Source: Isoetes taiwanensis
Taxonomy: Eukaryota; Streptophyta; Lycopodiopsida; Isoetales; Isoetaceae
Assembly (NCBI GenBank): GCA_021234155.1
Contig: JAJEKV010000091.1
Location: forward strand, 186,001-250,000
Reading direction: 5' to 3'
Length of the DNA stretch: 64,000 bases
Notes under the pieces: generated by a model
The model's input: only the letters and a program-made list of their open reading frames with translations
Databases searched by the model: none
Told to the model about the DNA's origin: nothing
Shown: positions 1 through 64,000 of the stretch, in pieces
Numbering within the stretch: the first letter of the stretch is position 1
Layout: every line of letters begins with the position of its first letter
Made by a program: the position numbers and the translations under genes

Positions 1-255
1 GGGGCAATTTGTTGCTTGAAAGAATCAAATTGAAGCGAAAAAGGATGTTCCGTGAGTGCGGTTTGACAAAGGGGCATTCGGATTCCGCAAATGGGCAACC
101 GGAATCGATAAGGGGACCAAAGAAACAACCCGGAATGGCGGCAAAGACCGATAATAATGAGCATATTTGAGGAGAAAAACAAGTTGGGTCCGTTTCTTAG
201 CGAAGGCGAGATGGGATCATGGGTCTCTTAGGAGCGCGATTTAGGCCCGAAAGAG

Positions 256-945
256 ATGATTCGTGATTGTGTCGGGGAGTTATTCCATGAAGTATTCAAA
301 GGGGCTTTGCGGGGATTGATGCAAGAAATGAGAGAGATTATGAAAATAGATCTAAAGAAAGAAATTGACAACATAAAGGCTGATCTTAAGCAAGAAATGG
401 AGAACATAAAATTTGAGTTGAGGGCGTAAAACAGAACAACATGAGCGATGTAAAACCAATGGCTATGCCGACCACAATGGATATGATGCTCATGATGACA
501 AGCGCTTTATTGAATTAAAGCAAAGAACTTACTGATTTCATTGAAGACCAAGAGAAGAAAAATCGACTCCTTAATCTCCGCTTTGGTGGGCTTGCCGAAG
601 AACATCGTAAAAAAACAAAAAAGAGGTAAGTCGTTTTTCAAAGATAAACTTGGTATTCTTGATTGTGGAGTTCTTTGAAGCATTCGAAGTGGGCAAATTT
701 TTTCATCCGGGAAACTTAGACATACCATTGTGAAGTTTGTAGAGAGAGTGAGAATGAATGTGTTAAAAAAGAAGTGCCTTGAAGGGTCAATCAAGTATGG
801 ATAAACGAAGACTTTACTAAGGAGCAATTCATTCAAAGATAAAGCGAAGTCTGCAGAAATATAAACGCCGAGCAAAGCGGGCCGAGAAAGCATATTGGAA
901 AAAGGGAAAGATAATTGTGGATAATTCGATGGAGGCATAGGGATT
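256..945 (+). pseudogene. LINE-A ORF1 remnant (coiled-coil, RRM-like segment)
   Basis: This is a broken first ORF of a non-LTR retrotransposon. An open stretch from ATG 256 to the stop at 427-429 is charged and heptad-like (KKEIDNIKADLKQEMENIK), as expected for an ORF1 coiled coil. About 100 bp on, another frame reads EDQEKKNRLLNLRFGGLAEE. This aligns with EEKDRQSRRLNIVVRGLSEE in LINE-B ORF1 (39.7 kb), the segment that starts the RNA-binding part of LINE ORF1 proteins. A third frame near 760-900 (VLKKKCLEGS, NEDFTKEQFIQ) matches the LINE-B stretch with LKGTSVYLDMDLTPVQQKE. Several frameshifts separate these pieces. In LINEs ORF1 packages the RNA. This copy cannot make a full protein. The start before position 256 is unclear. 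Confidence 0.55.
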
Positions 946-961
946 TGAGACCGCCAGGATT

Positions 962-1789
962 GTGTGTTGGAATATTGATTCCATTAGTCAGTATAAAGTA
1001 GATGTAATCAGTTTTTTGCTTGAGAATGTTGATGTTATTTTTTTTCTAGAGACATGTGAACATGAAGAAAAAGGTTTACCAGAGATAAATGATTTTATGT
1101 TGCTTCACTCTGTATGGTATGAGAAATCATGGAGATTAAAGGGGCATGGCGGAGTTGCATGTTATGTAAGAAAAAGCATTAGGCATATGATAAAGTTAGT
1201 ATTGCACTATGGTTCTATGCAGCATATTTGGATTGAAATCCCAGGACAGTATGGAAAATTTTTTGTTGCAGGATGCTATTTTCCGCCACGTGGTTCACCT
1301 GTGTATAATGCTGGGAATATGGACAGGGATGATCCCTTTTATCAGTTAGAACAAGATGCCATGTGGCTCTTACAGGAAGGGGAGGTTGTGCTAATGGGTG
1401 ATTTTAATGGAAGAGTGGCAAACAAGCAGGCAGCAATAACAAGTACAGAAGGTGATCCGGTGTGGGTGGTAATGTTAGATGAGTTGGAGGTAGAGGAGCA
1501 GGGTTGGAATCGTAACTCTCAGGACAAAGTAAGGTGGCCCACTCCACAGGGTAATCATGTACTTAATATGTGTAGTGGATTGGACTTGCTGATATATAAT
1601 GGCATAAGCAGATTTCCACACTCTGGTAAGCTCACCTGTAGAGATGCTAGTGTTGTGGATTTGGTTTTAGCTCGGGCATCCCTTGTCAAACAAATGCTGG
1701 ATTTTCAGATAGAGGAAGCAATGCCACACATAAGTGATCATGCACCTTTATCAAAAAATTTGCAGCGAAAAATAAATAGTGATAACTAG
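962..1789 (+). pseudogene. LINE-A ORF2 N-terminal part: APE-type endonuclease
   Basis: The open frame gives ~275 residues with the layout of the exonuclease-endonuclease-phosphatase domain that nicks target DNA for target-primed reverse transcription. Visible landmarks are VDVIFFLETCE (catalytic Glu strand), VLMGDFNGR (the GDFN motif) and the C-terminal ISDHAPL (the SDH motif). The start is arbitrary, because an upstream frame reads through the ORF1 junction. The SDH motif is followed almost at once by a stop (1787-1789) and then by mid-RT sequence, so the linker and the first RT motifs are missing. The closest relative in the window is LINE-B at 40.4 kb. Confidence 0.8.
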
Positions 1790-3488
1790 TGGCTACAATG
1801 TTAAACACTAAGATTAGTATGTGGGCAGAAGGAAATGGAGTTAGGGCTATGGGGCAAGCAGGATTTAGACCTGAGCGGTCTACCATAGACCATCTGATAA
1901 CTCTGTGTGCCATGATAGATTCAGTCATTGGCAAAAAAAGGCCTTTATATGCTCTTTTTGTGGATTATGCTAAAGCCTTTGACACAGTAAATAGGTCCAA
2001 TCTCTGGCAAAGAATGGAACTAATTGGAGTTCCAATGACGCTAAGGCAAGCGGTCAAGATATTATATGAGAAGGTCTTGGTGCAACTTTCCCTCCCCTAC
2101 GTAAATGAATGTGAAGATGTGTGGTGAGTAATATTGGAGTCAAACAGGGCTGCCCCTTATCTCCTACATTGTTTGGGTTGTTTATTGATGAGTTGGAAAA
2201 CTGGATGATGGAACATGGAGGGGATGGGACAGTGGTGAATGGCTATGTGATATTGCTTTTGCTTTATGCAGATGACGTAGTCATCCTATCTCGCTCAGTA
2301 GCAGGGATGCAGAAGCACTTGGATGCTCTCGCACATTTTTGTGATAGCAAAGGGATGCAAGTAAATTTAGCAAAAACAAAATTGATAGTCTTTGGAGCTA
2401 ATAAGACAGAACATCTGGCATTTTATTATAAGGGCATGTCAGTAGAGTTGGTCAACTCGTATAAATATCTGGGAGTGGAAGTTGATAAGAGCCCTAGTTG
2501 GAATATGGCTGTAGAACACAGAGTGAATGCGGGATTGAAAGCCTTATATAGCATGCAACGTAGAAGTGGTAAAGCTGAAATTTGGAATTTTAACATGAAA
2601 AAGATGTTATATAAGACGCTTGTCCAGACAGTATTGCTATATGGATGTGAGGTTTGGGGGCCAGGATTGGCGGCAGATACATGGAAAAAGGTGGAGAAAG
2701 TGCAGAAGAAGTTTCTTAGAACGGAATTGGGTACAAAAGCACAAACTCCATATGATATGCTATTGGCCGAATGTGGTATGCTGCCAGTAGAAGCAGAAGC
2801 TTTGTGTAAGTTGCTTACATATCTGTATAAGATAAGATTTGAAAGGGCCGATGATAGTTTGCCGTATTTGGCAATGGAGGAGACAAAGATGAAGGGTTGG
2901 TATGCTGACGTGGAGGAATGGATGTGGAAGTGGGGACTAAATATGCAGGATTTGTATATCCATCACAAGGATATTCGAGCGTGGGTTACAGAACATGTTA
3001 CTATGAAGAATTGGAGAGTTCCAGAAGTAAAGAAAGAGTTCTACAGAAAGTATATAAATCCAGGACTCCAAGAGGCCAGGTACTTGGGAGAAGGTATTTC
3101 TTTGAAACTTAGACACTCCATTAGCAGAATGAGGCTTAGTTCACACAGGCTTGGGGTGGAAGTTGGTAGATGGGGGGATATTCCGCATGAAATGAGGCTT
3201 TGTAAGACTTGTAATATGCAGGAAGTGGAGGATGAGCAACACGTGCTTTTGAGATGCCCAACCTATGTGGAAATTTGAAACAGGTACAATATCTCGGCGT
3301 CAACCCTGCTGGAGTTTTTTAATTTGGAAGGTAAACTTATTGGGAAATTTATAAGAGATGTCCTAAATATGAGAGAACAAATTAGTCATAATTCATTTTT
3401 GAGAGAAGATTTGGGAGAAGAGGCTAATGCATTACTGTCTGAGGATGCATTAGATGATATTTTTTATAATGTTGAATGTACTTGTTGA
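1789..3488 (+). pseudogene. LINE-A ORF2 C-terminal part: reverse transcriptase and zinc motif
   Basis: Two overlapping frames (1789-2127 and 2121-3278) encode an RT. Motifs run in order: QAGFRPERSTIDHL (motif 2a/3 region), LFVDYAKAFDTVNR (motif A, catalytic Asp), GVKQGCPLSPTLFGLFIDEL (motif B), LLLYADDVVILSRS (motif C with YADD) and YKYLGVEVD (motif E). The catalytic Asp residues are kept. A C-terminal CKTCNMQEVEDEQHVLLRCP motif resembles the Cys-His knuckle at the end of many LINE ORF2 proteins. An in-frame TGA at 3276-3278 is followed by 69 further open codons to 3488 in the same frame. One frameshift at ~2125 separates motifs A and B. The N-terminal RT fingers are deleted relative to LINE-B. 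Confidence 0.85.
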
Positions 3489-3489
3489 A

Positions 3490-3552
3490 CGTCTCATAGA
3501 CCTGGTGGTCTGCAGACGTGAATAAAAAACATTTCATCTCATTTCATTTCAT
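3490..3552 (+). repeat. LINE-A 3' tail with CATTT/ATTTC repeats
   Basis: After the last codons there is a short imperfect stem (AGACCTGGTGGTCT) followed by AATAAAAAACATTTC and tandem ATTTC units. The matching stem in LINE-B (43.85 kb) suggests a conserved 3' RNA structure, possibly used for recognition by the RT. Confidence 0.6.
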
Positions 3553-3554
3553 TT

Positions 3555-4066
3555 CTCTCTATGAATGCTCAAAAGGGTAAAACACAGCAACAATCAGTGC
3601 CCTCACTCTAAGCACAGCAACAATCTCTCTATGAATGCTCAAAAGGGTAAAACACAGCAACAATGAGTGCCCTCACTCTAAGCAACAATCTCTCTATGAA
3701 TGCTCAAAAGGACAAAACACAGCAACAATCAGTGCCCTCACTCTAAGCAACAATCTCTCTATGAATGCTCAAAAACAATCAGCGCCCTCACACTTTTTTC
3801 CAGAATCAGCAACAATCAGTGCCCTCACTCTAAACACTCAAAAGGACAAAATACAGCAACAATCAGTGCCCTCACTCTAAACACAGCAACACTCTAAACA
3901 CAACAATCAATCGCCCTCACACTTTTTCAGAATCAGCAATAATCGGTGCCCTCACTCTAAAACACGGCAACAATCGGTAGCCCTCACACTTTTTTTCCAG
4001 AATCAGCAACAATCAGTGCCCACTCTAAACACAGCAACAATCAGCGCCCTCACACTTTTTTCCAGA
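3555..4066 (+). repeat. ~65 bp tandem repeat array
   Basis: Units start with CTCTCTATGAATGCTCAAAA at about 3555, 3625, 3690 and 3755 (spacings 70, 65 and 65). They then decay into shorter variants with repeated AGCAACAATC, GTGCCCTCACTCTAA and CACACTTTTTTCCAGAATC blocks. Small open frames here are artefacts of the repeat. The array lies between the LINE-A tail and the LINE-B 5' region and could be 5' UTR monomers of LINE-B. Confidence 0.8.
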
Positions 4067-4069
4067 ATA

Positions 4070-4968
4070 CGCCGGTTTAGATACCAAGCTCTTGTTCCCA
4101 AGCTATAGAGCAAAAGCTCTAATAGCCCAGCCTCCAACTCCTTCCCACTCCAAAAGAATTCCAACAACAACTGGAATTGAGCCCCCTACCCATAGGGTTG
4201 AACTCCCCCAAACCCCCCCCATGCCAACCACTAAAGGCGGACATTCTTTGTGATTCCTTTTCAATCTTTGAATCCCTATATACTTCCTGTGCATTTCTAA
4301 TTCACTCCGGAGTGCTCGAAAGTTGTAGGCCTCACAAACGATGGAGGGGAATTTGCATGCGTTGAAGAAGCAGGCACGTAATGGCGAGGGCTCCTCCCCC
4401 TCGGAGTACATCACACAGACGGATGCAATACATGCCCTGGAGGGAAAGCTGAATGCCATACAGGACAAACTGACAGGTGTGGAGATGCAAAGGGACACCC
4501 AATTGGCAACGATTCTCAAGAAACAGTTGGCAAAAGAAAAGGAACGCATTTCGATGTTGGAAGAATGCATTAGGCCACTGGATGACCGCTCTGGGCTGGC
4601 TGACTTCGAGCGCAGACAAGCATGCGATACTGTCGCCCAGCTAAGAAGTGAATTGACAGCGATGTCCTGCACCCTGAGCGATACAACCCAACGTCTAGAT
4701 CAGCTCCAACGGCAAATGTCAGAGGACGTGGTACAACTGCAAAATGAGCTCAGACAGGCAGTGGTGCAGGTTGCACAGTTGGTTGCCCCAAACGGCCGGT
4801 TGGCAGACCAGGAGGCTACAATGGACACCCTAGAAAAGAGACAACCGGAAAGTCACGAGGCAGCGCCCAGGCTTTCGACCCTTGAGAAGAGGATGGCCGA
4901 GTTCCAGCGGGAGATGTATGATCTGCGCATGCATATGAAACAGACAAGTACCACCACAGGGCCAGCAA
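4070..4968 (+). mobile_element. LINE-B, 5' part (split by the giant element)
   Basis: A ~270 bp leader is followed by an ORF1 start at 4341. The reading frame is interrupted at 4968, where a 31 bp inverted repeat begins, and resumes in frame at 39711. The upstream limit of the element is not certain. Confidence 0.75.
4341..4968 (+). pseudogene. LINE-B ORF1, N-terminal coiled-coil half
   Basis: 209 codons are open from ATG 4341 to the insertion point. The frame runs another 5 residues into the inserted DNA before a stop at 4983-4985. The sequence is rich in Glu, Gln, Lys, Leu and Ala with clear heptads (LEGKLNAIQDKLTGVEMQ, LQNELRQAVVQVAQLV), so it is a long coiled coil such as drives ORF1p trimerisation. 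It ends in a Thr/Pro-rich linker (TSTTTGPA). The codon GCA at 4965-4967 and the following A continue exactly with CG TCA CCA at 39711, giving an unbroken link to the RNA-binding half. Before the insertion this was one ORF of roughly 385 codons. Confidence 0.8.
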
Positions 4969-4999
4969 AACCATCATTCAATTAAATTGGGATTATGTC
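4969..4999 (+). repeat. Left terminal inverted repeat of giant element
   Basis: 31 bp beginning AACCATCATT and containing CAATTAAATTGGGATTATG. It is the reverse complement of 39676-39706 with one T/C difference. Similarity stops abruptly on the inner side. GCAA (4965-4968) precedes it. Confidence 0.85.
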
Positions 5000-5249
5000 T
5001 TAATTTTGGGACAAATTTCATATTGCATGTTTTTAGTAGCATATTCAAATTCACATATTTCACCTCAAAATTATGAAAACGTAATATCATGTTATTTACA
5101 AAATAGTCAATATTTCACAATATAGCACCATATCATAAAAACGTGATAACAAAAATTTACATAGTTATTCACAATGATATCATAGCCTTCTTCCTGACAT
5201 CCTGAGGTATTGTAATTCTCGCATTTCTAGCTGGAATAGTGTTTGGAGT
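5000..5249. other. AT-rich subterminal region, no gene
   Basis: The region between the left TIR and the stop of the DUF7869 gene is AT-rich with scattered CATATT and AAAACGTGATAA words. I see no open frame or clear repeat. Confidence 0.5.
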
Positions 5250-8200
5250 CTATGAGTACAAAACACTTTCATAGTCTAGCCAAAGATCAGGATCACTCGG
5301 ATTTCTCCTCCATCTCTTTGTCCAACAATCTGAGTACCTTTCTTTATCCGATACATTGGTCAACTGATGCACTGGACACCACCATTCCACCCGCACATGG
5401 TTGAAGTTAATATTACCTTCTTCTTTGCAAATATCGGAGATAGTGAACCCCAACCACCTTTGGATATGTATCTAAATCTCTTTGGCTTTACTACCACAAA
5501 TTGGTGGCATTCCAAGTCAGTGGAAGGTTCATAAGCATCCATGCCTAGAAACTTTGGCCTATTGTTCTTAGGACCAACATAGTGTTTGTCAAAAGGAGGA
5601 GGAGCATATTGCGTGCGAATGCTACTTACAGTGTCATCAACATCCGCAGCATCTGCTAAGGTCTTCCACCTAGTTTTAGGCAACCACCCTTCTTTCAATT
5701 CATCGAGGATGTGTCTATCTCCCCAACGGGTTAATCACCTTCTTCGGTAAGCCACCAAGGCACGGTTGGTGTCATACGGATTGGTTTGCCAATGCTTTAT
5801 ATAGTCTGGATTCCTTCCTTAGTCAATCCTAATTGCTTCACTTCTTCAAGAGGGTTTTAGAGCTTTTGGTTGACCTGGAGGTATCATAGGCTTGCCATTC
5901 TCATCTCGCCATATTTCCTCCCCTCCTCTCCACTCATCCCTCTGAAGGTCTCATCTTCCATTGGAAGATTGGAATCCCATCTCTCACCCAAAAAGTGAAC
6001 TGGCAGAGGCCTGGAATGACCTTCAAGATCCAATGTATAACCATCCACAAAGCTCTTCCAATCGGGCACTTCTTCTATGAGAGAAGCTATAGGGTTTGGA
6101 GTAGTGCATTCATGCAAGATTTCCATTAGCCTAGGAAAGTTGGTCCTTTGTCTGCTGCTTGATTATACAACTATATTTGTCAAATAATGCATCCACATCC
6201 TCATGGGTATGCCGGGCATAAGAAACCCTAAATTAACTCTTTCAAATATCCCCACAAATTTGTTAAGTAGGATAGGAAAGAAAACATCCACCTGTTCTTA
6301 TTTTGGCTAGCACAATTATCAAGTTGCAAGAGAAACCTTTTGGGTAGATCTTGAGGTCTAGCACGTGAAGTTGAAGCTCCAACATGTTCATTAGACCCAT
6401 GCTTCCTAAACCTTGCCTTGCTGAACTTTTCAATATTGTTAGGGTTTCCATCTAACAATGCTCTATGTAGTGCATGGCTAGCTGTAGGGTCCTGGAGGTG
6501 ACCATTGTATCCAATTTCATAGTTTCTCAAACACCTCATGATACTCCCAATATGAAAATCTGGACCATCACTCCACAATTCCAAACTAAAATGGCCATAG
6601 TAGGTTTGAGTCGCCCATGCAAGATTGCTTGATCATTGAGATCTGTAGGTATGATCTTCCACATGACTTTGGTATGTACTTGAATTGTGGAAGACAAGTC
6701 TTTTGCTGGTCCATCTTGTCATGTATAATGCATAAATAGTTATTGGGTTCCAATGCAGATAAAGTCCTCCACATCCAATAACATGATCTACATGATAGTT
6801 GGTCAGTCATATGGTCCTTCATATGCTCCCTTATCCTAGCCCTTTGACTAGGTTGCACAGTCTTATCAAGAGTCTCCTTCAACTTAGCACATAAATTGCA
6901 CTTTGCAAAGTTGTTTGAAGTTGCTATGGTGACATGATTGAAATGCTTCTTCCATAACCTACTAAAGCTAGGTTGGGATATTGGAAGAATTCCCAATTCT
7001 CGAAGTAGGGAATTCACTTCTTCCAAAAAATACTCTTTTGAGTACAATGTGATGACAACCTTTTCTCAACAATTTGCTCTTCCCTTTTCATCCCTTACGC
7101 TTTTTGTGTGGCATAGACTCTGCATTGAAATCAATATATTTTTCAAATATCTCCCTGGCAGCCAAGGTCCTAGATGTTGGTCTCAACAAACCATTATTTC
7201 CATGTAAAGCAATCATGTTCCCCCCTTTTTATTTTTTTTGCCAATTATGCCATGAAGAAGTTGGAATTGCATGGATAGTCTGCCATGCTTTTGCACATAT
7301 CCATTTGCCTAGCAAAGGGTATCTTTTTCTGTTTGGGTTTCTTTCATCCTGAAGTGCATGCTCGAAGATTGTGTACATGTAGGTCCTCCTCTCATCAACA
7401 GTGTACTCTTGAAAAGTGGCTCTTGCTTCCACCAATTGTTCTATTGTAAAGAATTGCATACAAGCACTCCAACAACAACCGAGCCCCTAACCTTCACCAT
7501 TGTCTCACGTTTGGTGTCACTAATCAACTTGGCTCTTTTGCTAGGATAATGTCTGGCAACTGATACTTCTCCCCTTTTGCCTAGGTTTAGAGTTCCAACT
7601 GCCAATGGATCAATATCAAGACACATTGTCCCCAACAACCTCAGGCTCTGGAAAAATATAATCCTCCACAAATTGAACACTACTTATAGGCCATGCCATG
7701 ATGCAAGGAACCTCCAATTGCTTGACACAACCAAAACATTCCTTGTCACCCAAACCTTTACCTTTCCAGTTGTCTTCCAACATCGAAATTGCAATACCAA
7801 TATTGTCTTCCCCTAGCCTTTCATCATTAACAGCTTGACCAGGATCTGCTAGCACAATGACTCCTTGGCCTACTATTTCCTTGTTGCACTTGTGCATGAT
7901 TCTCACCTTCTTGTTCCTCCATTGCACCCTACTATAGAGGACTTATTATCTTGTCCATCCACTTCTGGCTCACCTGCATCAGCTATAACATTAATGCCGT
8001 CTTCCTCAACTCCATGGGAATTCCCGCCTTCTAAATCCACCTCAAGTAGTCCTCCTTCTTCTCTTTGATCTTCCTGCAACTTGTTTCCCTCCTAAAGCAA
8101 AAAAAAAAAAAGGTTTAATGAAGTGCTAAAATTATATTTAGATGCTATAAAAATCAAAATAGACATTAGAATATGAATTACCTTCATTTGTTTTTTACGC

Positions 8201-8424
8201 TGCTTATTCTTCCTCTCGCCCTCCATTGCCTCAAACTACAAAAAGTCAAAGCAACATTCAATTTTCAGCAATGCAAAAACAAGTGCATCGAATATGATAT
8301 ATAAGAGTAATAGAGGAAAGAACAATACGAATTAATAAATGACTTACATTTCCATGAATTCTTCCTTCGGCAATTAGAGATTCTCGATATATCTTATATG
8401 ATCTCTTTTTCTTTATCGCTGCCA
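5250..8424 (-). pseudogene. DUF7869-type DDE-like transposase gene
   Basis: Reading from ATG at 8424, exon 1 (MAAIKKKRSYKIYRESLIAE) ends at a GTAAGT donor. A lysine-rich exon 2 (FEAMEGERKNKQRKKQMK) and an acidic exon 3 from ~8092 follow, then a long body in shifting frames. Core landmarks: a Cys motif CNLCAKLKETL (~6890), SYLQISMIKQS, LQLDNCASQNKNR (~6310) and RHTHEDVDALFDKY (6173-6217). These are the LDNC..NKN and GHTHED-D signatures of the eukaryotic DUF7869 family. The C-terminal VRVEWWCPVH, SDCWTKRWRRNP and PDLWLDYESV match the usual WW/DCW end. Family function is unproven. The DNC and HTHED-D acidic residues suggest an RNase H-fold nuclease, so I infer transposase ancestry. At least five frameshifts or stops are present. 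It lies next to the left TIR. Confidence 0.75.
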
Positions 8425-8566
8425 TGGTTGTTGCAGAAGGGTAAGCACCCCAGTCCCGGAACTACCCCAATCCCAATCAAGAAATATAGTCAGTTCTCTG
8501 CTGCAAGCATAATAGGCCTTCACCTAATTTTCTGAAATAGCAGACCAGCATAGCCATGGCATGGCC
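8425..8566. other. Divergent intergenic region
   Basis: A short region between the DUF7869 start (-) and the next plus-strand reading frame. It holds CCAGTCCCGGAACTACCCCAA but no TATA box that I can defend. Confidence 0.35.
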
Positions 8567-9074
8567 CGCAACGTCTAAAATCTTTGAAGGAGAATTATTA
8601 TGGTGCAGCAACTACTATGGAAGATATTACCATGATTATGTTTGCTTGGCAAGGCTTGTCCAAGGAATATCAGAACATTTATGATCATTATAAGCTGAAG
8701 ACGACTATCAAAATTACCTTTCTTCAATTGTAGCAACAATTGCTACAAAAAGAAGCATTTCTATCTGGACATCAGAATCAAGTCATAAACATTGCAAATA
8801 TTCTACAGAACTTGATCGTGGAGATAACATTCGTAGATGGTTGGATGAGCTGAACATGGAACTTGCCATTGCTGAATCATTGAGAGAGAACCAGAATCCA
8901 GTTTTGAACATGATCAAAACACCTGTTGGATCTATTATGGATAGTGCCAAGAGACAAACGCTGATCACCAATTTCATGGTCCCAAGGAGGATAAGTGAAT
9001 CTAATGATGATGGTACCAAGGTTGATCTTGGCATGGCCACACTTGGATTTGAGAAACTTCAGGTGATTGATTGA
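8567..9074 (+). pseudogene. Unknown element-borne gene
   Basis: One frame runs from ~8567 to the stop at 9072-9074 with two stops early on. The last 77 codons (from 8841) are fully open. Pieces include YYGRYYHDYVCLARLVQG, RRWLDELNMELAIAESL and SAKRQTLITNFMVPRR. It is moderately acidic, with no signal peptide or membrane segment. I do not recognise the family. The terminal TLITNF-like motif loosely resembles short peptide motifs of replication or repair proteins, which is only a suggestion. It is oriented opposite to DUF7869 and convergent with the next minus-strand exons. Confidence 0.4.
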
Positions 9075-9111
9075 AGTTAAAGATTGAAGAAAGAAAATAC
9101 ATGAGAGAAGC

Positions 9112-9490
9112 TATCTACTACGTACATAATCAGCAGCAATTCCAGCATGTCCCCGTCGTCCTATTCTTACGCCACCTGGTTTTCTTGCTGCCGCTGCTTT
9201 TTTCTGATGGGGGCGGGGTATCTTTTTATTTGCCAGAAACCTCTCCCAAACAGGATCTTTAACATGGTTGGGGGCTATTTTCTTATCACTTCTACGCAAC
9301 CAATCCCTACATAACATGACAACAATAATAAGTAAGGAAGAAATCATAAAATAGGGTATGAAATACATAAGTAGCTTACTTCCAATGATTAAATATGCGA
9401 GCTGCTGTCTTCAATATGTCATAAGCAAAAAGCCCTTTACCAAATTGCTGTTCCAGGGTAAAAGCATGAAAGGGTGTCTATAAATGTAGC
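9112..9490 (-). pseudogene. Unknown two-exon gene fragment
   Basis: On the minus strand an exon reading FHAFTLEQQFGKGLFAYDI and ending IFNHWK is followed by GTAAGC. A 73 bp intron ending TTATGTAG then joins to DWLRRSDKKIAPNHVKDPVW, ANKKIPRPHQKK and a basic tail (GGVRIGRRGHAG) to a stop at ~9112. The splice gives a continuous NHWK-DWLRR reading. The basic tail suggests a nucleic-acid-binding protein. I do not recognise it. The upstream exon beginning is not resolved. Confidence 0.45.
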
Positions 9491-9495
9491 CCTTT

Positions 9496-9522
9496 TTGTA
9501 CATATACATATGTACCGAATGC
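9496..9522. promoter_or_regulatory. TGTACAT palindrome upstream of protease gene
   Basis: GTACATATACATATGTAC is a perfect palindrome at about 200 bp before the start codon at 9711. It contains the same TGTACAT/ATGTAC words that fill introns at 11.3 and 17.3 kb. Confidence 0.45.
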
Positions 9523-9710
9523 ACATTTTTGGAATAACTGTCATCATGACCAGCTAGTAACTGCCATGATTAATGGCTATCCACTACTCTGAACCCGCAA
9601 TTATCGGATTTTGAAATTCTTTCCCAAATTCTTTCTTGGTTTGCCTCTCGTTCACTATCCCGCCCCTGCCTTCTCTGCTTGAATTCCGATCACGAATTCT
9701 TCATCTAGCT

Positions 9711-12700
9711 ATGGCCCCAAAACGCCCCCGGATGAGTGCTTGCTCATCACCCACATTTAAAGCAAGATGCGGTGCTTCCGGTAGTGGAATTTTACCTCCA
9801 AGGAGTTTACGTTTGGGTTACGAGGTGATCAAGCCAAAGACCTCCGTGAGAAACATCGAGAGGCCCACATACCCAACCTAGAGATGGTTATGAGCGAGGT
9901 ATGGGGTGAAGCTCAAAAAAAAAAGACGAGGATTCAAGGAAGGGAGAATCCAGAACGCATGGAAAGATGATTTTTTAAATATTATGAATTGGTTTATGGC
10001 AAGAAACGGGTTACAAACCATTATATTTCAACCTATTTTGCGAGCATTTGCTCTTCACTTGAAGGGCGGCTTGTTGATTGGATGGACGTGGCTAGGACCG
10101 CCAAAGATCTTGCCAAAACCCTCGATTCGGACATTACAGAGGACCCTACAAAAGGTAAATCCTCAACTATCAAACGGGACATCGTATTGCGTGAGAATAT
10201 TAGAGCCACGGGTTATTCTAGATCGGATGTTGACACAATAAAGCAAATTACTTAAGCATGGGTTGGAGGAGAAAACTAACCTATTGAATGAAGTAGAAAA
10301 CCGAAGAAAAAAGGAGGGATGCATTGAAGGTCATCAGTAGGATTGAGGGTAGAAAGGATATGCTATCCAGAAGATGCGGCAGCAGCATCCGCCGGAAAAT
10401 AGATGAGACAAAACAGAATTTGACAAATTGTCCGAGGATCCTGCTTTGGAAATGCTTTGTTATGTTTGAGTGTTGAAGTACAAGTTGGAAGACTTGGTTA
10501 TGAGTAGACATGATAAAGAACAACACTCTTCTAAGCTAGAAATTGGTTTGCAGGAAGCAACTAAAGACATTGAAAGGCATGAAATCTCAATTGAACAAGC
10601 AAAGGAAAAACTTAATTGCATTGAATTGGTTGGGGAAAGGCATTCATGATTTTGGATTTCATGGGGAGAGCAGGACCTATTGTTCGCACCCGAGGCCCTA
10701 CCCTCAGTAGGAGCTACTTCTATAAGCGATTCATCACATTCGGTTCATGTACTTTGTGGCCAAGGCTTTGGCAAAACCGGGTTTGTTGCTGCTAGCTCCA
10801 TGCGAGAGATGCTTATTGCCTCTTTCGCTTGTGTTATCTGGTCCATGAAAGACGTAATTGCATAAAAGGTTGCATCTGGGATGAGGGCATTGAATTCAGC
10901 TTGGTTTCCTCTTTGTGAAAGGTATGCATTGCTCTCAACTAATTTAAACTTATATTTCTCTTCATTCATATTTGTTATTGTAATGCATAGTTCTACATGT
11001 ATGGCTTTCGGTGCATTGCTATTCCTTGTACATGTATAACTTTTAGTGTACATCCGTATGTGAGGTACATAGGCATATATTTGCTTGTTTATTGATGCTT
11101 TTATTTTTGAGCTTGACCGCAGCGGTTGTATCAGGTTGTACATGTCTCTAATGGAGTCTACATCTGCAAATAGATGTACATGCATTTATCTTTAGAGTGC
11201 ATCTGTAGATGGATTCATAAGTATGTGCATTTTTTACATATATGTGCTTTTTTTTTGGCATAGATCTACATTCCCTAACTGGATACCTGGGTACATCTGG
11301 GTACATCAGTGTACATCTGGGTACATTGATGTACCTTTATGTACATTGAGGAACATGTACATGTACATTTGGCTATAGTTAAATGTAGTTACTTACATTT
11401 GGTACATTCTATGTACATGAAATGTACATGCTTGGCAGAATGTACCAGATATTTCTCATTAGTTCTGTTTTCATGTTCTTTTATGTCTATTGAAATTTAG
11501 ATCATTTGTTTGTTTGCAGATGAGGCTGTTCCTATCCCAGAAGCAGCTTTAATGGCTGATGTTCTTGAGCCATCTGCATCGACTCTCTTTACAGATTTTA
11601 CTGAGCATAATAAGCAGACCGAATCTGTAGACCCTCTACCTTCCAGCTCCAGATCACCAATGACATTTACAGTGCCAGTAATAGAACAATCTGCAACAGT
11701 GCCTGCTCGAACATGGCAAAGTGAAGTTGAGGAAATTGAGAGGATGGCACTTGAGAAAGCTAAAGCAGGTGCAGGTGCAGAGCCTTCAATGCTCGCCGCG
11801 AGAAAATCTTTCATCACCAAGTGCTAAATTAGTAATTGGAGAAGCTAAGAAAGATTAAACTTCATCTCGGCATCATCTGCGCAGTCCCATTCTGGACCAT
11901 TGTTGAGGAAAAAGCTACAAAGGACACAGATCCAGATTTTAACCCGGAGATACGGGGAAGAGGAAGCTGAGTTGGTAGTTGAGTCCACTCCAAAGAGGAG
12001 GCAAAAGAATGCTGGTGATGGCACTCCAAAAGGAAAAAAACAGGCAAAATCTCCAGCAACAAAAAAATGTCCTCCGAAAAGAAAATCTCCAGGCAAAAAA
12101 GTGCCACCACCACCTAGAAAGAGGTATGTCCAAGATGAACTAATTTTGTTAAACATCTCAGATTTATGGTAATTAACCACATTTTTTTTGTACATAGGAC
12201 ACGATCACAAGCCGTGAAGGAAGGCGATCCCGATCCTTCTGAGTCGGAACCGGAAGAGGAAGAGGATCTACAAGCAAATATTGATGTGATAACAAATAAG
12301 GTGCAGCAGTCCTCAGAAGATGCTGAAACAGGTGATGAATTTACAAGGTGAGTAATATACAATTGATTACAATAGATATATTCTTTTGCTAATCTTTGTT
12401 GTTTCCTTATGCAGTTTAGTGAACCGATTTGAAAAGGTTGGTTCCATTCACTCCTTATAGGGATTTGTCCTCCTAAGCTGCACCCTCTATCTTTCAAAGT
12501 GATGTTGACGAAGTTCATTGGGAAGCTGGACTTGACCTCTAAGATGGTAGATGTCTATGGGAGGTAGGCTAGCATTTCAACATATTTATGTTATTTCATT
12601 CCCTAAGTCACTCATCTTATGTATTAATATGTAATCTGGATTTGTGTGCAGGTACCTTTGTAGCAGATCTTCCATCGATTGGAAACACAAGTTTTTTACG

Positions 12701-13440
12701 GTTCAATAGGACACCTTCGAGAATTTTGTGAATTCCCTCAAGAACGGGGCGGATGCACGAACACTAACATAAAGGAAGGGCTGGATGGCATTTTGATTGC
12801 AAGATGCCAATACATATTTGTTCCAATTCGCAAGGCCCAAATGTGGCATTGGCAATACTTGTGCTTGCTGGTCAATGAAAAGCTCTTTTCCATCTATAGC
12901 TAGCCCAAGTATCAGATCCTCTCTCTGTCAAAGGCTATGTACCCGATGCTAAAGTGGTCGTAGTAAGTATGAGTTTTGTTTTGTTTTTATGATTTGATTA
13001 TTCTCATATTGCAATTTCTTATGCTTGATTTATTCTCACATTGCAATTTTGCAGGTTTCATAAGCTTGTGATCAATAACATGATGCTCGGATCCAACGGC
13101 TTAAACCATGGTAGGAAGAACTTTGATGCTCTGTGTTCTTTCCTAAAATGCGAGAAACTAGTACCAAAGAACCCTTGCATGTACATTGTGGCTTACATGC
13201 ACAAATTCATAGATGCCGTGGGTTGATGATGCATGACCAAGCTCCATTTTTGTAAGTAGAACATGTTATTTTCCTATTAGTTATTTGTTGGTATAGTCCT
13301 CTAATACTTGTGCACCATGCGAGATGACACCCAGTTGGTTCATCGATGCCTATGCCAAGTCACGGAGGAATCATCTAATGGAGGCATTAATTGTAGAAGG
13401 CGAGATGAATATACAAGCGGTTGTTCCTACATTGGGGTAG
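9711..13440 (+). pseudogene. Ulp1/C48-type cysteine protease gene (multi-exon)
   Basis: The start at ATG 9711 (MAPKRPRMSACSSP) leads into a charged coiled-coil part in broken frames (YGKKRVTNHYISTYFASI, KYKLEDLVMSRHDKEQHSSK). A donor at 10921 opens a ~600 bp intron with TGTACAT arrays, closed by TTTGCAG at 11519. Then follow a Ser/Pro-rich exon, a Lys/Pro-rich basic exon (KRRQKNAGDGTPKGKKQ) and an acidic exon (ESEPEEEEDLQ), each with GT-AG borders. The last exons carry the protease core: YIFVPIRKAQMWHWQYLCLL (catalytic His), LFSIYSSPK where the family has IYDS, and NPCMYIVAYMHKFID, where Cys at 13176-13178 is the expected nucleophile. Ulp1 enzymes cleave SUMO or SUMO-like fusions. Related proteases ride on several plant DNA transposons. 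At least four frameshifts are present. Confidence 0.65.
10921..11519. repeat. Intron with TGTACAT arrays
   Basis: The intron of the protease gene holds over a dozen GTACAT/ATGTAC words between ~11030 and 11445, densest at 11290-11445 (GGGTACATC repeated). TGTACA is self-complementary. Similar clusters occur at 15.17, 17.3 and 18.65 kb. Confidence 0.7.
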
Positions 13441-13700
13441 ATAGTCCCTTTGACTTGTTTGTAAATTACAGTTTTGTATGAGCCATGCTCTCAGAGCTTC
13501 TTTGTACTCAATAAGTAATGAAAAAAATTAATTTATTTGTCTCACTTACACTGTGCAAATAACAATCGTGTAATTATCAATGTGTTTTCTCAATTGTGTG
13601 CGAAATGTAATTATAAATTGTGAATCTCAAGTGTTTTTTCTTGTTGTGGTGAATCATCTAATTGGGGAGAAAGCTCGTTATCTTTGACTTAAATTACGTG
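13441..13700. other. 3' region of protease gene
   Basis: AT-rich sequence with AATAAGTAATGAAAAAA at ~13508 (a possible poly(A) signal region). It contains no open frame. Confidence 0.35.
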
Positions 13701-13739
13701 TTGGGCAAGAGTGTGCACAAGAATGAAAATATTAACTCA

Positions 13740-14922
13740 AGATACCAAAACAGATCCGTAAAGATGAGCTTCAATTTAATATAGGAAATGAGGTTTTTTT
13801 TCGCAGCCCAGGGTTAGCATCATGTTAGCATTTGTAAGAGAAGGGTTTGATGTTGCCATCGGTCTTCACTCACTTCTAAAAATCTTCAACCAATTGTGGA
13901 ACATATTTGTGATGCTTTTTCCATAAAGCTGAAGTTTATTTTTGACGGGGAGCGTTGTTGGACTCCGCCACACAAACACCCTCTTGAACCTCAAAAGGGG
14001 TTGTTTGTGAAACCATTAGTCGTGGTATGGAAAGAGTACCCGAGTACTATGGACATACTGATTCGATCGACGATTTAAAGATACAAATCCACTTTGAATC
14101 AGAGGAAGCTACATATGTCCTTTCTCTTGGACACCGATATTAGCTAGTGACATTGCTTGTCATGGAGCTCATTCCATGGCTTAATGGATTCAAAATGGTC
14201 AAGATGGTATAGTTTATGTGAAAGAGCATCCAATGACTAATGCAGCAGATGGCATATCGGGAGGTGGAGCAGATTTTGTCGGCAAACTATGGCAGCAACT
14301 TGGGTGTCTCTCACGCCTAAATTTAGTCAATATACTGAACAAGGAATGGAGAAACCGCCATCATGTTATTGGCCTCGACGGCCCATTGTTGGTACAGACT
14401 TTGACTGATGTACAAATTCAAATGTTATGAATATATGTATCAAAGTTTTTGTTCATTGCACTTGAGTACTCTATTCTTACTGTCTTTCTTATTGGTACAA
14501 TTATGAGTGTGTATACATAATTAAGTGATCTTCATTTGCTTTGTAGATGAATGGACTGAAACACAAAAGACTATTAAGAAACTAAGAGATAGAGTTCTCG
14601 CTGCACCTCCAGGTAATACAAACCAACACAATTTGCAAGTACATAGGGTTGGGGACCGATTATCGCCTCTATCTTTCTTTGTTCTGAACTTTGGGAAAAG
14701 GTTGAGCAAATTGAAAATTATGAGGAACGAGCAACCATGAAAGGTATATTGGCAGCAAATCACTTGTTGCACAACCCTTGGGGGAAGGCACGTGTCCTGG
14801 AAGATGCAGGCTATGTAGGATGGAAAGGTTTGCCAGTGGCACGTGCTATAGAAACCGCATGGACTACTGCTTTAGAGGATATCTCTTCAGCCTCCTACTG
14901 GCTGGAAGACATGATGCAATAG
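13740..14922 (+). pseudogene. Unknown multi-exon element-borne gene
   Basis: Four open pieces follow each other on the plus strand. 13790-13920 reads LAFVREGFDVAIGLHSLLKI. 13896-14090 reads LKFIFDGERCWTPPHKHP and, in another frame, MERVPEYYGHTDSIDDL. 14218-14430 reads GISGGGADFVGKLWQQLG. 14546-14922 follows a TTTGTAG acceptor and reads DEWTETQKTIKKLRDRV, then in a shifted frame EKVEQIENYEERATMKGILA and the C-terminal AIETAWTTALEDISSASYW. The pieces look coding but are linked by frameshifts. I recognise no domain. It ends 450 bp before the convergent end of the second DDE-like gene. Confidence 0.4.
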
Positions 14923-15162
14923 TCATAAGATATCGGGGCTCCTCTTGACATTTTGAAGCTTGGTCATGAATTATGAGCCATGCTCATTTTTGGGTGTGTT
15001 ATATTTATGTCCACAATATAAATATATCAACCATTTGTACATGAAAACCTGTCCATTTCTTATCTTTGCCATGACTGAAACCATTTTAGTGTTTATGCAA
15101 TTCAACTTTCTTGTGTTCAATTCTAATCAACTTACACTTAACAAATTTTTATAATATTTCTG

Positions 15163-15240
15163 GAATGTACAACAGATGTACATAAGATGTACATAAGATG
15201 TACATCTGTTGTACATCTTATGTACATTGATGTACATAAT
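15163..15240. repeat. TGTACAT palindrome cluster between convergent genes
   Basis: Six TGTACAT/ATGTACA words lie in 78 bp. 15167-15183 and 15198-15214 are perfect 17 bp inverted arms around a 14 nt loop, so the segment can form a hairpin. It lies between the ends of two convergent genes. Confidence 0.7.
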
Positions 15241-17237
15241 GCACTTCTGAAGTAGTCCAGTTCTTCAGTTCTTATAACAAAGTATTACAATATTTCAGGA
15301 AAGTACTACGAGATCGACTTAGTCCATGTCATCTACAATTCTTTGGAAGTTGTGATAACAATGTCTCATGGACTTCATCGGCAAGTGAAATGTTTGGCTT
15401 GCCCCTTCAACTTGTGTTTTACTTTCTTGAATGGGATTGAACCCCAATCACAGATTCTGCGGTACCAAAACATTCTTAGTAGGAAGCGGTTTATACTTAT
15501 TGTGGCGACTGGGATTAGTTCATAATATTGTCCTTCAATGACACTAGTGCCAGCAGAGTATTCATTTCCATAGTCATCAATTGAATCTTCTTCCAATGCA
15601 TGCTTTTCCCCGGTGCACATGAGAACATAGTATGAAACACCTTCCACATTGTCTAGTCTTTGCAAAAAGACACAAATACAAGACGAAAACATTTACAGTT
15701 GTCATCTAAACCAGCCTCGCCCCTCAGATACAAAACTTCCACATCATTTTCAGCTTTCAACACGAGAGAGGCAATATGATCCGTGGGCTCCAAACTTTTA
15801 GAGACCATTCTCCACAATGTTTAATGTTCTCACAATTCAACCAATTGAAGTTAATGCAAGCATCACAAAAGCACGAGAGTGGTCTGGTGATAGCAACTTT
15901 GTTGGATCTCTTTGGGTTTATAGTTGACACGTAATGTATCTGCTGAGTACCGGGTAAAGTCTTGCAATTGAATGCTTCTTTGCCCCGTTCACGCCATTTT
16001 TCCAACCTCCCAAAACACCCTTTCACAATCCGATTCCTTGGCCCTTAAAACCGCACAAAATTTGTTTAGACTTTTATCGGGCATGCCATTTGTTTTTTCT
16101 CTGCCGCTCTCAAGCCACAACTTTGCTATACCAGCCTCGCCATCATGTGTGCCTTTCCCATGGCGGATCCAAAGAAATTCCATATCACTCGAATTTTATT
16201 TTCAACATGGTATCTACAGATTCCATACCATGCACGCGGCAGATTTGAATTGAGATGCACAACCATCCGACCACACATAATGAAGGTTTATGTGTCCACC
16301 TCCATTATTCTTAAGCCACCCCAAATGTAATTTAAAACCATGTTGCACAAAATGAGTGTCATGCTTCTGTCATCGAAACATAGAAATGCTTTGTTTTTTT
16401 TAAGCTTACCTTCTATTTTCATCATTGAAATATGGACCAAAATACTAATTTGATCGGGGATTCCAATGCTCGGATTGCACTTCGTCCCCGGTTTCAATGT
16501 GTAGTTCTCTGCAAAGTCAACAATGGACAAACACACTATTATCCGGGAGTTTCTCAACACATCTTTTAAACTCGCTTGCTCTGCCCAGTGTCTTTGTAAA
16601 GTTATGATCGTAAACTTAGCAAGCTGATTTTTCATGTTCTTTAACAAAACATATGCTTTGTCATTTCGATCAACTAATCTAAGCCTTCGGATGTACCTTT
16701 TTGGATGGCTCATTGACATATGCATATACTTGCCGGTCCACATTCTGAATTCCATCTTCCTCGTTTGGGACGGATGTCTAATTTCTTCACTCCACATTCA
16801 TCACATTCGCCTTTGATGCATTTTAGTTTATGCCATTCATCCGTCACATATTTTCGCAAAACTGTTGACCTCCACAAGATACTAACATTATCAAAAGTTT
16901 ACTTGTTTGCTTGACATACTCCATTGTTTCTTTGGGATGCCGTAGACACTACGTACCGCAAGTGCAATTAACATGTAGGGATCTCCTCATATCATTGAAG
17001 GCCTTTCAGACAGACCGCTTGCTCATGTTTGACACAACAACATGTGTTTCTCTCCTTCAATTTCCTTATGCAATCAGGTTTCGGATACTTTCGAACCGTC
17101 GGCTTAATTTTGGTATCGGGATTACGATATACAAACCGTTGATAAAGCTCGGTCGCAATAACAAAAGCATTAAAGACCATGTTAGCAAAATGATGTCGGC
17201 AACGGATGCCAAAAGAGTATTGAACTATACTATTGTA

Positions 17238-17610
17238 CAATTAATGTATGTTCTATGTACATAAAATGTCCATCCAACAGTTCAATCGATGCATTCTATG
17301 TACATCTAATGTACATCTAATGTACAGCAAAGTACATCTAATGTACGTACCAACAGTTCCTTAATGAACATCCAATGTACATCAATGTACATCCAATGTA
17401 CATCTAATTAATGTTCCAATATTAGTACATCACATTAATGTTACAATATTAGTACAACTAATGTACATATGTCCGATTTGTTTGGCTTCATTACGAAAGT
17501 ACACTAAAATGTAGAATGATGTAATTTTGATATTCAAGTACATGTAAATGCTTTTGCATGGACATGTAGCTGTTAATGGATGTACATCTAAAAAGTACCT
17601 AATAGCACAT
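17238..17610. repeat. TGTACAT array in transposase intron
   Basis: More than ten TGTACAT/ATGTACA words (TGTACATCTAATGTACATC repeated) lie between the DISQ exon end (~17783) and the exon around 17115 (minus strand). In gene copy C at 56.2 kb the equivalent intron position (after HLLEMTR) is short and lacks the array. Confidence 0.7.
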
Positions 17611-18624
17611 CTTTGCAAGATTTCGCTACTATGTAAACAATGTAAAATGCAATACATTTCATGAGAACCATGTGTATTCATTAACAGGTCACTTTCGAAC
17701 GAGAACTAGAATGTATGAGAATAAAGTCATGAAAGAATTTTGGAAGAAAACATAAACTCCAAGACTGAATTGATTCAATTACAAGAGCAAAACCTGTGAG
17801 ATATCAAGGTATTGTATTGCTTGTGTTCTCCTCTTCATGACATCTCTAACCTTTGGTGAAACTTTGGTATTGTCAAGCCAAAATTCACTTAACGACATTT
17901 GATTGAATCATCGATTCTATTTGTTCTTGGCATCCTTCCCGCCAAAGCCCATACATTTGCTCCACTTAATGACATTATCTTCCTTCTTCTTTGCAGCTTT
18001 GGATAAATTTCTTGGCTGTATCTTTAGCAATTTTGAAGAAACATTCTTGTTTATATCTCCTTTTTTTCCAACAATCATTGATAACAGTGAATGTTTTGCA
18101 GCCAATTTATCTTTGCTATTAGCAGACTTTACTTCTTGAAGTCCATCTTTCAAGTTTCTGATCATTGATTTCATAACAATAACCCGGAAGGATTTCCACC
18201 ATGAGGTTCAAAACAGAAAAAAGCCTGTCATCTTGCAACAAACGATCACAAAAAACTAATCTTTGATCTGGACGAAGCGTTTGCCAGCAACTGAGGATGC
18301 AATCCACCGACCTGTCAACACGCTTCTTTATTTGTTTTGTGGCATAACACTGGCCAATGTCGGCATACTTGCGCTTAGAACCATCACTTCCATTGGAATT
18401 CTCACCCTCCATGAACAGATTGAAATTGATTTGTATTTCTTGTAGATTCAATTGGCATGTGTTTGCTTCTGGAATTCCTTCGGTGTTCGTCCTGTGAAAG
18501 GGGGGAATTTCGGAAAGGGAGGGACGGATCCATTCGAATTGGTTCGGTGGTTAACCAAGAATTTTGGGGGGAATGTCAGGGATGATCTTGCAATCATTCC
18601 ATATCTGACACAAAACGACAAACC

Positions 18625-18712
18625 ATAGTATCTTGATGTACATCTAAAATGTACCCCAAAAAAGCACAAATTCGTCCTTCAATTCAGTACGATGTACGTA
18701 CACCCTTTTATG
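18625..18712. repeat. Small TGTACAT cluster, probable intron
   Basis: GATGTACATC, AATGTAC and GATGTACGTACACC lie where the minus-strand reading frame closes (GKSIKG). It reopens after a TTTTGTGTCAG acceptor, so this is probably a further short intron with the motif. Confidence 0.5.
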
Positions 18713-18788
18713 CTTTTACCCTCCATGTATCTCACTAATCTCTTTTTGGAGCTCTCATCCACCTTCTTCCAATCTTTATCAATCTCTG

Positions 18789-21255
18789 TGTTAGCCTAAA
18801 ACCTGGAATTTTAGCCTAACCTCAAAGGAATCTTAAACAAAGTGGTTAGAACCTCCAGACCACTTAGGGTGATCAATCCTTGTCATATGAAACCAAAAAA
18901 TTCATTTTTTTAGTGCTAGTCTTTTCAAAATCACTAGAGTCCCTGAAACTGAAAAAACTGTCAGAGCAAAAACTGAACTTGCAGACACACCTTGAGAGAT
19001 TTTGAAGGTCTGGTTGGTGTTATCAGTGGTCAACAAGCAGAGGAAAATGGTGGAGAAGACTTGACTTGATTTGAATAAAGGAAGGTCAAGAAAATCGAGG
19101 TCAAAGGCAGGTCAAAAGTTGGCGGTGCCAAAGCAGAGAGCCAAATTTTGCGAGATGGAGTTTGATGGGGAATTTTGGGTTGGGATGCGTGCGGGCAACT
19201 TCAAAATAACCTCTAGATCACGTGCAAAAGGTTTGAATAGCAAAAGGATGTTTTAGTTTTTTACGTAAGTAAACAAAACCTCAAGAAAAGAACAAACTCT
19301 GTACTTGATTATGAAAAGAAATCTTTTTATATGTTTTCTCCGAATGTATAGGTGTCTAGGATTTCTATAAGGATGAGATACAACTACTGAAGAAGATATA
19401 ATCTACGAGTAAATATTTTTGGTCTTGTTTTTGGTTTTGCTCTTTTTTTTTTCTTTTAAAAGGGCAATCTGAGAACTACAAAAAAAAGGATGTACAATGA
19501 AGACAATGATTTTTTCGGGCAAAGATTATGCATTATAGCAATGTGATCTGAGAAGGTATGACAATGTCAGCGAGGGTATTACCAAAGTTTTGAAAATAAT
19601 AATGCTTGAGAGAAAATTCAAGGCTGCTTGAGCCTTTCGAGAGCTTCAAAAATACCAATGAAGTAATATGGAGTGATTATTTAAGTTTGCCAGCGAGGTG
19701 CCGATCTTTGAACAAGTCACAATGACGAGGGGACTTCAATCTCGAGCGAAATGGAGCTGGAATCCGGCGGAGCAGAGCAAAAGGATATCAAAAATTCAAT
19801 GCGCCAAAATCACAGAGGTATGTCTCTCGAGGGCGTGTCGATTTGGTCTGTGATCTTTGGTTTAAGAAGCTGTTCTTCCCAAAAAGCTAGCTTCGGTTGA
19901 GTGATTTGAGGCCCAAATTTAGCAATTTCCATCGAATCAAATGCCACAAAAGGATCCCCATGGTTTGGAAAAGGTTTAGGAGCTAATTTGGTGGAAATTG
20001 GCGGGATTCAATCAAGTTTAGGTGCAATTGGCGGATTTAGCATGTTCCCCTATTTCTTAGGGTTCATCGAAAATTCTTAAGGGTGATATATCCACAGGCG
20101 AAGTGGTTACGGAGGCTAAGGTATATAAGGAAAAATGCAGACCCACTATTAAATTTGCGTGCCCGCCTTGAGAGGGACACCGACCAGGTGTCGGCCCCCC
20201 CCCTGGCATGCCGCGTGGAAAAAAGGGGGAGGTGACACGGAACTATGCGAGAAATAGATAGGGTAGATAGGCTAGAATAGGTTTTTTTATTTTTTGGCAC
20301 GCATCCCAAGAATCCAATTTTGAAGGTCTTTCCAAAGGTTTTTTTTGAATTTTAAAAGACCAAGTCAGCTCTTTTTTTTCCAAGCTTCCCATCTAGAGGG
20401 TTTTTAGGTCAAACTAAAACATTTGAATTTTTGGTCCCTTTTGACCCATGGTCAATGAATATTGGAACATAAGGATGGTGAAAAAGTCATAGGAAAAAGA
20501 TGGGAAAAGGGTGTAAATAGGCTATACTAGGGTTTAGGAAGATGAAATGAGAATGAGAAAGAAGCCTTCTTGCCTTTGAAGGTTTTCAAGATCACTAGGG
20601 GACAATTCTCAAATGAAGGTGGGATTCATAAAAGATAAGTAGTAGAATGATGAGAAAAGGTCTCAAAAGTGGAAACAATGGTGAAGGAAAAGTTTTGAAG
20701 GCTCTTGGGATATAGAAAGGGGGATGTAAGATGAATGGAATGAAGAAGAGATGGGTACCTCTGTAGCACTTGATCTTATCTCAAATTGTTTCTAGGGCTC
20801 AATTCATACCTCCTAGTGAAGATAGATTTGCTCAAAGCCTAAGGTCTTCCAAACTTCTATAAGGGTCTTCCAAACTTCAAGGCTAGAATAAGAGCAAATT
20901 TCACTTCTAGGGTAGCATCCTCATGTGTGTGACTTCAAACTTCTCAAGCAAGCTTCATAAGGTTTTGAGCTTTGGTAAAATGTCTTGTGCCTCCTTGATA
21001 AACTTGCTATAGCCTTTGCCTGGTCTTCAAATCAAAGGAAAATGTTAAGCTAATAGGAATGTGTCTAGAAAGGTGTTTTACTTCAAGGAAAAGACTAGGC
21101 CATAATAGGAGATCCCCAATGTCTTCCAATCTTGGTCAAATGTCTTCCAAACTCGATGGGATCACAATAGCACGGAACTTTTCCTTAAAGGAAATGTAAA
21201 TGGAACAAAGGTTTTGAAACATAGATGCTGGTCCATGTTGCCAAAATGGGCAACA
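18789..21255 (-). repeat. Left LTR (3' LTR of the gypsy element)
   Basis: 2467 bp, nearly identical to 27233-29714 except for many small indels and clustered short differences (e.g. around 19125, 19320, 19470 and 20160). Long LTRs without coding capacity fit a Tat-type element. Confidence 0.92.
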
Positions 21256-21265
21256 TCTCCTCAAA
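21256..21265 (-). other. Candidate polypurine tract
   Basis: On the minus strand GAGGAGA directly precedes the TGTTG start of the 3' LTR. It is short but in the right place for second-strand priming. Confidence 0.45.
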
Positions 21266-21899
21266 AGGAAAGAATGGGCTGGTCCCCTCATTAACAGATG
21301 TAAACTTAGGCTGAGGATCTTCAAAACAGTGCGGTGTGAGAATGATGTAGAGAAATGAAGTGAGTGGTATGAGTGTGAGATGAACTCTGCTATGGTGGAA
21401 ATGTGGTGCGAGCATTGTAGGGAGTGAAAATAAAAGGATAGAAGGTTGAAATGGAATGTAAAAGGCAACTTATAGGCGGATGAAAATGGAGGAGAAAAGA
21501 ATGAACACGCATATAATGATAAATCAAGGTTAGCATGAGTGCCAAGCAAGATGTGGAAAATGATATATGGATAGCACTCTAGAACTCAATGGAGAAGCAA
21601 GGTCTTATGAAGAATAGGCCAGCTTTAGAAAAGCAGATGAAATGTTTTAACAAATGGTCTGTCATGACAACATAGAACTCATTAATAGGTAATAATCAAA
21701 GTCTTCATCCCTTGTGGTCACATTCCTGTGACTAAGCGAGAAAAGACACAATATTAAACCTCAAAGGAAATATGCTAATCAAAAGAAATATTAAAACCTC
21801 GACTTTGAAATTATAGACTAAACTATTCTAAGCTAGAACAAATGCTTATATATAAGTGAAGGGGCTCAAGCGGGCATCTTTGAGGCCAATATCTTTAAG

Positions 21900-23050
21900 G
21901 TGTTGAATATTAATGGGATTTGGCAACTCTAATCTGTACTAAGATCGCCAACCTATAAGATGAGCAGCCGGCATCTCCTAAAATCGATAGGGACCCTCCA
22001 GGGATTTTCAAACTTTGAAAGCTTCCCTTCATGCTGCGACATTCCACTTTAAAACTAATTCCATAGGTGCAAACTTGTCTTGCGGTTTGTGAGCGACCTT
22101 GAAAGCTGCTTGCACTCTTAGCCTTCTTGACAAGTTGTAATTCTCTGCAACAAACCTTTCCTCATCTAATTTTAAGGAACTTCATACACGTGCTTCAAAG
22201 CTTGAGAAAACTCCAACTCAAGCTTGAGTGCCATCCTTAAAGAAGGTATTTCTAACTTTCATTTGGAATAACGACCTCTACTCCATATACTAAAGCTGAA
22301 AGGTGAGGCATTAGTAGCTGCTTTAGAAGTAATTCTATGAGCCCAAAGAGCATCATATAATTTCAAGTGCCAATCCCTTTGGTTTTGGCAAACTGTTTTT
22401 ACGCAAAATACTCTTAAGCACTTTGTTAGTAGACTCGGCTTGGCCATTTCCTTGAGGATAATAGGCTGAGCTTTTCACATGCTTGATCTTGAGGCTTGAA
22501 ACAAGGAAATTAATAACTTCATTAATAAAAAGTAGAGCCTCTATCGGTCAAAATTTTAAAAGGAATGCCAAACCTAGAGCAAATATTCTCATGCAAAAAT
22601 CTAGCAGTAGTATGGGCATTTGCTTTCCTTAAAGTGTCTTTGCCGACCACTTAGTGAGCAGTCTGTAGCCACAACAATGTATTCATCTTTGGTGAGGATG
22701 GGGGATTGATAGGGCCAACATAGTCCAATCCCCAAACTTGAAATGGACCGGGGAGACAATTTCTGTAAGAGGAGCGAGGATGCAAGATTCTTTTGCCAAA
22801 GATCGGCATTGATGACAAGTCTTTATAATATCATAACAATCTTTAAATAAATGAGGCGAAATAACGGACCTCAATATTTTCTTGGCGGTTATTGTGTCTG
22901 CTGCAAAATGACCACCACAAACACCTTTGTGATTTTTCAGCAAGTACCGAGGCAGCTTCATCTTCATCAACACATCTTAAGAGTACACCATCCCTATTTA
23001 CCTTGCACAAGATGTCACCAACCAATGAGTAAGTCAAACATTTTAACTTA
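21900..23050 (-). pseudogene. Gypsy integrase
   Basis: The zinc-binding part reads KNHKGVCGGHFAADTITAKK with CHQCRSLAKES (HHCC). The catalytic core shows WGLDYVGPINPP (first Asp), FGIPFKILTDRGSTF (second Asp) and YPQGNGQAESTNKVLKSIL (Glu), spread over three frames. The C-terminal part carries KVAHKPQDKFAPM. It joins element cDNA to the target. This copy is broken. Confidence 0.85.
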
Positions 23051-23227
23051 AACTTGTAAGCTTGGCTTTTTGAAAATTTAGAAGGTATCTCGATCTTTGA
23101 AGGAACCTCCTAATAGGTTGTTGCCAACCTTGAGCTGGTATAGTTAACAAGTCCTGCTCATTTACAACAAGGTTAGTCATTTCTTCTTCTTGTATCAACT
23201 CCTCATGTTCAAAGTAGGCGTGAGGCA

Positions 23228-23746
23228 AGTATAAACTTCGGGTTGTTCAATACATGAATAACCTTTACCTTTAAATCATAAGGCTGAAGCCTACAAGCCC
23301 ACCTATGAAGCTTAGGTTTTCTAATTTCTTACCATACAAAAAGGCATGGGGTTCTGCTTGCATGTAGATAGTGGCTTGGGATTTTTGTAAAAGATGACCA
23401 TGTCTCGATCAAAAGATGAGAGAAGCGGCACTCCTTTCTATCTTAGCATACTTCTCTTCAGTTTGAGACCATTGTTTGCTTGCAAAAGCAATAGGGTGTC
23501 TATCTGCAAAATGGCAACTCCAATGACCTTTTTAGTGATAGTTATGTAAACTTTAAATGGTAATGAAAGGTCTGGAGTTTTTAAAAGTGTAGAATGGCAA
23601 ATAGCCTCTATGATCTGCAAAAAAGCTTTTTCACACTCATCGGTCAAAAACAAGGGCCTATATTTACTTTCTCTTTTACTAACTTGGCCTACTCTAGTCA
23701 ACTTAGAGATAGGACTAATAAGGTGAGAGAAATTAGGCACATACAC
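23228..23746 (-). pseudogene. Degenerate gypsy RNase H (after RT)
   Basis: The connection segment VPNFSHLISPISKLTR and FLTDECEKAFLQIIEAICHS leads into LPFKVYITITKKVIGVAIL and ASKQWSQTEEKYAKIER. Position and sequence match the gypsy-type RNase H, but the first catalytic Asp (normally TDAS) is replaced by TITK. Loss of this domain fits takeover by the RNase H upstream of the RT. Confidence 0.7.
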
Positions 23747-23849
23747 TCTTAGAAAGAGGTCATTCCCATAAATCCCTTGACTTCTTTAATTGTCACGGGT
23801 GTTTGAAGCTTTTTTAAAGCTATGATCTTCTCTTCACTACTTGAAGGCC

Positions 23850-24618
23850 TTTAGCGAGAAACCTCATGGCCTAAGAGCTGGCCTTTGGATGCCAAAAGAT
23901 GCACTTCTTTGGGTTTAGATTAACTCGGTTTATGCGCACAATGTAAATATCCTTGTTAGCTCTGAAATATGATCACTTGTATCGGTACCCAAGCATAAAT
24001 CATCAAGATAAACTCTGAATTGCTCGGGAGTCATGTTTGCAAAGGCGGTATCCATAGCTCTACGAAATGTGGCGGGGGCATTCATTAAGCCAAAAGGCAT
24101 CCTTTTCATTGCATAAGTTCCCCATGGAGTAATGAAGGATGTCTTTGGCTGATCTTCCTTTTTGATGCTAATCGATTAAAACGAGAGAAACCATCAAAAA
24201 TGAGTACATAGACTTGCCGACCCTTGCATAAAGGATTTCTTCAAAAAGGCAAAGGGTAACAATCTTTACTTGGTAGCTTTATTTAGATCTCTATAATCCA
24301 CACATATTCTTAGAGAACCATTCTTTTTAGAACTGGAACAATACAAGAAACCCAAGAGGGGTTCACAATGTCAACTATCAAACGACTCCTGCATTTTGAA
24401 TAATTCTGCTTGATAAGATCTAAAAGTGAGGAATTAATTCTTCTCAATCTCTGCATGACGGGTTTAGTATCTTCACGAACTTTTATCTCAAACTCACAAA
24501 TGCTCCTATCAACCCCTTTCAATTCTGAATATTCCCATGCAAAAACATCCACCCAATCTTCAAAGTACTTAATCATTTTACCTTTGCAATCTTCATCATA
24601 TAGATCTCCCATTTGCAA
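23850..24618 (-). pseudogene. Gypsy reverse transcriptase
   Basis: The open start reads DWVDVFAWEYSELKGVDRSI and KPVMQRLRRINSSLLDLIKQ, the standard N-terminal fingers of plant gypsy RT, then NPSWVSCIVPVLKR. Shifted frames give MKRMPFGLMNAPATFRRAMD (motif B) and FRVYLDDLCLGTDTSDHI, the YLDD catalytic motif, near 24000. Frameshifts occur at ~24310, ~24200 and ~24150. Confidence 0.85.
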
Positions 24619-25262
24619 AGTCTGGACATACCTCCCTTGTGCACTTCAAGTTCTTGGTGTGATTCTTCTTGTGCGGGTTGATGGTCAAGATAGGATGGGC
24701 GAGAGAGTTCATCTTCATCTAGGACATCTTCCTTGATAGCTCCCTCAGAGAGATGCTCCAAGAGTGTTTTCCTGCACAAAGAATCAGCCTCAAAGTTTTT
24801 AGACCTTGGAATATGATAAATTTCCCAATGATCAAAAAAAGTTAGCAATTCTTGAGCTTGTGTGTTCAGATCCTCCATATCTTGATGTTTTGTTTGGTAT
24901 TCCCCCAAAATCTGTTTGCAAACAAGTTGTGAGTCTCCATAGATAACAATATGGGAAATATTCATGAATCTTGCTTCCTGTAGGCCTGCAATGAGGGCCC
25001 TATACTCTGCTGCATTAGAAGAAATATTAGGATGAATTCTCCCTATCTTAGTCATCAGCTTAAAATCTGCATCCTTCAGAATAGCAGCAGAAGAAGCAAT
25101 CCCTAATTTTTTAGACATACCTCCATCAAACCAAAGGTAGGCCTTGTTTTCGTTTGGATCAGGGAACTCTACATGAGCAAAGTTGATAACTTCTGCATTC
25201 ATATCAACATCCAGACCTAAAAGCGTAGACTCTAACTCTTTTTTCACGCAAAATATCCACAT
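24573..25262 (-). pseudogene. RNase H domain located between protease and RT
   Basis: The frame reads AYLWFDGGMSKKLGIASSAA (first Asp), SNAAEYRALIAGLQEA (Glu), SHIVIYGDSQLVCKQI (second Asp) and IPRSKNFEADSLC (last Asp). This is a complete type I RNase H of the cellular/archaeal-like kind (the NAAEYRALIAGL and GDSQLV signatures). An acidic tail follows, and the RT begins immediately downstream at 24618. In Tat elements an additional RNase H is known, usually after the RT-RNase H module. Its place before the RT is unusual. Confidence 0.8.
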
Positions 25263-26003
25263 CTATGAATCCAATGTTAGCGAAGGGTGGGTCTTGTTTA
25301 CCAGTTTAATGGAAGTTGTTCCATTTGAAATAGTGCAAATGCCTTCAGACCATATAGGCCTAGCATCTACTGTTTTCATCCACCTTCTTCCCAATAATAA
25401 ATCATAGATGTTAGCATGGTTAACATTCTCAAAATCAACAACCACAAATGTAGCTAAGACAATGATTCCCCCTGTATTAACAGACACATTTCTCACCACT
25501 CCCTTTGGTACTACCTTAGCATTGGAAAAGGATTTTAGAACAATAGAAGTGTTGTCTTCTACTTTGAGATTCAATGTTTTCATAACATGATAAGGCATGA
25601 CATTTAGGGAAGAACCTCCATCCAGCAAAACCTTATCTAAATGGGAGGTCCCTATAGTAGCACTACAAATAAAAGCACCTGGATCTTCAGTGTGCTCAGG
25701 TAAGGCTACAGAAATGTTATTGCAAGTTTCTTCAGCAATTTCTTCAACATTTTGGGTATTTTTGATAAGCTTTTCCCTGTATGATGGTGCAATCCTCAAT
25801 AAAGTTAGTAAGTCTACAGTAACCTTGGAGTTTTTCATAAGCAAGTCAAATTCATCAAGCTCAGAATCTTTCTGTTTATACCTTTGGGGGGGAGGAGCTA
25901 TATCCCGAGGATTTGGCTGAAATGTTACCTTAGGAGCTACACTTGGTGGGGACGAGAACTTGCAGATGTACTGAATGGAGCCTATGCGTGTTTGCACAAC
26001 CAT
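25263..26003 (-). pseudogene. Gypsy aspartic protease region
   Basis: A 246-residue open frame contains LDKVLLDGGSSLNVMPYHVM, the D-G-G-S-S-L-N variant of the retropepsin active site used by plant Tat/Athila-type elements. LLGRRWMKTVDA follows, the usual end of the domain. It cleaves the polyprotein. Confidence 0.8.
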
Positions 26004-26883
26004 AACATCTTGTTCTTCTTGTTCTTACGCACAAGCCTCAATAAAACTAATATTGGACACTGTTTGCCTTTTTCTTGCTTTGCAAGGTAATTCTTGACAA
26101 CTGAGAACTTCTCTTCATGACCTATCTCTTTGCAAAAGAACAAGCAGGACATTCTCTACCAAAATGGCCCCTTTTGTGGCATTTAGGACGAGGATCTTGC
26201 AAAGCAATTTTCAGCTCTATGATAGGGTTTACCACGGTTTGTGCATTCGGGTATGGAGAGCTAGAAGAAGGGGCATTATTACTATTTTTTAACTCCATGA
26301 GTTGTTTGGTAACTTCTAAGAGAGCTCGGATACCTTACTTATCTCTCGATTTCATTTTACGAAACCACGAGGGTCTAGCTCTTGACTTTTGGCTTCTTTT
26401 TTTCCTTCCGAAGCTGCATACAGGGGCAGCATTAGCATAGTGTGACTCGTGCTTTCGGTATCATGATGAGGAGGGTAGAATGGATCTCTGATTTCATCAT
26501 CGAGGGAGATAGCTTAGCATTTCTACTAAATCTCTTGCCTTTACAAATGTCTTATGGATTGAATCTAGCTCACCAAACTTTTGAAGTTTTAATAACTTTC
26601 TATAAATCTTAGGCCTGGACATCAGACCTCTGATAAAGGAAGCAACCAGATGCAAAGTTGGGTGGGAAACATGGTTCCTATTACAAACCAGCAAGTAAGA
26701 GTTAAATCTTTCCACATACTGTTTCACACTTTCACCAGATTTAATAGAAAAGGAATTGAGCTCAAAGACAAGATCCTGGGGTGAGGTAGTCTTACCAAAC
26801 CTTGACTGAAACTTTTGTTCCAATTCATCCCACTTAGTACCTATTGACAGTTCGAAATCCAACCGGGGATCTGGCCTCATCAC
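25990..26883 (-). pseudogene. Gypsy gag (capsid and zinc knuckle)
   Basis: An open piece at 26883-26497 reads DELEQKFQSRFGK, FSIKSGESVKQYVERFN and SFIRGLMSRPKIYRKLLKL, typical of the retrotransposon gag capsid domain. Downstream around 26190 a shifted frame gives KCHKRGHFGREC, a CCHC knuckle with its first Cys lost. The protein would form the particle and bind RNA. The region from 26884 to 27232 encodes the start in broken frames. Confidence 0.75.
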
Positions 26884-27211
26884 CTTTCATGCATTTGATA
26901 AACTTCGGCAAAACTGGTACCTTTCTTCTTTCCATGCTCCTCATAATATTCTTCAAAATTCTTCAAGAAATGGTTAGCATTCATGGAAGAATCATAACAA
27001 GGGGATGGAACAGGTATAGTGAGCTCAAATTGGTAAGGGGCTTGTGGAGGAAAAGGCAAAGCAGAAACATTTGTAATATTTCTTTGTGGAAGGCGGTAGC
27101 CACTTTCATGCTTACCCCTACTAGCTCACGGTTGACCTGCTACCTCGGGTTGCTTTCAGCGAGGCTCAGTGAGTCTTTCTTGGTGCCATGGAGTTCAACT
27201 CCCAGGTGAAA

Positions 27212-27232
27212 ATCTCGGTAGAACCTCCAAAA
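27212..27232 (-). other. Candidate primer-binding site
   Basis: Minus-strand TGGAGGTTCTACCGAGAT starts 2 nt after the 5' LTR. It begins with the TGG complementary to a tRNA CCA end. I could not match the rest to a particular tRNA by eye. Confidence 0.4.
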
Positions 27233-29714
27233 TGTTAGCCTAAAACCTGGAATTTTAGCCTAACCTCAAAGGAATCTTAAACAAAGTGTTTAGAACCTCC
27301 AGACCACTTAGGGTGATCAATCCTTGTCATATGAAACCAAAAAATTCATTTTTTTAGTGCTAGTCTTTTCAAAATCACTAGAGTCCCTGAAACTGAAAAA
27401 ACTGTCAGAGCAAAAACTGAACTTGCAGACACACCTTGAGAGATTTTGAAGGTCTGGTTGGTGTTATCAGTGGTCAACAAGCAGAGGAAAATGGTGGAGA
27501 AGACTTGACTTGATTTGAATAAAGGAAGGTCAAGAAAATCGAGGTCAAAGGCAGGTCAAAAAGTTGGCGGTGCCAAAAGCGAGAGAGCCAAATTTTGCGG
27601 ATGGAGTTTGATGGGGAATTTTGGGTTGGGATGCATGCGGGCAACTTCAAAATAACCTCTAGATCACGTGCAAAAGGTTTGAATAGCAAAAGGATGTTTT
27701 AGTTTTTACGTAAGTAAACAAAACCTCAAGAAAAGAACAAACTCAGAATAGTTATGAAAAGAAATCTTTTTATATGTTTTCTCCGAATGTATAGGTGTCT
27801 AGGATTTCTATAAGGATGAGATACAACTACCTGAAGAAGATATAATCTCTGAGTAAATATTTTTGGTCTTGTTTTTGGTTTTTTTTCCTTGCTCTTTTTT
27901 TCTTTTAAAAGGGCAATGCAGAACTACAAAAAAAGGATGTACAATGAAGACAATGATTTTTTCAGGCAAAGATTATGCATTATAGCAATGTGATACAGAA
28001 GGTATGACAATGTCAACAGGGTATTACCAAAGTTTTGAAAATAATAATGCTTGAGAGAAAATTCAAGACTGCTTGAGCCTTTCGAGAGCTTCAAAAATAC
28101 CAATGAAGTAATATGGAGTGATTATTTAAGTTTGCCAGCGAGGTGCTTCGATCTTTGAACAAGTCAAATCTAACGAGGGACTTCAATCTCGAAGCGAAAT
28201 GGAGCTGGAACTGGGCGGAGCAGAGCAAAAGGATATCAAAAATTCAATGCGCCAAAAATCACAGAGGTATGTCTCGAGAGGGCGTGTCGATTTGGTCTGC
28301 GTGATGCTTTGGTTTAAGAAGCTGTTCTTCCCAAAAGCTAGCTTCGGTTGAGTGATTTGAGGCCCAAATTTAGCAATTTCCATCGAATCAAATGCCACAA
28401 AGGATCCCCATGGTTTGAGGAAAAGGTTTAGGAGCTAATTTGGGCGGAAATTGGCGGGATTCAATCAAGTTTAGGTGCAATTGGCGGATTTAGCATGTTC
28501 CCCTATTTCTTAGGGTTCATCGAAAATTCTTAAGGGTGATATATCCCACAGGCCGAAGTGGTTCTGGAGGCTAAGGTATATAAGGAAAAATGCAGACCCA
28601 CTATTAAATTTGCGTGCACCTTGAGGGGACACCAGCCCAGGTGTTCCGGCCCCCACGCCTATTTGCCGTGGAAAAAAAAAGGGGGGGGAGGTGACCTGGA
28701 ACTATGCAGAAATAGATAGGGTAGATAGGCTAGAATAGGTTTTTTTATTTTTTGGCACGCATCCCAAGAATCCAATTTTGAAGGTCTTTCCAAAGGTTTT
28801 TTTTTGAATTTTAAAAGACCAAGTCAGCTCTTTTTTCCAAGCTTCCCATCTAGAGGGTTTTTAGGTCAAACTAAAACATTTGAATTTTTGGTCCCTTTTG
28901 ACCCATGGTCAATGAATATTGGAACATAAGGATGGTGAAAAAGTCATAGGAAAAAGATGGGAAAAGGGTGTAAATAGGCTATACTAGGGTTTAGGAAGAT
29001 GAAATGAGAATGAGAAAGAAGCCTTCTTGCCTTTGAAGGTTTTCAAGATCACTAGGGGACAATTCTCAAATGAAGGTGGGATTCATAAAAGATAAGTAGT
29101 AGAATGATGAGAAAAGGTCTCAAAAGTGGAAACAATGGTGAAGGAAAAGTTTTGAAGGCTCTTGGGATATAGAAAGGGGGATGTAAGATGAATGGAATGA
29201 AGAAGAGATGGGTACCTCTGTAGCACTTGATCTTATCTCAAATTGTTTCTAGGGCTCAATTCATACCTCCTAGTGAAGATAGATTTGCTCAAAGCCTAAG
29301 GTCTTCCAAACTTCTATAAGGGTCTTCCAAACTTCAAGGCTAGAATAAGAGCAAATTTCACTTCTAGGGTAGCATCCTCATGCGTGTGACTTCAAACTTC
29401 TCAAGCAAGCTTCATAAGGTTTTGAGCTTTGGTAAAATGTCTTGTGCCTCCTTGATAAACTTGCTATAGCCTTTGCCTGGTCTTCAAATCAAAGGAAAAT
29501 GTTAAGCTAATAGGAATGTGTCTAGAAAGGTGTTTTACTTCAAGGAAAAGACTAGGCCATAATAGGAGATCCCCAATGTCTTCCAATCTTGGTCAAATGT
29601 CTTCCAAACTCTGATGGGATCACAATAGCCTGGAACTTTTCCTTAAAGGAAATGTAAATGGAACAAAGGTTTTGAAACATAGATGCTGGTCCATGTTGCC
29701 AAAAATGGGCAACA
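27233..29714 (-). repeat. Right LTR (5' LTR of the gypsy element)
   Basis: 2482 bp partner of 18789-21255. It is followed by the CTCTG target duplicate. Internal sequence starts at 27232 (minus strand) with TTTTGGAGGTTCTACCGAG. Confidence 0.92.
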
Positions 29715-29719
29715 CTCTG

Positions 29720-30373
29720 TGCAATAAACCTTCACTGCATGGCCAAGTACTGTCTTCCATGTCTGCCCATTCTCATCTAAGTGTATCTCCCCTCCTTGGA
29801 CCATAGTCACCTAATGTTCCACGAATAGATTATTAACAAAAACACAATAAAATTTAATGTCCAGCAATGCATTCAAACAAACAAATAAGCTCTACCTTAT
29901 CCTTTTTAGGAAGACGAGAAAAAGTAACCTCATAATCTTCGATCAGCTCCTCGTCCTCCTCATCGCTTGCACTATCATCTTCTTCTTCGTCCTCACTAGA
30001 CGATGGCGCATTGATGGATTTTAGACTAGTAGATTTTTCACTGCAGACAATAATGGGACAGCTTAGCAAGTTTGTTTAAAACATGAAGTGGTTCATCAAA
30101 GTACCTTGATCTTCCCTGGTTTTTAGATGAACTTGAGGCTCGCTTTCCATTAGACGTATGCAACGGAGTACCGATCTGCGCAAGCTGCTTGTCAAGCATG
30201 GCCTTAAATTTAAGCAGCTCACTTTGGTCCATTTCTCCAACTAATCTTTCCATGTCCGCGGAACCGTCTTCCTCACTGTCCTCATGACTCCTTCGTGAGG
30301 TTTCCGCCCTCTTCTTTGAACTCTCCTTTGTAGGCACTAAAAAACATAAGCAAATATTGTCAACTAAGAACAA
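29720..30373 (-). pseudogene. 5' exons of the SDGC/HGKG gene (acidic, Ser-rich)
   Basis: Minus strand. After a TGTTTTTTAG acceptor at ~30340 the exon reads PTKESSKKRAETSRRSHEDS, MERLVGEMDQSELLKFK and ASSSSKNQGRSR, then a donor GTACTT. The next exon (after GTCTGCAG, ~30042) reads KSINAPSSSEDEEEDDS and DEEDEELIEDYEVTFSRLPK. The last one (after AACATTAG, ~29815) reads VTMVQGGEIHLDENGQTWKT and ends VYCTE at the gypsy insertion, where the frame continues as IDKDWKK at 18783. The region is highly acidic and probably nuclear. Whether these exons and the DDE-like core form one protein or two adjacent genes is not certain. Confidence 0.5.
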
Positions 30374-31172
30374 AATTCAAAATACAGCAGATATATACCT
30401 CTGAAAGCAGGGCATATAAGCAATATTATCTTAGAATTAAAAATCTCGAATCAAAACCTTGGTAGAAGCTGTGCCCTCCAATCATAAAGAATGTCCTCTA
30501 TCATAAAGCAGCTAGGTAATTCTTTCAAAGTGTGGAAATGGAACTGTTATTAGGTATACAGGAAAAGAGGTCACAAGATAGTATGTACTGAGAGGATCAC
30601 GAAAAAGGGAAGCACAACAACAATCGTCCTCCTTTATTTTAATGCCATTGGATTGTATAGCAAAGGCTGTCTTCCCTGACCAAGTTCTTTACCAGGGCTA
30701 AGAAATCCAAAATTGCCAGCCTCTCTTTTCAAACCTAGCCGGACTTAGACCTTCTCACGTTCTCAAAAGTGCTTAGCCGGACTTAGACCCTCTCACGTTC
30801 TCACCGTTTCAATTTTTAAATAGGTTTAATATAATAATAACAATGGGTGTAAACGAAATCATTTAAAACAAGAATTTTCGTGGCAACAACAAGGAAATGA
30901 CATTTATATAAATATATCCTAATTTTAATTATCGAAAATTTGGATATATGATTACGAAAATAGAATAGAATAGAATAGACATATAGCTGATAGACGTGAG
31001 AATTTATTATCCATAATAATATACCCTAGATGATATAGCTGGCGGGAATTTCGTACGCCTGGCGTGTTATTTGAGGCAATCAATTATTCACGCTAATTTC
31101 TAATTAACCCTATATAAATCCGGTTCACGCTCTCAAGCTCCATTCCTTCCAATTTTTTTTTCTCTGCCCGCC
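30374..31172. promoter_or_regulatory. Divergent promoter region
   Basis: The ~800 bp between the minus-strand SDGC/HGKG gene and the plus-strand acidic-protein gene contains: a 30 bp direct repeat with one mismatch (30736-30765 and 30774-30803, starting TAGCCGGACTTAGACC); an AATAG microsatellite (~30957-30980); the palindrome ACGCCTGGCGT (31055-31065); and a TATA box TATATAAAT (31111-31119) 62 bp before the start codon. Confidence 0.6.
31022..31155 (+). promoter_or_regulatory. Promoter copy 1 with ACGCCTGGCGT palindrome and TATA box
   Basis: It shares GGCGGGAA, CGTACGCCWGGCGTGTTA, GCAATCAATTATTCACGCT, CCTATATAAATCC and TTCACGCTCTCAA with 32160-32275, in the same order and spacing. The palindrome centre lies ~51 bp before the TATA box. 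Confidence 0.7.
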
Positions 31173-31479
31173 ATGAAGCGTTCGGCCTCAGCGCTCGACC
31201 TTCATGAAGAACTCGAGGTCTCTTCAAAGAGACGTCGGGTTGAAGAACCCGCTCAATTCCCCCCCCAATTGATTTTCTTGCCCAATTCTCCTCTGATTCC
31301 TCCTCTGATGAAGAGGAGGAGTTGAGTTCTCAAGAGCACATGACCGCTCTGCTTCAGGGTTGGCTTGACCCTGAAACAGAGAATGAAATCGAGGAGGAGG
31401 AGGAGGAGGAGGAGGAGGGGGGTCGACAATTCGACCAGTTTTTGGAGTGGTTGAGAGATGAACCAGGTTTGCATGTTTG

Positions 31480-31518
<39 letters not shown>

Positions 31519-31578
31519 ACCTTTCTTTCTTTTCTAACACATTTCTTTCTTCTTTGTTGCAGGCGTGGAAAAAGAGTG
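31173..31578 (+). pseudogene. Small acidic protein gene, two exons, one frameshift
   Basis: ATG 31173 (MKRSASALDLHEELEVSSKR) is open to the run of eight C at ~31259. There the frame slips to LAQFSSDSSSDEEEELSSQE, LQGWLDPETENEIEEEE and FDQFLEWLRDEPG. A donor at 31467 and an acceptor TTGTTGCAG ending at 31562 join to GVEKE and a stop at 31578. The product would be ~110 residues, very acidic and Ser/Glu-rich, with a basic N-terminal patch. I do not recognise the family. The intron contains a ~36 nt T run. The single break is in a homopolymer, so it may be a sequencing error and the gene could be intact. Confidence 0.55.
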
Positions 31579-32149
31579 ATGCAGATCCCGGGCGGCCCAT
31601 TTTTTGTTTCCTTTCTTACAGAATTTTTGGACACGCCTCCGGGCATTTTTTTTCTGTAAATTGTGTGAAAAGCCTTCGGGCAGCTGCTTCCAAGCCTTCG
31701 GGCATCTGTACATATAACTGTTTTTAATGAAATCAAACAGTTTTCTTCATAAACTTTGTCTTCAAACAGTTTTCTTCAAACAGTTTTTCTGTACATAAAG
31801 TTTTTTGAATAAAACCAAACTGTATTCTCCAATTATTTTGGCTCCAAGCTGTTTTCTCTAAAATTTTGTCTCTGCAAATTTTGTCTCTCTAAACTTTTGT
31901 CTCGGGAACACTATAAATCAACCACATGAGAATTCTCTGATTCATCACGGTAACCATAGGAAATTTTCCTATATGACCTAAAACAATTCCCCAACCTTAC
32001 AAGTCATTTTTTAGCCTTGATAATTTTGCCTTTAAAAATCATTTTTAATTTAGCCTATATAAAATTTCGAAATTCTATTTTTTCGAATGCAATAAATGGA
32101 ATAAAATGCCGTGAGAATTTATTGCGTAAAATGCAATATTCTCTATATA

Positions 32150-32280
32150 TACCATATACATGTCATGTCTGGCGGGAAGACCGTACGCCAGGCGTGTTAA
32201 TTCAAGCAATCAATTATTCACGCTAATTTATTTCTAATAATGCCTATATAAATCCATTTCACGCTCTCAAAGTTCCTACA
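32150..32280 (+). promoter_or_regulatory. Promoter copy 2 with ACGCCAGGCGT palindrome and TATA box
   Basis: It is a duplicate of the 31.0 kb promoter. The palindrome is at 32185-32195 and TATATAAAT at 32245-32253 (centre-to-TATA ~55 bp), followed by the same TTCACGCTCTCAA leader. Confidence 0.7.
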
Positions 32281-32283
32281 ATT

Positions 32284-32543
32284 TCTTCCTTTCTTCATAC
32301 GATTTGCCGGTTGCGCTTCAGCTGTGTTTGCATCCGCCCTCCTAAAATCTTGGTGAGCAGATTTCTTTTCAGCAATGTTAGATGTTTGGTTTCGGCAATT
32401 CCTAACTTACTAAAAGGCTCCGCCTTTTGTTCTGTAGGATCTGTAGCAGAGGACATCGGAGGCGAATCCAAAAGCCTCGGAATTAAAACCAAAAGCATAG
32501 TCCTCCGTTCTTCGAATCCTTCCAGCCTCAGAACTCAAGGTTA
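32284..32543 (+). other. Possible transcript with short exons after promoter copy 2
   Basis: A first exon ending AAAATCTTG|GTGAGC, an acceptor TTCTGTAG at ~32438 and a ~100 bp exon (GSVAEDIGGESKSLGIKTKS) ending AACTCAAG|GTTAGT look like spliced exons. There is no convincing start codon. It may be a 5' leader of the downstream ParB/HAD gene or a small separate gene. Confidence 0.3.
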
Positions 32544-32839
32544 GTTTTCATTTAGTTTTAAGCTGCATCTCAATGGCAGGTTTAATCCAAGAAGACAAGC
32601 TTTTGCATTTGCTCGAGGCAGAGGAAGCAGATGATGTTTATGAAAACCAGAATAGTTTTTTATAAACTTCATCTGCTTCTTTTTGTTTCGAGTAAATTCT
32701 TGAGTTTCTCTTCCTGAAATAATCATGCTATTGCATGCAAGTTTCTAATATGAATAAGTGTAGTAGAAAGCATTAGAAAAATCTGAAAGATAATATTTGA
32801 AACACGCTAAGCGTGTTTCATGCTAACCTTAGCCTTCAA

Positions 32840-33018
32840 CATGAATGAATCGGCGTGCATTTCGAGAGAGGAGGGAAAAAAAACAATCAGATAGATAAGT
32901 AAATAGATAAAGGCCAGGCAATTATCTACCGAGATAATTGCCTGGCCTTTATCTATTTACTTATCTATCCTCATGTGTTTTTTTTTCTCTCTCTAACGTG
33001 AATGCATGCCGAAAGCAT
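32840..33018. repeat. Foldback hairpin (MITE- or miRNA-precursor-like)
   Basis: Perfect 38 bp inverted arms (32890-32927 and 32932-32969) flank a 4 nt loop ACCG. The pairing extends imperfectly outward through GAAAAAAAAC / GTTTTTTTTC and TCGGCGTGCAT / ATGCATGCCGA for ~80 bp per arm. A stem this long and precise suggests a recent foldback element or a small-RNA precursor. Confidence 0.75.
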
Positions 33019-33246
33019 GTATAGTTTTTCCTATATAGCGGTTTACGGCTGAGTGCAAAAACAATTTTATCCCTAGTTTCAACTTTTAAGCAAAAACGGG
33101 CGTGTCTTTTTAGTTTCTAAGTTTATAAATAAATAAACATAACACGCAAAGCGCGTGAATACCGATACTCGCTCACTTCCTATTGATAGATGCCAAGTTA
33201 CATTAATCACCCGGGTTGGTGACGAAGATGCATTGGAATTACATTT

Positions 33247-33781
33247 GGGCTAGCAAATCACAGCCCAGCTCCAGTTTCGGCTCCAATCTCCGGTCCGGTT
33301 GAATCGCGTGAGAGCACCCATCCGTTTGTTGCACCAGATCTTGCAACCCCCGGAGTACTTGGATCAAGTAATGATGATGGCAGCAGAGCAATGTGGCAAT
33401 GATAGATCTGGGCTCGAGTCCCTTGCAATCGCATGACGGAGGCTGGCCCTCTTATCTAATCACCGAGAATGCAAGTACATGCATTGATCGAGAGTGAATC
33501 TCGTGATCCGTCATTTCGAGATTCAAAATGAGGAGCTGCGTTTCTTAGTGGTTAGCCTCTATGCCCGGATGCCACAACACGAACCACTACCACAGGCGGT
33601 ATACGATGCAATGGAGATGGCTCAACCAATGGAGCAGGAGATGGAGCAGGAGGAGGAGCAGGAGGTGGAGCAGGCGGGGGAGGTGGAGCTAGAGCCTGGT
33701 GTTTTTGCTGGGGTTTTACCAGAAGAATTCACTATGCCCTGCAATGGAAATGGGAGTATCGATAGCCCAGCTACTCAGTAG
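33247..33781 (+). pseudogene. Hypothetical Pro/Ser- and Glu-rich gene
   Basis: The frame at 33247-33400 reads ANHSPAPVSAPISGPVESRE and FVAPDLATPGVLGSSNDD before a stop. A second frame at 33494-33781 is open for 95 codons with a MEQEMEQEEEQEVEQ tract and a short acidic end (VLPEEFTMP). About 70 bp after the stop, TTTTCCAATGAATACAAC could be a poly(A) region. No domain is recognised. The base composition is higher in GC than the surroundings, which fits coding sequence. Confidence 0.35.
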
Positions 33782-33849
33782 ACTGGGCTTGAAACAGTAG
33801 TCTGGGATTTTGTCTGGTTTATCCAGATTATATACAATTGTAAACTTTT

Positions 33850-34640
33850 TCCAATGAATACAACAAATTTTGTCTACTTCTATATTTCTACAATGTAGTA
33901 CATGTTACATACCTTTTTTAAGCGGTTTCTTGGCCATGCAACAAATGTTCCTACACTTTCTCCAACCGTATTCCCACCGGGGTGTCTGCGAGGTAAAGCT
34001 TCATCCATAGCGCAAAGATTAATCATGTGTAACTTCGGACATACTTATCCCCGAGCGGAATTCCATGACAGTTTGCAGTCGGATCGATGGAGTCGATCTT
34101 GCATAATCCTACTTTCCTTTTCTGATTTGTAGTTAAGTACATGAAACATTCATCTTCGACACTGCAGACAATTGCCTATTCAGACACCTTTACTGGAAAT
34201 TATTGTACAAGCTATAGGAATGAGATGCTTACGTAATTTCTCAGAGCCATTCTTGAGAAGCCGATTCGAAGTTTTAGAAATCACAGGCGCTATGGAAACG
34301 CAGGCGGCCGGGACAAATTCGAGTTACAAGAAAGCTTAGGTTAATTACATTTTGGCGGGATAAATGTAATCAATGAAAGAACAAGGTAGATTGGTTTTTA
34401 AAAACTCAATGAAAGAAGCTCTACGGACGGGTTTTTTTTTTAAAGTGAATCTTCGTCATTATTATTTTTATGTGTCAAGAATATTTCGAAACTGCATTTT
34501 GTGTTTTCTTGAAATTCAAATTTCCCTCGTGCAGGTAGAAAACGCTATTTCTCGTACAGGTAGAAAAAGCTATTTCTTCGAAAGCAGCTCGAAGGCCAGA
34601 TCCGAAGCGACCTTCCCGACTGTTACTAGGCGACTCCGGA
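33850..34640. other. Intergenic region, no defended gene
   Basis: Mixed sequence with short chance frames. I see no repeat or motif beyond one isolated TAGTACATGTTACATA. The last 250 bp lead into the start of the ParB/HAD gene. Confidence 0.4.
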
Positions 34641-35127
34641 GATGTCTTCTAAAACGAATCGAGGTCGAGGCGGACGGGGCCGAGGAAGCGATGGAAGAGG
34701 AATCCCAAAACCTCGCACTTCTCAAGTTTCAGAGGACGTTGATCGTAATACCACGAATAATACGTAACCCTACTCAAGGTATTTAATTTGCCACAGAATA
34801 CACACTGTGTGGAGAGTATTATGCTTGCATGAATTTGAGATATTTCCTTGCCTTCACTTAATATGCTTTGCATGAGTTTGAGTTATTATGCTTTGCATGA
34901 ATTTTAAGTATTACCATCAGTTAATGCTCTGATTGTCCGTTTTGTAGAACATAATTTTGCTCTGTTTTATAGAATATAGCAGTGTTAGACAGTTGGAGAT
35001 AGCAATGTTCAATGAGGTTAAATAGTGTGAAATATGGATTCATAAAGGGTATGTAGCTTAAAATGTGGATGCAAACTAATTTAGTTTCAAATTCACGCAT
35101 AGCATGGTCAATAATAGGAGCTACCAA

Positions 35128-35178
35128 CACGCCAAGCGTGATTTGTACTAATTTAGGTTTAAATGCACGCCAAGCGTG
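35128..35178. repeat. CACGCCAAGCGTG pair in intron 1
   Basis: Two copies of CACGCCAAGCGTG (35128-35140 and 35166-35178), 38 bp apart, lie within intron 1 of the ParB/HAD gene, 50-100 bp before the 3' splice site. Confidence 0.75.
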
Positions 35179-36395
35179 ATCTCTTGTTCTGAAAAGTACT
35201 CTAAAAAATGCTCATCTTCTTTTGCAGTGCCCAAGAGGAAGAAAACCCCTAACAATTCGGGTTCTAATCGTGCCAAGAAAGCAAGGGTAGACGACCCAGA
35301 TGCAGTACCATATGATCTCACCTTAGATGATGAAGGGCCGATTCTTATAGCAACCACTGACCCTGCCTGCCCTGAAGAGGAAATGGACGAGGGTGCCGAG
35401 TGGTACGTTGACCTTGCCAAGACAAATGGCAAGCTCGACTTAACTCTCTTCTCGAGGAAAAAGGAAGCAGACAAGATGGCCAAACAAGGGATCCTAATCT
35501 CTTGTGAGGAAGAGGATGACACAAACTGCAAATTGCTCTTGGAGATTACACATAAGCAAAAGAAAGATCTGCTCGGACTTCATCGTAGAGCTATCAGATA
35601 CAAGGATACGCTCATGAAGACAGATGTGAGCGGTGAGACATGTTTTAAATATGGTTGGCCAACCAATGTAGCGATTACGCCAATATCTATTTGCCAAGGG
35701 GTTACAGCTGTGCGTAGAGGCATGTTCACTAAACCGACAGCAAGTCACTATGTGTAGCAAGCTAGGGAATTAGCTGACTTGAAAGCTTCTAGGAGGGTCC
35801 TAGATCTAGGGAAGGATGTTCAACCCTGCGGTTTGTCGAAGGCATGGAGGCTTTTTTTTTGAGAATGAATGAACAGGGGTGGCGGCGCTAGAGGCCATGA
35901 ACATTTCGACCATTATCCATTGGGTCTTAAGGAAACTTTTGCGATCCATGTGAAGTCCCTCATCCGTTCACCAAGCTCCATTTATGTTAGCGTAAGATAT
36001 GATCCAAAGACATGCCATGGAGATTGTTTAGAGCATGATTAGTAATCCAGGTCAAATGCCTATGCCAGCGGATGTGTTACCTTGGGATATGATCTCGAAC
36101 AAGCCTGCTGAGTGGACGAACTTCGAGGACGTAATGTTAAAGGATAACATTAAATTCGTCGTCATCGACGGGCAGCATTCTGTTGAGGCACAGAAGGCCC
36201 TCATCGAACAGTGCGAAACAAACAAGGCCAAAACGCTGTTCTACAATCACTATGCATTATAGGAGGTGTCGTATCTTGGATGCCAATACTTCACCTGCAG
36301 ATTTGGCTGAGATTAGTGCAACTTTGAATGAAATGGGGAAGACATTTCTATACAAAAGGTAACTAACTGTATTAGGATGTTAGCACTTTCATATT

Positions 36396-36642
36396 CACGC
36401 CAGGCGTTCATTCAAATGAAACCAATTCAAGCCAGGCGTGATTTCCTGTAATGAAACCAAATCACGCCAGGCGTGCTTTCAAATCAAACCAATTCAGGCC
36501 AGGCGTGAAATGTTAAAGCACGCCTGGCATGAATTCAACCGATTCGAAAGCACGCCTGGCGTGAATTGCATTGGTATTTAATTCATTTCACGCCAGGCGT
36601 GCTTTGAGGTTGATCTTTTCTATTGAAATTGCACCCGGCGTG
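36396..36642. repeat. CACGCCAGGCGTG array in intron 2
   Basis: Eight palindromic sites lie at ~36396, 36428, 36463, 36495, 36519, 36551, 36589 and 36632, spaced 24-43 bp, with A/T-rich spacers (AATGAAACCAA, AATTCAACC). They fill most of the 327 bp intron. Variants change one or two positions of CACGCCAGGCGTG. Confidence 0.85.
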
Positions 36643-38541
36643 TTTCTTGTCTCTGATACTGATTCAATGCATGTACTTTTGGCAGTCCATACGTGGAGCA
36701 AGCGTACCCGCGCCCACAACGATGGGTGGAATATGGCTGCCCATTACCCACCGCATTGAGGGTCAAAGTCCGAGGCTTTCAAGCTTCTTTGGAGCGGACT
36801 ACATCGCAGAACAACAATTATACAGGAGAAGAAGAAAACTGCAAGAAAATCAAAGAAAAAAGGTGGTGATGACATTGCAGATCCTTCTGAAAGCTCATCT
36901 AGCAGGTCAGGCCCAACAGACTCGTATAAGATTGTGTTCTGTAAGGATGCAGTATGGCAAAAGTGGAATGAATTCTGGGACGCTTATGCACAAAGGAAGC
37001 TGCCAGATACTATGGGTAGTCCTGTTGATGTAAGCATCTTTGACTTGAATGTGACAGAGATGAGAAAGACTCAGGGGCTAGACGACGCTGAGACCATTTG
37101 GGTTTTAGACCAGTGCTTAAAGAAGGAAGTCTTATACAAGAAGAGTGCTTTCACTAAGGATAGGATGTCCTTCGTTGAGTGCTGCAGCCATGTGAAGGAT
37201 GTACATTACAATGAAGTCATTTGTAGGGAGCCGAGTTACAAAGGCTATCGGGGGATGTGGCATTATCCGAAATTGGATTCTTTGGACAAATACAAGGTCA
37301 AGAATGATGACATCAAGAAGTTTGTATTCTGGTCAAAGGACTTCCTAAAGAATTGGAAGGCTCAAAATACAAAACATAAGGAGACTCTACCCCCTAAGGT
37401 ACTGGCCGAGTTGAGAAGAAAAGTGGCCCTTGTGAAGAAGATTACTGGAGAAGACGACGTTGTCCAGTATGCAGTCTCCATTGGGTACAAAGGTCTCTTG
37501 CCAGAATCAACTTCTGGCCTTAAAAATATATCACTCTTTGTGTTGGACAGTAGGGGTGGGAGAGGAGATATGGGCATTAATATATGATGTTAAGGATAAT
37601 GAGCTCCGAACAGAACGGAAGATGGCACATGTGATCTTTATTATGATAGCCATGCTGTCAGACGAGGAATACAAGGGTGATAATAGCAGTGCATGGGAAT
37701 GTTTTCTTCTAGATGATCCAGACTTAAGAACTATATTCTATCATACGAATCAGGATCAGTCAGAACAGGATGAGTCAGAAGAGGATGAGGATCGGGACCC
37801 CCTCCTAAGTGGGGAAATCAAGTACGAGCTACAAACTAAGGAGAAGGGCCCCTTAAATAAAAATGGATTTCCCCCATCTATGGCTGCTTACCTCGTCGAG
37901 GCATTTGCTCCAATTGATACAACCTGCTTGGAGCTTCATGTTGGAGGTTATATTGCCCGAGAGGCTCTTATGGGTGTTAGAAGATGTCACTGCTTTGTGA
38001 GTGATGAGCAGGCCAAAGACTTTCTTGAACCATTCCTCATGCATGTGCTTGCCAAATCTCCTAAAGGCCCTTATGGCAACCTGAAATCATCAGCAATCAA
38101 AAGTCTCGTAGACTTGTCCAATTCGAAAGTGGACGATGGTTCTGGTGAGGGAACTAGTAATCAGCAGCCTGATAAGGAAAGCAATAATGAACAAATAGCT
38201 GCTAAAGTGGCTGCTCAAAGTACTGTGATCGCGGCGAACTTAGGGAATATCTTTGCCTCCCTTCAGGGTGATGCAAGCAACAATAGAGTAGATTCACAGG
38301 TTAACAATGAACTAATTGACAGGGCAACCGGAACTGATGGCAACCAAGACGACTCTAGTGATTCACAGGTTTGCCAAATCAATAGTAAAATAATGTCAGT
38401 TGTGAAGGACGCAGCGGAACTAATAGAAAATAACAATTCTAACAGTCAGAAGAGCACGACGATTAAGGGTGGCGAAGGGGAGAATGACGCCGACGACGGC
38501 AGCGAAACTGAAGATGATAGGTATGGCCTTGCCCACGAAAT

Positions 38542-38675
38542 CGCGCCACGCGTGATTTAATTTGTATTACCTTTGAATTAAATCGCGCCAGGCGTGCTTT
38601 GATTATTTTTCGTTGTCAAACCAAATCACGCCGAGCGCGATTTGGTTACGACTATCTCAAATCACGTTTGGCGCG
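38542..38675. repeat. CACGCC-type palindromes in intron 3
   Basis: Four diverged sites (38542 CGCGCCACGCGTG, 38584 CGCGCCAGGCGTG, 38627 CACGCCGAGCGCG, 38663 CACGTTTGGCGCG) lie within the 211 bp intron. Confidence 0.75.
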
Positions 38676-39368
38676 TTTGTATTGTTTGTGTTATCGTATC
38701 TTGCTGACCAGATACATGTTTGATGTTTCAGCTTGCATTGCGTTTCTAAGAAGGTTGTGGTGTTCGATCTAAACGGAGTCCTTTGCAAGACTTTTTCGAA
38801 AAATAAAGTGGCTAGAGATCAGTTTCATCAAACACCAGTAGAATCAAACACCAAGTGGATCTATCCGCGGCCGCACTTGAAGGAGATGCTAGATGAGGCA
38901 TTCAGGTTATTTCGAGTTGGTATTTGGTCATCCATGGAACTAAGGAATATCAAGGATACTTTGGAGGCACTGGGGGAAATGCGTAGACATTGGTTGACCT
39001 TTTGGGATCAGAACAAATGTGTGAAGTTCACTAATCCCAATGATCCAACAGGCAAGCCTATCTTCATCAAACACTTGAGTAACATGATGGACGAACTTGG
39101 TATCGAGAATAAGGATGATATAATCATAGTGGATGATGATGCTCTCAAATGCTTCTACAATCAAACGCAGGCCCTGAATCCACCATCTTACGATCCAAAA
39201 AACTTTGCGACAGATGATTTTCTGGTGAAATTTGTGTCTATTATGCATAATTTGGCTATGGGGATGACGGTGGGTGAAGTGTTAGATTCATACCCAGAAC
39301 TGAATAGAACGGCTGACATGGAACCACACCTTGTTAAATACGTGGAAAAACATGGATTGATCCCTTAA

Positions 39369-39675
39369 TGTTTTATTGGAATATATGATATCTTTGTATG
39401 ATATTTGTGCCATGTATCGATAATTTCGAGTCTGGAATTGCCTCGCAAATAATGCAATTCGTTATTATCAAACCTAATATTATCATCTAAATGCTCTTCA
39501 ATTTTGGTCTCATCTATGTTAGCAACTTGCTCTTCATTTTTGCATATTTCAATTCGCATATGAAACGTCACACGTGAATCGCAGCCTTGTGTTATTTTTG
39601 AAGTAAAAAAAAAAAAGATTAAAAAAAACAAAAACCCCCTAGAAGACAACAGCAGGTTGGCGTGATTTTGGAGTT
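39369..39675. other. Region between HAD exon and right TIR
   Basis: AT-rich 3' flank with an A-rich stretch (39604-39640) and a half site GGCGTGATTTTG just inside the right TIR. It has no open frame. Confidence 0.45.
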
Positions 39676-39706
39676 GACATAATCCCAATTTAATTGGATG
39701 ATGGTT
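39676..39706 (-). repeat. Right terminal inverted repeat of giant element
   Basis: 31 bp beginning GACATAATCCC and ending ATGATGGTT. It is the inverted partner of 4969-4999. It is followed directly by GCAA (39707-39710), matching the 4 bp before the left repeat. Confidence 0.85.
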
Positions 39707-39710
39707 GCAA

Positions 39711-40246
39711 CGTCACCATGCCCAATACCTGAGGCAGAGGTTGCACAGGGAATTAGACGGGTCCTTCGCGAGGAGAAGGACCGCCAGTCTCGTCGGCTGA
39801 ACATTGTGGTTCGGGGCTTGTCTGAAGAATAGGACGAAGATCTCCCAGCTAAACTCCATGCCCTGGTGTTGGCAAGGCTCCAATTGCAGCACTTGACAGT
39901 AAGAAACCCGACCAGAGTCGGAGGTCCAAACATAAGACCCCGACTAGTTAAACTCACAGTGCTCGACCAGGCATCGAAGACGTTGATGCTGCAGCGCGCT
40001 AGTCGTTTGAAGGGGACATCGGTGTACTTAGACATGGATCTGACCCCGGTTCAACAGAAGGAGAGGCAAGAGGAGTTTGCAAATATTAGACAGGTCAGGC
40101 AGGCAGGGGGATCGGCAGGCCTGGTTAATGGCAAGATGAAGGTATTTGTGCCTCCACGGCCAACAGTGGCAGAAGCGGCGACCCCACGGGACCAAGCACT
40201 TCTGGATCCCCCACCTCCAGAATGGCAGATCACACACAGCAGCTAG
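39711..40246 (+). pseudogene. LINE-B ORF1, RNA-binding half
   Basis: The frame continuing from the 5' half reads TSPCPIPEAEVAQGIRRVL, RRLNIVVRGLSEE, a TAG at 39828, then ARLQLQHLTVRNPTRVG, RLVKLTVLDQASKTLMLQRA and LKGTSVYLDMDLTPVQQKE. The pattern (R-LNIV--GL..., RP-LVK---D...K---L--A--LKGT-VY---DLTP-Q) is that of LINE ORF1 proteins with an RRM-like nucleic acid-binding domain. It ends in a Pro-rich tail. One internal stop is the only break I see. Confidence 0.75.
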
Positions 40247-40371
40247 GATCAAGTACCCGGGCACCACCCACAGCAACAGAGCCGGACATGAGGGCCCCGA
40301 CACCTGCCAATGGCCCAACTCCTGCAGCCTCCATAGGGACTGGGATAGGGCAGTCACCACACACAGCATAG

Positions 40372-41310
40372 GAAGAGTGCCTTCGAATTGTATCGTGGAA
40401 CTATAGAGGATTTCTTTGGAAGCGCGACGAGGGCATTGCTGAAATTGCTACAGGCATGGACATCATCTTCTTGCAAGAGACATGGGAATATAGTGGTCAT
40501 CTGTTACCGGACATCCCAGGGTACCATCACTTCTCATTGGCCAATGAGCGCCATGGCAAGCGAGGGTATAGAGGAGTTGCGTACTACTTCAAAGATGCTA
40601 TAGCACCCACAGTCTCGCTCCACAAGGCTGATAGACTCAACCGCTACCTGTGGATACAAGTGCTGCAGCCTTACCATCGCCCACCGTTTATTGTAGGATG
40701 TTATATACCCCATGAAACTTCTAAGTTCTACAAGGTTCATCAGGCAGATATAGATGTGCATATGCCCTATAGGGAACTGTATGATGACATAGAGCAGTAT
40801 CGCCAGGAGGGTCATGTATTTTTATTAGGAGATTTCAATGCACGTACGACACAGTGGCAGTAGGTCACCTTTCGGGGAAATGCCGACTCCAATCCACTTT
40901 GGCTAGAAACAGAGGCATCTCAGCATGCAAGACGCTCCCAGGATACAGTCTCCATAGCCTTTGGAAGGGAGTTGGTCCAGCTATGCCAGATCTTTGACAT
41001 GGTGATCTGCAATGGCATGCACAAATGGCCGCGATCAGGGGGCTTCACTTGCAGAAGCGACGGGGGCAATGGTGGAGCCATCGTGGTGGACTAAAGCTCT
41101 AGTGCCAGAACTTGATATCATTAGAGATTTCGCGACAGGCATAGGAACAAGAGATGAAGAGACTTTGTCAGACCATTATCCACTTTATGTCACTTTGAAT
41201 TGGAGGCACTCAGTGGCGTGGTCACAGGACAGGCGCCCTCGGGGTTTAGGATACACCCCGAACTATCGGAAGCAAGCAAGATATGAGATGGCGCTTGAAT
41301 GTGAGCTATA
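40372..41310 (+). pseudogene. LINE-B ORF2 endonuclease domain
   Basis: It starts CLRIVSWNYRGFLWKRDEG (the N-terminal strand with the catalytic Asn), then GMDIIFLQETWE (Glu), FLLGDFNARTTQW (GDFN), and SDHYPLYVTLNW (SDH) at ~41170. It is an APE-type endonuclease. A stop at 40861 and two frameshifts near 41090 and 41130 break it. Confidence 0.85.
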
Positions 41311-43560
41311 GGGGATTGATGCCCTCTATACATTGCATGATAAGTGTGAATGGTTGGTGAAGGCCTTACTCGCAGCAGCCAGTGAATGCTTTGCAGCAAG
41401 AAAGCCCCCGCGAAGGGACACTGCGCAATTCCCTCAGAACCCCTGGTTTGACGCCAAATGTAAGGCTCTAAAGAGTTAGCTACGCACCATCTTAGATCCA
41501 CAGCTCCGGCAACAGGCCATTAGGGACTATAAGGCATTCTTGAAATCCAAAAAGCATCGCTACGTTGCAAGAAAATCAGCAACGCATGTTTGATCTCCTG
41601 ATGACTGAGCCAAAAGCCTTTTGGCGTACAATGCTGTATAAGAGGCATCAAACACCTGGCAATGTTACCTCTGACCAGTGGAGACAACGGTTGGAGAAGT
41701 TATATGACCCCCCAAGAGCAATCGTTGAGGTACCAGATCAGCTAGGAGAAACACTACAGCTTTCAGAGGAGGACATCCACCAGGGTCTTAGGCATCTTGC
41801 TAATGGTAAAGCAAAGGACTTGCAGTGACTTCAGGCCGAGCTGTTGAAATGGGGTGGGCCAGCTTTGCTCGGGCCTTTGACAGGGATAATCAATCAGGCC
41901 ATCAGAGAGGGCCTCCCACAGGAATGGATGGTTAGCAAGGTCACCCCTATTCATAAGACGGGAAGTAGGGATGACTCCACCAACGACCGTATGATCATGG
42001 TGAGCCCGTTACTCGCAAAACTTCTAGCGGTGTCTTTGGAGAAGAAGTTAACGCAATGGGGTGAGGAAGCTGGAGTACGTCTGCGGTTGGCGGGCGGTTT
42101 TAAGCCACGCCAACTTCCGCAGTGATCATATTTTTTACTCTCCAGAATTCTTATGGAAGCTAGCCGCCAATGCAACGCACGGGACTTGTATTGTTGTTTC
42201 GTGGATTTTAAGGCGACATATGATACAGATCCCTCGGGGACTGTTGTGGCAACACTTGCGGGGAGCTACATGTCCGGACAGATTTGTAGAATGCCATACC
42301 CACGGCTCTATGGCCGGAATATATGCCACTTTACTGCGTCGGATCAGCGGGTGAACGGCACCATAGGTGTTAAGCAGGGGATGTCCGTTATCTCCAATGC
42401 TTTTGGACTCTATATCGACAAGTTGGAGACACGGATGCAAGACCATGGAGATGGTGGCCCTTGATTGCCGAGGCATATCTGATAAAAGCAGTTGCTCTAT
42501 CTGGATGATCTGGGCTTATTGTCCCATACAGCTAGGAGTATGCATGAACATTTGGATGCTCTCAGTCAATTCTGTGACATAACAGGAATGACCGTCAACC
42601 AGCAGAAAACCAAGCTGTTGCCAATCCTGTCTGTGCAGCATGATATCCCAGACTTCTATTACAGAGGACAAAGGATGGAAGTTGTAAGGACCTTTAGGTA
42701 TCTGGGAATCGATTTCTCTGCTAACATGCTATGGGATGACTGTGTAGAAAGAAGGGTCAGCGCAGGATGGAAAGCCCTATATGCAATGCAGAATAACTGT
42801 TACAGGATAGATCTCTACGATTGGGCACGCAAAGCACACATGTTCCGAGCACTCGTGGAACCAGTATTAATGTATGGAGTAGAGGTCTGGGGGCCAGCGA
42901 TTAGCAAGGGCACTTGGGATAAGCTAGAGAGGGTACAGAAGGCTTTCCTGACATACAGCCTAGGCGTCAAGAACACGGTGCCTTATCCGATTTTGTTGTA
43001 TGAGACTGGCTTTTGGCCCCTGCAGCATTCTGCTATGCGCAGGCACCTTGCGTATTTCCATAAGGTTGACAGAATGGATGCACAACGTCTTCCTCCCCGG
43101 GCTCTGTTATTGGCACAAGGGCCACAACGTCTGAAGAGAGTATGGCAGGAGCATTGCAGGGGATGGTTCGCAAGATGGTCCATAGACTATCAACAGATTA
43201 TGGAGATGTCGGATATCGCAGAACAGGAGCTGCATTTGAATGAGCGCTTTGCTATCTCTCTGTGGGATGCACCCACTCTTGCAAATCCCAAAACAGAGCA
43301 CTACCACATGCAGGTTAATCCGTCGCTTGAACATGGCCCCCACCAGTATTTGAAGGCACACATCTCTACCAAGAAATGAAGAGCTATAGTTGCAATAAGG
43401 ACAGGGTCCCACCATCTCAGAATTGAGACAGGCCACTGGGGTACGGATGGAAGGCAGGGAATCCCCCGGCATGAGAGACTATGCTAGTGTTGTCACATGC
43501 AGATAGTAGAAGATGAACACCATGCCCTATAGGAGTGTCCGGCATATGCACACATCCGAA
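41311..43560 (+). pseudogene. LINE-B ORF2 reverse transcriptase and C-terminal knuckle
   Basis: After a linker (LLTEPKAFWRTMLYKRHQT) the RT begins with LRHLANGKAKDLQ and REGLPQEWMVSKVTPIHKTG. It passes through broken frames (CFVDFKATYDT, motif A; GVKQGMSVISNAFGLYIDKL, motif B) to LLYLDDLGLLSHTARSM (motif C, YLDD) and FRYLGIDFSANMLWDD. The thumb WGPAISKGTWDKLERVQKAF aligns with LINE-A. A knuckle with CHMQIVEDEHHAL and CPAYAHIR ends the protein near 43560. Motif C is YLDD rather than YADD. Several stops and frameshifts lie between 41830 and 42490. Confidence 0.85.
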
Positions 43561-43849
43561 CAGCTCATGCCGATCTCAGATGCTCTGAGATAGCAATTCA
43601 TCAACTGCTGGCTTCGCCAATGGTTGCACGTCTCGCATCCTACATTCCGCAAGTCTCCACCGTCAGGGAATCCCTCACAGCACAGGGAATTTGAGCGCCT
43701 AGATAGGGACTCTGAACGCCTACTACAAGGGGTTTTCCTCCCACGTGGGGGGTTTTTTCGTCCCAGTGGTAGAGACACATTGTACAGGGTTTATGTGGTT
43801 TTCTTTTGTGTTTGGATACTTTCCGATATATTGTATGTCTATAACCGTC

Positions 43850-43913
43850 TCATAGGCCAGTTGGCCTCCGTGGACGTTAAAATATACTTCCTTCCTTCCT
43901 TCCTTCCTTTCTT
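43850..43913 (+). repeat. LINE-B 3' tail with CTTC repeats
   Basis: The CGTCTCATAGGCCAGTTGGCC stem-like sequence is related to the LINE-A end and is followed by AAAATATACTTCCTTCC. This indicates a shared 3' end structure with a simple-repeat tail. Confidence 0.6.
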
Positions 43914-45813
43914 TGTTAGAAAAACTAATTATAATCATTTTGTTTCAGGATTCAAGCTTCTAGAAAATAAATCTCTAGCTTCTAGAGTGCTCAGGGAAGG
44001 TAGAAATTATAGTTTTGAACATGCCTTGAATAAGTTTTCCCTTATGCTATTAATCTGCAAGTTTAAACATGAGTTGCAATGCCAAAAAAATTTATTTGTC
44101 TACCATGTAAAATTCTTCAGGTTATGCGATATCTTTCTCTACGGGTGATTGAATTCGAGTGGCTTAACACCAGATAAGACGCCAGGTAAGATCTGTCACC
44201 AAGTTCTATCACATTTTTGGGCTTGGTTATCCAGTGGAAGAGATGTTCTTCACTGCTCAGGCTGTAATTGAATTGATAAATTAAATTATCCTAACGGGAG
44301 TATTCTTCTTACCTGTTCTTTATTGTGTCTAACAAGTTTTCAATGATGTAAAAAGAAGAAAGGAGGTCAAACTTGGGTTTTGCATCGTACCCTACAATTG
44401 TTCAGAGTATGATAGATGGAAAGTGGAGATGATTTTGCACTGATAGGGCAGGGATATCATAGCTTCTAAGTACTACTTCATCCTTAGGACTATCCAAGGC
44501 TTTTGGTTGCGGTTGTGAATGGTTGATGATTAAGAATGCAAGGAATAGGGGATGAGCATTTGTGTTTTGCTTTGAAGCAACTAGGTTTTCCTTGGCAAAA
44601 ATTGTTTGCAAGGTTTCTGAATGAGGTTGAGGGCAAGATCTATTCAGAGCATGATTAATATTATTAACCGTTAAGCATATTATTTTGAGCCAAGAAGAGG
44701 TGTTGGATTTACATCAGAAGCTCAAGAACACCACAGCTTATTCCATTGTAGGGAACTTTTATATTTGGATTTTGTTTCTAGACTATTGCATTCCACTTTT
44801 ATTTGTTAGGGTTCTTGCTCTGGAAGATCAGATGCTAGATGCTATCTACAAACGTGTTTTCACATTGTCCAATTTTTTTCCAGCTCCTAAAGAAGCTTGC
44901 AAGTCTTATTTTGACTAAGCTTGCAAGTCTACCCTATCATCCTTCTCACATATACTTTTCTTCTCTTATATCTTGCCTTTATTATAGTTCTGCCAGCATT
45001 TTCCCTCCTTTGATTTTCCCTTTATTGTAGTTGAACATTCTCCTTTCATTTTCCTTTTGTTGTTTGATAAATATGTATTAGAGATATGACTAATGCTTTG
45101 ATTGCTGGTTTGCAGTATGGAGCTGATCTATTCAGTGTGCCCTTTTTATGGGATGAAGTTTTATGAAATCCTTAAGTTCGGATTTGGAGTTCCAGCTCAA
45201 AGTAAGATGCATCATCATGTTAGACTTGCATTGTAGCATATCTCTTCAGTACTTCTATATGTCACGGATTTAACATTTTTTATTTCTTTAGGGTTGTAGA
45301 GTCGACAATCTTCAATTTGCTAAAGCATCATTTTTTACTCCATGAAGTTGAATCCGTGCCCTATAGCTCCAATTTCATGTTTCAGTAAATGGTATTACCA
45401 CGTAAGACATCACAAATCATTGATGAGATGTAGGATAATATTAGATTTGTTGCCTTTGTGTTTGTCATATCTGTAAGTCCGTGTCTTGCACTATCAAGTT
45501 TCTCATACATTATAGCTTTAATATAGTGGTGGAGCATTTGATAAATAAGACCTTATTCTTCAGGTTTTGCGTAAGTATCTACGCTTCAACAAGGTATTTA
45601 TTTGTTCATTATTGTTTGTGTGTTCGAATGTACACATGCTTTTCTTTATTGACACTACATGTGCAGGCTTTAGGTTGGAGATATATGCATTGATAGTATA
45701 TTGTTGTAGGGCAAGATCTGGCAGTGGATTTTGATTCAACTTTACTCTAGAAATGAGCAGAAATATCCAGCTCTGAATTTAAGGAGCCAAGGCAGGAAGA
45801 AGTTATTTGCCCA
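43914..45813. other. No recognised gene
   Basis: T-rich sequence with short chance frames. It could be intronic host sequence (runs such as TTTTTTCCAG at ~44874), but no exon can be defended. Confidence 0.4.
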
Positions 45814-46896
45814 ATGAGGATTATAACATGGAACTTGAGAGGAATCAAAGGTCATCTAAAGAGAAAAAGGGCTTTAATTGCCTTAAAAGATATGAAATCT
45901 GATATTATATTTTTACAGGAACACAGACTGCCAGAATTCGAAGCATCAAACCTGGGGAAGTGGATTATACCAAATGGAGATTCAGTCTGGGCTCCAGCAG
46001 ATGGAACAAAAGGAGGGATATGCATGGTTTGGAAAGGATTTGACTGTGTGGAGAAGTATAAACATTGTAGTGGAAGATGGACTGTGGCAGTTTTGAAAAA
46101 AGGGAAAAATTTGATTGGAATAATCAATGTATATACATCAACAGAGCCTGCTGAAAGAGAGGAGCAGTGGAGGCAAATTGACACTTGGATCCAAGCCCAT
46201 CACATCAAAAACTGGCTTATGGCAGGAAAATTCAACAACACCCCGGTATGGGATCAAAAACTGGGGAAGCAGATCAATATGTCCAAGGGAGAAAGATTGA
46301 CATGGGACAAGCTAATGACAAATTTCATCTACATCCCCCCCTCTTCCACTTATCAGTATTCATGGAGTAATAAAAGAAAGGGGGGCCAAAGTATATATTG
46401 CCTTCTAGATAGATTCTACTTGTGCAATGATGACCTGGAGGATTGGGACAACCTTTGCACCTCATGTGATGTGGGTAACTCCATCTCGGACCATTACCCC
46501 CAATTCTTGGGAAGTATGGTGTCCTCTCAGAAGTGGGGAATAAATACCTCATTTAAGTTTAATACAGGGATGTTACAGAATAAACAATTCTGTGAGGAAT
46601 TCCTACAATTTTATAATCAGCTTCCAAAGGTCCCCCTCAAAGAATCCATGAATTCCTTTGTTCAAAAATTGAAGAAGATTAAATCCTGGATCAAGAAATG
46701 GGGTAAACAGTGGAATTTAAAGAGAAGGAAAGAAAAACAGGAGGTGTATGAAACCATGAGAGAAATCAGAAGACAGCTATTCCAAAATAAAGACAACCAG
46801 ATCTGGCAGGATAAGGAAGCAGAGTTGGAGATTAAAGTCAAACAAATAGAGGAAGCAGAAGCAAAGAGTTTGGCAGAAGTAAATGCAAGTACATAA
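45814..46896 (+). pseudogene. L1 endonuclease domain
   Basis: It starts MRIITWNLRGIKGHLKRKRA, the typical plant L1 ORF2 start, then DIIFLQEHRLPEF (Glu), GGICMVWKG, WLMAGKFNNTP where the family has GDFN (Asp to Lys change), and ISDHYPQFLG (SDH). The region after ~46550 is a basic coiled linker (KKWGKQWNLKRRKEKQE). The frame closes at 46894-46896 and resumes shifted. Confidence 0.88.
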
Positions 46897-48431
46897 ATGA
46901 AATGGATGATGCAGGGTCTGCTTTTTTCTTTAGAACAGCTAAAAACAGAATTTTGAATAATGGAATTGTTCAAGTTGCAGATGGGAATGGGAATTCACTG
47001 ACCACACAGAAGAAGATTAAGGATTTTTTCCATAAGGAGTACAGAGATTTGTTCTTCAAATATGAAGTGGAGGATAAGATACTAGATGAGTTTTTTGCTG
47101 AAATCCCAAAAGGGCCAGAAATAAAGGATAAAGATTTGCTGGAAATTCCTATAGAAAAGAAAATTAAGAAGACATTACAATCTATGGCACATGGAAAGAG
47201 TCCAGGGCCTGATGGACTTCAGCCTGAGTTCTATCTAGAAGTTTAGGGTATAATGAAGGATGACATTATAACCTTTATCCAGGGAGCATGGCAAGCTAAA
47301 TATCTGCACCCTGCAATCAATGCTGGGCAAATCTCCCTTATACCTAAAATCAATTGCCCTACAAATATTGGAGATTGGAGACCAATTTCACTTACTAACA
47401 CCACTTACAAAGTGTTAGCTAAGATTCTAGCCAATAGATTGAAGCCAACTTTGATCAAGGTGATTAATCCCTGTCAGTCAGCTTTTCTTCCTCAAGGGTA
47501 TATCCTAGACAATTACATTGGTGCAGCTGAGGGACTACATTGGAACAGATTATCAAAACAGGATTGTATGCTCCTCAAGTTAGACTTTAGAAGAGCATAC
47601 GATACAATAAGCTGGCAATTCTTGAAGAAAGCTATGGCACATCTTGGATTCTCTGAACAAGTATATCAGAAAGTCTTTGGCTTTAATACAACAGCAACTT
47701 CAGCCTTGATAATTAATGGATCTCCCTCGGATCACTTTCCCTGTAGGAGAGGAGTAAGGCAAGGCTGTCCACTAGCCCCTTACTTATTCTTAATTGTAGC
47801 TGAAGTGTTAACAAAACTGGTGGTGCACATGCAAGAAAAAGGGGATATACAAGGTCTACAATTACCAGAAGGGCAGGGATGTTTCTCCATTATGCAATAT
47901 GCAGATTATATCTTTGTTTTCTTGAAAAAAGATGGAGAAAGTTTAGCAAATTTCTTAGCTGCCATGGAGGAATTTGGCAGGGTATCAGGTGTGGCCTTGA
48001 ACAGGAGCAAAAGTGCCATAATCTTGGACTCTCAGGAAGGATCTTTACAAGGTATCAAAATTCTGAACAAGGAGGCTGCTACAGTTATTCTAGGGATCCC
48101 ACTAGCATTGAACTCCTCACTTAAAGGTTTGTGGGAACCAATTGTGTCTAGAATTAAAAGAAAATTGGGGGTATACTCCTCCTCTCTATCTCTAGCAGGT
48201 AGAATCCAGATAGCAAATGCAGTAATTGGAAGCACTCACGTTTATTTTTCCTCAGCTATCATAGGGGATAGAGCCTCATATGCTAAAATAGAAGCAGCAA
48301 TTAGGAAGTTTATTTGGCAGGGCACACACAAAGTGGCATGGGATGATTTAACCAAATCGAGAAAGGAAGGGGGACTACGATACAAGGACCTGTTTGTACA
48401 AGCACAAGCACTAGCAGCAAAGATGGTCTAG
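46870..48431 (+). pseudogene. L1 reverse transcriptase
   Basis: Motifs: AHGKSPGPDGLQPEFY, NIGDWRPISLTNTTYKVLAK, SAFLPQGYILDNY, LLKLDFRRAYDTISW (motif A with Asp), GVRQGCPLAPYLFLIVAEVL (motif B) and MQYADYIFVFLKKDGES (motif C, where YADD has become YADY). A TAG at 47244-47246 interrupts it. Loss of the second motif C Asp should abolish polymerase activity. Confidence 0.9.
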
Positions 48432-48476
48432 AGAGCTAAAATATTCACCATCTCCAGCCCAAAAGCTGATCAGATA

Positions 48477-49553
48477 TTGGGTGCAACAATCACACCCGGT
48501 TGGCCTGACTCTGCCTATTTCCAATTCACAGCTTGCTCAAATACCTCTAATATTCTTAGACAAATGTTTGAGGCATGGAACCTTGCATCTCTCTGCTACA
48601 GACCTCCATGTATTGATGCTAAGTCCAAGGAAGTCAATTTCTTTTGGCATCCAGGAATGTTTGAGAATGTAAATGAATGTTTGGCATGTAAGCATCCTCA
48701 GAAGTATATGCAGTGGCATCAGGCTGGTCTTAGACAAATTGGAGATCTTAAGGATGATACAGATGGATGGAAGTCTTGGACTGAAATAGCAAGAGTTACT
48801 AAAGGCTCAAACCTGGACAAAAAGATCTATAATACAGTGATGGATAAAGTTAAACATTTAGATGAGTTTGCTAGTAGCTGCAGTCAATGGACCATGAAAG
48901 GCAAGGAGATATACTCTGTGAAAGAAATATACAAGGCTCTAATGGAACATAAAGATTCAAGAGCTGCTCGATTATGGAATTGTACTAAGACAGACCTAGC
49001 TAAAGTTTGTAAAAAAGGCTGGAAGAGCTATAATGCAAACAAGGTTAAAACTCTCATCTGGCTTATAATCCACCAAGGATTAGTGACAAATTGGAAGAGA
49101 TCAAAGTTTAATGCCTCTATCTCACAGATGTGCCCTATGGGTTGTGGTGAGGTAGAAACTTCAAATCATGTGTTCCAGTGTAAATTTATAACAGAATTCT
49201 GGAATTGGGCAACTCAGGTCAATAAAGGAGCAATTGGGGAAGGAGGACTCATTCAGTTGTTAGACACAGACAATAGATTGTTGAATACTACAAGGTCACT
49301 GGGCTGTTGGGCAGTGTGGAAGCATAGAAACAGAGTTGCTATGCAACATAAAAATCCTAATTTGATTTGGCTCAAACAAACTTTCCTAACAGAGCTAAAG
49401 GGTACAGCAGTGGCTCATAAATCCTTGAAAGGGAAAAACTATGATAGAGAATGGACAGCTTTGGGTAGTTTTCAGGGATTTTATGAATTTTTTGTGTTAA
49501 GTCTAACTAGTGATGATGATATTTTACACAGATGCTATGAGGAGGCTGAATAG
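48477..49553 (+). pseudogene. L1 C-terminal zf-RVT region
   Basis: It is in the same frame as the RT after the TAG at 48429-48431. It contains WSYNAN-like KSYNANKVKTLIWLIIHQGL and CPMGCGEVETSNHVFQCKFI followed by FWNWA, the zinc-binding zf-RVT domain found at the C-terminus of plant L1 ORF2 proteins. It ends at a TAG at 49551-49553. Confidence 0.85.
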
Positions 49554-49983
49554 GTATGGAGCTTCAGAATGGGAGTTGCTGAAGACTCAGAGAGTACGAT
49601 TTATACAACCTCTAATAGCTCAGGGATTCACCTGAATGTGAATTCTTGCAACCTTTTGAACCATTAAGTTCAGCATAAGTTCATATCAAGGCCAACTATT
49701 AAGTTAACCTAGTACATTTTTTAGTTGCACCTTTGACTTAGATCTCATCCGATCAATTCATGACTATTCATGCCTTCAATCTACATCATACTATGAACCT
49801 TAAATATGTGACTGTGCATATCCAATTGTGCATAATAATTTCCTATGCCCATTAACTGTGTACTGCAATTATAATATGATAATATTCTCACCAAAACCGA
49901 TGTTGGATTTTCTTGGACATGGCCCTGAATGGAGGATTCAACGGCCAGATAGAGGAGCTGAGCTCTATGAGGATGGGCATTAG

Positions 49984-50029
49984 CCCCCCCCCCTCCCTCC
50001 CCCCCCCCCCTCCTCCCTCCCTCCCTCCC
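49984..50029. repeat. C-rich / CCCT low-complexity tract
   Basis: Uninterrupted C runs with CCCT and CTCC units. The opposite strand is G-rich and could form G-quadruplexes. Confidence 0.85.
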
Positions 50030-50204
50030 GGGAGGAGTGTCTTCTGATGATCTGATCAACACAATTTCTTCAGTAACTTATATTCATATTGTTAGAGTTC
50101 CTTGTGATTGCTACGCATATAAGTTATAAAGGGTTAGCAAAGTTGAGAAGTGACTTATTGTATTGCTAGACAACTTTGAATACTAATATTTCTATCATTA
50201 GTAT

Positions 50205-51640
50205 CAGAGCATCCAGCTCAATATGGCTAGCAGGTTTGGAGCCTCTCTGTTGAATGGGATTAAGGTGTATGAAGGAGGTTCGGGATTTCAAATATGGAAG
50301 GAACATTAGAGGAAAAATGAGATCACATTTTGTCCCATTAAGGGATGCTTAAAATGCCATGTCAGCTTTTTAAACTGTCCAATAAGAGAAGAGCTCCAGT
50401 ATATCTCATTCCAGTATTATGTGGCAGCCTGTAATTAATGCAGCTGCAACTAACTTCTGTAGTATCATTTTTTCATTATAACTTTTGATCCAGAACTCCG
50501 ATTCAAAAACTTTTTGTAGCAATGTGTTCGTCTTCACAAGATCTATCTAGTGATAACCCATTCATACATCTTTTACGATATAAATATATAAGAAATAAGC
50601 AAAAAATCATATTTTTTTAAGTTTAACGCATATGACCATATTGAAATACATCGTAACCATATATCATTGGAAAGATCTTTTCATTCCGCATCTAATGCAA
50701 CAAACGCCGCAACATTTTGACAAGTGGATCAAAAGTTATGGGGGGAAAACAACAGCAATGAAGTTGTTGGTGCTGCATTAATTGCAGTTAATAGAGGGTA
50801 AGCCATTCCATTGGAGGATTCTTATGGGGATGAAATGAGATCTCAAATTTCCTCTAATGCAAATGAAGAATGTTCTAGAGAATGAAAACTTATGGGAATT
50901 GTTAGTTGAATCTAATGGTTCTAGTGTAGTTGCAGGATCAATCAGTGTGGCTGGAGATCGGAGACAGAGAGTAGTTCTTCTGATATAGTTGCAGCAACTA
51001 CTGCAACAACAACTACAGTCAATGAAGTAACAAAGGTTAAAGAGACTTATGCCATATTAACCAGCAAAGTTGGAGCATCAATTATACTTAAAGTTAGGGG
51101 CAGGATACCAGCTGAAATTTGGAGGTATTTGCGTAAGCATTTTGAATAAAAAGTCATCCTCACAAATTGATATTCTAGATAAAGAGCTTAGAAAGTTAAG
51201 GCTTAAAGAAGAAGAAGATCTTACCAAGTTCTTTTCTAGATTTGACAATATAGTGGCAGATCTTAAAGGTGCTGGTGCAATTATGACTAAGCAACAGAAA
51301 CTCTTGCATGTTGCAAGAGCAGTGGAAGGAAATAAACAGTTGGCCACCCTAATCAGAAATGTAGCCCGAAACAGAGAATCAGCTGAAGAGATGATGAAAA
51401 CAGAATTTGAACAAACAAAGGTCTTGTATGATGATCATGATGATGTTAAAATTCTTTATACTGGTAGAAGCAAGGTTAAGGGAGGCAGCTCACATGATGC
51501 CAAAGAAAAGGGACAAGTTGGTCCATGCTATCACTGCAAAGCACTTGGTCATCTAAAAATTGATTGCTCCAAGCTTAAGGAAGTAGAATGTTATGATTGT
51601 GGAAGAAAAAGTCATTTTGCTAAAGTGCTCTAGCAGCAAA
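50205..51640 (+). pseudogene. Ty1/copia gag remnant
   Basis: GTATCAGAGC at ~50209 resembles the initiator-Met tRNA primer-binding site common in copia elements. The gag frame follows (ATG 50223, MASRFGASLLNGIKVYE, FQIWKEH) and then stops. The main open part, 51070-51633, reads LDKELRKLRLKEEEDLTKFF, IVADLKGAGAIMTKQQKLL and two knuckles, CYHCKALGHLKIDC (complete CCHC) and CYDCGRKSHFAKVL (last Cys lost). It is a gag/UBN2-type capsid. No integrase or RT follows. I could not define the LTRs. Confidence 0.7.
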
Positions 51641-52193
51641 GGAGGAAGATCCAGCAGAGGTAGGGGATCTTTTAGAGGGTGAGGTCAAGGAAGACAAAAT
51701 TTAACTCAAGAAAGTGAAGAAAATATAAGTGAGGAGGACGAGGACGATGAGGTAAGAAAAGATAATATTTTGACTATTTCTACTAATGAAAAAGCTAATG
51801 CTGAAAATGACATTATGATCCTAGATAATGGAGCAGAAAAAAATAGTAACAAGAACAGCAAAATTCTTGGAAAAAGAAAGTGAAGGAAGAACAGGTTAGA
51901 CTCAAATTTGCCCAGGGTTGAAGAAGAAGACATCTTCATACAACTAAAACAAGAGATGATCCACGCTTCTGCATTAAAGAAGATTCTCAAGCGACCTGAG
52001 GCTTGGAGACATAATAATCTGAGGCCTTTCTTCATGAACCTATACCATAAATGGCAGCAAAAAAGGGAAGCCCATGTACTCCTGCTGCTGGATTTTACCA
52101 ATTATCCTGTGGCTAAACTCGACTTGCTGCTGAATATATTTGGCAGAAATATAGTTTCGGATCTTACCATGCAAGACTTGATCGAGGCACAGT
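51640..52193 (+). pseudogene. Unknown ~95-residue module after gag (copy 1)
   Basis: A Gly/Arg/Ser-rich stretch and an acidic stretch (SEEDEDDEV) lead to an open frame at 51908-52193. It reads EEEDIFIQLKQEMIHASALK, RPEAWRHNNLRPFFMNLYHK, KREAHVLLLLDFTNY and SDLTMQDLIEAQ. The same sequence occurs at 59.57-59.86 kb. It takes the place where a copia protease would be expected. Family and function are unknown. Confidence 0.55.
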
Positions 52194-52947
52194 AGAGGAT
52201 AATTAGAATAGAATTTCAGCGGATTGATAGTTGGATCTCATATTTTTGAATACTTGTAGCTGACTTATATCAGTTTTTGCTTGCATTTTTGCTCAAAATC
52301 CTCTTATGAGGAATGTGTATATGACATTATGTTAAAAAGTATACTACTGATAGTATACTTCAGGATTATGTAAACCATCTTTATGAATAGAAAACACCTT
52401 ACCTCCAAAAAAAAAAAAAAGGAAATGAGCGGAAATGGATGTGCTTGTGTGAGATGCAGAAACGATTGCATACGAACATGAAGTACAAGGTAAATAATGT
52501 AGCATCAAATGTGGATCTTTCAAATTAGTTGCATTGATTATTCTCTTCACACACTGCAGGCCATTTAGGTATGGCCTAGACTTTCACCAGTAGTATTTTT
52601 GATAGACAAGCATCAGAGCTTGGTGAATTATCTACCAGGCAATTAGAGCTTTGTTCCTTATGCTTTAACCAGAAGGCCAATTAAAAATGTCAAAAGCTAC
52701 TTGTCTTTGTTCCTGACATTGGAGGGTGAGCACAAGTGTTAAAGTAATATTACTAAGGAATAATAGTAATCTATTATCATGTCCCTTGAGAACCTTATCA
52801 AATTGATATATGAACTTTGCAAAATTAAGCGTAAGAGGTGAAATGGCCTATTCATATATTCCAGCTTATCTTTATAATTTTGCATATTCCAACTTATATG
52901 TTTCTTAATAGGTCATTTGGTATATCATCTTCAATGGAACATCTAAA

Positions 52948-53115
52948 ATAAAGGTAGTTTGACAACCAACGCTAGTTTGCATTTTTTTGCAGCTTCTTGG
53001 ATTTGAAAATTCCTGGGTCCTAAAAGACAATAAAGCAACAAAAGAATAGTGGTAATAGTGTCTCTTTTCTATATATCTAAAAGCTCACCAGATAAACTAA
53101 TAAAAACATGTTCTC
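52948..53115 (+). repeat. Dispersed ~150 bp repeat, copy 1
   Basis: TTTGACAACCAACGCTAGTT, GCAGCTTCTTGGATTTGA, TTCCTGG, a run ending AATAGTG and CTC, and GATAAACTAATAAAAACATG are shared in order with 54138-54440. Confidence 0.6.
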
Positions 53116-54137
53116 AACCCTTTAGAATTGATTTACACTCTTTGTCAATAAATGAGCTATAAGGATGGTAGAGCTTATGAACTACACAATTATTAGCTGC
53201 TAACAGCATGTGAACATGCATAAGATATCTTAAAACATAGACATATAGACAATATATTGAAAGTAAGAATAAGAACAGTATGATACAAACAGATTGGTGA
53301 GATCTGAGATAGCAAATGTTGTTGCTGCACTAAAACCACTTGAAGTAGTCAGTCTATTGTAAAAGAAGATAACTTGGCTTTCTGCCCCTTGATCACACTG
53401 CAATGCTTTTACTCCGTTTTCTTCTTGCAATGAAAACCACAGAGCTCATTGAAGATAATTTGGCTTTCTGCATATTGTACTCCATGCGGCTTGATTGAGG
53501 AGAAAATGCATTTACCTCATCAGTAGCAGATCGCAACCATGTTCAACAGATCGCAAGAAAAAAACATGTACATCATTTAATAGATAGCAAGTCTCATATG
53601 GCAGAGTACCATAAAGACCTGTTTGTATTGGTGTGAATAGTGCAGGCTTCTATATTGTATAGACTGTCTTTTGTACATCAAGACATGACAATTAAAAAGG
53701 AATCAGAAAAGGAAACATGGCATTCATGAGAGACATACTTGCACGAATATGTGATATGATTGTCACTTCCTAATTATTGCTCCATAATGACTTATGATGC
53801 TACAAAAGAGCACTTGAAAAATACCACGGTCAAAAAGGGACAAATCCCAAATTTGCTTGTACATTTTATATGAGCTATTTCTCCTTATTTAGAAATATAT
53901 AGACTTTTTCTCTGATTCAATGCCTGCATCCTCATCCATAATAGTAATTCCATAATAGTAATTGCTCTTCTACCCTACAAAATGAAATTTTAAAACAACT
54001 TCTTATCAATCCCTCAACATCATGGTTGAATATATCTTTAAGAGCTCCATTTTTTCTAAAGCGATGATTTGATGAAAGTAGAGAATAAATATCATGTAAT
54101 CCATGATGTAGAATATTGTAGTATCAACTTATCAATT

Positions 54138-54440
54138 GGTAGTTGGACAACCAACTCTGGTTTCCAATTTGTTTTGTAGCTTCTTGGATTTCCGTTTTTT
54201 CTGCAGCTTCTTGGATTTGAGAGTTCCTGGTCCACAAAAAAGGCATCAAATGGATGGAGGCAATAGTGCCTCCTTTCCATGCATCCAGAAGCTCCATACA
54301 TTTAGACCATGTTAACACAAATTCCTGTAATAATTTGACTCCTTATTTAGAAGCCAGTATTGAGTGCATTTTTTACATTGCATCTACAAAAGTTGTAGAA
54401 AATATAGGTATGCTCACCCGATAAACTAATAAAAACATGT
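54138..54440 (+). repeat. Dispersed repeat, copy 2 with internal duplication
   Basis: It is the counterpart of 52948-53115. It contains the CAGCTTCTTGGATTT segment twice (54178 and 54207), and the GATAAACTAATAAAAACATG end is displaced by ~110 bp of extra sequence. Confidence 0.55.
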
Positions 54441-54649
54441 TCAAACAGTCTCCGCATATTTCTTGTGATTCAGAAATCCAGCTTCCCCACAAAAACAAAC
54501 AAAACTAGTCTTTACAGTTTTCTTTAGTATATCCTAAGAAATAAAACTACTTCAGACTTATCCTTGTAATTAGCTAATCCTATTAAAAACTGTTTCTCGT
54601 GATCTTAGTCGAAATGCAAAAATGGTTGGCAGATCATCCTTCTACCAAA

Positions 54650-54870
54650 TAAGAAGATTCAGGCCTGCTCTTCGTGAAAAACCTCCGTGGATCTCATGCA
54701 ATGTATGCAGGATCCTTTGCGGTTCCTGGAGCTGTGAAATCCTCTTCCTCTCTTTCTCATCTCTTGAGGTTCTGTAGTACCTGCGATCACAAGCAAGCTT
54801 ATCCCAAAGCCCTGGTAAGAGTGTAGCTTGAGCGGGATCTGTGCTGGGTTCCCTGCAACCTAGAAGAGAG
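54650..54870 (-). CDS. Possible terminal exon of an unknown gene
   Basis: Minus strand. After a CTTCTAG acceptor, one frame is open: REPSTDPAQATLLPGLWDKL, RRYYRTSRDEKERKRI, PQRILHTLHEIHGGF, then a TAG. The charged, non-repetitive composition and higher GC suggest real coding sequence, possibly the last exon of a host gene. I do not recognise it. Confidence 0.3.
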
Positions 54871-55414
54871 GAAGTCCATAATTCACAATTACGGTGCCAT
54901 TAGCCATGAATAATGAAGAAAAAGTTGCAAAACTGAATTAGTTTGGAGATCAGCTTTTCCATTTAGGTGCATCCAATCATACACACACATACAAATGTGT
55001 TCACAGATTTCATCATTTGGACAAGCATAAATCAAAAGACAATCTACAAGTTTTTTCATTATAGAAAATAATATAGAGTATATAAGGGTGTAAATATGGT
55101 AATGCTACCCAAAAAGCACTGTCCGGACAAGTGCTGTAAGTGCTTTAGGTGCTTTACCCTCGAGTGCTTTTTCGTTCAACGACATCGTTTGATGATTACT
55201 CCAGAAATAGAACGCATCATCCCATGGAGGTAGGGATCGATGACATGGATGATCCCGCGCGAATTGGAAGATGAATTTTCATGTTTGGCGGGATTTCTAG
55301 ATGGCCGGATTCTTGGAGGGAAATTCTTGGTTGTCATTCTTTCGAAGATTTCCTGTAACGAGATTTTCCTGGCTGTCTTCAATTCCAATCCAATTCAATC
55401 TTTGATCTGTTCTC

Positions 55415-57500
55415 ATGGCTGATAATTCACTTGCAATTCTCAATCCGAATGCCAATCCCAATTCTAATTCGAGAGCATTGCTGATCGGGGAAAGGAGAAT
55501 TTATCCGGATTTTGAAGCCAAGAGGAAGAGAGAATCAGAAAAGAGATTGAAACTAAAGGAAAAAAAGAAAACATTGCACCAAATGAGAAGAAGAGAAAAC
55601 ATTTTCTCGGTGATAGAAGGTTGCAAAGTTTGTCAAAAGAGCTAAGCCCGACTCTTTTAATCACATTGTGAGGAATGTTTCAGGAGGATTTAGACAAAGG
55701 GAGAATTCTTCAAAGACTTTTGAAGAAAAATACACATTTACCATTGCAAGGAGAATTACGGATCCCAAGAACCCTCGGCTGTAATGCATACCATGATTTC
55801 CAATGTCCAGAGACAATGCAGGCCCAAAAATGCAAAGAAAAAGCGATATTTTGCAAGCAAGAAAGAGCACTCTACAAATGGGCAGACTGTTCGGGCCCGG
55901 GGATCAATCAATCTGCAATTTCAAGGGTTCTATCTATTCCACGAAAAACCATTTGCCATGGCATTTAGAAGACAATTTTTTTTTAGAATCCAAGCCGGCC
56001 CCTGGTCAATGTTTGGAAGGAAGAGAAGAAAAGATGCCTTCACAGCTGAAGAAATAGCCACAGTCAGGAAGTATTGGGATGAAAATACCAGAGTATCACC
56101 TAATAAGAAGCATGTGAGGAAGCATTTGAATGATAAAGGTGAGAAAATTGATCATCCTATTCATCTGCTAGAGATGACACGGTATAGTTTCGACCATACA
56201 TTTTGAATGCTTTCTTTCTTTTTTTTGTTTAGAAAGTAACTAAATTTTTTTCATTGTGCAGGTTCAACTATATCTTGGTTTCAAGAAGGAACATCCAGAT
56301 ATGAAGATGTCCCAGCAGGCTTTCGAGAAACTGAAGCCAAGCTACATTAGAAAATTAAAAGAAAGGGAGACCTGTTGCTGCCAATACCATTTGCATTTAG
56401 AATTTGTAAGGCAGGCCATCAATAATATGAGGACAGATCCTCATGGTGTTCACAAGGAATGTAAATGTAAGTGCAAAGTTTGTGGCCCAGGTTAGATCTG
56501 TATGGCCAAGGAGAACACCATTAAATCAACTAGTGATTATTGGAGAATGGTGGTGTGCCAAAAGGATGAGAGTGAAGAGTGGCATAAGCACGTGTGTTTG
56601 ATGCTGACTTGTACAAAGTGTGGGTTAAAGAAGTAAGTATGGTTTCCTTTTGCTTGTACATTACTTTTAAGTAGTATCTAATCTAAACATGTTTCCTGTC
56701 TGATAGTCTTGAACAAGAGAGAGGAAGAGAGAGGAAGAGAGCTTGAACAAGAAGAACAAGGACTCGGCCAAGGAGAAGAGAAAACAAACTCTCAAAGGTA
56801 TTGTGAAGGAGACTCATTTCTATATTAGTGATGACAAAACACATGACACAGAATTTGTCCAACATTGTCTACAAATGCATGCTGATTGGTTGCAAAGTAT
56901 TGGAATTGAATATAAGAAACATGTATTTTGGAGTGATGGCTGTTCTTCACAGTTCAAGTCTTCAAGACCATTCCATTTTCTTGGTAGATTTTATGGGAGA
57001 AAGGGTAAGGATCTCCTATGGAATTTTTTTGCTAGCTCACATGGAAAAGGTGAGCATGATGGTGCTGGTGCAGTTATAAGAGGGTACTAACTCAAGAGCA
57101 AATGAAGTACAATGGATGCAAACTGCAGTGTGCACATGAGGTTGTTAATTTTCTCCAATTGTACTTTCAAAATCATCCATCTGATAATGATATCAAAAGG
57201 TATTATTCCTTTTTTTGTTGTTTTTAGGCAAGTCTTTGAATTCACTGGTCCAAAGACTTAAAGCACTTACAACACTTGATGTTACAGGTTATTCTGGGAG
57301 GTGGAGTCTTCAAACATTGACAGATCTGAAAGAATTGAATGCCATACCTTGAAGGGAACAACAAAGATTCACTGCATCAGGCCATGTGACAAGGAAAACT
57401 CTTTGAAGGTAGCTTATAGACCAGGGTGAAAGCATGTTGTAGTGGAACACCCTGGGTGTCCCCCCTGTCCTCCTAAAAATGTGGTGGGAGATATCAAATT
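55415..57500 (+). pseudogene. SDGC/HGKG-type DDE-like transposase, copy C
   Basis: From ATG 55415 (MADNSLAILNPNANPNS) a Lys/Glu-rich N-terminus (RKRESEKRLKLKEKKK) precedes shifted frames with INQSAISRVLSIPRKTICHG (possible helix-turn-helix) and VRKYWDENTRVSPNKKHVRK. A GT-AG intron (~56179-56262) leads to FKKEHPDMKMSQQAFEKLKP and KLKERETCCCQYH. Then come EEWHKHVCLMLTCTKCGLKK, a donor at ~56633, and an exon with YISDDKTHDTEFVQHCL, FWSDGCSSQFKSSRPFHFL, FFASSHGKGEHDGAGAV and GCKLQCAHEVVNFLQLYF. The last exon reads ECHTLKGTTKIHCIRPC. The block with the first catalytic Asp (VDFAEN in the 16.5 kb copy) is missing, so this copy is internally deleted. Otherwise the family order is the same as the copy in the giant element. 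Confidence 0.65.
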
Positions 57501-57659
57501 TGTGGTGCGATTTTAAATGTTTGTTTGGCGCCTAGTGATGTACTGCCCGGATTCAATCATTTCCTGAACTGCAACAACCCGATTCCTACGCCACCCGTCC
57601 CATTCCAATCTCCACCGAACCGATTTCTAAACCCACGACCCACCCGCGCCTTTCCTGAA

Positions 57660-58467
57660 GCACACGGCTATGGCGCTTAATCCGGTTGTGGATCAATCCG
57701 GTTCATACCTTCAATCATTTAATTTGGAAGCAAATCTGCGACAGGTAAGAGAAAGAGAACTCGAACAAGAGCGGGATCATAAAAGGCGCCAAAGGAAAAA
57801 GACAAAGGGAAGCTAAAGAAAAATTAGCAAAAATTGCAACAAAGAGGGAGGATCCACGAACGGCCTCTACCAGGGTCGGATGGTATTAAAATTGTTATCT
57901 TCATTTCATAGCACCACTAAAGGCTTGTCTAAGCAGCGATAAGAAAGAGGTTTTACTAGATTATCGTAGGATGACACAATGGACAGCGTACTTGGCTTAA
58001 GAGTCGAAAAGATTTGCAAGCCAAGAGCATTGTGGTCAACAACCTCGGGGCTTCCATTCAACTTGTGAAGAAGTCTAACAGCAATGCAGGTTTAGCAGCC
58101 AAGAGTAGTTGCCTTGCTATGGCCGTAAGAGGAAGCATTAATACGAAAGTGCTAATCATGTCGATGGTGCTCGGGGTTTTGGTAAAGCTTCTTTGGGTGT
58201 TCATCCTAGGAATCTTACCAAAGCAAAATTGAAGAGGGAAGAGATAGATTGCAAGGGGGGAAATGGGTTTTGTACAAAAGAGTTAGAAGAGCGAGGTCAT
58301 AGAACTTGTGCGGCAATTTTGGACCGAAAAAGTAGGGTCTTTCCAAATGCAAAGGATGTTAAGTTCGGAAGATTGGAGCGAAATGTAAGAGAGGATCATG
58401 CCACTCACTATCCGGAAGAATCACAGGGCTATTTCATTTCTTCATCTTCACCACATTTTTATTGTTA
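57660..58467 (+). pseudogene. SDGC/HGKG-type family, N-terminal part, copy D
   Basis: ATG ~57670 reads MALNPVVDQSGSYLQSFNLE and QVREREREQ-like charged repeats, then VNNLGASIQLVKKSNSNAGL, VHPRNLTKAKLKREEIDCKG and LERNVREDHATHYPEESQ. It aligns with SANSKDKLAAKHSL / QPRNLSKAAKKK of the 18 kb copy and stops just before the Cys-rich region. It directly follows copy C in the same orientation. Several frameshifts are present. Confidence 0.6.
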
Positions 58468-58475
58468 ATGTGGTA

Positions 58476-59010
58476 TGTGGTTAGTGATTGCTTGTGATAT
58501 GTGGTTCTTTGTGGTTAGTGATTGCTTGTGGTGTGTCTTTGCCTATTAATCTTTGTGATATATGATATGTCTTTGCCTAGTGTGGAGAGGCACGTGGTGT
58601 GAAATAAATCTTTGTCAATATATGCTTTGTGGTGCCTAGTGTGGTGAATAACATGGTGTAAAATACATCTTTGTAATATATGCTATGTGGTGCCTAGTGT
58701 GGTGAAAAATATGGTGTAAAATAAATGCTCTAAATATACGCTTTGTGGTGCCTAGTGTGGTGAATAACATGGTGTAAAATAAATCTTTGTAATATATGCT
58801 ATGTGGTCCCTAGTGTGGTGAATAACATGGTGTGGTGTCTAGTGTGGTGCCTAGTGTGGTGCCAGTGTGGTGCCTAGTGTGGTGCCTAGTGTGGTTAAAA
58901 ATATGTTGTAAAATAAATCCTTGTAATATATTCTATGTGGTGCCTAGTGTGGTGAATAACGAGGTGTAAGATGAATATACGTAATATATGCTATGTTTAA
59001 TAGAAATCTC
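58476..59010 (+). repeat. ~58 bp minisatellite (GTGGTGCCTAGTGTGGTGAA units)
   Basis: About eight imperfect units combine CTATGTGGTGCCTAGTGTGG, TGAATAACATGGTGTAAAA and TAAATCTTTGTAATATATG. One internal section (58835-58890) is reduced to repeated GTGGTGCCTA. Confidence 0.85.
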
Positions 59011-59062
59011 CTTTGTTTAATTGATGGGGTGAAAGTGACACACAAGAAAAATTACCTTAAGG

Positions 59063-59400
59063 ATGGACGAGAATGGGACAAAGAATCATTGGAAATCTGT
59101 CACATCAAATGCAAGGTCAATCATTCAAAAGCTGGCTGTGCAGGAAGCATTGGGGGAAAACCATAAATCTAGTTTTGCATGCAGACATTGGCTTATCACA
59201 ATCCAGCTATGGCGGAAGAAAACAGAAGGAGAACACGAGCACAAACAATTTCACCGGTTCAAATGCGATCGATCGGGTAGGACCTATCTTTGGAGCAAAT
59301 AAAACCAGAGCAGAGGCGGATATTAGAGGGAGCGGAGGACCCATGAATTCGAGGTATTCTAGGCTTAAAACATAGGTTAATTCTCGATGGGCTTAAAGAA
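59063..59400 (+). pseudogene. Unrecognised coding-like fragment
   Basis: Two overlapping open frames (59063-59302 and 59073-59375) contain ENHWK/QLAVQEALGENHKSS and, in the other, SQSSYGGRKQKENTSTNN and FGANKTRAEADIRGSGG. Which frame is real is unclear. It precedes the second copy of the gag-associated module. Confidence 0.3.
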
Positions 59401-59499
59401 TTAGAAGCCAAAGGCGGTGATAGGCGGTTGCCTTTCTTTGTAGTAGATGTTGTTTTACACAGATGATGATGTTGTTTACAGATCATGTCGGGGAGACTT

Positions 59500-59865
59500 A
59501 ACAGAGCTGGTGCAGCCGCGGGGTTCAGGGGTGGTGTATGATTACGAGGATGAGTTCTCGGCTCTCCCGTGCTTGAGGAAGCGGATATGTTCATCCAACT
59601 AAAGCAGGAAATGATCCATGCTTCAGCCATTAAAAAGTGCTCGGACAGGCCGGATGCATGGAGACACAACAACCCTGAGACAATACTTTATGAATCTGTA
59701 TCATAAGTGGGAGCGTAAGCGAGAAGCTCATGTTTTAGTGTTCTTTGGATTACACCAACTATTCAAGAAACACTTGATGAAGTCTTGAACGCATTACTTG
59801 GAAGAAGAAGAGTTCTGAGATCTCACAATGCGGGATCCGATTGAGGCCCAAGAATCGTATGTCAT
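59500..59865 (+). pseudogene. Unknown ~95-residue module, copy 2
   Basis: YDYEDEFSALPCL and EADMFIQLKQEMIHASAIKK and RPDAWRHNN are followed after a frameshift by YFMNLYHKWERKREAHVLVF and, near 59825, LTMRDPIEAQE. This matches 51.9-52.19 kb over its whole length. Confidence 0.6.
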
Positions 59866-60339
59866 CTCTAATGCATTTTGATAATACTAGAAGCTCGGGG
59901 TTATAGTTTTCCACGATTTTTACGCATACTTCATTTCATAAGAAGTATGAACTATTCTAGGGTATGGTAGATTTCCATATGTATTTTCTCCCTTTGAAAT
60001 ATAAAAACAACGTTTGCATCACCACGACTTCACCACAGTTTTCACCACGGCTTTCACCCGCATTTCACCATAATCGGCCGGGGCATTGACCATTTTTGAC
60101 CCCCGGTCGAGGAAAATGGAATGGCTCTCGATTCGATAGTATCTTGACTGATTTTGGTGACAGCAATATATGGATCCCAAATTAGGTCCCCTGAATTGAT
60201 ATGAAAGTATTAGGAAAATCCACTTCTTTGTGGCAATTGTGTAAAGGGTACTTTTATGAATATAAAGAAGTTTCATTTTGCATTCTCATTTTTATGCTTG
60301 ATTCTACGTAAATTTGTACTTGAATGTTGAATGAATTGC

Positions 60340-60870
60340 AAGGTATAACTGGATTAAACTGAATTAAACTGAATTAAACTTGCACAAGGCACAGTAGACA
60401 TATGGGTGAGATCAAAGAAAGGCACTAAGGCACTGTGGTATCACATTTTTTAGAAACAGGGCTGTGGTAAAAAGCAATTAGAAATTTACACAAGGCACAA
60501 ATTTACACAAGACACAAAGCCATTATAAACTATTTTCTCGATTAAACAAAAGGCACAAGGCACGGATTACTGGTCGGCACAAGGCCATCATATGTTAAAA
60601 GCGAAGATACCGAATACTTGAATTAGAAATTTACACAAGGTTCAAAAAGGCACAAGGCCATCATATATTCAAAAAGGCACTAAGGCCATCATATATTACA
60701 AAGAGGCACTAAGGCCTATATCACAAGGGGTGAGTTCACAAGGGGGTGAGATCAAATGAAGGCACTAAGGCCTATATACCATCATTTTTCAAAAAAAAAA
60801 AATACAAAGGCACAAAAGGCACGTAGACTAACTTGATCAAAAGAAAAAAAAAAAGGTGGCACAGCCGGGA
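60340..60870. repeat. AAGGCAC / GGCACTAAGGC degenerate repeat
   Basis: Many irregular copies of AAGGCACAAGGC, GGCACTAAGGCC and TCATATATT occur. A short tandem TGGATTAAACTGAATTAAAC lies at the left edge. It has no coding capacity. Confidence 0.75.
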
Positions 60871-60944
60871 CTTCAAGCTTCATCTGTAAGAAAAAGTGAA
60901 GAAAATTAGTTTAGAATACATAAAAGAAAGCAAAAATTTAATGC

Positions 60945-61451
60945 ATGCATGCTACTTACTCTGTAGAACATTTTGGAGTTCCAAAAAAACTTCATGTTCT
61001 TCTTCGTCTTCTACCTCTTCTTCTTCTTCTTGATGCGGTCTTCGCTCGATTGGTTATCGAGAATCTTGGGAATCAAATTGATCATCGGGAAGAAGCTTCA
61101 TCAGAGGAATCGAAATTAGAGGAGGATTCCACCTCTTCTGAAAGCTCGGAAGAAAGATCTTGAGCTTTGAAGAGGTGGAATGAGACTTTCGAGCTCTCGT
61201 GCTCGGGGCTCTCCGAGTCTTGGGCTCTCGTGTTCGGACTCAAAGAAATGGTAATTTGGCCAAGATCCTATTTCATAACTGGCCATCACCTGTGCCAAAG
61301 GAATTGAAAGCAGTTTCCGGCGCTTAGGGGAGGGAGAGCGAGAGCGAGAGGGAGAGGGAGAGGGAGAGGCAGAGCTGGAGGGAGAGCGGCAGCGGCAGCG
61401 CTTCGACATTCTGTTGGAAGGAATTGGACGATGCTTCTCCTTCACGACCAT
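60945..61451 (-). pseudogene. Arg/Ser-rich acidic gene, first exon
   Basis: Minus strand. MSKRCRCRSPSSSASPSPS and SRSRSPSPKRRK form an RS-like N-terminus, followed by LAQVMASYEIGSWPNYHFFE. A frameshift leads to SSELSEEVESSSNFDSSDEA and an EEEEEVEDEEEHEVFFGTP end with a GTAAGT donor at ~60955. The layout (basic Ser/Arg start, then acidic Ser/Glu part, then GT donor) recalls the 31.17 kb gene. Homology is not certain. The N-terminal Pro/Ser repeats come from GAGAGGGA repeats. Confidence 0.4.
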
Positions 61452-61626
61452 AGCCTATAAAGGCTGGCGTGAAATTAATTTCGTAGGCTACGATTTTAGG
61501 ATTTCGTACCATTAGCATCTTTATTCCTTAAGATTTAGTACCATTAGCATCTTTATTCCTAAAGATTTAGTAGGCAACTAATAATAACCTCGAAAGGACC
61601 ATTATTTTATTTTCTAAAAAACATAA

Positions 61627-61771
<145 letters not shown>

Positions 61772-61785
61772 AACGTGCCACCTAC

Positions 61786-62165
61786 GATTCACCAAACATG
61801 TTGGTCAATGGAAGTCAAACATGTAACAAAGGTCATGTAAAGGCTCAAGCATGCCAAGGTGGCTCAAATATGCCACCTAGGCTCCAACATGCCAAGGTGG
61901 CTCAAACATGCCACGTAAGCTCCAACATGCCACCTACGATGCACCACAAGATTCACCACATGATTCACCAAATACACCTCATGATTCACCACATGCACCA
62001 TTTGCATCACCAAACATGTTGGTCAATGAAAGTCAAACATGCCACGTAAGCTCCAACATGCCACCTACGATTCACCACATGATTCACCACATGGTTCACC
62101 AAATGCACCACATGATTCACCACATGCACCATTTGCATCACCACATCTATCACGACATGTAACAC
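61786..62165 (+). repeat. Minisatellite with CAACATGCCAC and GATTCACCACAT units
   Basis: Units AACATGCCAC(G/C)TA-GCTC and GATTCACCACATG alternate. A larger repeat (ATGTTGGTCAATG, AAGTCAAACATG, GCTCCAACATGCCACC) occurs at 61799 and 62018, ~220 bp apart. Confidence 0.85.
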
Positions 62166-62528
62166 CACATTGTCATGAATCTTTGAATACATCAATTTCT
62201 TCTGGAGATTTGAACTCCACCAGAGTGTTGCTCTGGTCAGCCAGAAAAGTCTATTGTATACAATAGTATACAACAATGTACATTAGAGTGTCAATGAAAG
62301 AATAGGTTACAAGAATAACCTCTTTGGTTACAATAATACAAACATGTGATTACAAGTAAAGATCTATTGATCCGTCAACCTCGACTTCATTACTACAAAG
62401 AATCGTGCTTCACAACATCAATCATCATTCGCGTGTCGTGTCCAACATTTCGCAACTAGAAATTGGTACACCCCGCAACAAACATATCAGGCCTCACATT
62501 GGATGAGTAATACCTTCAAATTCTGAAC

Positions 62529-63060
62529 TCACCTTGCATTGGGATAGTATGTCCAAGTCTCGCATTCTGCAGCCACAACTTTCTTTACGAAGACACATAT
62601 AGCGGGGACCATACGACAAAGAATCGGACCGAAAGTGGGGAACTTGTAATTTTCTTGTGGCGCGGCTTTTATGGTGCTTGGGAATTTTGTGTTTGCATCC
62701 TCAACAAAACTCATGACAGCTCTCGGAGCCCTTGTACATTTCTAGGTTTGTCAAAATGGTACACACACTGGGCGACATTTAACGGGCTGACCTCCAAGAC
62801 CTACAATGACATACACCGTCCAGTCTTTCGCGATAACATCTTTGCGCAGAATGGTACATTCGAAATTGCAAGTTGAGGGTGCAACGGTTTGTCCTTTGAA
62901 GCAAGCTCGTTCGACAAGAATGTGTAAATGAGCGGATCCATGAAATGGAACCTCTGTTCCATGTCATGCTTGATGCGCATTGGTGCATACACCGCCAAAG
63001 TCCAAGGTCCGGTAAAACAAGATGATTTAAGAAACAAACGAGAAGACTTCAAATCTGAGT
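62529..63060 (-). pseudogene. Unknown gene fragments upstream-linked to HAD-like gene
   Basis: Minus strand. Frames read FLKSSCFTGPWTLAVYAPMR, FHFMDPLIYTFLSNELASKD and, after shifts, SFVEDANTKFPSTIKAAPQE, FGPILCRMVPAICVFVKK and AECETWTYYPNA, ending at a donor GTGAGTTC at ~62530. It looks coding and spliced, but I recognise no domain. It lies downstream of the HAD-like sequence in the same orientation. Confidence 0.4.
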
Positions 63061-63399
63061 TGTTTATATTAAATTACTAACCTCATGAAGAAATGGACTA
63101 TCCGTCACCGAACCAATCCCTACTTTTCTCCAATATTACGATTGCCTCTTGATCAAGCACAAGAGGCTCCTGGCATCCTTTAAACACTTCAAGTGGCAAG
63201 TGTTTGCAGTGGGATGTGCGCTCTTAACACTGGAGTCCTCGTCTTTGGTGGTGTAAGTTTACATTCAACAAATGGAAGATCATTGAAAACCTTGAGGAAC
63301 ATTGAAATAGCCAAGAAATGAACAATTGAAGTAAAACTTTGTTTATATAAAAAAGTCAAGAGAGGTTACATCATATACACAATAATACTATTTCTAGGC

Positions 63400-64000
63400 T
63401 TTAGTTCTATGTTTTTTCATCATATTAATACAAATTTGACTCTCGATTGTCAAACATATTGACAGCATTTTGTTGCTTTCGACATAACTTTGCACATTCC
63501 CCGCCTTCAAACAACCCCGAAGCCAAACCTTTAGATCATTCATGAGGAAATTGCCATCTACTCTGCCGGGGCTCCAATTTGTTTGGGACGGATCATGGTG
63601 TTTGGCGCATTGAGGTACCCTTTGTATCTGTTGTCATCAATGAGAAGCACGTTCTCTTTTGTGAAACACGGAAATTCGTCGTAGAGACCTTTTTTTGTGC
63701 TTCAAAAAAAATTGGCTTTTCTTGTTAAATAAATTTGTGTTGGTACAAGTGATCGACTCCATATGAACTTGAATTTGTCCTTGTGTTTCATCAATGCTCC
63801 CTTAACTATGACTCTCAAGTTTTGAGCTGCAGGCTGGACCAAAGTGCTATATGAAAATTACGACCGCACCAATCTATGAACTTCGGCCCGGCTGGTCTAG
63901 TTACTACCCACTTGGTTTACATTAAGTGTGATCAACTTAACATCATCTTCTTTGGCGGTGGGTATGGACTCACTCTTGTCATAGCTTCTACCCTTAACTC
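63400..64000 (-). pseudogene. HAD (FCP1/NIF-type) phosphatase-like sequence, partial
   Basis: Minus strand, entering from the window edge. KLITLNVNQVGS (63.9 kb) occupies the place of the DxDG nucleophile motif with Asp changed to Asn. GWCGRNFHIALWSSLQLKNL corresponds to the GIWSS motif, then KDKFKFIWSRSLVPTQIYL, TKENVLLIDDNRYKGYLN (the DD motif, 63611-63650), APNTMIRPKQI and LNDLKVWL-like LRGCLKAGNVQSYVESNKML. This order is that of plant FCP1-like small phosphatases. A stop and frameshifts are present. It is only distantly like the HAD exon at 38.7 kb. Confidence 0.6.

Follow-up and report, generated by a model that had tools for sequence, protein, structure and literature searches.

The window, a stretch of 64,000 nucleotides from the lycophyte Isoetes taiwanensis, contains a transposon with terminal inverted repeats (TIRs), family A, which lies in ORF1 of a LINE and is split by nested sequence. 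Its target-site duplication (TSD), ends, genes and nested elements are, in window coordinates:

4965–4968 and 39707–39710: left and right copies of the TSD GCAA
4969–4999, plus strand: left TIR, 31 bp, AACCATCATTCAATTAAATTGGGATTATGTC
39676–39706, minus strand: right TIR, 31 bp
4969–7947, minus strand: left part of host transposon A, matching positions 1–2848 of copy C80 at 92.5–95.1% identity
5240–7942, minus strand: decayed transposase-like gene of A, in several frame-shifted pieces
7948–9455: probably the left part of a further nested repeat, C; unmatched in the A copies used for comparison
9456–18721: nested DNA transposon B, 9,266 bp, TSD TCCA, 23-bp TIR GGGTAAAAGCATGAAAGGGTGTC matching at 21 of 23 positions
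18722–18788: 67-bp spacer between B and the LTR retrotransposon, beginning with the TSD TCCA and ending with the TSD CTCTG
18789–29714, minus strand: nested LTR retrotransposon, 10,926 bp, TSD CTCTG, TG..CA ends
29715–30818: right part of repeat C
30818–39706, plus strand: right part of A, matching C80 3074–12332 in three pieces at 85–96%
35152–36259, plus strand: conserved coding pieces of A, by tblastn against other copies
36760–38557, plus strand: accessory protein gene of A, conserved in other copies
38724–39365, plus strand: NIF-type HAD phosphatase-like gene of A, 214-aa open frame, Pfam NIF match with E = 1.8e-15

The first-pass annotation had described a DNA transposon bounded by TIRs and flanked by a 4-bp TSD in LINE ORF1, and the TIRs, TSDs and empty sites bear out its ends to the base. 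The two TIRs agree at 30 of 31 positions, the flanking GCAA is identical on both sides, and every other 31-mer in the window has more than nine mismatches to the left TIR. As had been claimed, the ORF1 frame is rejoined once 4969–39710 (the segment plus one GCAA) is removed, as a manual count of the frames shows; the rejoined ORF1 then runs into an in-frame stop near 39830, so the LINE copy in the window is defective. Uninterrupted LINE sequence, proposed as a check on the junction, was found elsewhere. We scored the best 40 of 225 candidates for the left flank and the best 40 of 547 for the right flank, 39 of each lying outside the window. Nineteen of the 39 non-window left-flank matches directly adjoin a right-flank match, and 13 of these 19 junctions are exact, with overlap limited to the 3 TSD bases common to both queries.

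The first-pass annotation had also proposed a search for other copies with the same TIR and 4-bp TSD, and the family proved abundant in this genome. Allowing up to three mismatches, the TIR matched the source genome 1846 times on the plus strand and 1878 times on the minus strand, and a reversed-pattern control gave no genome-wide match on either strand. The 4-bp TSD was perfect in all 12 copies that make up the sample for TSD statistics (the window copy and 11 of 11 others), in 11 different sequences; other listed TIR pairs, for example C30 at 12.1 kb, fall outside this sample. The termini of the family are AAC..GTT (ends AACC).

The family A unit is about 12 kb. Ten complete copies, picked by that spacing among the first 100 listed TIR places, each measure 12,282–12,477 bp, so the giant unit of 34.7 kb that had been proposed did not hold up. 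Aligned to C80, the window core of the family amounts to 2,979 + 8,889 bp, the left part aligning in two pieces with 6550–6658 unmatched, and the 22.9 kb between both parts is later nesting. The region 7948–30817 had no DNA match to C80, C85, C67 or C170. Its ORFs of at least 40 aa, taken from outside the LTR element, had no tblastn match in 11 copies except at the extreme left edge, and the long interior is thus not common to the 11 other copies compared. Nor was it confirmed that the window element is a single unit with a complete gene set, as first supposed; the proposed cargo mixes genes of A with nested sequence. A single 12.3-kb layout occurs in two divergent subfamilies, represented by C80 and C85, and in C45 a TIR pair 23.5 kb apart proved to consist of a 12-kb element and an 11-kb block that has direct repeats close to its ends. 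At least two insertions, and probably three, later enlarged the window copy, and its end-to-end distance of 34.7 kb is due to nesting and is not a property of the family.

Two of these insertions have ends of their own. A 1-kb piece of B had 39 further matches at 90–94% among those scored in the genome, and a B copy on C1097 has the TSD TTAT. Seven B copies elsewhere have no A sequence upstream, and the four with a border read all begin at the same base of B. The element at 18789–29714 is an LTR retrotransposon by its near-identical LTRs (about 18789–21255 and 27233–29714, 96.2% identical), TG..CA ends and 5-bp TSD; its minus strand gave RVT_3/RNase H matches and an aspartyl-protease match below the cut-off, and by eye it looks Gypsy-type. 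As for repeat C, its sequence elsewhere stops at 30819 in three matches, and A resumes at 30818 in two others. We sought a TSD at the C/A junctions and found no clear one, and C80 has ~225 bp at the C junction without counterpart in the window; the C step therefore departs from a clean insertion, and the layout of C80 may differ from the one that preceded it.

It is extremely improbable that the 34.7 kb form one giant transposon, with the 12-kb copies as internal deletion derivatives. Such a reading could draw on the correct TIRs and TSDs that bound the whole segment, and on the ~225 bp at the C80 junction. However, interior parts carry their own TIRs or LTRs and TSDs (TCCA, CTCTG), B occurs elsewhere with a constant start base and without A upstream, C45 was enlarged by a different insertion, and the divergent C80 and C85 subfamilies share one 12.3-kb layout. 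We give just as little credence to a mis-assembly joining unrelated repeats. The assembly is indeed dense in repeats, but three junction pairs are base-exact with TSDs (GCAA, TCCA, CTCTG) and the LINE ORF1 regains its frame; random misjoins would not produce base-exact TSD pairs together with a restored frame.

With nesting as the preferred reading of the locus, we turn to the genes of the unit. The transposase-like gene is conserved in other copies by tblastn, where its frame is open for up to 807 aa, and it matches the Pfam domain DUF7869 (E = 3e-23 for a piece of C80 and 2.3e-36 for the 807-aa frame of L068). The window copy looks dead because this gene is broken. Selection on the gene is seen in omega values of 0.14–0.32 over nine pairs, which are not independent of one another, and of 0.22–0.47 over three pairs that include broken pieces. 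Among the rows of alignment A1 with a letter at the position, D284 and D287 are conserved in 14 of 15, D419 in 14 of 14, and D459 and D461 in 12 of 12; the one deviating row at D284/D287 comes from the window, a C-terminal piece that is misplaced in the alignment. On these sequence features the DUF7869 protein is our candidate for the catalytic transposase, and it may adopt an RNase H fold. An AlphaFold model of the 807-aa protein, built from 20 related rows, had a mean pLDDT of 38.5, and a second AlphaFold model in the study had 30.5, both too low for the models to be usable. PDB sequence searches with four proteins gave no credible match, an NCBIfam scan of six proteins gave none over the cut-off, and a scan of viral contigs for relatives of the transposase gave seven pattern matches, none of them confirmed.

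DUF7869 is abundant in this genome. A first look yielded 9903 candidates, and all of the best 150, which we scored, exceeded the Pfam cut-off; it was found in 0 of 14 control genomes. These 150 matches scored 167–187 bits and the A protein about 126 bits, below every one of them, which makes A one branch of a large set. A protein from another DUF7869 branch could act on the ends of A. DUF7869 is a Pfam domain without assigned function, and we found no paper naming it in the open-access subset of the literature.

Where the first-pass annotation had listed two DDE-like proteins and a Ulp1 protease, Pfam found only the one transposase-like gene (DUF7869) and no Ulp1 in the scanned pieces. For Ulp1, scans with X at stop codons covered both strands of 9456–18721 and 7948–9455 and the minus strand of 29715–30817; within the LTR element and elsewhere in host transposon A, the scans covered single window ORFs, which had none either. 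The proposed ParB/HAD gene survived in its HAD half, the NIF match given above; the ParB half comes down to a ParB-like motif read by eye (VIDGQHSVEA, 36032–36259), with no Pfam match over the cut-off. The observation was partly confirmed and its interpretation partly supported.

The accessory protein upstream of the NIF gene could be read for at least 640 and at least 638 aa in two other copies, with genomic open frames of 717 and 722 aa. It had no Pfam and no PDB match, and its gene is also under selection (omega 0.29, C139 versus C170). One of its motifs resembles, as we take it from pattern-reading and without Pfam support, methyltransferase motif I. The NIF gene had 6460 candidates genome-wide, of which we scored the best 150; many of the rows listed have stop-free 232-aa frames. 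When 40 of the first 41 listed transposase matches were compared with the first 52 phosphatase matches, 8 of the 40 had a phosphatase-like partner within 30 kb. With ten lower-ranking phosphatase matches picked by eye, 12 of 40 were paired, and in all 12 pairs the two genes, at opposite ends, read outward. A transposon of the kind nested here, unlike A in other respects, has a phosphatase-like gene as well. Any role of this protein in transposition is presumptive.

Taken together, family A is very probably a cut-and-paste DDD/E TIR transposon of about 12 kb that entered LINE ORF1, has the DUF7869 protein as its candidate transposase and was later swollen by nesting. The working unit would consist of a TIR, the DUF7869 gene near one end and reading outward, the accessory and NIF/HAD genes at the opposite end, also reading outward, and the second TIR. 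The DUF7869 protein would bind the 31-bp TIRs and excise the element; reinsertion at cuts staggered by 4 nt, followed by host gap repair, would leave the 4-bp duplication. We infer cut-and-paste rather than copy-and-paste movement. At this locus, A would have inserted into LINE ORF1 and duplicated GCAA, after which the repeat remnant C, the TIR transposon B and the LTR retrotransposon would have entered it and moved its ends 34.7 kb apart.

How such a family should be classed is less clear. It may be a member of the Sola superfamily and nothing more, which we hold to be a serious possibility, if somewhat short of an even chance. The published TSD, TIR and size ranges, as given in the cited accounts below, fit A, and the three Asp motifs of the DUF7869 protein fit the DDD description; yet no open-access paper in the subset names DUF7869, and 4-bp TSDs are, in those accounts, also made by Ginger, the TTAA-specific Kolobok and piggyBac, some IS481EU and some PHIS. 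Rather unlikely, by comparison, is a separate, unnamed superfamily of DUF7869 transposons that make 4-bp TSDs and regularly carry a phosphatase-like accessory gene. The domain, which has no assigned function and was over the Pfam cut-off in all 150 scored candidates here but in none of the 14 controls, speaks for it, as do accessory genes that are conserved and paired with the transposase-like gene. Nevertheless, a name missing from a subset of papers is a weak argument, and Sola already fits both the 4-bp duplication and the DDD-like pattern.

In a further proposal, speculative and more doubtful still, large plant TIR transposons with DUF7869 would form an unnamed superfamily in which a second, conserved outward-reading module aids transposition. 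If true, this superfamily, with its 4-bp TSDs, has multiplied into the thousands in a lycophyte, and its autonomous members carry a module of an at least 640-aa protein without known relatives and a NIF/HAD phosphatase-like protein, perhaps active in processing DNA ends or in regulating host RNA polymerase II. An apparent giant transposon has in any case become a well-supported case of nesting. DUF7869 is now tied to a TIR family with defined ends, TSD length and empty sites, whose ends match the genome thousands of times. The link makes a transposase role of DUF7869 testable and offers those who annotate genomes of seed-free plants a means of naming the family. The phosphatase-like gene, present in two different transposons, raises the question of its use to a transposon.

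Among known systems, Polintons (Mavericks) have 6-bp TSDs and genes for a protein-primed polymerase B, a retroviral-type integrase, a packaging ATPase and a capsid. Like A, they are TIR elements of more than 10 kb with several genes; unlike them, A has a 4-bp TSD, and no polymerase B, integrase, packaging ATPase or capsid was found in the window ORFs scanned or in the three plus-strand frames of L026, a half copy of A. On the genes scanned, a Polinton is unlikely, in agreement with the first-pass annotation. Starships are giant cargo transposons. Teratorn, at 180 kb, is another (PMC5601938), and the window copy shares the very distant ends of both; in contrast to them, its distance comes from nesting of a ~12-kb unit. 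Ginger elements have 4-bp TSDs, and some Ginger1 carry Ulp1 (PMC2836005). Ginger1 and Ginger2 are described as sharing TIRs and a 4-bp TSD with A, whereas Ginger1 is described with a CCGG/CCGT target, TGTNR ends and a Gypsy-like integrase; we rejected it, as A has mixed TSDs, AACC ends and no integrase match in the Pfam-scanned pieces. IS481EU, with termini described as TNT..AYA (PMC10045372), was rejected on the AAC..GTT termini of A. The TTAA-specific piggyBac and Kolobok were rejected too, TTAA being the TSD in 0 of 12 copies.

The closest likeness is to Sola, reportedly founded as a superfamily by Bao et al. in 2009, with Sola1 in Physcomitrella. In the cited accounts, Sola elements encode a DDD-transposase, make 4-bp TSDs and occur in Physcomitrella (PMC10741241, PMC9033089), have TIRs of 11–1124 bp and sizes mostly of 2–9 kb, some above 15 kb (PMC10741241), and in Sola2 combine a 4-bp TSD with an 888-aa transposase (PMC3627910). 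A, with 31-bp TIRs and 12.28–12.48 kb in ten copies, lies within these ranges. Among the four papers that a literature search listed, none was, by its title, about a phosphatase-like (haloacid dehalogenase) or ParB gene in Sola. Compared by description, A and Sola share the 4-bp TSD, TIRs, large size and a seed-free plant host, and the DDD-transposase may have its counterpart in the transposase candidate with its three conserved Asp motifs. This comparison suggests, as the best reading, that A is a cut-and-paste DDD/E transposon resembling Sola.

The transposon, family A, ends in terminal inverted repeats (TIRs) at 4969-4999 and 39676-39706 of the window that are identical at 30 of 31 positions and flanked on both sides by GCAA; the runner-up 31-mer within the window has 10 mismatches to the TIR. 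When the source assembly (1658.26 Mb, 1110 contigs, in which the window is G000:C1102:186001-250000) was scanned with the TIR pattern at no more than 3 mismatches, we found 1846 forward and 1878 reverse matches, and the reversed pattern, used as a control, gave 0 in either orientation. Ten copies were picked from the first 100 listed TIR places by a pair spacing of ~12.3 kb. At this chosen spacing they measured 12,282-12,477 bp, and 10/10 had perfect 4-bp target site duplications (TSDs): ATGA, GATT, TGAG, AGTT, CAAA, TATA, CCTC, AACT, CATT and GATT. The sample for size and TSD consisted of these pairs and one on contig C45, and listed pairs such as that on C30 (12.1 kb) fell outside it. The C45 TIRs lie 23.5 kb apart with TSD TTCT; this copy and that on C85 match piecewise along the whole length save one 11-kb block, which in C45 has 0.4-kb direct repeats (88%) close to its ends.

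The left and right LINE flanks of A each had 39 scored matches other than the window. Matches to the two flanks adjoined in 19 cases, 13 of them with an exact overlap of the 3 TSD bases present in both queries. The first-pass annotation would have given up a real insertion if the 31 bp were native to the LINE or if no second copy shared the TIRs; because uninterrupted LINE copies and further copies of A with 4-bp TSDs were found, both points are answered in favor of insertion. In one LINE copy (G000:C1096:1478605-1491290), ~11.4 kb separate the left flank (to query position 593) from the right flank, a spacing that points to some other insertion near the same place. Just upstream, on the same strand, is a LINE that has both an endonuclease and a reverse transcriptase domain (941-3275), and long open frames of up to 394 aa lie to the right of A (42486-49553).

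While insertion of a transposon is well supported, the proposal of a single giant 34.7-kb unit did not hold: the unusual length is ordinary nesting. A complete 12,332-bp copy (C80) aligns with the window only at 4969-7947 and 30818-39706, both parts containing short unmatched stretches, and the interior is made up of other repeats:

7948-9455: probably the left part of C, a repeat remnant
9456-18721: B, a second TIR transposon of 9,266 bp, 23-bp TIRs (21 match), TSD TCCA
18789-29714: LTR retrotransposon of 10,926 bp, LTRs 96.2% alike, TSD CTCTG
to 30819: right part of C, ending here in three matches elsewhere; A resumes at 30818 in two others

Interior open frames, queried by tblastn with those of the LTR element left out, had no match in 11 copies of A past the left edge. 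Among 489 candidates for a 1-kb piece of B, the 40 that were scored included 39 other matches (90-94%), and a B copy on C1097 has TSD TTAT. B and the LTR element, 67 bp apart, apparently sit inside C. The C step is the least clear, because no clear TSD was found at the C-A junctions and ~225 bp of C80 there are absent from the window. Open frames in the left part of C (8694-9071 and 9114-9410) had no Pfam match over the cut-off; one looks by eye like a retrotransposon remnant.

The candidate transposase of A is an outward-reading DUF7869 gene near one end (Pfam E 3e-23 for a piece of C80; E 2.3e-36 for the 807-aa open frame of a different copy), which in the window is broken into pieces. Searched against the genome, a 256-aa piece gave 10,230 candidates, of which 148 relatives were scored; the longest open frame among these has 807 aa. 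The aligned rows conserve three Asp motifs (IIHDKMD, LQLDN and HEDVDA), and omega was 0.14-0.32 in nine pairwise values and 0.22-0.47 in three pairs with broken pieces. Genome-wide, PF25273 (DUF7869) gave 9903 first-look candidates; all 150 scored lay above the Pfam cut-off (167-187 bits), and their longest open frame measured 987 aa. Since each outscores A, A is one branch of a far larger DUF7869 set, which had members in 0/14 control genomes.

Other genes lie at the far end from the transposase:

35152-36259: coding pieces of A, ParB-like motif by eye
36760-38557: accessory protein
same end: NIF-type phosphatase-like gene (150 scored of 6460 candidates genome-wide)

The accessory protein, without a relative in Pfam or PDB, was read in two other copies as far as the retrieved sequence extends (640 and 638 aa, 70% identical), and its open frames in the genome reach 717 and 722 aa (149 scored of 3828 candidates). 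The phosphatases of the window and C139 share 55% amino acid identity (dN 0.34, dS saturated). When 40 of the top 41 transposase matches were compared with the first 52 phosphatase matches, 8/40 had a partner within 30 kb, rising to 12/40 with ten lower phosphatase matches chosen by eye; all 12 pairs read outward. B has TIRs unlike those of A but also a 4-bp TSD, and a NIF/HAD segment related to A's: in its C1097 copy (fetched locus L043:5232-5447) the segment matches Pfam at E 2.8e-7 and resembles that of A weakly (tblastn E 6.5e-6). The window copy of B had no Pfam match at E 0.05 in any frame.

Ginger, IS481EU and the TTAA-specific superfamilies each fail on tested features, and no Polinton genes were seen among the pieces scanned. 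The family deserves a name of its own, as a DUF7869 transposon whose phosphatase-like accessory gene is conserved. Compared by description only, A is like the outline of Sola in published accounts (PMC10741241, PMC9033089, PMC3627910) in its 4-bp TSD, TIR and size and, possibly, in its three Asp motifs; two of these accounts also report Sola from moss (PMC10741241, PMC9033089).
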